A stretch of DNA of 64,000 bases from Antedon mediterranea. Its lineage: Eukaryota; Echinodermata; Crinoidea; Comatulida; Antedonidae. The notes beneath the pieces are model-generated. The model did no database searches. It was given only the letters and a program-made list of their open reading frames with translations, and was not told where the DNA came from. The stretch is from assembly GCF_964355755.1 (NCBI RefSeq), contig NC_092679.1:16730932-16794931 (forward strand), given 5' to 3'. Numbering within the stretch: position 1 is the first letter of the stretch; each line of letters begins with the position of its first letter. The translations under genes were made by a program, and so were the position numbers. Below are positions 1 to 64,000 of this stretch, one piece after another.

Positions 1-862
1 ATGTAAACAATGAGGTTCTACTGTATACTGATAAATATGTTGGTGCTACTGTAAAGTCTAAATGCCAAGTACGTTTGAGAGAAAACATAATGTAGGCTTT
101 TCATCAGTCTCCGAAGCATATTAATTTTTCAATATACAATTAATATTTATTAGTACGTTTATTAATTTAAAAAATAATGAATTTCGCAACCTTATAACAC
201 AGTGGAATTAAATTATAAAATAATTGAACTTCTACAAATTGATGTCAATTGGTTATTTCTACGTAATCAGAGCATAGTTACACAAGACGAAAGATCCCAT
301 TTCTAACCAACGGAACGGCTTAATTTATTCTCCTTTTAGAGATAATTGAAAATGTACTCACCATTTTGGACCACGTATAATTATTAAGCACCTTATACTC
401 GTCAAGAGGTCTGTTTCATCTCGCCCCATTTAACGCCAGTCACAATCTAGGTACCTATAGTGTGAAACAATTTGGCAGTGAAAACACTAACTGTGGGCTA
501 AGCATCGATCGCTGAACGTCGCTATTTCTTGAAAAACTCCGCCTGATCGGCTACCTACCCCGGGGAATCAAATGAACTATTCCATACGCGGGTGTCAAAT
601 AATACGCATTGTGTTAAGTACGTATGCTAATTGTCAGATGAGGGCGCAGTTCAAATAGGTTCCCTGAAACGAACTCAATATATACATTTCCTATTAACGA
701 CGTTCACAATCATTTTTAACAACACATATTTCGTTCAAATGATAGATTTTAAATTCAGTAAAATTGATTAACACGTAAGCTAGGTCTATCAAAATATTTC
801 CATGCGCCGATTTCGCTGAGTACCGGTACCGTACATAATACCCGTAAAGTGGGCCTAAAGAT

Positions 863-985
863 GGATTCAAGATTCAATTTATTGTCACATAATATTACAT
901 ACATGATATTTGTTTTCCTGAGCTTAGAAAAGTAAATACAATACAATTTAAAACACAATATAAAAACGTAAAACCTTAACTGACT
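863..985 (-). repeat. 3' tail of a non-LTR retrotransposon (fragment)
   Basis: Read on the minus strand this ends in ACAATAAATTGAATCTTGAATC, a polyadenylation-like signal followed by short TGAAT-type units, the usual 3' end of CR1/L2-like LINEs. No coding sequence remains. The rest of 1-1734 shows nothing recognisable. Confidence 0.4.
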
Positions 986-1404
986 CATATGATTACTTCA
1001 TTTTATTTATTCTGTTTGTTATTATATTGTGGAAATAAAATTAAATTGAAATTAATTATCTTGTCAATAATAATCTGTACTTAAAATGTGTAATTTATAA
1101 CAAAGAATGGCCACAAATATGCTGAAATGTTATCAGTGTGTGGGTTCCATTCTCAGCCTAACTATTGTACTTAGAAAGCTAAATAAATATAATCGTGATG
1201 GGACCATTTAAAGTTGTGCTCGAGTTAGTAAAAAAATCGACAAGGACATTCTCTAAGTGATCGGGTAATATATGAGTTCTATGCTGTTCATATATATATG
1301 ATACACTGTTAGGAGCATAAAAACGATAAACTGAAAAAACCATCAAATTATCAAATGTATATATCTTTATATATTGTATAAAGGAATTACTGAATCATTG
1401 TTAC

Positions 1405-1490
1405 TGAGTCCTGGTGGCCGAGGTAACTTTTGTTTTTCTTGACCTGTTTTTGTTATTTTTTTGGTCAAATAAATAAATGAAATGAAATAA
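1405..1490 (+). repeat. LINE/SINE-like 3' tail fragment
   Basis: A T-rich stretch ends in AATAAATAAATGAAATGAAAT, resembling the short tandem tail of CR1/L2-type elements. Only the tail is present. Confidence 0.35.
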
Positions 1491-1734
1491 CTTAGGCCTA
1501 AATCATAGGTTCATTAACATTATTCACTAGTAAAAATAGATTTTAAATTATTTATTCAGGGAATGATAAATATAGGCCTATCTATGTATTACTTTTGTTT
1601 TAATAGAATTATAAACATTGGTTTAAAACAAAATATTGATGATGGTATGGTAAACATCAACTAATTATTCATTAGTCCAATGTTTACAAACAAAGTCCAT
1701 GATTACTAATCCGGCTGGACCAGTTCCAACCAGC

Positions 1735-1810
1735 TAGTATAAGTTCATACTTAGAGCGCGCACTCACTCCTCAGCAAGCGAGAGCGACGTGTCACCGGGA
1801 ATCGTCAGTC
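1735..1810 (+). promoter_or_regulatory. Putative ADPGK promoter / 5' UTR
   Basis: A TATAAG sequence at about 1738-1743 lies some 70 bp before the start codon. A short GC-richer leader follows. The transcription start is inferred; no transcript data are available. Confidence 0.35.
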
Positions 1811-4800
1811 ATGGCTAGCAAAACCTACACGATCGGTAGTATACTCTCCGTTTTAATTATACTATTTGCTTATTTATACAAATGCAACCTAGACGAGCAG
1901 CTCAGGGAACATTTAGATAATGTTCTTAGAAATTTACTAAAGGTTGAAAAGAAGTTCAAAATAACGCCGAAAACGAAGGTAGCGCTAGGCCTAGGTTCTT
2001 GCACAGATGCTTTCGAAGATGGTCTTGGACTGATGAAACGTTCAGGGATAGATCCCGCTGCAGAAGCGAAACACCACAGCTACATCTCGTCGAAAGAAGA
2101 CCTAGCTCAAACGTTTGCTTATTTCTTTCAACATGGTGCAGCAGCAGAGTAAGTAAGCCCTTGTTGTCTAATTTTTATTTAGGAATGTTTTTGTGACCTA
2201 TTTAGGTTTGCAATAAAACGCTTGTCATTGTTGTGATAGTATTTCTCTCACGATGTCAAATTAATTGTCGCCGTTGAGAGCGGGCTATTTTGAATTGTCA
2301 AAAATAGAAACCAAATAGTTCGCGTAAAAGCCCACTACACCAAAATGGTTCTGATGTTTGTTTTTGTTTTACCAGGTATCAAAATGATATATATACAGTA
2401 TATTTTATACAGTATATTTATATTAGGTTTTGGGGAAATACTGTATTAGGTTATTTCATAGACATTTTGTTGCATTATTTTGACGTCTTTTTTTATACCG
2501 GTAGTATTTGTTGCAGAAGTTAATTAAATTTTTTTTCATTTCAGACGTTTTGTATCAGATAAAAGCCTATTCAAAACCCTTGTACAAGAATCAAAAGTAC
2601 CTGATACACGTTGGGCCATTGGAGGAAACGCCCCTGCCATGGCCCGCAGGATGGCTATGGAAGGACTTGAAGTGTTGCTAGGTAGCAGGCTGTCGACTAA
2701 ACAAATGAAAGAGCTTGGAACCGATGTGAAATGTTAGTATTGGTGAAACATTAAAATAAAACCGTAATTTATAGATGTACCCATTTTACAGTATCTCATT
2801 GTGTACTCAGTGGCGTAATAGCTATGAGCGCTCACTGGCTAAACCCAGGGGCTCCGGAGCTTACAGTATGGAGGCCTTGAACAGGGCCTAGAGGAAGAAA
2901 ACAGGCATATGTCGAAAAAGACTAAAAACATCGGAAACCTCTGGTCTCTTATGGTTCCTAAACCAGGGCCTTATGCCTCTGCGTTACGCCTCTGTGTGTA
3001 TTTTATTATTCTATCAAAGAATGATTACATTTTCCATTTAGTCTACAGAGTATAAACAAGATATTGATAAATTCATGACAATCCCTATTAAAAAGACATT
3101 CAGATTTAACTCATAGAGAGAGTTCACTATAATATCTCTATGGATTACCAGACTGTCCAGACTTAACTAGACTTAATAGCCTAGCCCAATAGTGCGAGAA
3201 TTCACCTAGGTATAGAATACACTGATCTATTATCTTAATGATTTTCAATTTGACACCCTATTGAAATAATCATTTAAAATGGGCATGAATAGTCTCATTG
3301 TACAGTACAGTGGTATGAATAGTAAAGTGCCTCACGCAAATGAACATATAACAATTTGTGTAGAAATTCTACTATGTATATAATACCTATGCTTTTAAAG
3401 TTTTCTAAATGAGACATACAATAGAGTAAAGATCCCAAACACATCTGTTTTATAAGTTAGTGAACTAGACCTACAGTAAAGTATTGTAACAAATAGCAAT
3501 CTGATATTTTATCATATATTTTTGTAACATATATTTTAATTTTTGTACATACAAAAATGAATCACACAACTACAGCAGCTTAATTTTTGGAGTAATATAA
3601 CTTCAGCATGAACAAACCTTGAGTTTTTGTAATGTGATCAATTTAAATTTATTATTTATGAGTCCCTAAAGCTCTGTCTACACTATCAAACTAGTTTGAC
3701 AAAAAAAGTGTGATATGCTTATAAGGGTAGTAGTATGCTTAAATATCGTAGTGATATGACATCATCATGTCCATATATGGGCACATCACATTTTTTGTCA
3801 CATAAAGTTTGATAGTGTGGCTAGAGCTTTAGTCTATAATGAATAAAAGTAAATTACAATCCTTCCTATGTACTGTACTACATTGCATGGCTGTTGTTGC
3901 TGTTCAGTTTTTTTTAGTTTTGACATCACCACTGTATAACCATTGTTTTGCTTCTTAAAACATGCATTAATAAGCAGGGATTAATTTATATTGAAGTGTG
4001 TGTTCTATTTTTATAATTTATTATTGATGTAAATATATTATATTATTTTTATATTTTACAATAGCTGTTGGAAAGCCTCTGGAAGATGAAGATGTACACA
4101 TTATATTAGAATATGATAAAGATGCACAGTGGGGGACGTACAAATCACCTCGAGCAAACCGGTTAGTAATCATGTTTTCTAAAGCTTGGTTCCCACTAGA
4201 ACGTAACGCAAGGACGTAAACGCAACGCAAGCGTTTTAACCAATGACAAGCGAAGTTATAGACAGTTAGCAATCACAAGCGAATAAGCCATCGCTTTTGA
4301 TTGGTCAATTCACTTGCGTTGCATTACGTCCTTGTGTTGACATTTCTGACTCTTTGCATGTAATGTTATTGTCTCAAATCAAAAGTAATATCATCATAAT
4401 CATTGCATTGACTTCTTATGACGTTTTCTCATGATTTTCACCTTTTGTATTTTACTTACCCATTTTCGCCATCGATTTCGGCTTGATTTGTTTGTGTTTT
4501 ATTTCTCTGTTTTTTGTTTTATGTTATTACCATATTCACACAGAGTATTGACCTTTGTATGCTTCAATATTCAATACGTTTGTGCTTGGGTGGATGGGTG
4601 TTGGTGTGTGTGTGATGGTGTGTTTGTGTGTTATATCTTATTGGTATCTTAGTTTTTTTCTTCATTGTTTCTCAGTATAAAAAATCTTTAAATAATCAGA
4701 TTACATTGCCATGTGTCATTGCTTTGAACACTATTATCATCCAAGTGTTTAAGTGCCTGATTGCCATATTCATGTAGTTTTCATAATTGTTTATACCATT

Positions 4801-7800
4801 CCATAATGTTCTCTTGTTGTTTTGCAATTTTTAGTTCCTTGCCGGAGTTCTGCTTAACTCGCCTTACTTTGACAGTCTTGTTTTTATGCATTGTTAATTT
4901 TTCTTTTTTCCAATATTCAGTTTGACCTAATATTTGTTTATTTATTTATACAGTGTATATTTATTTATATATATTTTATACATATATTTTAAATTTTATA
5001 TTAACTAGTATTTTCACTGAACAGATTTCTCTTTTTATATTTTCATTTTTTACTTGATGTACAACCTTAACGCAGATGACGGAACATCGTACCACGACCG
5101 ATTATCAAACATAAACTTCTTCCCCTTGCCCAGCTATTCAGACAACCGTAACATTAACAGGAACCTTGGCAATTCTACATCTAACATTGATCCCGACTCT
5201 AATTTTTTCACCAACAGCAACCACAGTCCCTCTCAATATTATGATCCTAATGAATTTCCTGTTGACTCACTTTCTGATTGCTTCTCCACTATTCATTTCA
5301 ACTCTAGAAGCATCCTCAAGCACATTGATGAAATTAAACAACTCCTATCATCCATTAATCTGCCTTTCGATATTATTGGAGTAAGTGAAACTTGGCTCAA
5401 GTACGATAATCCTTTGGTCCAACTCCCAAATTATAATTTTGTCTCTAACCACAGAACCCATAAAGACGGTGGAGGAGTCGCCATGTATATCCTTGATACT
5501 CTACAATTCTCCATTAGAAGTGACCTACACCCACACCCTTCCAACTGCGAATCCATCTTTATTGAAATTAAACGGCCTCATCACAAAAACATTATAGTGG
5601 GTACTGTATATAGACCCCCCTCCTCTGACCCAAATCAATTCTTAATTGAACTTGACATTGTCCTTTCCAATTTAACAAAAGAAAATAAAAATGTTTATAT
5701 TCTTGGAGACTTTAACATTGACATTCTTAAACATGAATCCGACAATACTGCCCGTCAATTCATTAACACACTGTTTAGCAATCACTATCTTCCACTTATC
5801 GACAGACCATCCAGAATAACAAATTCCACAGCCTCATTATTAGATAATATTATTACAAATCAATTTGATTGTTCTCATATAAGTGGTCTGCTATATAGTG
5901 ATATCTCTGATCATCTCCCTGTTTTTAATATTTCAAACCTCTCTGATAGTTTTGCCACTAGCTCAAACAATGAAGAGATCCCATCTCTCAGACAGATTAA
6001 CAATACGTCTCTTAACAACTTTTACCATGATGTCTCTAATCAAACTTGGTTTGATATCCTTAATTCTAATGATCCTGACTTTGCTTATGACCTCTTTGAT
6101 AACACACTTAAAGCCCTTTATGACCAACACTTCCCGTTACTGAAAAGGAACAATACAAACAAGAACAAAAAAATTAAATCTTGGATGTCAAATGGACTGC
6201 TAAAATCAATAAAGTATAAACATAAACTCTATGCAAAATTTCTTCACCGCCCTTCTCCTGCCAATGAAATCAAATATAAACGATATCGTAATAAACTTAA
6301 CTCCACTATCAAAATTGCCAAAAGAATCCACTTTCATGATATTTTCACCAAGCAAAAAAAATGATATTAAGGCAACCTGGAAATCAATTAACTCTTTATT
6401 GAACCATAAAAACCGAAACCAACACAAAGGCAATACCCCTGTCAACTGTAACGGAGTACCAACTAAAGACCCCGTCATTATTTCTAAAGCATTTAATGAT
6501 TTTTTTGTCGAAATCGGACCCTCTCTTGCTAACAAAATCCCTCCCAGCAATGTTTCTTTCAAAGAATTTCTTCCTCAACCAAATCCGAAATCAATGTTCT
6601 TAACCCCCGTCCTAGAAGAGGATATCATAAGAATTATCTCCTCCTTCGATAACAATAAAGCTCCTGGTACTGATGATTTCCATACTAAAGCCATTAAACA
6701 TGTTATCAACCTTATCTCCCTTCCCTTGTGTCACATTTTTAATCTTGTCCTCTGCAAAGGTGTTTTTCCGAACAGGTTGAAGCTGGCGCGCGTTACCCCT
6801 GTTTACAAATCTGGCCCCAAATCCAACCTTTCTAACTATCGTCCTATCTCCATCCTGTCAATCTTTTCGAAAGCCTTGGAAAGAATTATCTATGATAGAA
6901 CATTTTCATTTATCAGCAAACATAACATCCTCTTCAAGAGACAATATGGCTTTAGAAAAGGACATAACACCTCCATGGCTTTGATCGACCTCACTAACAA
7001 AATTATTCATGCATTCGAAAATCGTCAATTTGGAATCGGACTTTTCATCGACCTTTCCAAGGCTTTCGACACCATTGATCATAATATTCTTCTTTTTAAA
7101 TTGTCTCACTATGGAATCCGAGGACCCGCCTTAAACGTTTTCAAAAGCTATCTCACTAACCGCTCCCAATGTACTAAATATTTTAACTCTATTTCTAATT
7201 TTTGCCCTATCACCTGTGGCGTTCCCCAGGGCTCCTTACTTGGCCCGCTTCTGTTCACCTTTTACATTAATGATATCCACCGAACCTCAAACCTGCTAAA
7301 TTTTTTTCTATATGCTGATGACACCACAGTTTTTCATGCCAACAAAAATATCCAAACTCTTTTTGACACCTTTAATACCAACGTTATCCCCTTGTCCCAG
7401 TACTTTATTGCCAACAAACTCTCCCTCAATCATAATAAATGTAGTTACATCCTATTCGGAACCCCGCAGTTGACTAGAGGTATTGATGTGTCCCCATTTA
7501 AAGTCGTTATTGATAATCAAGAAATCCCCTCTGTTAAGTATAATATTTCTTGGCATTATCATCGACAACTCTCTCTCATGGAAACCCCATATCCAAGAAA
7601 TTGAGAACAAAGTGTCTAAGAACCTTGGGATCATTTCTAGGCTTTCTTCCTTCCTCCCAACTAATATTCTCAGGACCCTTTATTGCACACTCATCCTTCC
7701 TTATTTGAGCTATGGTAACATTGTCTGGGCCAACACTTACCCTTCAAACATCATTAAACTCTCTATCCTACAAAAAAAAGCTATCAGGACTATATCTGGC

Positions 7801-10800
7801 GCTCATCCACTGTCACATTCCTCCCACTTATTCTCCAAACTCAATCTTCTCAAACTCTCGGACATTAACCTATCCCAGCAAGGTGTCTTTGTTTTTTTGG
7901 CCACTCACTCACTTCTCCCTTGCCATCTAAACGACCTTTTCGCTCCTAATAATACCGTTCATAAATATTATACTAGAACAAGAAATAACATATATATCCC
8001 TAACCATAACACCAATTATTTTCAACATAGCATTAGATATTCTGGACCTCTATTGTTTAACAATTTACCCCCCTCAATTTCCTGTGCTGCCAACCGCTAT
8101 TCATTTAATAATAACATAAAAAATTACCTTTTGTCTCATTACTGATCGATATGATTGATATGGTCGTTTTTTCCATGTTCCGTGACTTGCTATCTTTATT
8201 ATTCAATTGTCATCATATTCGCTATATGCCATGCAGCTGTACTTTTTTCTGTTCTTTTTTTATTTTTTATTCCAACTTTTATCTACTGGTTTTATATATA
8301 TTTTGTATTTCTTTATTGTCTAATTAATTTATTTTCTTTATTTATATATTTTTTTTTTTTTCTTCTCTTATTTAAATATTTTGTAAAGGCAATCCCGTCA
8401 CAAGATTGTAATCTTTTTGGGATTTGCCTTCGTCCATTTTCTTGTTTTATCACTTGCCATTTTGTTTTTGTTACTTTTGTCTTTTGGACGTGAATAAATG
8501 TTCCTTGAATTGAATTGAATTGAATTGTGTTGCGTCGCTAGTGGGAACCACGCTTTATGGAGAGTAGACCTATGTATATTACTAATCTATACCATATGTA
8601 TAATTATTGTACAATGTGTTAGTATATAAGTTGTTAGGCCTACTAGTGGTTTATGTGTTTGTATATAAGTTGTTAGGCCTACTAGTGGTTATGTGTTTGT
8701 ATATAAGTTGTTAGGCCTACTAGTGGTTTATGTGTTTGTATATAAGTTGTTAGGCCTACTAGTGGTGTATGTGTTTGTATATAAGTTGTTAGGCCTACTA
8801 GTGGTTTATGTATTTGTATATAAGTTGTTAGGCCTACTAGTGGTTTATGTGTTTGTATATAAGTTGTTAGGCCTACTAGTGGTTTATGTGTTTGTATATA
8901 AGTTGTTAGGCCTACTAGTGGTGTATGTGTTTGTATATAAGTTGTTAGGCCTACTAGTGGTGTATGTGTTTGTATATAAGTTGTTAGGCCTACTAGTGGT
9001 TTATGTGTTTGTATATAAGTTGTTAGGCCTACTAGTGGTTTATGTGTTTGTATATAAGTTGTTAGGCCTACTAGTGGTTTATGTGTTTGTATATAAGTTG
9101 TTAGGCCTACTAGTGGTGTATGTGTTTGTATATAAGTTGTTAGGCCTACTAGTGGTGTATGTGTTTGTATATAAGTTGTTAGGCCTACTAGTGGTTTATG
9201 TGTTTGTATATAAGTTGTTAGGCCTACTAGTGGTTTATGTGTTTGTATATAAGTTGTTAGGCCTACTAGTGGTTTATGTGTTTGTATATAAGTTGTTAGG
9301 CCTCCTAGTGGTGTATGTGTTTGTATATAAGTTGTTAGGCCTACTAGTGGTTTATGTGTTTGTATATAAGTTGTTAGGCCTACTAGTGGTTTATGTGTTT
9401 GTATATAAGTTGTTAGGCCTACTAGTGGTTTATGTGTTTGTATATAAGTTGTTAGGCCTACTAGTGGTTTATGTGTTTGTATATAAATTGTTAGGCCTAC
9501 TAGTGGTTTATGTGTTTGTATATAAGTTGTTAGGCCTACTAGTGGTTTATGTGTTTGTATAAGTTGTTAGGCCTACTAGTGGTTTATGTGTTTGTATATA
9601 CATTGTTAGGCATACTAGTGGTTTATGTGTTTGTATATAAGTTGTTAGGCCTACTGGTGGTTTATGTGTTTGTATATAAGTTGTTAGGCCTACTAGTGGT
9701 TTATGTGTTTGTATATAAGTTGTTAGGCCTACTAGTGGTTTATGTGTTTGTATATAAATTGTTAGGCCTACTAGTGGTTTATGTGTTTGTATATAAGTTG
9801 TTAGGCCTACTAGTGGTTTATGTGTTTGTATAAGTTGTTAGGCCTACTAGTGGTTTATGTGTTTGTATAAGTTGTTAGGCCTACTAGTGGTTTATGTGTT
9901 TGTATATAAGTTGTTAGGCCTACTAGTGGTTTATGTGTTTGTATATAAGTTGTTAGGCCTACTAGTGGGTTATGTGTTTGTATATAAGTTGTTAGGCCTA
10001 CTAGTGGTTTATGTGTTTGTATATAAGTTGTTAGGCCTACTAGTGGTTTACTGAAAATTAAACTAGACTAGGCTAAAATAGAATAAACTAAACTGTGATG
10101 TGCTCAAATATGGTAGTGATGTGATATCATCATGTCCATATATGGGCACATCACATTTTTTTGTCACGTATAAAGTGTGATAGTGTAGACAGAGCTTAAC
10201 TTTCGAATTAAGAGACGTTTAGTACTATAATTTTTCGGAGTTATCATCATGGAACAATTCTCAAGAACAAATGACTAACTTGATTCTAGAATATACTAAA
10301 ACTAATCTAGTGATCCTAAAGTTTACTGATGAATACATGCAATAGCCAAACACTGTAGTAGAATGCACTTTTATATACATATATAAACACATTAGGCATA
10401 GAACAATAATTCTTAACCGCCCGGTGATATACTGAAATTTAATTAATTTGAAATGATAAGATGAGGAAATCTGTGAGAATGAGAAAAAGTCGCCCCAACC
10501 GAGCATTCTCCCAGTTTTCCTCCTCTTAAAATGTCAGTATATCACCGGGCGGTTTAGAATTAATGTTCTATGCCTGATGTGTTTATAATATATATCTATA
10601 TATACTGAAATTTAATTAATTAAGAAAAAGTCGCCCTTGTATATTTTTTTTCTGAACAGTTTCATTGTGTATGTTTTAGGTTTATTGTGCATAGTGATGA
10701 ATCTAATCCTAGCCTCGAGTCTCTTGAAGACTTTGCAGCTGCAGTCAAAACGTTCAATCCTGCAGCTCTTGTTATCGGAGGCCTGCAAATGATGGATAAC

Positions 10801-12525
10801 TACCCATTCAAAGAAGGTATGTAACTCAACAATTAATAGCAAATAACCCATCTATGAGGGGTTAAGCCCTCAGTGCTATGATTTATTTTAGTAGCCAGAC
10901 ATCGTGAACTTCTTTCTTGTATACCGGAAAAAATACACAAGTTATGAATTACATTGTGATGATTAATTATTATTATATAACATTACTTGCCATATTCTTA
11001 CCATATGTGAACTTTTTCTTAAAAAATCTTGGGTATTTTCTTAAAAGTTAAGTCAGAGTTGCTATACAGTATGGTGTTTGTATTTGTGCATAGTAATTTC
11101 TTTCTTCTTTTCGTTACTTGAAAGTTTTTAAAAATAATTGCAATCGATTGGTTGTTGATCTTTATCTCCCTCTGTGTGCAACGCAATTAGGCAGTTATTT
11201 ATTTTAGTTACTTTTCGCTCAAGACAATATTTTTTGTACAGAGAATTTCAGCAGATAATCTATTCTATAGCCAACTAAATTACATGTGGTTGTTTTTGCG
11301 TTATTCACAAGAAATTCCTTAAGTTGTGAGATATGTTCTATGTGCTCTAGGTGCAAATTTTCATGAATAAATTAAAGAATTGTTTTGACTAGATTATCAG
11401 CTGTCGTTTTAGACATTTTAGTCAATAAATACCAGAGGGCAGCCAGCACTCAATAATGGCGTCAAATCAGTAATCAATTATTACAGTAATACTCTCTGAC
11501 GTAATCACTGTCCATTGTCATGACAATTAAAATACATTTCCACAACATTTTTCCAAAAAAAAAAGTTGTAAAAAAATCTCTGGATATTTATAATACAGTA
11601 TTCGTGTCGCCCTCTCTGTTAAATGGTTGGAATTGGGTTAATTATGAAATTACAGAACATACAGTCTGTTCATTTTAATTTTTACAAGGAAAAACGCTTT
11701 TTAGTTTTATTTACAGAAAAAATGGAACACCCTATTTAAGGGACACTTTCTCGTGAAACAAAGAATATTGTTTTTGACACTAAGGCCAGCCCCTATCGCA
11801 TTCAAAATCAACCTATTCATTAATTATTAATATAGCTTTTTCATAAATATTATACAGGTGTGCGGAAAGAACGATTACTGTTGTTACAAAAAATGCTCGC
11901 TGACTCGCCTATGTCTGTACGCAATCATTTTGAGATGGCGTCTTTCACGGACGAAAACCTCATCAGCGATGTCCTTGATCACGTTTTGCCGTTTGTTGAC
12001 TCAATCGGGACCAATGAGCAAGAACTCACTAATTTATATAGTATCCTGAAATACGGAAATGTCACGCTGGTCACTCCATCTTACCCGCGAGTGGCCACCG
12101 TGCTCGACCAAATGCGGGGAATCTACAACATTCTTAGCAATACAAAGGAAATGGAAGGTCAACGTAAATTGACCCGCCTTCACATACATACGCTAGCTTT
12201 CCAGGCAATTTTAACCACGCATAAATCATCATGGAAAAACACAATGGCTGCAGCGGCAAAATCATCGCTAACTGCTTACCGATATGTGTGCGGTACGAAA
12301 GAAATCGATGTCGCAAAATCGCGTATTCTAATGGATGAGGGGTTTTCGGTATCAACAAAGAAAGACAGTAAAAAAGTAATGTTTGAAGCGAACAGACCGG
12401 TGTCATGTTGGGACGAAAACGATTATCAGATTTGCATCGCGCCCGTTTTAGTTTGTACGGAGGTGAGACAGACCGCCGGCGGAGGGGATAATGTATCTGC
12501 CGCAGGTCTTGCTATGCAGATTTAA
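1811..12525 (+). CDS. ADPGK: ADP-dependent glucokinase (five exons)
   Basis: Phosphorylates glucose using ADP instead of ATP; animal forms sit at the endoplasmic reticulum membrane. Exons 1811-2148, 2545-2732, 4065-4161, 10680-10816 and 11858-12525 join in frame to 475 aa, close to the roughly 496 aa of the human enzyme. Residues 8-23 form a hydrophobic signal-anchor. The motif AAAERF spans the exon 1/2 join, GGN (139-141) is the sugar-binding motif, ILEY and the SPRANRF stretch lie in exons 3-4, NEQEL in exon 5, and the C-terminal GGGD carries the catalytic Asp (464). Donors of exons 2 and 3 are GTTAGT, the others GTAAGT and GTATGT. Intron 3 (6.5 kb) is swollen by transposons and a minisatellite. 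I recognise the family from its motifs; no key residue appears lost. Confidence 0.95.
2800..3002. mobile_element. hAT-like MITE with 8-bp target-site duplication
   Basis: The body 2808-2994 starts CAGTGGCGTAA and ends TTACGCCTCTG, imperfect terminal inverted repeats of hAT type. Flanks are TGTGTACT (2800-2807) and TGTGTATT (2995-3002), an 8-bp duplication with one mismatch. It carries no coding sequence and lies in ADPGK intron 2. Confidence 0.75.
3667..3831. mobile_element. MITE family 1, full copy
   Basis: Terminal inverted repeats AAAGCTCTGTCTACACTATC and its near-complement enclose about 120 bp containing CATATATGGGCACATCAC. The same element recurs at 10090, 12762, 18504, 30537, 47508 and 60176. 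It is non-coding and sits in ADPGK intron 2. Confidence 0.85.
4340..8524 (+). mobile_element. CR1/L2-like non-LTR retrotransposon (LINE)
   Basis: The element is bounded by the direct repeat TTGTGTTG (4332-4339 and 8525-8532) and ends in a TTGAA-type short tandem tail, not poly-A. It contains an AP-type endonuclease and a reverse transcriptase (see the pseudogene entry). A leader of about 700 bp precedes the first recognised coding segment. The clade is judged from motif style only; CR1, L2 or a close relative is likely. Confidence 0.9.
5054..8145 (+). pseudogene. LINE endonuclease-reverse transcriptase, frameshifted
   Basis: The endonuclease part (about 5280-5950) shows [29 protein letters not shown] and SDHLPV, the ordered motifs of an AP-like endonuclease. 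The reverse transcriptase part (about 6660-7550) shows [49 protein letters not shown] and the catalytic YADD. The reading frame changes twice: once at an A-run near 6350-6364 and once near 7530-7550, after which the usual [15 protein letters not shown] segment continues in another frame. No other damage is obvious, so the copy looks fairly young but not autonomous. Confidence 0.9.
8622..10050 (+). repeat. 39-bp minisatellite (about 37 units)
   Basis: The period is 39 bp; each unit contains TTGTTAGGCCTACTAGTGG followed by TTATGTGTTTGTATATAA. Variation is mostly single substitutions and a few 4-bp losses of a TATA unit (for example near 9558 and 9830). Because 39 is divisible by three and the unit has no stop in one frame, long spurious open frames result. 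It lies in ADPGK intron 3. Confidence 0.95.
10090..10198. mobile_element. MITE family 1, 3' half
   Basis: Only the right part remains, from TGTGATGTGCTCAAATATGG to the terminal repeat GATAGTGTAGACAGAGCTTA. It abuts the end of the minisatellite, so the array may have expanded next to it. Confidence 0.75.
10364..10600. mobile_element. Inverted-repeat (foldback) MITE
   Basis: About 51 bp at 10385-10435 (containing AACCGCCCGGTGATATACTG) reappear inverted at 10534-10584 with few mismatches. The intervening 100 bp is non-coding. The motif AGAAAAAGTCGCCC occurs inside and again just outside at about 10623. It ends about 80 bp before ADPGK exon 4. Confidence 0.75.
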
Positions 12526-12531
12526 AATAAA
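12526..12531 (+). terminator. ADPGK polyadenylation signal
   Basis: A canonical AATAAA begins one base after the stop codon. If used, the 3' UTR would be unusually short. Confidence 0.6.
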
Positions 12532-12761
12532 CTTATAAAGGTGAAAACTTTTCTATTTTTAAAAACCACCGATTATTTCTTTCATTTTTTATCTAAACCC
12601 ATCCCATCTCTTTTTCCATTATTTGTCTTTCTCGCTTCCCTCTGTTTAATGATTTACCTTACTTTGTAACTATACATAGATAAAAGAGTAGGGTTATATT
12701 TTTAAGGCGAGGTGCCAGCTTACTAGTATCCTGTTAAATGAAAGGTGAAAGTCATATTTGA

Positions 12762-12857
12762 GTTTGATGTGCCCATATATGGGCATGATGATATCATATC
12801 ATATTTGGGCTCATCAAACTTTTGTTGTCAAACTAGTCTGATTAAGGTCTGACTTAA
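12762..12857. mobile_element. MITE family 1, degraded copy
   Basis: Contains GTGCCCATATATGGGCATGA and an ending AACTAGTCTGATTAAGGTCT that resembles the family terminal repeat. The left terminus is lost. Confidence 0.6.
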
Positions 12858-15230
12858 CTTTGATGGTGTACAGTAGTACTGCAACCATTAAAACAAAAAA
12901 TTCGGACTGATTCACACTCGTTTTTATTGTATTGTACATTTTTTGTATTTTTGAAGGTAAGTATAGTTTTGAGAGACTTCATAGTTTTATTCAAGTGCCT
13001 AATCTATATATTTTTTTATTCTGCACTTACAGAAATCTGAATCAAACTTATTTTTAAACACAAATTAGACTTATTAATTAGACAATTAAGGAGAGTGTAA
13101 AACCACCAGCTTGTTTAATGATTACACAGTGTGTTCCTATGGTTAACATCTCTGTGTGTTACGGGGTGTGTTGTGTGATGACGTGTGATGGTTTAACTTG
13201 TTGCAGGGTGTGTTGTGTGATGGTTTAACCTGTTTTTTTAGAAGTGAGAAATCATTAAGTACAAATGTACTGTAATTACTTTCATTGATATTTAGACTAA
13301 TAATTTTATAAGCATTATGAAATACAGTACTGGTGGCTTATGACATTATTGCTAGGTTTATATATAAATTCTATGACATATTGTCATGATTTTATTAAGC
13401 TATGATTTATAACCAATCAGTTCTAAATGTGTTTGTAAGTTGTGGGAAGATATTTCACTAACACAAGTATCCCCACTCTACTGTAGGAACCACATATCGA
13501 AAGCTTTAGCTTTCGTGACTGTAATCGTCAAAATATTGTCGTTTTGTTTCAAAGTTCCATATATGGCACGGCAGAAAACTTATAATTCCTTGCTATAAGT
13601 GATGGAGCATTTTACTCTTTTATTAAGTATTAAGTTAAAGTCGCTTTATTATTCTAACTTAAGATTCATTTAATAATGATATACTGTACTGAACTTTTAG
13701 TTTAGTTATGCTATTTGAGCACTGTATATTTCCCAGTTTGTTATACAGTTCAGATCGATTTGTTTACAAAGTGGGCGGAGCTTGCGCGTTGCATGTTGGG
13801 GCGTTGAAGTTAACGTTTACGTGCTCGTGTGAAAGCTATAATGTTTCTAGTTAGACACCGTACTGTTCGATACAATTAAGTTCTGATTATAAACTTTGGA
13901 CTATTCCAAGTCCTGATAAGTAGTGATGTAATTTGTACTCTCAATTCTGGCATTATTTATGATTTTATTTTGAAAATGATATTTGATTAATGGCATTACG
14001 TTTTTGTGAATTTTCATTGTTTGGTAATGTAAGTTGGTGAGGTCTTAAAATAACAAAATCACAAATATATTTAGTGGTATACATTATAGTTATCACCAGG
14101 TTGGTGAATAATTTATTTTTATAAGAATTGTTTTACGATAGTACAAGTTAATTTAATCCACAGTCCCCATTGAGATCTTATTTTATCTGGTTTTATATCC
14201 TTTGGTGATAAGCGTGATTTTAAACATGATATATGTGCATGCATTTAATACTTATGACATGTTTTTATCACAATAATTATGGCAACGTATTGTGCAATAA
14301 TAAATTTTATATGACATTATTTATGTTTCTTGCACATGAATAGCATGAACCTCCAAAAATAGATTATTGTAAATCGCTCATCTCGCATGGATTTTGGGTT
14401 ACAGATTTTAGTGTAATAAATTTCAGTACAGTAATTCTTAGCGGTTTTATTGTTTAATGTGTTCATCGCCCTTTAAGTGGGGATATAGGTGTTATACATT
14501 AATCTTGGAACAAAAAAGTAATATTTATTATCTGTGCGAACTTTGTAAACCTTTTTCGAAGCCTAACGGAAACTACCGTATTTATCTCGTTAAATACGGA
14601 GGCTTTTGTGATTTTAGCAACGATCCCAAGTGAAAATGAATAATTGAATATAAGGTAAAGATAATCCTGACATATAATTGCTCACAAGTGACTAAACTAA
14701 CTAACCTTATGTAACCAAAATGTGTGACGATATAGAGGGCGCACTATAACTTTTACAGAGTACAGTACTTCAATTCAGAGCCATACACAATAATATCGCA
14801 GGGCCCCTCGAAAGAGCAGTTTTTATTTTATTACTGAGAGGGCTACCCTACTGAAAGTAAACGAAAGTAAAACGTACTTTCTTCCTTATTACGATACGAT
14901 AGTATTTATTGTCATTTATAAAACAAGGTACAACTGAAATTTGGTTGGTTGATTTACATTTGATATAAAGACAATAACATATTAAGTTGCATTCATAATT
15001 ATCAGTGTCTCTCAATCTGATAAACCGTAAATTACCGTGTGCACTTTAAAGAACTGTGTACACAGCCACACGACCTGGAGAGAGAGATGGGCTCCATCAG
15101 GTGTATTTGGCACGCTACACATTGCCAAGCGACCCTACGGCCGGCCACACTCAATCACCACGTGACTAGTGATATGAAAACAGCAGTTAGTGTCTAACAT
15201 AAGGAAGGTAAACGTATTGGTATTAGTTTA
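12858..15230. other. Intergenic, no gene seen
   Basis: AT-rich DNA between ADPGK and paralogue 1, which converge. A short GATTTGTTTACAAAGTG-containing repeat lies at 13752-13797. A possible minus-strand LINE tail (AATAAATACTATCG read inverted) lies near 14887-14960. No coding potential was recognised. Confidence 0.6.
13752..13797 (+). repeat. Dispersed 46-bp repeat, copy A
   Basis: About 46 bp containing GTTTACAAAGTGGGCGGAGC and CTTGCGCGTTGCATGTT. Nearly the same sequence lies at 30871-30918, inside intron 4 of the calmodulin-like gene. The larger element it belongs to was not delimited. Confidence 0.6.
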
Positions 15231-18200
15231 CTAAAATTTTGATATTTGAAGTTTAGAGAAGGACTTAAAGCATGTAGGGCACGCCCTTTTCTCGTGTAAC
15301 TCCATGCCCTTTGAGCAAATGTGGCAGATGATGTGCTTACAAGGTATATAACCAAAAAACCCTAAACTAACGCGTCGTGTGCATAGGACGCAGGATTCAA
15401 ACTTCGTCTCATCAGCAGTGTCCGAAAATGTTCGGTACTTCTTTACCCATTTTCTTTCTCTTTCATGAAAATTTTCGGAGCTCTGTCTGCGAAAGGTTTT
15501 TTCAAACCCTGATGGCGGCGTCCTCTCGACAAAACCAGTGGGCAATGGTTCGCCGTTGTCAGTCGTTTGACGGTATATCTCTGATAATGACTGTTCGTAT
15601 TCACCCGCCTTTTCTGGATGTTTCAGACGACTTTGGAATTCACGCTGCAGCGCCTGAAGAACACGGAAATTCAAGTCAATGAACCGGATCTCCAGCATAC
15701 GCCCCTTGGCTTGGAGGAACTCCTTTAACGCGTCTGTCATGATTCGTGCATACACATCACAGGGGAAGTAGAATCTTCCTGTAATATACAAAAAAAAACG
15801 TTCACATTATTAGACAACCTCGATTCAAATAAGTATGTCGAGTGCCCGAGCGATTATGACAGAGCACAGCAAACCAAAGCCATAATACCGGCAAAGGTTC
15901 GGCACTCCTCGGCCATAGTGGAGCAGATCAACCACTTTAAACTGGTACGGTGTATACTTACGGACTTGTGTGCACTTAAAAGAACCCAGAAAGAGTAGGG
16001 GGTGTTGTTCATTTTCTCAACAAGTCTACCAGTTGAATTACTTGCGTACAGAAAGCACGAGAGTGGTCCCCTATGTCTCCCAATTGCACAAAAAATAACT
16101 AATTATACAATAGTTATTTCTTTATAGTTTATTTAGTTTGTGAAGTATTTTCCATTTGACTTACCTGTGCCAAGACCAGGGATTGCTACGGAACTCACAT
16201 TCCGCGTGTCTCTAGCTTTCTGAAGAATATTCTTACAGCTCCGTCGCAGTTGTGACTCCAAATACGTCTGATCTTGATCGGCATTCCAATTGGGCATCAC
16301 AATAAAGAACACTTTGTTACATGGCAGAACTCCTTCTGATTCAATCTCAACAATTTGACCAACAGCTGGTAAACCGTAGGCATCCATCCACTCCAGACAC
16401 CTAGCGTGGATAATTGATCCACTGTTTTTATCAATAGTTGATGAAATTGCTCCTCCACAACTGAGTTCAACGTCATTGGAGCTTACGATAACTGCAGCAC
16501 GTTCTTTAGCAATATCTCCTCTTTTAACAGTTATGTGAACACCATTGAAAATGGTATCGTACATGTATGCCTCACTAGAACTACCGGTTGACTGAAAGAA
16601 ATTTCTGCTGAGGAACGCATGGAATCGAGGGTTCAAAGGTCGTAGCGTTGATGTTGGTGATGTTTGCTTACGAGAATGCCTGTCATGCTCCACTGGTACT
16701 GGTGATTTACTCGAATAATCTCTTTCCCTTCCATTAGCTTTGGAGGGGACTTCGCTATTGCGATAACCGTTACTTTTTAGTGAGTCGTCGCTACCATCAA
16801 TGCTGTCACCATATTCGTCGTTAAGTTGATGTTCATTTATTGGTTCTAACCATTTGTCACCAGTACTTGGTGGTGGGAGAGGTTGATCTTGACCAACGTG
16901 ATTTTGCGTCATCGTTTGATCAGCTAGTTGAGTTTGAGGTATGATGGCAGTTTCCACTTTAATAACCTCTTGATAAGAATTTCGTTCGACTTCTCTAGCA
17001 AGAGCTTCTCGCTGTTCCTCTCGTGCAATAGCTTCAATACGTTGTGCCTCCCTCGTCTTTATTTGTTCCAACTCTCGCGCATAGGCTTCCCTCAGCTCTG
17101 CTTCCCTAAGCTCTTCCTTCCGGCGTTCTTCCTCTGCATCTCTTGCTTCTTTTTCTTTTCTCTCAGCTTCCTCTTTTCTCTCCCTTTCTATTTTTAAATT
17201 TGTTTCTCTTTCCATCTCTTTTGATAACATATCCTCTGCCTTTTGTAGTTCTTCTTTAACAGCTTCACTTTGTCCATAAACCCGAAGGACGTTTGAATCT
17301 GATTGTCTGACAACCATCATTGTAACTATGTTCATCAAAGTACTCTCAACCGTTTCTCTGAAATTCTCGCTTACATCGAACTTTCCAAGATCAAAACTGT
17401 GCACTGACATTTCTTTCTCGATCTCGCTAAATAGCAGTTTTAGAAGATCAACCGCGTTGTCGACGTCTGTTTCAGTTCCTGGAACGCTGTCAGACAACGA
17501 TATTTCTACAGCACCGTTGTCCGTGCATTGTATTTTCACATAACATGTTTGTCGAATTTCATCTACCTTCATTGCATGTATGCTCATCGCATATCTTATA
17601 AGGTCTGGTTCAAACTTTACACTACGTGTTACATTGTCTGCTTTGGTATCACACTCCATGTTGTCACTGTCATCCTTGACATCATCTACCGCTACTTGTT
17701 CACCAGATGTCACTGGATTATAGTTCATAACATCTTGAATTTTAGTCTGTGAGCAAACATCATCTGGTAGTGGTGGTGCTGCTGTAGGTGGTGTTCTATT
17801 CTGTATGTGGTCTAACGGCACTTCTTGTCGACCTTCAGACATCGGCTCAATATCCATGTGTTCATCTTGATTGACTACTACGCCACGTTCATCAAACATA
17901 AGCCACTCTATCTTATTTCGAAGTTGAATTAGAATTTCAAAGTTACCGCTAAAATAACATCCAGTGTCTGTCTTTGTTGACTGTAACCCTAAGTTTAACG
18001 CCATCTCATTTATTCGCTCAAAGTAATGGTTTACATCTGGTAGCCATTCCTTTGTGATATTCACCGTAGTTTCACCAAACAATGAACCCTTAAAAATGAA
18101 AACAAGACGTTAGTTATTAATTTTTAATTATAAAAGATTAATAAAGATCTGAAATTCTGAAGATTGTAAAACTACCTTGAATTTATTGCCGTTGTCTTGG

Positions 18201-19513
18201 TTCTGATTATGTTCATACTCGTACAGTGTTTCGATCTTCAACGACGCCCCGAGGAAGTTGATGCCATTCTCTCTGGAGTAAGCGATGAGCTCGGTACATA
18301 CTGAGAAAATAACAAGTTATAATAGTATAATTTAGCATGCTTTTAAAACATGTTATTGGGTTACAGTGTAGCTCTGGTTGCTGCATGCTACGTAAGTTCC
18401 CTGTGTTATTGCCATAGTCATTTTACAATATATTATGGTATTGTGTTAGTAACTGTAGGTTACGTTTTTCAGAGTAAACAACCGTAAGGTTTGAACATAA
18501 TCAAAAGCTCTGTCTACACTATCAAACTTTATGTGACAAAAAAGTGTGATGTACCCGTATATGGTAGTGATATGCTTAAATATGGTAGTGATATGCTTAA
18601 ATATGGTAGTGATATGACATCATGTCCATATATGGGCATATCACATTTTTTGCCACATAATGTTTGATAGTGTAGACAGAGCTTTAACAACCTATTCCTA
18701 ATATTAAGTGCAATTAGTTTTGAATATAAATTCACTAGTGATATTAGTTGTTTGTCGGGACTTTTAAAACATCATTATACCAACAAAGCAATAACAGAAA
18801 ATCGATATTGCAATATAATATTTAAATTATACTAAAAATACTTGTGTGTGTATTGTCCCCCAAAAACATGAACAATGAATATTAATTACATCAGACTTTT
18901 AATAGGTTATTTTGTAGTTTTAATAAAGTTAACCCCTTCCATAAAAAAAATCAACAAAATAAATGTTTTCTCATATAAAATGACAAAATAAATGGTCAAA
19001 TTCAACCAAAAACCCATTTGCTGGCAGCCAATTTGATTATTTTTTGCTTTAAATTACAGTTTCTTCAGCTAAATAATTGTTTTCGATTCAATTTTTGTTA
19101 AAAGTGAATAACTATTATGTGACATTAAAATGGCATATTCAACAACAACAAAATTTAAAAATTATTTTTTCAGGGGGACATACTTTAAAATTGAACGTGA
19201 AATCCAACAACCATAATTATACAAAGTCAAGTTCACCTGACAATACAATGGCCTTCACTTAAATAGTATTAGACTGGTTTAAATAGTATATACTGGTTTT
19301 ACCTTTGCTTTCAAAAAACACAATGATGGCAGACGATTCATCTAGATACTCAATCCGCTCTATATAGCCCGCACAATTGGCGGATTTACTGAGGTATTCT
19401 TCTAGTTTGTTTAGGAGGTCGTCTTGATTTGACGGTAGGTTGCTTACGACTGCTGTACGTTCCAGTTCGGCAGCCAGCTCCTGGTCTATCCACCGATGCA
19501 AACGCTCTTCCAT
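15231..19513 (-). CDS. RRM - KH-like - macrodomain - RING protein (paralogue 1)
   Basis: Exons 19303-19513, 18176-18300, 16165-18088 and 15231-15778 join in frame to 935 aa. Residues about 10-105 form an RRM (RNP2-like TAVVSNLP, RNP1-like AIIVFFES). A KH-like region lies at about 270-395. A highly charged Glu/Arg coiled coil follows at about 400-485. A macrodomain spans about 624-800, with VIVSSND, SCGGAIS and the IPGLGTG loop crossing the last intron. A C-terminal RING (883-923) has CVLC, PCKH, CHIC and CPTC: all eight C3HC4 ligands are present. Macrodomains bind ADP-ribose and RINGs recruit E2 enzymes, so an ADP-ribose-directed ubiquitin ligase is inferred. A splice acceptor lies four bases before the ATG, implying an upstream non-coding exon. 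It resembles PARP14/DTX3L but has no PARP or Deltex C-terminal domain. Confidence 0.85.
18504..18686. mobile_element. MITE family 1, full copy with internal triplication
   Basis: Both termini are present (AAAAGCTCTGTCTACACTAT and GTGTAGACAGAGCTTT). Inside, the block TATGGTAGTGATATGCTTAA is repeated about three times. It lies in the first coding intron of paralogue 1. Confidence 0.85.
18849..19184. mobile_element. MITE family 3, copy A
   Basis: Starts TGTATTGTCCCCCAAAAAC and ends TTTTTTCAGGGGGACATACT, short inverted termini around about 300 bp. A second copy at 31097-31405 shares start, interior (AACTATTATGTGACATTAAA) and end. It lies in the first coding intron of paralogue 1. Confidence 0.75.
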
Positions 19514-20170
19514 CGTCCTAGAATAAACAGGACAAAAATACAGGCGTATTTAGGTATAATTAGGTAGTAGGCCTTTTATTAAGTCACCTCGATCGTAAAT
19601 AGATTTGGCCACTAATTCGAGGTACGGTCGGAATCTTAAATGTTTAGTCAATCATTATCACTTTTCAAAACTTCGTTTCTATATTTCTTTTAGATATACT
19701 TAAATACTAATTAATGCCTTAGAAGTCTATCGTGTGTTTACTATTTTTCTTTCGACACACTGTAGGTACTGTACTTTTTTAGTTACTATGTATATGATAC
19801 TATGTGTATAAACTCAAAATATAGTCTGAGGAGTGTTTCATTTCACTTGTCGCTGGTCTAAAATTCCGTTGAGAAATTTCTGTTATGTTCTCGTTCATAA
19901 TTGAATTGCTAAAACTATACTCTCGTTAGCTCCCGACGGAGTATAGTGTTTTCTGAATGTTTGGCGTTTCTCTCGGCTATTTTTACATTTTAGTTTTGAT
20001 TTAACCGTTATAGTTAATCATTTTCTAGCCCAATCTAAGCCCTTTTACTATATCCATGATACTATTTTACCCACAACATTGCTTTTTGTTTAGTAATTGC
20101 CTTTTACACAACAAATAAATCAATATGTTGTTATTTCCTGGTGAATATTCAATAATAAATATCTACTTAC

Positions 20171-20275
20171 ATGTCATCACTGAAGCCGTCAGTAGTAAAC
20201 TGTAGCTCCGGACTGCATGCATCCGGGCTATACCGAAACATTATGTAGGCGGAATCAACAAACTTATAAAAATCG
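20171..20275 (-). promoter_or_regulatory. Putative promoter and non-coding first exon of paralogue 1
   Basis: On the minus strand TTTTTATAAGTT (about 20260-20271) could be a TATA box. About 95 bases downstream a strong donor, GACAT|GTAAGTAG, ends at 20171. Splicing to the acceptor at 19517 would create a two-codon upstream ORF (ATG ACA TGA) just before the true ATG. Inferred from signals only. Confidence 0.45.
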
Positions 20276-21046
20276 CAGGAAGAAAGCACTGTCGTTTAAA
20301 TACCTGGAAGCGCCGAGGCCTGACGTTCAACTTCGGGTCATTAGTAATCTTTCTTTTACAAGTTGATCATAGAAGTGTGGATTTGTTTAATTCTCTTCTT
20401 TTTAAAATCGTTTTTAATGCAAATCGTTTCCAAAGCTAATAGTTATAAAAACTGTCACAACGACAATGCTGGCCTAGATTAAAGTAACTTTCAGTTAGGG
20501 CGAAGGTCGCTGTCTGTTCGTTAGTAGTTTACGGAACCTATAGTAGTACTGTATAGGCCTACAATAATGACTGTTTAATTAGGAGTGCAATGGTGCATGT
20601 ATTTTCATGAGATGATAATAGAATATCAAGTTAATCTTTCACAGAAATGGCTTTATTTCAAAGTAAATGCATTTCTTTTCTTGAAATGCAATAAACGATA
20701 CATATCTATCTATAAAATATCAAACAACTGGACGGAAAGTTGACGTGCCTCAACTTCACAAAACACAGTTTCCAATGATGCCGATACAGTTAATATTTTT
20801 AGCAAATTATAATTTCCATTTTATAGTTTATTTTCTAACTACAAATGTCAACTGCTTCGATTTTAGTGCTGATTGCTGCTTCAAATTATTATGTAGTTTA
20901 CCTTATATTTTATCAGCAAAATGATAATGCTGTTTTCGGACGGTTCAATAATTTCCGGTAACGGTTTGTTAGTATTTTCCGAGCATCTACATAATGTATA
21001 CACTTGCCTGCCACTAAAATATGTTAAAGCTATTTAAAGAAACACT

Positions 21047-22080
21047 ATAGATATACATTCTTTACTTTCTGAATAAAAATGACGACTAATCGGATACAAT
21101 TTGATTTTACACGTTTTGACATATATACGGCGCACATTGATATTTAAATTGGTGTGGTGCGAAATAAAACAATTATGACTACAAGAAGTACTTAAACTTA
21201 AACACCAAAATCAGTTATGCTATTAAAAAAAAAACACTTGGATATACATTCTTTACCTTCTGAATAAAAATAGTAAACTTTCTATAACGACTAATCGGAT
21301 ACAATATTTGACTTTACACGTTTTAACATACGGCGTACATATTGATATTTAAATTGGTGTGGTGCGAAATAAAACAATTATGAATACCTACAAGAAGTAA
21401 TTAAACTTAAACACCAAAATCAGTTATGCTATTAAAAAAAAAAAACTTAGATATACATTCTTTACCTCCTGAATAAAAATAGTAAACTTTCTATAACGAC
21501 TAATCGGATACAATATTTGACTTTACACGTTTTAACATACGGCGTGCATTGATGTTTAAATTGGTGTGGTGCGAAATAAAACAATTGTGAATACAAGAAG
21601 TACTTAAACTTAAACACCAAAATCAGTTATGCTATTAAAAAAAAAACAACTTAGATATACATTCTTTACCTTCTGAATAAAAGTAGTAAACTTTCTATAA
21701 CGACTAATCGGATACAATATTTGACTTTACACGTTTTAACATACGGCGTGCATTGATGTTTAAATTGGTGTGGTGCGAAATAAAACAATTATGAATACAA
21801 GAAGTACTTAAACTTAAACACCAAAATCAGTTATGCTATTAAAAAAAAAACAACTTAGATATACATTCTTTACCTTCTGAATAAAAGTAGTAAACTTTCT
21901 ATAACGACTAATCGGATACAATATTTGACTTTACACGTTTTAACATACGGCGTGCATTGATGTTTAAATTGGTGTGGTGCGAAGTAGAACAATTATGACT
22001 ACCAAAATCAGTTATGTTATTTAACATACGGCGTACATATTGATATTTAAATTGATGTGTTGCGAAATAAAACAATTAAA
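21047..22080 (+). repeat. Tandem repeat of about 200 bp (about 5 units)
   Basis: Units begin near 21047, 21238, 21449, 21652 and 21856. Each holds GATATACATTCTTTAC, CGACTAATCGGATACAAT, TACACGTTTTAACATACGGC, TTGGTGTGGTGCGAAATAAA and an A-run. The last unit is shortened and partly duplicated. It fills the space between paralogues 1 and 2. No coding frame is conserved. Confidence 0.9.
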
Positions 22081-22322
22081 ATACAAGCTTAAAAACGGAT
22101 AAGTGCTCAGGCAGTCCATGCTATAAGCTGATGCTACACTAAGAACGGCAATCTGTCAAAAATGTGTATTAACATTTATTGTTTAAACCCACCCTGATCC
22201 TTGTTTAACATAAACATTATTAATACAAGAAATAAACTAAACTTAAAAACGGATAACGGTACTCGGCTATAACAATTGCTACAATAGAACGGCAAACTGT
22301 CAACACAACACACAGTCATTGT

Positions 22323-25300
22323 TTAAACCATTGATCCTTGTTTTCCAAAGTCCACACTGGATCCAAATGTCTTTCGCAATTCGGTCAAAAGGTATGATTT
22401 CTGGTCAATCAGTGTGATATTCTTCAGAGTTGATTTTGAACTTAGTTCATCTTGCATGGCAGTTAACATCCCGTTCACGAAAACAGTAAGAGGATAATTA
22501 AAGGCTCCTGAAAACAATACAAGAATGGTAGATATAAAACTATTCTCAAAACTTAAAAAAAAACCAATTCATTATGTCTCCTAAAAAAGGCGGAGTTAAC
22601 ATACAGTAACTGATAACAAAATATTATCAAGTCATGCGAAAAATGAATTTGCCATTGTCATTTAAATATTATCAAAATAAATAGCTCCCTCTCTAACATT
22701 GCTATACAAATCATAACTAAATCTAAATAAAATGAGCATTGATGAAAAAATGAAATTCGTCAAAAATGTCGTTCCAATTGCAAAGGTTACATAGTTTATA
22801 TCATTGATTATGGCGTGTAAAGTATTCTAAAAAGAAAATACAACACCCACCTGTTCCTAATCCAGGTATTGCGGCTGACCTAGCTCCGATGTAATGTAAC
22901 GACTTGAGTACTTCTTTGCATAACCGAGTCATAATTTTACAGTTTTCTTCAAAAGATTTAAAAACGTTACAATCCGGCATTACAAGAAACATAATACATT
23001 TACACGACAATGATCCACTACTAACGTTGAAAACCTTTCCAGACGTTGATGGTATGTGCCTAATATACCATTTCTGGCATTCTTGTTTTATTACTTCACC
23101 ACCAGCTCGCAAAATGGCACTTGCCAAACCTCCTCCCATGATCATTTGGCAGTCTACCGAGCTTACAATTACATCAACTTGTTCCTTAGTGATATCTCCG
23201 ACCTTTCCGGTGATTCTCACGTTGTTGATGTTAAAGATATCATAAGGGTTACGAGAAGAGGAGGAAGAGGAATTGTTAGAAGGAGAAGGAGAATATTGCA
23301 ACTTTGGCTGCCAAAGTATAGGTTTATCGTGACGAGATTCCAGATAGGATTTTTCTGATGGTTGATAAGCAGAGCCTGCAGAATACGGATATGTGTCCTT
23401 GGTTACAGTTTTGTTGGGTTGTTGAGTTGGGTAGGACTGAGTAAACTTTTCTTCTTCCATATTTCTTGTGTCATGCGACGTAACGTGTGATGGCTGGTTA
23501 GAGCTGCTTGTCTGAAAATGGCGGTCATAGGCAGTCTTATTTGGGTACGACTGAGTCAACTTTTGTTCTTCCATATTTCTTGTATCATGCGACGTAACGT
23601 GTGATGGCTGGTTAGAGCTGCTTGTCTGAAAATGGCGGTCATAGGCAGTCTTATTTGGGTACGACTGAGTCAACTTTTGTTCTTCCATATTTCTTGTACC
23701 ATGCGACGTAACGCGTGGCTGGTTAGAACTAGTTGCCGGCAAAGACGGAGGTGTGTAGTGTTGAGACGTTTCTTCCTTCTTAAACTCATTCATACCGCTT
23801 GTACCACGAGAAGGCACTTGTGATGGCATATCAATGGCAAACGATTCATCAGGATCGTCCTCTTTTCCATCAATGCGACCGTCACGCTTTCCTAATCTAG
23901 GTCTACTTTCGTCATCTTCTTCTTCCGTCGTACTCGTGACACGTCTCATTTGACCTCCCTTCGCATCTTCCTCGTCAACTTGTGTATTGCCATCATCGCA
24001 CTCTTTAAACAACATGGATTTTTTTATCATATGTGATCTAAAATCACCAACTGCGTTCCAATCACCTTCCAACGTTACGAATTGCTCTTGTTTTGCGTTC
24101 CAATCTTCTTCCAATTTGAAAAACCTTTTTTGTTTTGTAAGGGTAAAAGAAAGGTCCAGTTTTATGGAGAGGTGTCGTAGAAACGATAAGTCATCATCTA
24201 GGATATACGGATGTTCTTTTGTAGAAATTGTAACTTTTACATTTTCAAACGGCTCCACGGTCTGAAATTGTAAAATTGTGCCCTGATAACAGTGTCTCAA
24301 TTAGTAAGAAGTTTATTTTATTTATTTACACAATTTCTCAACAAAATTACATTCGCTCCCCGTGCCCATAGACACCTTTTCACCATGGCTGATTTCTTTC
24401 ATCAATATTGATTTTGATGGCCAGAAAAAATAGCAATTCTTGCTTTAGAGAGGAAATATTGTACAGATATTGACTGCTTAGAGGTTAAATTAAGATTTTA
24501 CATCCCCGAGTGAAGGATATTTTGTTCGAGGAAATATAAAATTCCCCGAGAACATAATATCATTCCCGAGGGATGTCAAATCTTATATTTTACCGATATA
24601 ACAGGCGATATCTGTAATATTACATAGCCAAAAACAAGTAGAATATCTGCTGGGTCGGATCAGGGAGATGTAAACTACATTAGCTATCCGACCAGGGAGA
24701 TGTAAAATACATTACAGACTTGTTTACATTGGCAGACTTGTTTACATACAATACAAAAAGGAGGCCTAGCCTAGCTATCCGACCAGGGAGATGTAATGTA
24801 TTTTACATCTCCCTGGTCGGATAGCTAGGCTAGGCCTCCTTTTTGTATTGTATGTAAACAAGTCTGCCAAGACAATAATGTTTTATATTACATAGCCTAT
24901 GTAAATACGCGAACGTGATTGGTTGAAACTGCATCACATGACTACGAGGATCGTAATTCGTATATATCCTCGAGAACGATGATATTGACTGTGTAATTTT
25001 CGCGTAATTATCGTGTCCCCTGTCATTAATCATATAAATTCTCGAGTACGATGATAATGACTGTGTAATTTTCGTGTGCGACACTCGCGTTTGCCGATAA
25101 ATAAACAAAAGTCATCTACTGGTCTTGAACTTGCGATGCAATTGTCACTCCATCACACGACAACGCTTCAACCGCTGCGCCACAGAATTTGCTTGAAGAA
25201 ATTAATCTTCTAAACTATTTAAGCTATGCATACATAGCGCCCTCATTTATTATTAGTCCACCCTAAATGTGATGAAACACCGTTTGTGATTGGTCAATAC

Positions 25301-27613
25301 TCACGGTGTAGTAACCTAGTAACTAGTACGCGCTGAACATCCGGTGATTCGGCTCCTCGAAGAGAAGAAGAAGACGAATTTTTATTCGGCCTACCTGATT
25401 ATAATATTATTATTAATAGGCTTATTGATGGAAATTCTTCTGTTAATTTCAACGACCTAGGCCTAAGTGAATATTTTATTGCCAAGGAATCATTAATTAG
25501 TAATTATCTGTATATTATTCTTCGCAAGGTAAGGTGTCTAGGCAGGCTTATTTAAATACAAATAATATAGGAGGCCTAGCCAACCCAGCAGACTTGTTCT
25601 TGGCTATATAATATAACAGATATTGCCTTTTATATCGGTTAAATATAAGATTTGACATCCCCGAGGGGATGTCAAATCTTATATTTAACCTCTAAGCAGT
25701 CAATATCTGTATAATAGTTTTTGTTACAGAGGGCAAACAATGCTGTATCTTTGTGGCGGAAAAATAACGAGACTGAATAAAGTAGAAGTTCTTTTATGAA
25801 CTTATGTTTGTACCACAATAGTTGGTAAACTAGTAGCATTAAATACAAATAAAAATATATATGTTGATGTACTTTTGGCAATTTATTATTATTTATAATT
25901 GTTTGCTAAAGTTTTTAGGACCTATATAATTAAATATGCCGTGTGGTAAAATTATGTTTTGGTAATTAAGTGTGGTAACGATGTATTCAAAACAATATTT
26001 TAAAGATCTCTTTGTTTTTCTTTAAAAACAAAATTGTAAATTTATTTGTAATCAGCTGTACCAAATTAATTAAAAATATATAACACATTTGTAGATAGAT
26101 TAAGATATTAATGGAAGTACATTGATACTTCACTTACCTCTCGTTGACCCACGTCTTCTTTAAGTGTTTTTGAAACTCGAGTAGGCCTTAATTCCGAATC
26201 AGGTGTGACGTCAGAATTCTTCAACCGATATGTATCAAATGACATTGCTTCAACTTCAGATCCATGAAGTTGATGAGGACTCTTTTCAATAACCAAATCA
26301 ATCACTAAGAACATATAAATATGATTTAAGTAAACAAAATATATGCCCAAAGCATTATTGCTGTTTAATAATTTTCCTTTGTATGATACCGTATAGGCAT
26401 ATAACAATATGGCCTAAAGTTAAATGTGTAAACGTTACAGAGGGAAAAAAATGTTGTATCTTTATGGATGAAAAATAACGAGACTGAATATAACGTATAG
26501 AATTCGGCGTGCATTTCCCTTATGAAGTTATGTATACGTTTGTACCGCAAGCAGAATTCAATAGACATGTACGTATATTGTATAACAGATATTAACATAT
26601 TATTGCACTGCCATCATAAATGCATAATCATAAAAACTATATTGTACTTAATAATACACATTATAACCAAAGGTGACGTGTGCTTACCGTTCTCTTTGCA
26701 AAACGTAATTAATGCCGCATCTGTATCGATTAAATAAACGTGTTTGATATCTCCTCCGCCATTCTTCTGCTGTCTAAAATGTGTTTCAATTTGATCTGTG
26801 ACGTGTCTAATTCTTTGGATTCCCACTACCACTAACGACCGTTTCTTGTCACTATCGGTGAGTTCTTCTGTCACTGACAAAAAACTCTTGTATGACGACA
26901 TAAAAAAAAAATCATTAGAATTTTAAATTCAAAATTATTTTTGGTACGGATAATAATGTAAATGTCTTAATACTACTGTATTTCATTAAAGAATTAATTT
27001 ATTACCCTTACTTTCTGTACGTCATCTGTATTTGTAGGTTGGTTGACTTTAGACTTCTTCAGCATACTGCTTAATGACGTCACCTCGACTGTCTGTCCGT
27101 TAAGCTTATGCGAACCATGTTCAATAACCGATTGTATCACTAAAAATCAGAATGTACAATACAAAGCGTTTGATTAAAGAATAATCAGTTTGTCTAAATA
27201 AAAGATAATATCGAATGAGATGTTATTTATTATTTTGTATTGTACGCATATAGGGTGCCCAATATTCGTTACATTATAGTGCCTTGTAGTATAGACAATT
27301 TTAGAGAGAAAAAAGAAACATCTGACGACCGGCCGGAATGTAAACAGTGAATTAGGACAATTAATTGTGTAAAATTAATTATAGTCACATGTATTATTTG
27401 CCTACCTTTTTCTTCGCCAAACGTAATTAATGCCGTGCTTTTGTCCAGCATTATAATCTTTTCAATGTCCCCTCCACCATTGACCCGTTTTCCAAAGTAT
27501 ATCTCAATTTTATCTTCGTTAGTTAATGTCGGAATTTCCGATACCAGCACCGACCGTGTCTTGGCGCTTTCACTGAGTTCAGCCATCAGTGATGACATTA
27601 CGTATTCCGACAT
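22323..27613 (-). CDS. Two-RRM macrodomain protein lacking a RING (paralogue 2)
   Basis: Exons 27406-27613, 27012-27139, 26688-26886, 26138-26304, 22851-24261 and 22323-22507 join in frame to 765 aa. RRM1 is at about 15-105 (SVLVSEIP, GGGDIEKI, ALITFGEE, then VIEHGSHKLNG from exon 2). RRM2 is at about 115-205 (SLVVVGIQ, GGGDIKHV, ALITFCKE, VIEKSPHQLHG). A low-complexity linker contains three 39-aa repeats. A macrodomain follows at about 575-760 with VIVSSVD, a full MGGGLASAI loop, VMPDCN and IPGLGTGAFNYP. The final exon completes the macrodomain and stops soon after, so no RING is present, unlike paralogues 1 and 3. Intron positions and phases match the paralogues. Start at 27613 follows an acceptor AAAG; an upstream exon is possible. 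RNA and ADP-ribose binding are inferred from the domains. Confidence 0.85.
23451..23742 (-). repeat. 117-bp coding tandem repeat in paralogue 2
   Basis: TTCTTCCATATTTCTTGT recurs at 23451, 23568 and 23685, a period of 117 bp (39 residues). Two units are nearly identical and the third partial. In the protein each gives a segment with SSNQPSHVTSHDTRNMEE and SYPNKTAYDRHF. The in-frame period shows that expansion kept the protein open. Confidence 0.9.
24729..24870. repeat. Perfect 68-bp inverted repeat, 6-nt loop
   Basis: Bases 24729-24796 and 24803-24870 are exact reverse complements, separated by TGTATT. The arms contain GGAGGCCTAGCCTAGCTATC. Parts of the left arm also recur just upstream (24650-24728), suggesting stepwise inverted duplication. 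Confidence 0.95.
25118..25190 (-). repeat. tRNA-derived SINE head or tRNA pseudogene
   Basis: The minus strand reads GTGGCGCAGCGGTTGAAGCG (A-box-like) and, about 35 bases later, AAGTTCAAGACC (B-box-like). An acceptor stem cannot be formed convincingly, so it is not called as a functional tRNA. Confidence 0.5.
25727..25830. repeat. Dispersed repeat (copy 1 of 2)
   Basis: GTTACAGAGGGCAAACAATG followed by GTATCTTTGTGGCGG and AAAATAACGAGACTGAATA matches 26435-26550 closely. It abuts the long inverted-repeat element, so it may be part of the same transposon family. Confidence 0.65.
26435..26550. repeat. Dispersed repeat (copy 2 of 2)
   Basis: Second copy of the repeat at 25727-25830, sharing GTTACAGAGGG, TGTATCTTTATGG and AAAAATAACGAGACTGAATA. 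It lies in intron 3 of paralogue 2. Confidence 0.65.
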
Positions 27614-27693
27614 CTTTAAAAACGACAGGAAAAATAAAAAATATTAAGTAACTTTGTGTACTATTGAACAGTAGGTCTTTCTAACATTGAAAT

Positions 27694-28252
27694 GTGTTGA
27701 TATGCGTCGTTATTTGTCGACTGCGTCGTTACGGTATTTGTCGATATGCGTCGTTATTTGTCAATATGCGTCGTTATTTGTCGACAAGCGTCGTTATTGG
27801 TCGACATGTGTCGTTATTTGTCGACATGCGTCGTTATTTGTCGACCATGCGTCATTATTTGTCGACATGCGTGGTTATTTGTCGCCCATGCGTCGTTATT
27901 TGTCGATATGCGTCGTTACTTGTCGATATGCGTGGTTATTTGTCGACATGCGTCGTTATTTGTCGATATGCGTCGTTATTTGTCACTATATGCGTCATTA
28001 TTTATCACTATGCGTCGTTATGTGTCGGTATACGTCGTTATTTGTCGATATGCGTCCTTATTTGTCGACATGAGTCGTTATTTGTCGACATGCGTCCTTA
28101 TTTTTCGATATGCGTCGTTATTTGTCAATATGCGTCGTTATGTGTCGGTATACGTCGTTATTTGTCGATATGCGTCCTTATTTGTCGACATGAGTCGTTA
28201 TTTGTCGACATGCGTCCTTATTTGTCGACATGCGTCGTTATTTGTAGATCGA
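27694..28252 (+). repeat. 20-bp minisatellite with 120-bp higher-order repeat
   Basis: The unit is about GATATGCGTCGTTATTTGTC (20 bp), some 28 copies. The blocks 28021-28130 and 28141-28250 are nearly identical, an exact 120-bp period from a recent six-unit duplication. No frame contains stops over long runs, which explains spurious open frames. It sits just upstream of the first coding exon of paralogue 2. Confidence 0.95.
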
Positions 28253-28930
28253 TAACGGAGGAGTAGGCTACTGTATAAAACCAACTTAGCAATCTTAATT
28301 AATCCTAATTATTTCTATCTAGGAATCAATCTGGTATGAGAAAATCCTTGATGGCACACATTGAACAAAAAAAAATTTCCCAAACAACATGATGGAAAAA
28401 ACATTTTCTTATTTCTGTTTCAAAATGTCTTTGTAATGTCTATGTATGCCATGAAGAAATAAGTAGCTGTGGATAGGCCTACTACTAGTACTAGGTATAT
28501 ATATGGCCTACTATCATTATTATATTATTTTATTGTCCTACCTTTTATGGTTATGCTTCCATTCTTTGTACCCACGCTATTGTTGGAGGTTATTTGCATT
28601 TATCAAACAAATACTGATTACAAAGAATTGAGAATATAACAGTGGTTGTACGGCTGATACTGTATGTACTTTAGTATATTTGCCTTTACATTATTGTAAC
28701 GATTAAGCATTCTATACACTTTTCATGTTTATCGATTACGTTACGGTGGCCTACTGTTAAATAGGCCTATCTATCGATCCTATAGCCTACGCACAAACTA
28801 AATTGAACGGACAAACACTGTATAAATTAGCCTATTATAGTATAAAGATAAAACTGTTACCGTGTAAAACGTATCTTCTTACATCGACGTCAGACTCAAC
28901 AAAAATGGAGTTTTTGTATTTGTATATATT

Positions 28931-29035
28931 ATGTACAACATTATTTTTGGACTTTGGAAATTCCCGTAGACAAGAGATCATGTATACCGCGATGCATTGT
29001 GGGTGGTATGCAAAAGTGCGCCGCCTTACGACAGC
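28931..29035 (+). repeat. Dispersed repeat of about 100 bp, copy A
   Basis: TTTTTGGACTTTGGAAATTC, CGTAGACA, TTGTGGGTGG and AAAGTGCGCC recur in order at 32756-32855. Probably the end of a transposon; its limits are unknown. Confidence 0.6.
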
Positions 29036-29191
29036 CTACTCCCGTATAATCATGGACTATAAAAGTCCATGACATAACAGAAATCAATGACACATCATAT
29101 AATTGTGGTTAAATTTTGAAGGGTCAGGGTCAAAGATCAAGGTCCACAAAAAAAAAATAAATAAAAAATAAAAAAATAATTAAAAAAAAAC

Positions 29192-29270
29192 CCTTAGTGG
29201 GACTTGAACCAGCGATCTCAACTGTGAGAGGCTGGATACATAACAATTACACCACACTTTCATCCACAAC
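29192..29270 (-). repeat. tRNA-derived SINE head
   Basis: The minus strand has GTGTGGTGTAATTGTTATG (A box) and GCTGGTTCAAGTCCCACT (B box) at tRNA spacing. The interior resembles tRNA-Val around GCCTCTCACAG. The acceptor stem does not pair and A-rich runs flank it, so a SINE is more likely than a tRNA gene. Confidence 0.6.
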
Positions 29271-29431
29271 TTTGTAGTGTGCAGTTAGCCTATTTACACT
29301 TAGAACTAAAAAAAAAAATGTAAAAAAAAAAATATTCAGGGGCATTTTATGTAGGGGAATTTTACAGTAGGCGGAGGTTTGTACTCTCGGAGTACCCTCT
29401 AGTTTATAATAAAATTATGATAATAACTTAC

Positions 29432-29452
29432 CAAAGATGCTTTTAAATCCAT
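29432..29452 (-). other. Candidate upstream exon of paralogue 2
   Basis: A short ATG-containing stretch (seven codons) ends at a strong donor, CTTTG|GTAAGTTA, in phase 0. It would join in frame to the exon at 27613, adding MDLKASL. The context at position -3 is weak, so the 27613 ATG is preferred. Confidence 0.25.
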
Positions 29453-30153
29453 CCAATGGTGTTATTTTTACCCTCGTACTACATTTGCACGAGTTAAGTA
29501 AAGCAATATGCCTATTCAACTCTGTTAACAAGTAAAAGATCCAATTGTCCGAATTATTTTTCTCATTTTCTTAATAGAAAGATGCAATCCTTAGTGGGAG
29601 AGTATGTAGACATTTTCCAATTTCTGATAAACGTACATTCGGATCTTTCTCAGATATTAATCATAGGCCTACTCGCCATCTACAAATAATTATTGGGGCA
29701 GAATGCTTAAATATAATATTTTTACTCCAAGTATTGTTCATGGCCTAGTAACATTATAGTTTTTACAGATTCTCTTAGATTTTAGACCATTAACCTTTCC
29801 AATATTATTTATTCCTTGGATAGTCTTTGGTACTACTAATTTCAGCTTTTTTCAACTTCAAACATAATTATGTTTTGGCTATTGGCAAATATGGTTTTAA
29901 TACAGCTTCAAATATAGCATCTGGCTATTCCAAAATAGGGTTTTAAGAAATGAAGAAATGTATAAAACAGCATTTATTATGAAAGAAGGTTTATACGAAT
30001 TCAATGTTCATATCTTGTGTTCTCCAAATTACACAAGTATAATACTTTTAAGCGTCTTGATAATTAAGTAAGAATATCGCGTTCATTATTGAATTATCAA
30101 AATACGTTAAATTTCCCTCCGACATAAAAAGGATGACCATCTAAATTGCTGTT

Positions 30154-32621
30154 CTACTTTGTCGTAATCACTTTTACAAATTCTGTAATGAAAAAACACA
30201 TCGTTACTTCCTTTTTGTAGAGTTTTTCAAACATTCATTTTAGGCCTCTAAAGGTACGCGAGTGGATGCCGTTTGGATGTGTGTAGAGTATCATAATAAT
30301 GGGTAGTTAAATGTAAAAACGAGTACGCGACTGTCATGTGCGATGTAAACAATATTTACGTTCGTAGTAGACTTGGCCATCGCCATCAATGCCTGCATCC
30401 CTGATCATTTCATTCACTTTATCATCAGTCAACTTCTCACCAAGGTTTGCCATCACATGCCTTAATTCAGCAGCGCTAGAAATAAACAATAAAAGAATAA
30501 ACGTAGATGGAAGAATGACTTGATAGGTTGATTCGTTAAGCTCTGTCTACACTATCAAACTTTATGTGACAAAAAAATGTGATGTGCCCATATATGGACA
30601 TGATGATGTCATATCACTCCCATATTTGGAGACATTATAAGTGTTTTTGTCGAACTAGTTTGATAGTGTAGACAGGGAGCTTTACACAAGTTGGCTTATC
30701 ATAGTTGTGCTCCCATCAACAGACAAAAGAGGATCTATACGGTAACTCGTGCATTATCGAAACCGTTGTATGTATGGAAATATTCCTACAGAAGTCCGAT
30801 CCTGACTTTCTGATTTCGTTTAATCGTGAAATTCGAATCAACAATTTTTTGCGTAGTGCTTGCGCAGGCGCAGATTGATTTGTTTACAAAGTGAGCGAAG
30901 CTTGCGCGTTGCATGTTTACGTGATCTGCGAAAATCCCTAATATCGAAAAATCTTACCTGATGTAACCACTGCTGTCTTTATCAAACACACTGAAAGCGA
31001 TTCGAATCTCTTCTTCAGTATCTGTGTCCTTCAATTTTTCAGCCATTATTGTAAGAAATTCTTGGAAATCTATTGTGCTGTCAACTACCATTTCATGTAT
31101 TGTCCCCCAAAAACATGAACAATGAAAATTAATAAAATATAACTTTAAATAGGCCATTTTAGTAGTTTTAATAAAATTGTTCACTTCTGTAAAAAAAGAA
31201 GTATTTAAATTATAAGAAGACAAACGAACCGGTTAATTTTAACCAAGAAACATTGTCTGACCGACAATATTTTTTGCTATTACATTTTTTTAGGTAAATC
31301 ATTTTTTTTCGATCCAGTTTTTGGTCAAAGTGAATAACTATTACGTGACATTAAAATGGCATTTCAACAACAAAATTGACGAAAAACTATTTTTAGGAGG
31401 ATAATATAACTTTATACTAAATGTTTCTCTCGGATAATTGAATCTAATGAATGTTCATATTGACGAAATGTGGACGGGAAAAACCAAAACTTACAGTCAT
31501 GATCGACGACTTCATCGATCATGTCCTTGAGTTCTGCCTCTGTTGGGCTCTCTCCAAGAGATCGCATGATAGTTCCGAGTTCTTTAGGGGTGATGGTAGG
31601 CCCACCATCCTCATTTTTGTCAAATAAGAAGAAAGCCTCCTTAAATTCTGAAAAAACCCAGTGTACCGATTTAAATAAAATATTATCTGTTTTTATTATG
31701 TATTTATATTGTTTATGTGGAAATTTTCCCTTGATGACATCAGTAGGTAATAACATTGAAATAAAAATACTAAAATGAATGTGTACACAAAAATGCCAAA
31801 CTGTAAGCTATACTGTATATTTCATTCACCCACAACAACTTCGCGTGCTACACGCTGGTGGTATACGAATCTTGGTTCCGCTTTGAAAGGCGAATTGATT
31901 ATGTTTTGTTTAGCGGTTTGAAAATTATATCTGTTGATTTTTAGGCCTGTAACTCGTAACGTTTCTTACCTGCAATTTGCTCCTCTGTAAATTGATCAAC
32001 CTAAATAACGATTGTGTACAAAACATTAAGCATTTAATAGTATCACACAATATTTCAATACTATGAGTTAGGATACCTTATAATGTTTAGATACTGTATA
32101 CAAATTAAATCGATTGTTTGTTTTTTTTGCTGTATGTCCACATTTACAACTAGGCTGTGGCATCATAATAATATTGATTTTATAGTGTCATATCCGCAAA
32201 AAAGTACTCATGGCTCTCTCAAGTTAACAATAGAGGGAGAAAGGGGATTCCAAGTCTGTATTTTCGTTTCGAATTTTGTCTGAAAATACAGTTAACAAGC
32301 TCAAGTAGTATACGTATGAAATGCATATATGCAAAATATTTATATTTTTACTAATATTAGGTCAAAACTCCGTCTGGACTACCAGAGTTTCTCGGTTCGA
32401 ATTTATTGTGGTGGGCCATTTCAGATTTTAGAGCAACGGTATAAAAATCTCTTGAACCCAATTGTTTTCGTGGTCGGCGCTGTTCTTCAAGAAGTTGTCA
32501 GATGAACGCATCATTTCCATAATTTGTATTGTTCACTAATTAACAATTTCAGCCCAAACAATGACCTTCGGCTGTGTATGACAAATAGCCTACTACACGC
32601 TATCCTACTAACACTCACCAT
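30154..32621 (-). CDS. Divergent calmodulin-like protein (tandem duplicate)
   Basis: Exons 32619-32621 (ATG only), 31970-32000, 31495-31647, 30958-31084, 30360-30475 and 30154-30182 join in frame to 152 aa. Exon number, positions and phases equal those of the calmodulin gene upstream, so this is a tandem duplicate. EF-hand 1 ([14 protein letters not shown]) has a two-residue insertion in its Ca-binding loop. EF-hand 2 ([12 protein letters not shown]) and EF-hand 3 ([12 protein letters not shown]) keep their ligands. EF-hand 4 ([12 protein letters not shown]) has lost Asp at position 1 and Glu at position 12. No stop or frameshift was found. The acceptor of exon 4 (31085-31087) is only 10-12 bp from a MITE and lacks a pyrimidine tract, so efficient splicing is doubtful. 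It is either a calmodulin-like protein with two working sites or a gene early in decay. Confidence 0.82.
30537..30684. mobile_element. MITE family 1, full copy
   Basis: Both ends are present (AAGCTCTGTCTACACTATCA and TAGTGTAGACAGGGAGCTTT) around GTGCCCATATATGGACATGA. It lies in intron 4 of the calmodulin-like gene, about 60 bp upstream of exon 5. Confidence 0.85.
30871..30918 (+). repeat. Dispersed 46-bp repeat, copy B
   Basis: GATTTGTTTACAAAGTGAGC followed by CTTGCGCGTTGCATGTT, nearly identical to 13752-13797. It lies about 40 bp beyond the exon 4 donor of the calmodulin-like gene. Confidence 0.6.
31097..31405. mobile_element. MITE family 3, copy B
   Basis: Starts TGTATTGTCCCCCAAAAAC like 18849 and shares its interior (GTGAATAACTATTACGTGAC); the far end is degenerate (TTTTTAGGAGGATAATATA). 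Its left end is 12 bp upstream of exon 4 of the calmodulin-like gene on the transcribed strand. Confidence 0.75.
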
Positions 32622-32755
32622 TTTAAAATAGGTAGGCCTACAGTAGGCAGATGATATCGAGTAGTAATGGTATACAATTTAATTGGTAAGACGAATCGGT
32701 GACTGCATAATCACGTACAACGATAATATATTTATCAAGTAACAAACAACATGTA

Positions 32756-32855
32756 TACAACATTATTTTTGGACTTTGGAAATTCCCGTAGACACTTCAT
32801 CATAATTGCATAATGTTGTGGGTGGAACAAAGTGCGCCATCTTGCGACTGGGCAT
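32756..32855 (+). repeat. Dispersed repeat of about 100 bp, copy B
   Basis: Matches 28931-29035 (TTTTTGGACTTTGGAAATTC, then AAAGTGCGCCATCTTGCGAC). It lies upstream of the calmodulin-like gene. The rest of 32650-33560 holds no recognised feature. Confidence 0.6.
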
Positions 32856-33565
32856 AATAGATAGAATAGCTAAAGATTATATATAAAATAGGCTTCGGCT
32901 TTTATTATATCTATGGTTACAGTACTGTAGAATAAACCCCAAACATTTCCAACCATTCAAGAAAAGCAAATGAATGAACAAGTTGATCGATCCCTCCCGG
33001 AGAGATTACAATTTTAAAAAGTAGTATGCAGTAGTAGTAGTATCGTATTTTAGTGTTTTTTTAAACGCAACCGTTTCCAGTATTTTAGTAGCCACTGGAT
33101 AATGCATTGAGAAGGAGAGGAGAAGGGTATCTTGAAGAGATCATTCTGCTGATAATTATATTATTTTCTTTCACATTTTGATAAACAAAACAGAAGACAT
33201 TAAATATGTCTGAAAAGTGCAAAATTTCTTTTAATAATGTTATTTTTACATTAACAGCAGGACATGAACAATATTTAGGCTAGGCGTATCTATAAAACAA
33301 ATTTAAATAAGACATCATAGAGAGCGTTTGATTTTCTAATCTTCAGTCCTTCTTCACACTGTATATTTATGCTATTTTAAGGTTGAGCAGAATCAAAATA
33401 TAGGCCTAGTGCAATGTAACATAATTTACAGATATATCTACTAAAATCAATTGATACGTATTGCTGGTATTTTCATAATCGTTGCAATATCGAAGTCATG
33501 CGTCGGTTAGGCCTTCGTATTTTCCATTACATAAAAACAAAATGTTGATCATCAAAAGGACTGTT

Positions 33566-37905
<4,340 letters not shown>

Positions 37906-38050
37906 TTTGTAAGAAGGTGGTATGGATTGATGAAAGGTAGTTAATCTACGGTGGTTGCAGCAGAACTGAAAGACAATCTATGTGGTGATAGGATTGCGAA
38001 CAAACGGTATGCAAATGAGCGACCTGTTGAGACGAATCGCTGATGACTAC
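37906..38050 (-). promoter_or_regulatory. Calmodulin 5' UTR / promoter-proximal region with octamer
   Basis: A perfect octamer (ATGCAAAT read on +, 38009-38016) lies about 105 bp before the ATG. The string AGACGAATCG followed by TGA occurs here (about 38030) and also upstream of the calmodulin-like gene (about 32688), so part of the leader was duplicated with the gene. The start site is not known. Confidence 0.4.
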
Positions 38051-41000
38051 TGCACAACTACTAAATTGTTAAGTTTTATTCATGCATTCTTTGTCCGCTA
38101 GTAACCACTCAACCGATCCGTGCCAACGATTTGTATTATCCTTTACCCTGAAAATATCGAGGTTAATCTTGTATCTCATGAACTGTATGCCAATTTGTCC
38201 TATTATATATATGAGCACGGCGGATCCTGACAGAGAGCCGGGGGAATCGGGCAACACTTCCTCCCTAATAACCTAATTTGGGGAATTTCAGCTGTATATT
38301 ATTTTATATTCAATACTGCCAAACTAACATTGACAATTTGGTATAAAAATCGTGACTAATAAATTAGCATATGGTTAATAATACGCATTTGCGTTTGTAT
38401 CTAGGCGCGCCTATATTTTATTTTCAATCAAATTCTTGACAGAAGATAAATGTTATTACTTGACTAATGCTTACAAAGCATTTGGCAAGTATAACAATTG
38501 CTTGGTATGATCATGGACCTATACATTAGGTCCATGGATGAATGTATACATTATTTTTCTGAACGGTTTTTAGTCGCGTCCAACGTGTCGGTTGGTCGGT
38601 AAACACTAACTTGAGCACGTGACTTCAGCCACATGTATATGGCCTTAATTGTTTTTAGATTCATATTGCTAACCAAAGCTATCTTTACTTTGGAATCTTG
38701 CTAAACATTTAAGTGTATTCCTTACTTATTTTCAAATAGATATATACCTACAGACCATGCCTATTGATTTTCATGAAATAATGTTGATGAGGTCACAAAC
38801 GTATATTAAAAGCTGGAGTTATATATATGTATCTTCAATATTGTCCAAAATAACAAATATCGCGCTCTCTTCCGGGGTGCGCATTTTCCAAGTTTCTGAG
38901 CGCATTGAATTATAAGTATAAAACTTTATTTAGAATGACCCATGCAACAACAACCAAACTTATTATTTGTATTTGTTCAGGGCCACAATATTATATATTA
39001 AAAATAACCTTACAAAGTATAAGCAAGTCTACTGAATTACTGTAACAATCATTACAAATTCAGTTGACCATATTTGGTCAGTTAAAATAATTCGTATTTT
39101 TTACATATTGGTAATTAGATGCAAAGTTAATCGAAACTCTTTACTCATAAATAAAAATTGGAATCGATCGCTATACTGAGTTTCAATTATGTATTGTTTT
39201 CTTATCATTTCTTGTATAGCAGTAAAACTCGAACCAGTAAAAAACAAACAATTAAATTTATATATAACTCTGGCGTTATATTGTCTTAATGCACTGCGAC
39301 TCATGATTACAATAAACTTTGAATTGATTGATAATATAATTATAGCTAATTTGTTATCTTAAATTGAATTATATTATTATTATTACCTGATTAATTCAGA
39401 GCACGAAAGGGAGTGGCAATAATTATTCAATAATTTTAGAAATTATGTCCGTGACTATTGTGTCGTTATTGATGATAAAAAATTTACACAAATAATAAAA
39501 AGAAAATAGAGGTCAGCTTAGAAAAGAACTCCTGGATTCAGGGATTGTTGTTAAAAAATTAAATAATTGCAGCAGTGTTTTCTGTTATAAAAATAAAATA
39601 AATCCTATAAAAATACAATAATGTACTATCGTATTATTACTTAATCGCATTCAGCATATAACTGCAAATATGTCAAGTTTAAATCAATCATATACTCGGT
39701 CTATAGTTTACAACAAAAAACTAATGAAAAAAGTCAAGTCAACTTTTCCTTCGGACAGACATGCGCAACAGCGAATCAGCTGGCGCCTTTTATGCTAAGT
39801 TGAAAAAAGTTGGTGACGTCGGCCATATTTTGAAATTGTTTATGATTAACATAAAGATGAAAAGAAATAGACTTTAATATGTCTATATATCGTTGGTTCC
39901 CTTCCGCATGATTGTTAATTATGCAAGTCAAAACAAATGCCCACGACGAATGCTATCGATCATAATTCTTGTTTTAATCGATGAGAAAAAGGCGGACGTT
40001 TTGTAGATTCAATAAACCTGGCTACTTTTTCTAAACTAGAGTTAAAAAACTGGCGATTTCAAATGTACAATAATGCAGGACAATAATATATGTCGTTTAC
40101 AGGAACGATTAAATAGACACTGTGATTTATGTACTCAACTAAAATTAGCACACTGGGAACTACTTTCGAAAGAGAAACTTGTCACAAAATGAGACCAATT
40201 GTTTAAGTCAAATTTAAAAAAACTTAATTTGTGTTTTGTATGTAACATTATGGTTGAAGGATGGGGAAGAGGATAGGTGCAAAGAGGAAAAATTTTTAAA
40301 TATATTCTTTATTTTGTAACGAAATATTAATTAACATGTTTTACAAATAATATACCACTAAACACAGTAAAACATTGCGATGTAATACTTTGTTGAAACT
40401 ATCACCGTCGTAGTCGATTGAAATAGTACAGTACATGTAACGATACACTACGACGTATGTTTATATATAATGTTAAACAATTTGTGAAAACCACCTCTAT
40501 TCGGGGCAAATCATAAATTCGATTTAATCGGTAATAAATATTAAATTACGGCGACTGAAAACGCTAGCTCATTATCCGTTTCAAAAAAAATTATATCCAA
40601 CCTCTGCAGCACAGATTGAAAAAAAAATGGATCAAATTTCTGTTATGAGTATACAGTACTTTCCTTTACGACGCCTGAGGGAATAGACACTTGTGGAACG
40701 ACACAGAGATTGGAATGTTCCATTCATCGCAAATCAATACATTTGTATAAACGTATATTAAATCTATCAAAATAGTATTTTTTTAAGAAAACATCAACAT
40801 TATGATACTGTACTCGAGCTGTTCAACCGGTTTTCAGCTATTAAAAACAATTATCGTAGGAGGAGATAGGAAAATGCGAAGCCTCCTCGCATTTTTGTGG
40901 CGGATATTTTTCAAGATGGACATCCATTAGACAGTGTATACCACGATCGAAAAACACCCCTATTTGGGGCAAATCGTTGAACCTAAATTCGTTTTAATCG

Positions 41001-41264
41001 TCAATAACTAATTATCGAACTCAATTTAATTAGTAAACAGGGTTACATCAGGTGGTTAAAATCAGTACCGAAAGTACGAACCAACTTTATATACCATCGA
41101 GTAAACATTCTAGAAATAACGCGTGATTTACCGAATTTTGCCCTTACGTAAATTTATATATAGATACCTGCTGACAACAGGACGGAAGTAAGATAATATT
41201 TTCTTTTGCAAGTTCAACGCAAAATTTGGGACGTGGTTACTGCATATACGGCAACCGTTGCACA
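38051..41264. other. Intergenic, no gene seen
   Basis: AT-rich region upstream of calmodulin. A direct repeat of about 50 bp (TCGGGGCAAATCATAAATTC and relatives) lies at 40490-40536 and 40951-41008. No coding frame of interest was recognised. Confidence 0.55.
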
Positions 41265-42070
41265 TGCTGATCGGCAGTGACCTTTTCACGCTTACCTGAT
41301 CGGCAGTGACTTTTCTACTCTTCCCTGATCGGCAGTGACCTTTTTCACTCTTCCCTGATTGAGAGTGACCTTTTTTCACTCTTCCCTGATCGGCAGTGAT
41401 CTTTTTCACTCTTCCCTGATCGGCAGTGACCTTTCACTCTTCCCTGATCGGCAGTGACCTTTGTCACTCTTCCCTTATCGGCAGTGACCTTTGTCACTCT
41501 TCCCTGATCGGCAGTGACCTTTGTCACTCTTCCCTGATTGGCGGTGACCTTTGTCACCCTTCCCTAATTGGCAATAACCTTTGTCACTCTTCCTTGATCG
41601 GCAGTGACCTTTTTCACTCTTCCCTGATCGGCAGTGACATTTGTCACTCTTCCGTGATCGGCAGACCTTTGTCACTCTTCCCTGATCGGCGATTCGGCAC
41701 TGATCTTTATCACTCTTCTCTGATCGGCGGTGACCTTTGTCACTCTTCCTTGATCGGCAGTGACCATTTTCACTCTTCCCTGATTGGCGGTGACCTTTGT
41801 CACTCTTCCCTGATCGGCAGTGACCATTTTCACTCTTCCCTGATCAGCGGTGACCTTTTTCACTCTTCCCTGATCGGCAGTGACCATTTTCACTCTTCCC
41901 CGATCAGCGGTGACCTTTTTCACTCTTCCTTGACTGACAGTGACCTTTTTCACACTTCCCTGATCGGCAGTGACCTTTTTAAATCTTCCCCGATCGGCAG
42001 TGACCCTTTTTCACTCTACCCCGATCGGCAGTGACCCCTTTTCATTCTTCCCCGATCGGCAGTGACCCTT
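41265..42070 (+). repeat. 30-bp minisatellite (about 27 units)
   Basis: The unit is CTGATCGGCAGTGACCTTTT plus TCACTCTTCC. Each unit carries a small inverted repeat, AGTGA ... TCACT. The period is a multiple of three and several frames lack stops, giving spurious open frames on both strands. Confidence 0.95.
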
Positions 42071-42254
42071 TTTTTTAGAAAAGTGGGATGAACATTAATA
42101 TAAGACAAAAAAAGAACATCAGTAATCGTCATCAATATATTGTGCTATGTTACTATGTAAACATTTATATTATTTTGTACTTACTAAAATAACGGCTTGT
42201 GTTACAGTATATAACACATTGTTTTCATTTATTATGCTTCACAAGACAGACGCA

Positions 42255-42785
42255 GACACATGAAAGTATGACGTGATCTATAATGTGACAGTATTATGAC
42301 GTAATCTATAACGTGAAAGTATTTGACGTGATCTATAACTGATGTGATAGTATTATGACGTAATATATAAGGTGAAAGTATTATGACGTGATCTATAACG
42401 TGAAAGTATTATGACGTGACAGTATTAAATATTATGACGTGATCTATAACGTGAAAGTATTATGACGTGATCTATAACGTGAAAGTATTATGACGTGATC
42501 TATAACGTGAAAGTATTATGACGTGTCCTATAACGTGAAAGTATTATGACGTGTTCTATAACGTGACAGTATTAACTATTATGACGTGATCTATAACGTA
42601 AAAGTATTATGACGTAATCTATAACGTGACAATATTATGACGTAATCTATAACGTGATATTATTATGACGTGATCTATAACGTGACAGCATTATGATGTA
42701 ATCTATAATGTGAAAGTATTGTGACGTGATCTATATCTTGAAAGTATTATGACGTAACCTATAACAAGAAATATTTAACATGATC
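42255..42785 (+). repeat. 28-bp minisatellite rich in TGACGT
   Basis: The unit is about TATTATGACGTGATCTATAA plus CGTGAAAG, some 18 copies with length variants. Nearly every unit has a TGACGT core, the CREB/ATF half-site. It lies downstream of paralogue 3. Confidence 0.9.
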
Positions 42786-43605
42786 TAAACTAGTAGGCCT
42801 GGTTAAAGATTAGTGTAAAAGGCATTCCATGCGTTACAGGCGGTTAAGGCTTATATATTATACAGTAACAATTATAAGATACCTTAAAACTAATGAATAC
42901 CATGATCTACAAAAGTATAAAGTGGAATAATGATTGTATTATAATATGGATGTTCTAATCTCTAATAACATTATATGACTAGTAAAGTTATTATATATAT
43001 TATGTAGTTTCAACATTGTTTAAATATTTTAATAATACTGTAATAATATACGAATGTTTGGAGTATCAACTTTCCCATTATGATTATACACATGTTAGCA
43101 TACTAAGTGGACGCCATTTATATCGATTGCAATGATTAATATCAAGTACCATAATAAGATAATACGTGGAATGTTGGAGTCCACCAGCGGACGTTTTATC
43201 GTTTGATAATGTACGGTTGATAAAGATTTAACAACCCGTTCCATTCATCATAAACATTGACGAGTATTTATTTATTTATAGGCCTATACAGTATACAATT
43301 TCACAGTGTAAAAGGCAGTTTAGATCTAGAAGATCAGGTGATCTTTGCTTTAGTTCAAGTAAGATTGTTTGGCAATCAAGGTATATTTAGCAAATCATAA
43401 TTTGGTACATTTATTTACATAATGCAAGACATTTGACATTTACATGTTAAGACCAACCTGCGGTCATGGTGCATGCTATGTTATGTTTTGTTGATTGTAT
43501 ATTGTTAAAATAATTGTTTATGTATGTGTTTACAAGGCGGCTCCTTGATCACAGTATCTGCTATTTGTTGTTAGCCACAGTAAACAAAACACTCTATTCT
43601 AAATT
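42786..43605. other. 3' flank of paralogue 3
   Basis: AT-rich DNA downstream of the stop codon. An inverted AATAAA-type signal (TTTATTTATTT) lies near 43266-43278, about 330 bp beyond the stop, and could end the transcript. Nothing else was recognised. Confidence 0.4.
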
Positions 43606-46600
43606 CTACTTTAGTGGCTTTCGGCAAACACCACAGTTTTGATTGTTACTTTCTAATTGTCGGAAACAACTTCCACAACATGCGTGCGAACAGTACACTG
43701 GAGACTTCTTATTCCGCAGAGGTCCCCAACAAATTGGACATTTCTGATCATGATCGCTGGCAAACTGATCTGTAGGCCAAGCATTACTGTGTATGCCTAC
43801 ACTTGAGAGATTATCCTGGAAGTCTTCTTCAAGAAATGCAGAAGAGAAGTACCCAGTATCCATTGAACTTCTCGACAGTAATGTTGGATCACTAGTCGGG
43901 ATATTTGTGTTCAATTGCGGCAATCTTTCTTCGATTAAAGAAATCCCCCTTTCATCCCAGTCTACTATTCGAATCTCCCTTACATGTTTAGTTGGTTTCA
44001 CCAAGAATCTAGAAAGTGCATTTACAAATGATTTTGCAAAAACACTACGTGGTATACCATAAGAAGCTGTAGATCAAAAGAAAATGGTGTAAGAAAGTCA
44101 ATACACAAGAAATAATAAGCAATACTGCATGCTTTACGAGTATACCATCATTATGTCACTTTTAAACTACGCACTTTTGCCGCAACGCAACGTAAGCACA
44201 TACTCTTCTATTAATTTCGCACCCCCCTCTTACGAAAAAATAAATGATCATTGTTGCAACGTGCGCAATATGTCTACGGCACCATGATTACGTCACTAGC
44301 TCTGGCACGCAAGGTTATATTCTTACGGCACTTTGCGCCGATACGTTGCGTCTACATCTTGTTGCGTCCTAATGAGAACGAAGCTTTAAGAGCGTTCTTT
44401 TGCAGCATATATAATTGATTGATAATGTTTATCTATACCCATAACTTGCCAACACATTATTAAAGACTTACCTGTTCCAAGAAGTGGCAGTACAATCGAA
44501 TTTGCAGAGAGATTATCTCGTCCAGCTTTAAATATTTTGAACAACATTCCTTCAAGAAGTTGTTCTGTGCCATATTCATTCCAACGAGGAACCACGGCAT
44601 TTACAACATGTGAGCAAGCAATGCCTTCATCAACGTCCACCCATACAATCTCACCATCTCTCACATTTCCATGATTCATGATCCAACGGGCACATTGTGA
44701 TTTGAACTTTGGCCCACAAAGTTCACTAATTTGTCCTGCAATACCTTGATTACATTGCAGTCCGTTATCTGATGAGCAGACAATGACACTTGCAAATTCA
44801 TCGAGGATGTTACTTTTTGTCCCGATAACTTTAACATTTTTAACTGTAATTTCGAAGATTTTACGACTACCAGAGCACATAGAATCGGAAAAATCACAAC
44901 CACCTCTCTGTCCATTACCTCTTTTAGAATTAGCTGAGGGAAACGATCTCTTGGGGATCACAGCACTATCAAACTGATGTCCATTTGTTATCCCTGTTGG
45001 TTTCCTACTGCTTGGTTGATGAACACTCCCATTACGTGGTAAGGGGTTTGTTCGAGTATCCGACGAGTTAGGCTTTACTTTTTGGACTGCTTGTGAAGTG
45101 GTGGCAGTCAAATATCTACTACTACCAGGAGAACCAAGCATCTCTCTAAATTTGGTCTTAGCAGAATTAATATCTTTACTCTTTCCATAGATATAGAATT
45201 TGTTTCCAATTACTTTTACCAATACAGATTTTGATTGAGTCAACTCTTTTTCTGCAGGAATATATTGCTTTGAATCTGCTTCCTCTGGTGTCAGGGTAAA
45301 CATTTCTTCTTCAGTATTTAACTCGATGGTGTCTGTTAAATTTCTAAATTCCTTAGTAGCTTCTTGTAGCCCCTTGGTATTATCAGATACATTTGATTTT
45401 ATGATAACTGCTGTTCCTTTTTGATTGATGGTAACTTTATTTTTTCGTTGTATGTGATCCAAATCACTGGAATGAACTTTTTGAACATAATTCAATAGGT
45501 TTTCTGATCCCTTTACCGTGTGTGTTGTACTTGAGTGTTGAAAATGAGTGTTACTATTAAAAGAATGAGTAGAATCTTGCGTGTCTTTACTCTTTGAGTC
45601 ATGTTTTGTTAATGAAGGATTGTTATGGATGCCTGTTCTCTTTGACGCCGTTGATGAAACTGACGTTGATGTTTTTCCACTAGAAGGTCCAAGCATCTGT
45701 TTAAGTTTACTTTTAGCAGCATCGATGTCAGGTCGTGTTCCATAGAAGTAGAATTTTCTTCCTACGACCTTCACCAGTAGTCGCATTGATTCGGTCAATT
45801 CTTTTTCGGCAACAAAATAATTCTTCGATTCTGCTTCTTCTAAGGTCAATGTAACAACTTCTTCTTTAGTCTCTGATGTAACCTTTTTTATTAAGTTCTT
45901 CAGTTCTTCAACAGCTTCATGAGTGTTATCGGATCCAACTGATTTGACGGTAACAGTTGTTTGGCTTGTCCTATCAAAATTTACTTTATTTTGACGTTGC
46001 ATCCGATCTAATTCTTCATGATGGAAAACTTGAATATAATTTAAAGCGTCCTCTTTACCTTGTACACTGATTGGTCGACTTGAATCACTGATTGTTTTTC
46101 TGTTGACACCTTTTGGTTTAGGACATTTCTCTTCTTCGTAATCCATTTTTTCACTGTCATCACTTGAAAATACATCTTCCACTTTATCTTTAAATTGTAC
46201 ATCGATTGTTGACCTGTTGGTACCTTTGGGTTTTGAACATTCTTCGTCACTTGAAAAAACATCTTCCACTTTTCCATTAGAATATACATCACATAGATTC
46301 TGTTGCCGACCGGAGTATCCACTAGTAGAAGTATGTGCCTCTTCTGACCTTTGATTAGAAACTTGCACTGTTCTTGTTTCATATTTAGTCTTCGAGTCGT
46401 GTTTTGTAGCTGTCGTTGAGTGATTGCTATTTCCACTAGAAGAGGTTGTAGACTGTGAAGACGTGGTGCCACTAGAAGATCCAAGCATCTGTCTAAGTTT
46501 GCGTTTAGCAGCATCGATGTCAGGTCGTGTTCCATGGAAGTAGAATTTTTTTCCTATGACTTTCACCAGTAGTTGCACTGAGTTGGTCAATTCTTTTTCT

Positions 46601-48269
46601 GCAGCAGAATAATTCTTTGATTGAGCTTCCTCTGAGGTCAAGGCAACCACTTCTTGTTCAGTCTCTGTTAACACCTTTTCAACCAGGTTCCTCAATTTGT
46701 CTGCTGCTTTATGAATATTACCAGAACCAGCTGATTTTATGATGACAGTGTTTTGATTTGTCTGATCAACAGTTACTTTGTGTTGACGTTGAATCCTATT
46801 TAAGTCTTCAAAATGGACAGCTTGGATATAATTCAATGCATCCTCTTTACACTGTATACTGATTGGTTGACTTGAGTCACTGGTTGTTGGTCTGCTGTTA
46901 CCTTTAGTTTCTGAGCTTTCATCTTCGCAATCCATGGTTCCACTGTCGTCACTTGAAAATACATCTTCCACGTCCTCATTAGACGATGCATTGCCTGTAC
47001 CTCTATGTTGTTGCCAAGTGGAGTAAGCATCGCTATTGGATGTGTATGCTTTTTGTGACGTTTGATGCCATTGAGTTGCAAACCGTTTCTCCTGAAACAA
47101 ATATTTAAAAGTTTTAAAATTGATTTTTTTTGTGGAAAGTTTTTATATATTAGATAACAAATCTTGTGAATAAATCCTTTAACAATCCAGGTATTTACTT
47201 TTGAAGACATCTATTAACAAATAGGAAACAAATTATTGTTGATGTTACACTACCATTTTGGTTGTCCTTGCTTCTTTGGTTTGTAGGTGAACTTTGACAT
47301 TTCCAATGACATGACACCTTGATGACCTCATTAACGAAGATGCCACTGTGATGGAAAATAAAAAGAAAGTGAAAACAAAATTATTTTACACATGTAGAGA
47401 GTTTTTGGAGATGCTTCTTTGTGAAGTATGATTAAAACAGCTCTGTCTTTTTTTGAATTGCCCCGTGTGGGATGATTAAAGAATTTTGAATTGAATTGAA
47501 TTGAATTGTCTACACTATCAAACTTTATGTGACAAAACAAATGTGATGTGCCCATATATGGACACGATGACGTCACTTTTTAGTGATTATTCAATCTCAT
47601 ATAATTTAGTGACTACTGTTTTACATGATATCCACTAATTAAATTTAAATTTACGACCACATCAATTCTATAAAGGGAATTTAAGTCATCTATGATCTTT
47701 GTTAATACAGTACAAACTTTATTGCGGCAATAGAGGGCAGTGTAGGGGTTTTTCTGTATTGGAAATGCAATTTGTCGTATTCGAGTGGGACCGTTGAGTA
47801 GTAATGGCATACTGACTCAATGGCATATTTATGATGTGTTTGTCCCAGAAGTTGATTGGCTGTGCTAGGGGTACGCGCTTACCCCTTCTGACATCTAACT
47901 ATTAATGTTATATGTATTGTTAGCGTTCTGTTTAAAAACAATCCTGGATTTTCCCGCCCCGCAAGATTTAAACCTACCGTCAGGATTATCAAACATGATA
48001 ACTGCTGTGTCTTCATCAACCCTTATGATCGTATTTATATCACCACCACCATTTCGTCTTTTTCCAAAGTAAAGTTCCAGCTTGTCCTCGCTGTACCCAT
48101 TAATCTCTTTGATACCAGTCACCAGCACAGAATTTGGATGCTCCACACACCTTACAGGATCCATCACACACCCTTCTATTCCGAACAAGACATGTACATT
48201 AGAGGGAATTGTCATTTGTGTTTTATCGGAACCTTTTCCCTTTACAATAGACATGTTTATGAGGTGCAT
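43606..48269 (-). CDS. RRM - triple KH-like - macrodomain - RING protein (paralogue 3)
   Basis: Exons 47978-48269, 47254-47345, 44472-47091 and 43606-44066 join in frame to 1154 aa. An N-terminal RRM (SVLVTGIK, LYFGKRRNGGGDI, AVIMFDN) is completed in exon 2. Exon 3 has three repeats of about 128 residues (about 206-333, 470-597, 655-782), each with an ALNYIQ-type start, a KVTVDQ strand, an AEKELT helix and VKVIGKKFYFHG; they resemble the KH-like domains of PARP14/DTX3L. The acidic motif VEDVFSSD occurs three times. The macrodomain (about 875-1050) has VIVCSSDN, QGIAGQIS, VVPRWN and LPLLGTG. The C-terminal RING (1111-1150) shows CPIC, CSH, CCGSC and CGVC with all C3HC4 ligands. Its glycine-rich ADP-ribose loop is poorer than in paralogue 2. 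Start: first ATG at 48269; a second ATG lies five codons later, and an overlapping out-of-frame ATG precedes both. Confidence 0.85.
44170..44385. mobile_element. Decayed MITE family 2 relative
   Basis: GCCGCAACGCAACGTAAGCA at the left and GTTGCGTCCTAATGAGAACG then AAGCTTTAAG at the right resemble, inverted, the element at 4180-8557. It lies in the last intron of paralogue 3. Confidence 0.5.
47440..47507 (+). repeat. LINE 3' tail fragment
   Basis: GCCCCGTGTGGGATGATTAA followed by four GAATT units, the same kind of tail as the LINE at 4340-8524. It directly abuts a MITE family 1 fragment. Confidence 0.6.
47508..47577. mobile_element. MITE family 1, left fragment
   Basis: Begins TGTCTACACTATCAAACTTT and runs to GTGCCCATATATGGACACGA; the right half is missing. 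It lies in intron 1 of paralogue 3. Confidence 0.75.
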
Positions 48270-48477
48270 AGACAAAAGGTCATGGTGATAAAAAATTAAA
48301 GATTTAGATACAACGGACTGACCGTCTGACGGCAAACAATGAGTTGGATTAGAGATGCAAGTAAGGGAAACTGTACGCCTACCAATGGGTTCTGCGGCCG
48401 ATATTTGTCAGCTCATGGTGTCAACCGAGGAGCAAAAAAGTGACTTAACTCTATTTTAGGTAATTCCATTTTCTTAT

Positions 48478-48560
48478 AATCAATCAATCAAAATAACATT
48501 TATTTCCGTCATTCATACACAAACATAGGCTATGATTTCTTACAATAGGCCTATACAAAC
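48478..48560 (-). repeat. LINE 3' tail fragment
   Basis: Read on the minus strand it ends GGAAATAAATGTTATTTTGA followed by TTGA units, a CR1/L2-type terminus. No coding part remains. Confidence 0.45.
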
Positions 48561-48960
48561 ATAAAAGAGCCACAGGTTTAAAAAAGAAAAGCTTGTGCTG
48601 ACAGTGAAGGAGACAGGTGCTACATTCTTTCACTAGAATAGAATTATACTAATTCCTGCGTGAATAGCCTAGCTACATTGGTGGCTCAGGCTCAGAGCAT
48701 TTTAGTCTTTGGCTTAGAATTCTTCGTAGTTTATCAGTAATTATTCAATACAAATAATTAGGTTGATAAGAGATTCTGAAGTCGACCACGAAAAGTATAT
48801 TTTCATGGGCAATCCAGACGTTTTCCCGCCGGCAGCCTCATAGTGCCAACGCCCTACAGAGTCTAATCCTTGGCCACATGTGCGCGCCTAAATACATAAA
48901 TAAACCGCAACCCTCCCGACTCAATCATCTGAAAAACTTACTAATATTTATATTACTTAC

Positions 48961-49020
48961 CCTTTCAAGCTTCCTCTGAAGAACTATACGACCACCACAC
49001 TAATTTAGTTCAGATTCAGT
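48961..49020 (-). other. Candidate non-coding first exon of paralogue 3
   Basis: The minus strand carries a strong donor, GAAAGG|GTAAGTAATA, ending at 48961. Frames before it are closed, so it would be 5' UTR. The partner acceptor before 48269 is not clear. Confidence 0.35.
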
Positions 49021-49495
49021 CTGAAGTCCATCAAACTTACACTCTACTAATGGATAAACCAAATGATGTAATAATTCTATTTTCAATGCATTTGTTATTC
49101 TAATAATCCTGGGAATTCCAGTGGGGAATTTTCTTATCGATAACGTATAGCGCCCTCTTTAAACCCATTGAAAACTTGTTTTTAGAGTTTCCGGCCATAA
49201 TATTATATCCACACATTAATTTGTGTTTTTGAGTCGAGTTTATAAAATAAAGTTAGAGTTCAACCAAATTTGTTTATTCGTAGGCCCTACTGTTTTATTA
49301 TTTTGCTATGAGTTGCTGACCGGAAAAGTTGGGGGTGGTTTACTATTTTCAGATGCCTAATTTAAGATTAGTAATAGTAACCCACTACTCTAATAGTAAC
49401 CCCCATTCTAATAGTAACCCACCAACTCAAAGAATAATAACACAGGGTTACCATTAGAATAATTACGGTATTCCATAAACATGTCGTATTAATAC

Positions 49496-50105
49496 ATTAG
49501 GGAGGTTTCGCAACCTTACGAATACGATAACGAAAACGGATACGTCATACATTTGTGAAACTTTTGAGCTGATCCCCATTTCATATTCGTAAAGCGTAAA
49601 AGCGTCATAATAGGGAGGTTTCGCAACCTTACGAATACGATAACGACAACGGATACGTCCACGCACACGTATTCGTTTTTCGTAAGCCAGTAAAAATCTG
49701 TTTCGCATTGCAACAAAATATGACTGCGGTAAATTTGAGCGAAACGCAGGTACGTGTTGCTTGGTGCTTGGCTGCCTAGGCCTAGCGTAACATCAAAGCG
49801 AGTGAAGACTTTAAAAACTGCTATTTATCAAAGTTGACCTGGCATTTTAGTAAATTACTTTAGTAAATTACTTTCAATAAAGGTATAATTATATTATAGT
49901 CATGAATCATTCCTGATTTAAATGCAAAATGTGCAAAATAGATCAAAAACTATACTCGTTTTGTAGTTACGAATATGACTGGTGATATTCGTCAACACGA
50001 ATACGCTTTACGAATATGAAATGGGGATCAGCTCAAAAGTTTCACAAATGTGTGACGTATCCGTTTTCGTTATCGTATTCGTAAGGTTGCGAAACCTCCC
50101 TATTG
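49496..50105. mobile_element. Foldback element with inverted repeats over 100 bp
   Basis: TAGGGAGGTTTCGCAACCTT (49498 on) and its inverse at the right end (to about 50102) continue as near-perfect complements for about 100 bp, through CTGATCCCCATTTCATATTC. The first about 60 bp of the left arm are repeated again at 49613. The centre is non-coding. Confidence 0.85.
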
Positions 50106-50340
50106 AGGCAGTTTTAACTTGTTTGATTTTTTCTATCTACCCTTGAAGCTCTTTGATTTATATAAATAGGCTAATTAGTACATGTAGGCCTATTTTATGG
50201 GGCTATCATCAAATCTTGAATGGTAATTATACCTCCTCCATCAATACAAAAAAAATGAATAGAAAATGAATTATAAGACAAGAGCTTGTAGTTTTTACCT
50301 TATCGGTTGTATTTTATTTAGTTTCATTAACATCGTGTTC

Positions 50341-50415
50341 ACGATCTCTATTTAAAACTAAGATATCTCTATTTAAAACTAAGATATCTCTATTTAAAAC
50401 TAAGATATCTCTATT
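50341..50415 (+). repeat. Short tandem repeat (23 bp, about 3 units)
   Basis: CTCTATTTAAAACTAAGATAT is repeated three times in a row with almost no change. Too short to assign a role. Confidence 0.85.
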
Positions 50416-51700
50416 GCTTGAATAAATGACAGCTTGGCGCGCCATACTTTAAGAGGATCGTTGTATAGTGTCAAGTTTGGTTTTCTACATTGACGTTGCA
50501 ATGATAGCTAAACTCCGCGGTAAATCTGGTTATCTATTGGCGAAGGTTGCCAGATTTCCGAGAACGAATTTCGGAATTGTTCGGGTTTTTCACGAATGAA
50601 AAATCATGTTGTTTCCGACAAACAATGGTCGTGGAAGATTATAATGTTTATGATACTTCGCTCTACTAACACTACAGACGACTTACAAGTTCTACAAATT
50701 AATAATAAAAAACACGATAGTAGGTGTTCAATATATATTTCAATGCACTTTAAAGTAATTTACAAATTATAACTTATAAGCATGCGTTTCATTTAATTGT
50801 TTTCAAGAATTAAGTGTTGTAATAATAGGCCTATTTATTTATAAAATTGATTTATTTGTAATAGCAGCAAAATAATTATTACTAGAGTAAGAGAATTTTT
50901 TAAGCAAGCATGACTATTACTTTCCCCAGCTTGCATTGCAATATTTGCCGAACAAACTTTATTATTGTCATTATTTAAAATGTTAAATTACCGTACTGTA
51001 AACGGCAGATCTTAGTAGTAATGATAGTGTTGATTTATATTCTTGTTTAAATTAACAAGTTAGGCCTAGGTTTAATAACATAAGTAAGTTCATTATTCAT
51101 AGCATTGTACTAAGATTCATTAAAACACTATACTTCATTTTAATAGTTATCTGAAATATTATATTATCAATAACATACAGTGTTAAATGACGTTATTATT
51201 GCATTCATGAATAGCATTTATAACAGTTGTTACCGAGGCCGCATGTCAAGAGATGTTCACCCCGCCACGATCTAATTTTAAGTTGTTTAAAAGGAATGAG
51301 AGTTAAAAGATCAAAATTTCCAGGGGATTCAATCATTTTAGGAATAACTAGCTAAAATACCACGATTCTGAATTATCTTCTTTCATTCTGTTACATAGAT
51401 CACCTAGATGAACACATTCAAGTGTTATAGATAACTAAATGTCCTCTTGATTATGCTTGATTGTACATGTTCTGGTGGTGCATCCAGAATGGATTTTGCT
51501 TCGTCCGATTGTCATTTAAAAAAAGAATAAAGGTTTGTCATGTACAAAATAAGAACATCCTCTTTGATAATATACAGAGTAACTTGATGAGTTGTGAGAT
51601 AGTTCCATCAAAACGTATTCATGAAAAGAAAAGACAGATAAATAAATGCCATATCTGAAAGCAAGGTAGATTCAACTTTAAAGTAACAACTGTGGTCATA
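50416..51700. other. Intergenic, nothing recognised
   Basis: AT-rich sequence with scattered short open frames (longest 65 codons at 51461) that show no domain or composition expected of coding DNA. Confidence 0.5.
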
Positions 51701-51718
51701 TCAGGTTGACTGTTTTTA

Positions 51719-53545
51719 CCTAAACTAAAATGTTGAGAACATCATCTTGGTATTAACTTCTTGGGTAGGTTCCAGCACATGAAAAGAAAAAATAATTCTA
51801 AAGTATAAACAAAACTAGACTCGAATTTAAATGTGACTCGTTGTTGTACCTGAAATATTAAAACATAATCTTGAAATTATTGGTGATGAGTTGCTTCCCG
51901 TTCATGAAAAGACAAAAAGAAAACGTTTAATTTAAATTTTAAAACTGTCAGTGGTTGTTTTTACCTAAAATGTTGGAGACATAATCTTAATATTAACTTC
52001 TTGGTGATGAGTTGTGGAACTTCCGGAAAATGAAAGGAAAAATAGAATTACAAAGTTATATAAAAAATTATATTTGTATGTAAAACGCTTAGGCTAATTA
52101 CTTCAACTCGAATTTATAAACAAATGTTGCTAACATCATCATGTCGACTTCTTGTTGGTAAGTCGTAGTAATAGTGCTCTCGCCAATTAATGAAAAGAAA
52201 GAATTATCAATGTTTTAAACATAACAAAACTAAACCATACATTGGTATTGGTATTGGCTTGTAATAGCTCAATCATGGCTCTAACAATATTAGATTGCCT
52301 TGGCTAGACTAGAGTAGTATAACGTGATTAAATGTTCATACCTAAAATGTTGATATTGACTTGATTATGTCGTGTCGCCATCAGAAAGCATTTATAAAAA
52401 AAACCCAATAATTATTACACACTTAAAACAAATAAAGTTTGGTGGATAAAGTTGTAGTTAACAAATGTGACTCTTCTTACCTAAAATGTTACACCAGCTT
52501 GGTGTCGATTGTTGATGTAGTTCCCCCGATAAGTATGAATGAAAAACAACATTTAAAAATAAACACTTTATTAGTTATTGATTTTAGCTACGTGTATGTA
52601 TACAGGCCACCACACAAATATTAATTACTCTATTACACGGTTATAAACAAATCAATTTTACGTTTTTTAATATTTTGGTGGATAGAGTTTTAGATAATAA
52701 TTATGACTGCTCTTACCTAATATTATGTTGACAACATTAGCCTGGTGGTATCAAGGTCTTGTTGATTTTAGTTTACTCGACAAGTATCAACGAAAAAAAT
52801 AAAGAAAACAGTTTAGCTATATTTACCTAGGTGCGCTTATAAAAGATACACATATTTTCCACAAAAATATTTAAAGAAATAGTATTTGATTAGCGGTATT
52901 AAAAATAAATTTGAATAATTTTGTTTACCTGAAATGATGTATCTCTTGATCATCATTTTGTAGTCGTCGCAGGTTTGTATGAAAATAAAATATAACAAGT
53001 TAAGTATACAGTAATAAAATGAGGATTTATTTTAGTAGGAAAAACGTTTAAAATGTAATAAAATAATATAGATCGATGTATTACAATCTTAAATACAATA
53101 GAGTAATAATTTACCTATCTTGGTTTAAAGGATGATTGTGAATAAACGTCATGTACTTTTTAGCAAGACTGTATCGTCGTAACATAAAAATAGAGAAAAA
53201 ATATAATTAATATAAGAAAAGTGATGTTTTATAAACGCGAGAGCTTTTTGTTATGTTTTTGATTACAATATATTGAAATATAAAAATTATAATAAAGAAT
53301 TATAATTAAAAATTATAGGACATCTAACCTTGTTTAAACAAATAAAAGAGTTTTTTATTACTTTTTTTTTATAATAGGCCTATGTTAAAAATAGAAACTA
53401 TAAGTCTTATATTAAAATACATTACAAGGAAAAATTTAAAATTAACAAATTGTATATACTTACTTTTTTACAATACTTACCAATAGCAACTTAAAATGTT
53501 CGTTTTTAAAATAATGTTTTGTGAGCTTCATCTCTTTTGTAATTT
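51719..53545 (-). repeat. Array of about ten diverged exon-like modules
   Basis: On the minus strand the string AACATTTTAGGTAA or a variant recurs, with GT of the donor-like site at about 51719, 51849, 51964, 52341, 52480, 52716, 52929, 53115 and 53480; a decayed copy lies near 52122. Each is preceded, about 45-75 bases earlier, by a T-rich tract with TTTCAT and often an AG. Spacing grows from about 115 to 365 bp toward the kinase gene. Translations of the modules are not conserved, so a coding role is unlikely. See findings. Confidence 0.6.
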
Positions 53546-53744
53546 TATTTAAAATGTTTAATTAAGAATGAACTTAAAAAAGAAACACACATAAATTGGC
53601 GGGATTTTATTATTAATGTTCTTGATTGTCATTTTAATACTATTTATTATCAATATTTTCATTATTACTATATTATTATTATTTTATTATAATCATTATT
53701 GAACCATAATTAATATTAATGTATTCTTATTATTATATCTGAGC

Positions 53745-53750
53745 TTTATT
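53745..53750 (-). terminator. Kinase polyadenylation signal
   Basis: AATAAA on the minus strand about 57 bp after the stop codon of the kinase gene. Confidence 0.65.
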
Positions 53751-53806
53751 TGTTTATATTGTTTATATGTTAATATGTTAATAATTAAAAACTATATTTA
53801 AAAAAA

Positions 53807-56654
53807 CTAAGGCCCGTTGATACCCTGGCATGTTGGATTGCTCTTCTCCCTTTCTTTATAGATGTCCAAGATGTTGATTACCCAATCCAGAGATGGTCGA
53901 TCTTCTGCGTCGAAACATGCACAAGCCTTTCCAAATTCAACCATGTCACTATGTCTAATTGCCACTCCTACAATACGTATACCATAACCGATGGAATACA
54001 CGTCACCGCTAACAGAATCGCAAGCACCGTCAATGTATTTTTCTGGTGCTACCTCTGGATGATTATCCATGTATTGAATTACTTCGTCCATCGATGAAAA
54101 AATTACCTTTCTGTTACCTCTTGGATATTCTACTCTGCATGCCATCCCGAAGTCTGTAAGCTTCGCTCTGTGGCTGGTTCCGTCGTGGTGGATCAGAATG
54201 TTTCTCGCAGCTACATCGTTGTGGAGAATCCCGCGTTTGTGCATTTCGTTGAGCGCAATGACAACCTCTGATGTCATAGAGATACATTCAAGCGCGCTCA
54301 AAGACGGCTGTCCGGTTCGCAATACATCCAGGAATGTGGTACTGGAAAGGCTGAAGGTATTTCCGATAAACTCCTGCACCATACAGCATATGTCACCTTG
54401 GCGGAAGACGCCAAAGACGCGAGGAACAGAAGGCAGATCGTCTAAAAACTTCATCACACGCGCTTCTGCCAGCATCTTGGCCCATGCATGATTAGGATTG
54501 CTGTAACTGTTCAAAAAAGCCGTCTTGACTGCGACGAGGTGATAGTGGCCTGGAAAAAGATCGGATGTCATCAGGTCAACGCGGCCAAAACTTCCCTGTC
54601 CAAGACGTACAGGATTACTAAGGTGGGAAACACTTGAACTAACTAATAACCGAGCAGGCGGCAGAATGTCAGCAAGTTTTATTGTAGCCTCTATATCGTT
54701 AAGGATGGGTTTAGGTGTTGAAGTGGTGGTGTTACTTTTCGAAGAACGGGACGAACCATTGAAGCTACTGGCAGGTGACAATGGCCATTGCGATGATAAC
54801 GATGATGACACACTACAAAGACGTTTCCTTTCTGGTATCTCACCGGGTGATAACTCTGATGTTGGTTGTCTGAAAATGCGCTGGACCGGAGCGGTAGACG
54901 ATGAAGATGATGATGACGACGAGGAGCTATAAACACGTTGCTTTGGAAGAATCACCTCCCCTGGTGATAGACCTGGTGTGGTAAGTATCTGGCCAGGAGA
55001 AAGCGCGAATTTTAAAGATGACGATTTGGATGACATTGGCCACAGAGACGAATGTGATCTTGATGACTTTGATAGAGACTTTGATGATGACTGTCGTACT
55101 GATACGTATACCCCTGGCAGTGATGCCGGTGATGCCGACACTGTGCCCGCTGATAGAGATGATGATGATGATAATGACGACGATGACGTTCTTAAGTTGC
55201 TATCCGATGATTCGTCACTTTTGATACACAAAAGATGAAGCACTGCTGCCCAAATCCTTCCAAATACTGACTTTCTTCTTACTTGCTGGGGTGCATCTGG
55301 TTGAGATCTACTTAATTTGGAAAAAAATTTACAATAGATTTATTCAATAATAATTTAATATAAGATCTGTATAATAAGATTAAGAATATGCTCCCCCAGC
55401 TATCTTGGTATTGGTAGGCCTTAGACTACAGTATATTATCAGGCGTACACAACTATAAGTAACCTTATTATTACTACTACTAGAGCTAGTCTTGTGTGTG
55501 GTACTTAGAACTTACGTAAGCTGTCTACTTCCTACTAGTAGTCCTAGACTACAGAGAGGCCCAATAGCTAGTCTAGTAGGCCCTTACGGCCATATCTTGA
55601 ACTGTAAATCATACCCAACTAATAATAAATGTTTATGTTAGGTTAAGGCCGTAAGGGCAAGGGTCTATTATTATTATTTACTATTAGTATTACTGCTAGG
55701 GGAGGCTAGTTTAATAGTTAGGCTATTTGTAGACTAGACTTGGTGAATCTGGTAGACTATCTAGGCCTAATTAGTAATAATAAGTAGGCCTATTCTATGG
55801 TTACCGTATGCTAGTACTACTTACTACGCTAGCCTAGGCCTAGACTAGTAGTAGTAGTACTAGTAGTAGTCCCTAGCTAGCTAGCTAGCTAACCTCTAAG
55901 CCTAATTGATAGGCCCTAACCTAGCTAGGCTTCTTAGGAGGCCTAAAGCATATCATATCCAGTTAGCCTAACTAGTAGGCTCACCTCTATCTAGCTAGGC
56001 TAGGCTAGCTAGCTAGCTAAGCCCTAGTTAGAAGTCTAGCCTATCTATATTTTAGGTAGGCCTAGGCCTATCTTAACGCTAGCTAGATGCCCTACTAATA
56101 CTAGGCCTAGTAGGCTATCTAGGCTAGGCCTACTACTAGACTAGTACTAGTCTAGGCCTATGTAGAGTAGGCTACTATTTACTAAGTACTAGACTAGGCC
56201 TAGGCATATTATTATTAGTAGGCATAAGCCTCTAGACTAGGCCTAGGCCTAAACCTAGGTCTAGGCCTAGCTAGCCTAGGGCCTAGGCTACTACTGTACT
56301 AGCCTAGCCTAGTAGGTTAGGCTAGAGGGGCCTAGTTAGGTAGGCATAAATTAATACTAATAATAGGAGGCCTAGGCTAGGCCTAGGCCTAGGCCTAGGT
56401 AGGCTAGGGCCTACTACTACTATCTAGGGCCAGGCCTAGGCTAGGCCTATAACAAAGTCTACTAGCTAGGCCTAGGCTAGCGGCCTAGGCCTCGGCCTAG
56501 TATTGGTATAAACAAACTCTTTTTTTTCAGAAAGTCCTAACATTAGAAAGGCCTAGCCTAGTAGGCTAGAGCCGGTAGTAGCTTACCCTTCTTCTTCTTG
56601 TGACTGGTCCATCATGATTCCTTCTTGTTGAAGCTCAATCGATTTGTTGGCCAT
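53807..56654 (-). CDS. Protein kinase with Ser-rich N-terminus (two exons)
   Basis: Exons 56587-56654 and 53807-55307 join in frame (phase 2; GG|A codon) to 522 aa. Residues 1-240 are low complexity with long Ser runs and three LSPGE/LSPGQ motifs that fit proline-directed phosphorylation. The kinase domain spans about 252-510: GQGSFG loop (259-264), VAVK lysine (284), a helix-C Glu in MLAEARVMKFL (about 304), HNDVAARN catalytic loop (D387, N392), DFG (408-410), VAPE (442-445), SGDVYSIGYG (D458) and DRP. Catalytic residues are present, so activity is likely. The usual Arg before the catalytic Asp is Asn, making it a non-RD kinase. The AARN loop suggests a tyrosine-kinase-like group; I cannot name the family. 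Its intron is extremely rich in CTAG and AGGCCT. Confidence 0.85.
55430..56570. repeat. CTAG / AGGCCT-rich low-complexity intron
   Basis: For over 1 kb the sequence is dominated by CTAG, TAGGCCTA and CCTAGGCCTAGG blocks on either strand (for example GGCCTAGGCTAGGCCTAGGC near 56371). There is no single period. It fills most of the kinase intron. Confidence 0.9.
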
Positions 56655-57663
56655 ACTTTTTGTGGTCTAACTCTTAAGAATCTTAGAATTTTCGAATTCG
56701 AATTTTGCTTAGCAACACGTTATGTGTAGACTGCAGCACGTTAAAAACAACTGGTAGAGAGAGAAATCTCAGGTTGTTGTCGATTTTTAGCTGGTCGATG
56801 CGCTGCTTATATAGATAATTTTGAGCGCGTGTGCGTTCACATGTTCGAAATGCATCTTTTTGTTCTACGCGCGGTTCTAACGATCGAAACGTTCTATGGT
56901 TGCCAGGATACAGTATTCGAAATTCCATCGATTTCCATTTTCAGTAGGCCTATTGCAAAAAAAAAAAAAACCAAAGAACTTTTTCAAAAAAGGCTTACGG
57001 AAGGTCTACCTAAATTTCCTAAAATGTTACCTGCTAAATAACAGTGGAACACATAATATTAAATAAATATGGCAGCATTGCACCAGGAGAAAGAAACGGC
57101 CGGATTTCAATTTCAGGAAGGTTGACCCCTTTTCTCGGTGAATCTTCTTCCGATTCAAAATAAAAATTGCACTCGGTCCCGCTTTCTTGAGTAAGTAGGC
57201 CTAGTTTAGGCCTGGACCTAGCCTAGTTTTAATCAATAATGCCTACTTTAAATAGTCATAATTATGTTTTGCCTAAAAATGTGAAACTTTTAATAAACAA
57301 CGAAAATGAATAGAGAAACACTGTCCGAATGAATCTGTGAATGTGTTTGTCTTAAAAGTAGATTGCAATAATTTTTAAAGCTAGTGTATTGCTAAGTTCT
57401 AACACGCTTCATACGTATTGTTCTTTTAATTATTTTTGCTCTATTTAAAATTATTGTCTAAAATATGGCGTAATTTATTTTATTTTATTTAGTCAATTTC
57501 TGCCATATACAATACAAAAAAAAAGACAAAACGAAAATATAAAAGGCAAGAAATTGCCAAACAGGTGCTAAATTCCTATGGCCTACTAATCGAATATCAT
57601 GCCTGTAGTTTTAAAACAGAAACGGAACATTTAGAGTAAACGGCTGGCTTTCTTGATCATACT
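56655..57663. other. Upstream of kinase, no gene seen
   Basis: The first few hundred bases should hold the kinase promoter; no clear TATA box was found. An A-run lies at 56957. A possible minus-strand LINE tail lies near 57470-57570. Confidence 0.45.
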
Positions 57664-58511
57664 CAGGGGCGGATTGCAGGACTATTTTAGGGGTTGCCTA
57701 ATAGTCCAAGGCCGTAGATATCGAGTATTTGCGCCACAGGTCCGAACCATGTAAGGCCTGTGGGAAAGCGAATTTTGTAGGCTTATTAATTAATAATTAA
57801 AGCAAGTTAGACAAAAAATATGAAGCAGCTGCTACTAAATATTGAACTAAACATTAAAAAGTTAAATTGTTATTATTTTGAAATAAATGCTAAATAAGCA
57901 TTTTCACTTATCCAATCTGTACAACACAGTGTTGCTTAAACCACCCTCCAGAGAAAACTGAGAAAATATTATCGAAATTTTCAGAAGCAATTGAATACTG
58001 GAGTTATTTCAGTTCGGAAATTCCGTAATTAGGCTACTAGCGTACTACGAACATTCGGCCCAATTATATACGGGACGGACGTAAGGAAATGATAAATAGG
58101 GTACTACGGAAATACTTTAGGTCTATGATGGGGAACTCCGGCAAAATGCAATCAAATCAACGACCCATATGAAAGGGCTTTCCACAAACACAGTGTGTAG
58201 TGGCCTTTCGTACCTTCATAACGCACACAAGCAATCCAAATAGTCAGAAAATTAGCATGTTCAGAAACATAAAAACTACAAAAAAACATACGCTAAACCG
58301 CCGGTAAATTGTGAGCGGTATTGTTGACTGCAGTGTTTAATTTTACGCTACCTGTCAATTTACAATGGATTTTCCAATCCCGGACTTCTATAACGTTTTT
58401 GGTTATTATTATGATGAAATTGGATCTAAATTTTAATTTAGTGACAGAAAAAACATTTAGTATGAAATTACCGGGCAACTGGAGAAACACCTGCAGCTGC
58501 GTCCGCCCCTG
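57664..58511. mobile_element. hAT-like non-autonomous element
   Basis: Starts CAGGGGCGGATTGCAGG and ends CCTGCAGCTGCGTCCGCCCC TG, inverted termini with small insertions. No clear 8-bp target duplication and no transposase were found. Confidence 0.6.
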
Positions 58512-61500
58512 AAGCACAACGAAAACTGGGAATCTGGAAATTTCAATGTTCCAACCATAAATAATAATGTATTCATTGCTATCTACTTCATCTATTTACA
58601 TGTATTAATATTTATTATTGATATTGTTAATCACGCATGTTTTAGTTGTTTTGTACTGTATTGTGTGTACTACTCAAGCAGGTGACGCATTATACCACCA
58701 GTGGGAGTAATGACGATAATTATAAAAGCCATAATAAATAAGAGAAATTCGCCTCCTCGACGAGAGAGGGCTATAATTCAGGATGCAATAGCTTGGTGGT
58801 TTTTAGATTATTGACATAATAATACGTTAATAAAACCTATTTAAAATCTACCTTTTCTAATAATTGAAGGATAATACCTGTGGAATAAATTCCAGAACGC
58901 AATTATAGGTATGTTTACAGTGAATTATTAGATTTACTTGTTATTTATCATCATACACTAACGTCAATTCAGGTCCGTTTGAATTTTGTTCCTAGCCCAA
59001 CAGTCTGGTTTCCTCTCTCTCATCTCTCAGTACACCTGTGGTGATGTGACGTGATGTAAAAATATACTCTCCTGTTGGTTTACTTTAGGCTAGGCCGGCT
59101 TAGTATTAGGAAGGAGTAGGGGGCGCGCCTATGACATAAGTGTTTTGCCATGCCATGTTATTACTTATGTCTAGTAGGTCGTATTTAACTTGGCAACCAA
59201 AAATACTACTTGATAATAATAATAAATGGTAATGTATTTTTTTCCTTCAAATGAATGAGCCTTGATTGAGGAGTGCAGTTGTATTGTATGTAGTGGTGGT
59301 GGTAGCCTCTTCTCTAGTCTACTACTACTACTACTAGTGGCCTATAGGCCTAGTAATACTACCAAGTAGGCCAGTCACTCAGTTAAGTATCATTTAGTGT
59401 GGTAAAAAGAATTGACTTTGGAAAATTGGGACCTCCAAGTCTTATTTTAGGTCTACACAGAGTGTCAGTACAACGGTGATATTTATTTTTGTTGCCATTT
59501 TTTTTTTTCACCTAGAGCTAGTCCTGCAATACAGTACACATAATTGCAAATGCTAACTTTACTCCCTCTACCACTATATTTAGCCTTGACCGACCTAGAA
59601 GGGTTTATTATTTGGTACGTTCTTTTGAGTGATGATAACCAGTAATTATTAACAGCATTTTTAGCTAGCGAAACTCCAAACCTATTAAAAATCATTTGAG
59701 GACAATATTATTTTAATGAAAATGTTTCCATTCAGTTTTGTACACGAATATATTGTATGTACTTGAATACATGACATCAAGTAATCCACAACTATATAAA
59801 ATATTTCATAAACAACAAATAAAACTACAGGAAGTTGAAACCTATTTTAATGTACTTAACTGTAGTAAAATTAGGACACATCAAGTACTATACATTAATC
59901 ATTGTTCCAAGTGTTTTTATATAGATTGTTGTAATGTAAAACTGTTGAACTGTACACAATTAGGACAATGAGAAGGCTTTGTTCTTGTAAGTGCTCTTGG
60001 TATGCGTACTGTTATACTTTGTTCTGAAGAATTTAATTCATTGTTTTTTGGGGGAAAATAAGAAATTACAGACATCCTGGATATCAAAAACATAATTTGA
60101 TTTAGTACAAAATATGAAAATTGTGATAATAGAGTTTTATTGTTTAAAGTTCCATTGTTTTTAGGTTTTAAAAGACTAAAGCTTTGTCTACACTGTCAAA
60201 CTACTGTAATTTAATAATCATGTCTATAATAATTGTTTATGGACACATTACTTTTTATTTTTGTCACATACTGTAAAATTTGATAGAGCTTTACATTACG
60301 CTGGTGTTGAAAGAGATACTGTACTGTAATGTAGTAATAATTATGTTCAATTTTTTTTAATGATTTTCTTGAGGTGTTTTGATGATGAAAAATGTAATAT
60401 TATTATTAACTGTAAATAAATTAAATTTAGTAATTTTAGTCATTAAAATCTTTATTCTGAAATCTGCATTCAAATGAGTACAGGTTTGATTATTGCAGCC
60501 TGTGTAGGTATAAGTAACTTTTCTACTGTATGCATAAGAAAATCAATACCAAAATTGTATGTGAACTTTACAGAAGCCATCGTAGTAATTTGTAAACACA
60601 CTGTACAGCAGTCTCAGTACAGACTATTGTAGGTCACCACTTGTTTTGCTACACAAGCACAATCAGTGTAGTACTATAGTTCTCACTGTATGCTCCATAT
60701 TGACATAAGCTGTGAGTTCCTCATATTTTCATTTCATATTAAGTATTGATCTGAGAATAATAACAAAAGCTTGTGAATATGGTGGTTACTTTAACAATGC
60801 TTTACCAACAGTGGGTTAGTTATTATAATTGATGGAAAAACATTGAGTAGTAGGACTAGTAGCAATAATGTTGAATATCTCATTATTTCCTTGTATAGTA
60901 ATAGTAAATTGTTTGGTGATTTGTGTCTTCTAAACACCTTTTTATTAACTGATAATGTAGTCTACTGTATTTCATGCATTCCTACAGTACACCTACTGAA
61001 CAGAACTGATAGCTTTATGCACCTGGATAAACCGAGCACAGTCTGTCCGAAGAAGAATTTCGGTTGAGCACTCTATCAGATAATGCCTGGTGTCATCTGC
61101 AAGCGTAAACCATCCTACCTGCCCCTCCCCCACAAAAAAAAAAAAAAAAAATCATTATCCAGACTAAGAAATCAGAACAAATTAACCAACAATTTAAGAG
61201 TACTATACTTTTTAATTTTCACTTCATTAATTATTTGTTATGCTTCTTTCATTTTCTGTTGATTGTTCAGCACTTAGAGAGGCACCCTGCATTTCGCGAT
61301 ACAGTATATACTGTACATTGAACATTATTATTAGTAAAGATTATAAATTGGTCAAATTTTCTTGTACAGTATTTAAAAAAACAATTTCTTGTGATTAAAT
61401 TAAAATTAAGTGAGTCACTGTTCAGTAGCTTGTAGTATATCTTTTTAAAAAGAATATTTATATGTATGCTACTACGTAACTGTAGTACTACTACAGTAAC

Positions 61501-63339
61501 TGTATACAAATTCCTGTAGTTTAGTTTGTACTCTGTACAGTAGTGTGTATAGTAGATAGGAGACAGTCTACTGTATTACAGAGATCAAAGTTCTTACAGC
61601 AAAACTGTAATTTGTCACATTGACGAAATGTTTCCTAACAAAAATGGCACTGTTAAAGTGTGATGAATGTTTGAACCTACACAGGTATTATGTATAGCTG
61701 TAATGTCAAGGTGATCATCACTGTTTGACTGACTGTTTACCACTCCATTCACTTGCTATAGTTTGTCTACCAACTACTGTACATAAAAAGGAACAACTGT
61801 TCTGTGAACTTCATAAAGAAATAGGTCAGACTGAATCTCAGTTGACAGTTCGCAATGCTTTTTTTTTATTATACAGTATGGGGTATGGCCAGTACAGTAA
61901 GCCAATTATTTATAGTTAATCTATAGTACTACTGTATACTTGTAAGATTACATGTACCTACTGTATTGTATGTACAGTAGCAATACTATTTTACAGTTGG
62001 CAGTGACTGTCGTACAACAGAATTAAATACCTACAGTAATGAATTTCTTAAGCCTAGAGTTTGTACAGGAGTCCCACATTTTTTGTGAATGTCCCACATT
62101 TAAGTTTATTTGTTATTGCTGTCCTATAATATATGCATGCCTATAGGATATTATGAAATGAAATTTTGCACAGATTTCTATACATGACATTGACAATGCA
62201 GTTGTATACTGTAAACAAAGTCACCATTTTAGAAAATAACCCATATATAGGTATACTGTAATTTAATAGCAATGAAATGGAATAATAACAGTGCCTGGTT
62301 TCCATGTTGTCCTATAACATCTATTTTTAAAAAGGTACCGGTAGACTAGAATAGAACAGAACACAATTTGGGACCTTAAGAATTTAAGTCTTTTTGGGAG
62401 TGGTTTGGTCTGGTTACTACAGTACAGTAAGTCTCTGTTATTTGGATACAGGTACTTACTGTACCCTAGTCATGACGGTGTACTGTACAGTCCATTTTAG
62501 AATCCTACTGTACATTCTGTACAGTATTAACAACTTTCAAGTACAGTACAGTAGTTTAACTTGGTACTTTCCTCATACAGTAAAACAAACACTAGAAGAA
62601 AGTAACATTTATTAACACGTTGATAAACACAAGGTTTGTGTGTTGTACTATTTGGATATTATAATCCAAGGGCAGCAGTGAACAACAGGCCACAATGGGT
62701 TAACTTCTGCATCCATTTGATGCCTGTTATTAATCAAGCTACAGCTGTATGATGATTGATCGAGTGGAAGAAATATTAATATAAATACAGTAGAAAGAAA
62801 GAAAGTACTATGAATGCCAAGTCATTGCTAATAAACTGTAAAGATTTACTGTGATGTCAAAACGATTCATTATATTGGATCTTGTAATACAGTAGCACCA
62901 TTACCTGCAAAATTGGTGTTATTGAATGTTAGCAAGGATTTACTGTTCTTGTTTGTTCTCAATGTTATCCAACTGAATAGATTGACGATAGATATTTTAT
63001 TTAAGGGTACATATACTGTAGTATACATTTGATTCATCTCGATTCTTGTATAATGTTAACATCAATAGAATTTGCCATACAGTACTATGTACTGCGTGCG
63101 TTGGTCTCTTTAAAGCCAAACGAAGCTGTATAATGTGATTGAGTGCAGGTAAAGCGTTAGAGCCAAAATTTGCAAAAACTAATGCAAAAGGAAAATTGAC
63201 AAAGACAAGAGTGTAACATTAAATCTGTACGGATGTTTTTACCGAAGCTACAGTATACTGTGATTGAGTGCATGTGAAGCGTCGGAGCCAAAATGTAATG
63301 TACAGTACAATTTAAAGGAGAATTGACTTGAAAGCTCTC
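58512..63339. other. Large intergenic region, enriched in TACTGTA/TACAGTA
   Basis: No gene was recognised. From about 60.5 to 63.1 kb the strings TACTGTA, ACAGTA and CTGTACAG recur densely on both strands (for example 62440-62560). A MITE lies at 60176-60294. Upstream non-coding exons of the gene at 63.8 kb could lie here. Confidence 0.5.
60176..60294. mobile_element. MITE family 1, shortened copy
   Basis: AAAGCTTTGTCTACACTGTC at the left and AAATTTGATAGAGCTTTA at the right, with TTTATGGACACATTAC inside. It is more diverged than the other copies. Confidence 0.65.
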
Positions 63340-63662
63340 CTACCCCATCTGGCAAATCGCCATGTTCTCCCTAATTCCATTAATACAACTGTGGTTGCTC
63401 ACATAAATAGCAAGGGGGCATGTGGTCCCCGACACTGTGCTACCACACATCGACGTTACTAATGTGGTGCACAGACCACAACGTAGAAAGCTCAGTGGCC
63501 CAAGTTGCGAACTTGGGAGCGGACACTCTGTCCCAACCCACATCTACGTCCTACGGAATGGCGTCTCCTTCCGCCGTTTACGGAACCACTTTAAGCGGCC
63601 CCACATAGATCTATTTGTGACGTCAGGCAGCATACATCTTCCGGCGTTTTGTAGTCGATATC
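63340..63662 (+). mobile_element. DIRS/Ngaro-like retrotransposon fragment
   Basis: Pieces of a tyrosine-recombinase-type retroelement polyprotein (RNase H region) are visible in shifting frames: NTTVVAHINSKGA, then GADTLSQPT and RPHIDLFVT, in the family order (compare the usual TVVAYIN and PxIDLFAT). Frame changes show it is dead. The higher GC content also sets it apart from its flanks. Confidence 0.6.
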
Positions 63663-63784
63663 AAGAATTGACGAAAACAAGATTGTAACATTATAACTGG
63701 TCTTGATTTGGATTTAACTTTACTGTATCTAATTATCTTTTTTTCTTCAGAATTTGCTTGATAATGCATTAAAACGATTATAAG

Positions 63785-63916
63785 ATGGCAGCTGTAAGTG
63801 GAAATTTATACACGGAGTATCCCGGCAGGATGGGCCAGAAAATAATTGTTAATGGACAGATACCGTACCCATCAAATGGAAATGTGCATCACCACAATGG
63901 TTTTGATGACGGCCAG
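63785..63916 (+). CDS. First coding exon of an unidentified gene (partial)
   Basis: An acceptor (TTTTTTTCTTCAG) opens an exon at 63751. Its ATG at 63785 is preceded by an in-frame stop, part of a minimal upstream ORF (ATG CAT TAA). Forty-four codons follow, from MAAVSGNLYTEYPGRM to HHHNGFDDGQ, ending in phase 0 at the donor CAG|GTAGAA (63916/63917). The segment is polar with a His run and no recognised domain, as in disordered N-termini of regulatory proteins. The gene continues beyond the window; I cannot name it. Confidence 0.55.
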
Positions 63917-64000
63917 GTAGAATGGATTTTTTTGCCTTTTGTACACTCACAATGATGTGACTTACATTACATGTATAATCTATTGTTATTTTATAATAAT

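What the first reader, a model, noticed from the sequence alone, without database searches (positions are those of the whole stretch)
15231..48269. Clustered family joining RRM, KH-like, macrodomain and C-terminal RING in one chain
Three same-strand genes within 33 kb share one plan: N-terminal RRM(s), KH-like or low-complexity middle, macrodomain, and (in two) a C3HC4 RING at the very C-terminus. The vertebrate PARP9-DTX3L-PARP14 system spreads these parts over separate proteins and adds PARP or Deltex domains not seen here. A single-chain ADP-ribose reader, RNA binder and ubiquitin ligase, amplified in tandem, would be an unusual architecture and a plausible innate immune or ADP-ribose-signalling system. 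The domains are read from sequence; the function is inferred.
Basis: partly seen in the sequence, partly recalled or inferred. Interest (0 to 1): 0.88.

Follow-up and report, generated by a model that had tools for sequence, protein, structure and literature searches.

The report
One-chain macrodomain RING ligase family
A feather star carries a small gene family that strings RNA-binding-type folds, an ADP-ribose-binding-type domain and a ubiquitin-ligase RING into single proteins, and the same genome holds sister genes that look like the human PARP9 and DTX3L partners joined into one chain, which makes the origin and working of that immune pair testable.

Summary
Three minus-strand genes (A 20241-15231, B 27613-22323, C 48254-43606) join cleanly with one shared intron plan. 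A and C match deposited proteins of the crinoid Antedon mediterranea, C apart from its start; Anneissia japonica has close homologs of both. Parts: PARP14/NMI-type RRM, KH-like units (a gene C unit models as a KH doublet), a PARP14/PARP9-like macrodomain, and in A and C a C-terminal RING. No DTC or PARP domain was found in them. A hemichordate relative has the plan without RING. Elsewhere in the genome four of five Deltex C-terminal-domain places lie beside macro and RING; one joins into a frame of about 700 aa, RRM-KH-macro-RING-RING-DTC, its DTC closest to human DTX3L. Best reading: A and C are DTC-less cousins of a single-chain PARP9+DTX3L-like family, RING ligases with a probably non-hydrolytic macrodomain as reader. 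Ligase activity, ADP-ribose binding and immune role are inferred; descent from the DTC-bearing form is not shown. My nine library searches showed no description of either architecture. New variant of a known kind.

The parts
15231..20241 (-). Gene A, 5 exons (20241-20171, 19517-19303, 18300-18176, 18088-16165, 15778-15231), 960 aa: RRM, KH-like, KH doublet, long helix, macro, RING
   Evidence: identical over 960 aa to deposited A. mediterranea protein P0001
18176..19517 (-). Gene A RRM region, two exons split by a phase-1 intron
   Evidence: RRM_PARP14_3 15.6 bits, below cut-off 24; cut out alone, all 6 of 6 RRM rows match that model at E<=1
16165..18088 (-). Gene A long exon: KH-like, KH doublet, long helix, first part of macrodomain
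   Evidence: AF2 block means 69-91 over residues 290-430
15231..15778 (-). Gene A last exon: end of macrodomain and C-terminal C3HC4 RING (residues 908-948)
22323..27613 (-). Gene B, 6 exons (27613-27406, 27139-27012, 26886-26688, 26304-26138, 24261-22851, 22507-22323), 765 aa: two RRMs, KH-like stretch (by eye), low-complexity stretch, macro, no RING
   Evidence: own model only
26138..27613 (-). Gene B, two RRMs of NMI/IFP35-PARP14 type, each split by a phase-1 intron
   Evidence: RRM_PARP14_3 83 bits, NID 65 bits, 2 stretches each
22323..24261 (-). Gene B last two exons: low-complexity stretch and macrodomain, no RING after it
   Evidence: Macro 54.6 bits
43606..48254 (-). Gene C, 4 exons (48254-47978, 47345-47254, 47091-44472, 44066-43606), 1149 aa: RRM, three KH doublets, macro, RING; deposited start is 30 codons downstream
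   Evidence: identical over 1119 aa to P0003
47254..48254 (-). Gene C RRM, two exons
   Evidence: RRM_PARP14_3 35.6 bits, NID 34.1 bits in P0003; RRM profile in PDB: NMI 2.7e-11, IFP35 2.4e-07
45100..46880 (-). Gene C, three repeated units of about 130 aa (limits approximate), each a tandem pair of type I KH-like folds
   Evidence: alignment A2; AF2 of unit 1 pLDDT 92.6, beta-alpha-alpha-beta-beta-alpha twice; PDB fold matches
43900..44880 (-). Gene C macrodomain across an intron (limits approximate)
43606..43760 (-). Gene C C-terminal C3HC4 RING

Best explanation
Genes A, B and C are a crinoid branch of the animal PARP14/PARP9/DTX3L scaffold (RRM + KH-like + macrodomain). In A and C the scaffold ends in a RING, so each is most likely a single-chain RING ubiquitin ligase: the RRM and KH pairs bind nucleic acid and/or build oligomers, the macrodomain, which in A and C has lost a residue pair that hydrolases need, docks an ADP-ribosylated (or related) target, and the RING brings E2~ubiquitin to it. 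Lacking a DTC domain, they should ubiquitylate ordinary protein sites and not the ADP-ribose hydroxyl that Deltex ligases modify. B, with no RING, may act as a partner or brake. Sister genes on contig C4 carry RING plus DTC on the same scaffold, a one-chain version of what vertebrates split between PARP9 and DTX3L. Shown: gene models, domain order, homologs, intron plan, C4 sisters. Inferred: E2 use, ADP-ribose binding, nucleic-acid binding, immune role, and the direction of evolution.
For: Gene models and intron plan; deposited identical chains for A and C and Anneissia homologs. RRM profile closest in the PDB to NMI and IFP35, in Pfam to PARP14 RRM3. KH doublet by model and fold. Macro profile closest to a PARP14 two-macrodomain chain (8.5e-38 summed, first macrodomain alone 3e-21) and PARP9 (4e-21). 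RING: the 8 zinc ligands are exactly the invariant columns of 4 rows. Constraint between crinoid families in A: macro 91%, RING 89%, macro-RING spacer 81%, KH-like piece 73%, KH doublet 56.5%, coil and linker 52%. Hydrolase rule of PMC10221186 (section 3.1 read): Asn/Ser and Gly flanking loop 1, hydrophobic (A, T, I, V, L) then aromatic residue in loop 2. Loop 2 is R-F in A, K-F in its homolog, S-Y in C, T-C in its homolog: 4 of 5 fail; B keeps A-F. The full NAAN loop-1 motif of P0005 and of 10 of 11 C4 rows is absent from all five, though the Anneissia C homolog keeps its last Asn. Sisters: macro, RING(s) and DTC start in one open frame at L009, L011, L017; full DTC 202 bits after joining the L009 exons, best PDB match human DTX3L 2.8e-47.
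Against: No biochemistry. RINGs of A and C share only 10 of 46 residues, miss Pfam cut-offs on the full chains, and the AF2 model of A did not fold the RING. Macro loops are altered, in C above all, so ADP-ribose binding may be lost; the loop-1 part of the hydrolase rule allows Ser and cannot be judged cleanly here. In the macro tree A/B/C do not group with the C4 Deltex-type macrodomains, so descent from a macro-RING-DTC ancestor is not shown. RRM support in A is below the Pfam cut-off and the Anneissia A model has no RRM.
Confidence: 0.62

Rival explanations
1. Convergent RING capture: the RING of A and C was added to an RRM-KH-macro scaffold independently of the Deltex RINGs on C4, rather than kept after loss of a DTC.
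For: The hemichordate relative P0005 and gene B have the scaffold without RING; A/B/C macrodomains form their own group (87/87, A+B 94/91) apart from the C4 macros (88/89), though none of these forks earns the tool's star; A and C have a macro intron that the C4 single-exon macro-RING frames lack.
Against: Same order macro then RING as the C4 genes; RINGs of A and C match C4 RING-DTC tails (P0008 tail to A 2.5e-4, P0006 tail to C 0.001), though other RINGs might do so too; RRM intron phase shared with the joined C4 gene.
Confidence: 0.4
2. Nucleic-acid or protein scaffold ligase in which the macrodomain is a structural relic and does not read ADP-ribose.
For: The full NAAN loop 1 is missing in all three; C also lacks the loop-1 glycine pair and reads GTA where A and B read GTG.
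Against: A keeps GDI, GG and LGTG and its macro is 91% identical between two crinoid families; human PARP14 macrodomain 2, which also lacks NAAN in the alignment, is listed as a binder in PMC13224862 (passage).
Confidence: 0.3
3. Artefact: exons of separate genes joined by the first reader.
For: Introns reach about 1.0 kb in A and 1.9 kb in B, and the window has repeats.
Against: In-frame joins with conserved phases in three genes; identical deposited models for A and C, and Anneissia models with macro then RING in the same order; macro end and RING share one exon in A and C.
Confidence: 0.03

Closest known systems
DTX3L (Deltex 3-like E3 ligase), partner of PARP9
   Same: RRM and KH-like domains at the N-terminus, RING near the C-terminus; the KH_DTX3L model fits the hemichordate relative above cut-off. 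The joined C4 sister has a DTC closest to DTX3L.
   Different: A, B, C have a macrodomain, which DTX3L lacks (architecture as given in PMC13224862, passage), and no DTC was found in them.
PARP9 / PARP14 (macro-PARPs)
   Same: RRM_PARP14-type RRMs, KH-like domains, macrodomain closest to those of PARP14 and PARP9.
   Different: No PARP catalytic domain found; one macrodomain instead of two or three; RING in A and C.
NMI / IFP35 (NID proteins)
   Same: The RRM matches NID; best PDB sequence matches are NMI and IFP35.
   Different: NMI and IFP35 are small proteins without macro or RING (recalled).
Reader-writer ubiquitin ligases such as RNF114/RNF166, RNF146
   Same: Pair an ADP-ribose-related reader with a RING in one chain (RNF114: abstract of PMC12583694; RNF146 WWE-RING: recalled).
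   Different: Reader is Di19-UIM (abstract) or WWE (recalled), not a macrodomain; no RRM/KH scaffold (recalled).

Membership tests
Deltex family | Deltex C-terminal (DTC) domain after the RING | tested here: not met
   No DTC hit in A, B, C or the Anneissia homologs; credible matches of C4 RING-DTC tails in the window are to the two RINGs only; 0 of 13 genome DTC matches on C10
Deltex family | RING domain | tested here: met
   A and C, below Pfam cut-offs on full chains; B has none
Deltex family | DTX3L-type KH-like domains | tested here: inconclusive
   KH_DTX3L 0.011 in 1 of 5 units, KH_PARP14_8 best 0.017 in 3 of 5; hemichordate unit 33.8 vs cut-off 27.4; fold is a KH doublet
Macro-PARPs (PARP9/14/15) | PARP/ART catalytic domain | tested here: not met
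   Absent; the 4 matches on C10 lie at 3.6 and 4.3 Mb, window at 16.7 Mb
Macro-PARPs (PARP9/14/15) | PARP14-like macrodomain | tested here: met
Macro-PARPs (PARP9/14/15) | PARP14-type RRM and KH-like N-terminus | tested here: met
   RRM in B and C above cut-off, in A below; KH doublet shown for gene C units and modelled in A; in B by eye only
Active macrodomain hydrolases | loop 1 Asn/Ser and Gly, loop 2 hydrophobic + aromatic pair | tested here: not met
   Loop 2 fails in A, C and both Anneissia homologs (4 of 5); B keeps loop 2, so for B inconclusive; loop 1 not cleanly judged because Ser is allowed (rule from PMC10221186)
RING ubiquitin ligases | E2 binding and ubiquitin transfer | not testable with these tools
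   needs biochemistry
NMI/IFP35 family | NID domain | tested here: met
   NID above cut-off in B, C and P0004; macro and RING make membership inapt

The most novel reading that the evidence does not exclude
The vertebrate PARP9-DTX3L complex is the split form of an older single-chain machine. Crinoids still have it: RRM-KH-macro-RING-RING-DTC on C4 would read or remove ADP-ribose and ubiquitylate ADP-ribose within one chain, with one such gene within about 30 kb of a PARP catalytic exon of PARP14 type. The window genes are a second, rewired branch in which the macrodomain turned from eraser to reader and the DTC was lost, making a lysine-type, ADP-ribose-guided RING ligase.
Probability: 0.35. 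Interest if true: 0.87.

Novelty: new variant of a known kind. Interest (0 to 1): 0.68.

Why it matters
In vertebrates ADP-ribose reading, ADP-ribose removal and ubiquitin transfer in the interferon response are spread over PARP9, DTX3L and PARP14. Natural single-chain versions would act as a Rosetta stone for that complex, give compact proteins for biochemistry, and offer two matched series in one animal, with and without the DTC, to test what the DTC and the macrodomain each contribute. They also extend the macro/ubiquitin link to echinoderms.

Tried and rejected
Artefact of exon joining: rejected. Plain DTX3L or PARP14 ortholog: rejected for A, B, C, defining domains not found. Further family copies in the window (tblastn) or in 20 kb on each side of it (profiles on ORFs of 40 aa or more in L022-L025): none seen. 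KH units by sequence against the PDB: no credible match. Homolog search for gene C: of 7993 scored candidates only two hits at E<=10; low-complexity words are a likely reason, so absence elsewhere proves little. The first search used residues 660-960 of A (2 hits of 1836 candidates), the third residues 1-215 of P0004 (3 hits of 4538). Together the three returned five proteins, from two crinoids and one hemichordate; other echinoderm classes remain untested. Full-length AF2 of A: mean pLDDT 53.3, poor outside KH, long helix and macro. RING phylogeny not attempted: about 45 residues, 22% identity.

The genome search for RRM_PARP14_3 (PF23085) did not complete, so RRM-bearing genes are not counted genome-wide. 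Genome counts are exon by exon and lower bounds.
Full report
What is there. The window is 64 kb of a 354-Mb genome (C10:16730932-16794931). The joined proteins of genes A and C are identical to deposited proteins of Antedon mediterranea, a feather star (lineage): A over its whole 960 aa, C over 1119 aa, the deposited start being 30 codons downstream of mine. I built the three gene models before seeing these. All internal splice sites are AG/GT, all joins are in frame, and the three genes share an intron plan: each of the four RRMs is cut by a phase-1 intron, the RRM ends at a phase-0 intron, and the macrodomain is cut by a phase-1 intron at its LGT(G) loop. Gene B (765 aa) rests on my model only.

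Domains. Pfam on full chains gives Macro above cut-off in 5 of 5 proteins examined (A, B, C and the two Anneissia homologs), RRM_PARP14_3 and NID above cut-off in 3 of 5 (B, C, P0004), RRM below cut-off in A, none in P0002, whose deposited model starts after the RRM. RING models stay below their cut-offs in all full chains but pass in the single exons of A and C. The RRM profile finds NMI (2.7e-11) and IFP35 (2.4e-07) first in the PDB. The macro profile finds a PARP14 chain with two macrodomains (8.5e-38 summed; the first alone 3e-21) and PARP9 (4e-21). RINGs end A and C; across A, C and both homologs the eight zinc ligands are exactly the invariant columns. Gene C has three 130-aa repeats; Pfam gives only weak KH hits, but AlphaFold2 on 5 rows gives pLDDT 92.6 and the order beta-alpha-alpha-beta-beta-alpha twice. 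The top PDB folds are KH-pair proteins (Dim2, Krr1; further down FBP KH3-KH4 and Nova-1 KH1-KH2), with TM-scores of only about 0.4, which I put down to a different angle between the halves; aspartate kinases also appear from rank 32 on. I see no GXXG motif in the units. AF2 on full-length A supports the KH doublet (residues 290-430), a long helix (411-505) and the macrodomain, but not the RING and barely the RRM.

Conservation. Between the two crinoid families, gene A keeps 91% identity in macro and 89% in RING, 81% in the spacer between them, 73% in a 37-residue KH-like piece, 56.5% in the KH doublet and 52% in the coil and linker; gene C keeps 59% in macro, 43.5% in RING, 49% in the RRM and 23% in the spacer. 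So A is held most tightly at the two domains in question, while C drifts. Anneissia C has two RRMs and two KH units where Antedon C has one and three: domain copy number turns over. Both Anneissia genes are listed with the same longest contig of 1,575,412 bases, which fits linkage there too.

Relatives. The third protein search returned an acorn worm protein, P0005 (714 aa, Ptychodera flava): RRM, KH_DTX3L above cut-off, a macrodomain with canonical loops, no RING. By the residue rule in PMC10221186 (section 3.1 read) P0005 looks hydrolase-competent, while A, C and their homologs fail at loop 2; B keeps loop 2.

The rest of the genome changes the reading. Of 27 Macro matches genome-wide, the only three on C10 are genes A, B, C; 21 are on C4. 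On C4, three open frames each hold macro, one or two RINGs and the start of a Deltex C-terminal (DTC) domain with no intron needed to link them (L009:3783-5402, L011:1988-3343, L017:6135-7892); a fourth, L015, has macro, the start of a RING and a DTC downstream. Genome-wide 13 DTC matches fall into five places, four of them these; the fifth, on C3, reads to me as a classic Deltex RING plus DTC, with no Macro match near it. I joined the L009 exons: RRM half, RRM half, KH-macro-RING-RING-DTC exon, two more DTC exons, in frame to the stop, 702 aa as counted from the open frame, true start unknown. Pfam: DTC 202 bits over its whole length, Macro 92, two RINGs, RRM 15.7 (below cut-off 24), no KH model reported; the KH label there is by position and eye. 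Best PDB matches: DTC human DTX3L (2.8e-47, ahead of DTX1 and DTX2), macro PARP14 and PARP9. The RRM of this gene is cut at phase 1 and its second half reads VASSLIKAK, as gene C reads VASSLMRSS; candidate donors of two more C4 RRM exons (L009 upstream RRM, L017) are also phase 1, not confirmed by a join.

Descent. A macro tree of 20 rows puts A, B and C together (87/87; A with B 94/91), with human PARP14 MD2 as a long-branch neighbour (87/86), and the 11 C4 rows apart (88/89); none of these forks earns the tool's star, and 6 of 17 inner branches do. RING of A versus C is 22% identical. I therefore do not claim that A and C lost a DTC; capture of a RING by a P0005-like ancestor is a live rival.

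Mechanism. Established for the known families: Deltex RING-DTC puts ubiquitin on ADP-ribose using a His-Glu pair in the DTC (PMC7615817, passages); DTX3L is RRM, five KH, RING, DTC and PARP9 brings the macrodomains (PMC13224862, passage). Inference: without DTC, A and C can only be ordinary RING ligases, and the macrodomain is left to choose the target.

Literature. Nine searches of the open library, eight on this subject and one on the species, listed no paper that I could recognise as describing RRM-KH-macro-RING or macro-RING-DTC chains. I saw listings; passages of PMC10955461, PMC11080071, PMC4245714, PMC7615817, PMC10221186 and PMC13224862; section 3.1 of PMC10221186 and the evolution section of PMC13224862; and the abstract and outline of PMC12583694. 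PMC4245714 and PMC13224862 report clustered PARP14-like genes in the lancelet, so clustering as such is known. Subscription papers and domain-architecture databases were not searched, so prior mention cannot be excluded.

Noticed in passing
11836-12525 (+): Exon matching ADP-specific phosphofructokinase/glucokinase (PF04587, 7.9e-74), an ADPGK-like gene next to the cluster.
   Followed up: no
5021-8145 (+): Overlapping long open frames that read like a non-LTR retrotransposon (endonuclease and reverse transcriptase by eye; no profile run on them).
   Followed up: no
8669-9566, 27675-28266, 41420-42034: Short tandem repeats open in several frames.
   Followed up: no
30155-31700 and 36193-36555 (-): Calmodulin-like EF-hand exons between genes B and C; one tested (31412-31807, EF-hand E about 1e-4), the rest by eye.
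   Followed up: partly
53807-55339 (-): 510-aa open frame with a protein kinase domain and a serine-rich N-terminus (PF07714 6e-21).
   Followed up: no
24600-24900: Inverted repeat inside the long intron of gene B (seen by eye).
   Followed up: no
L009:8024-10000 and L011:7395-9998 (-): KH_DTX3L (below cut-off) plus macro frames just upstream of each macro-RING-RING-DTC frame, a duplicated pair on C4.
   Followed up: partly
L015:4029-8832 (+): Two macrodomain exons followed by a RING start and a DTC: possibly macro-macro-RING-DTC in one gene, even closer to PARP9 plus DTX3L; exon joins not worked out.
   Followed up: partly
P0004 versus P0003: Numbers of RRMs and KH units differ between the gene C homologs of two crinoids.
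   Followed up: partly
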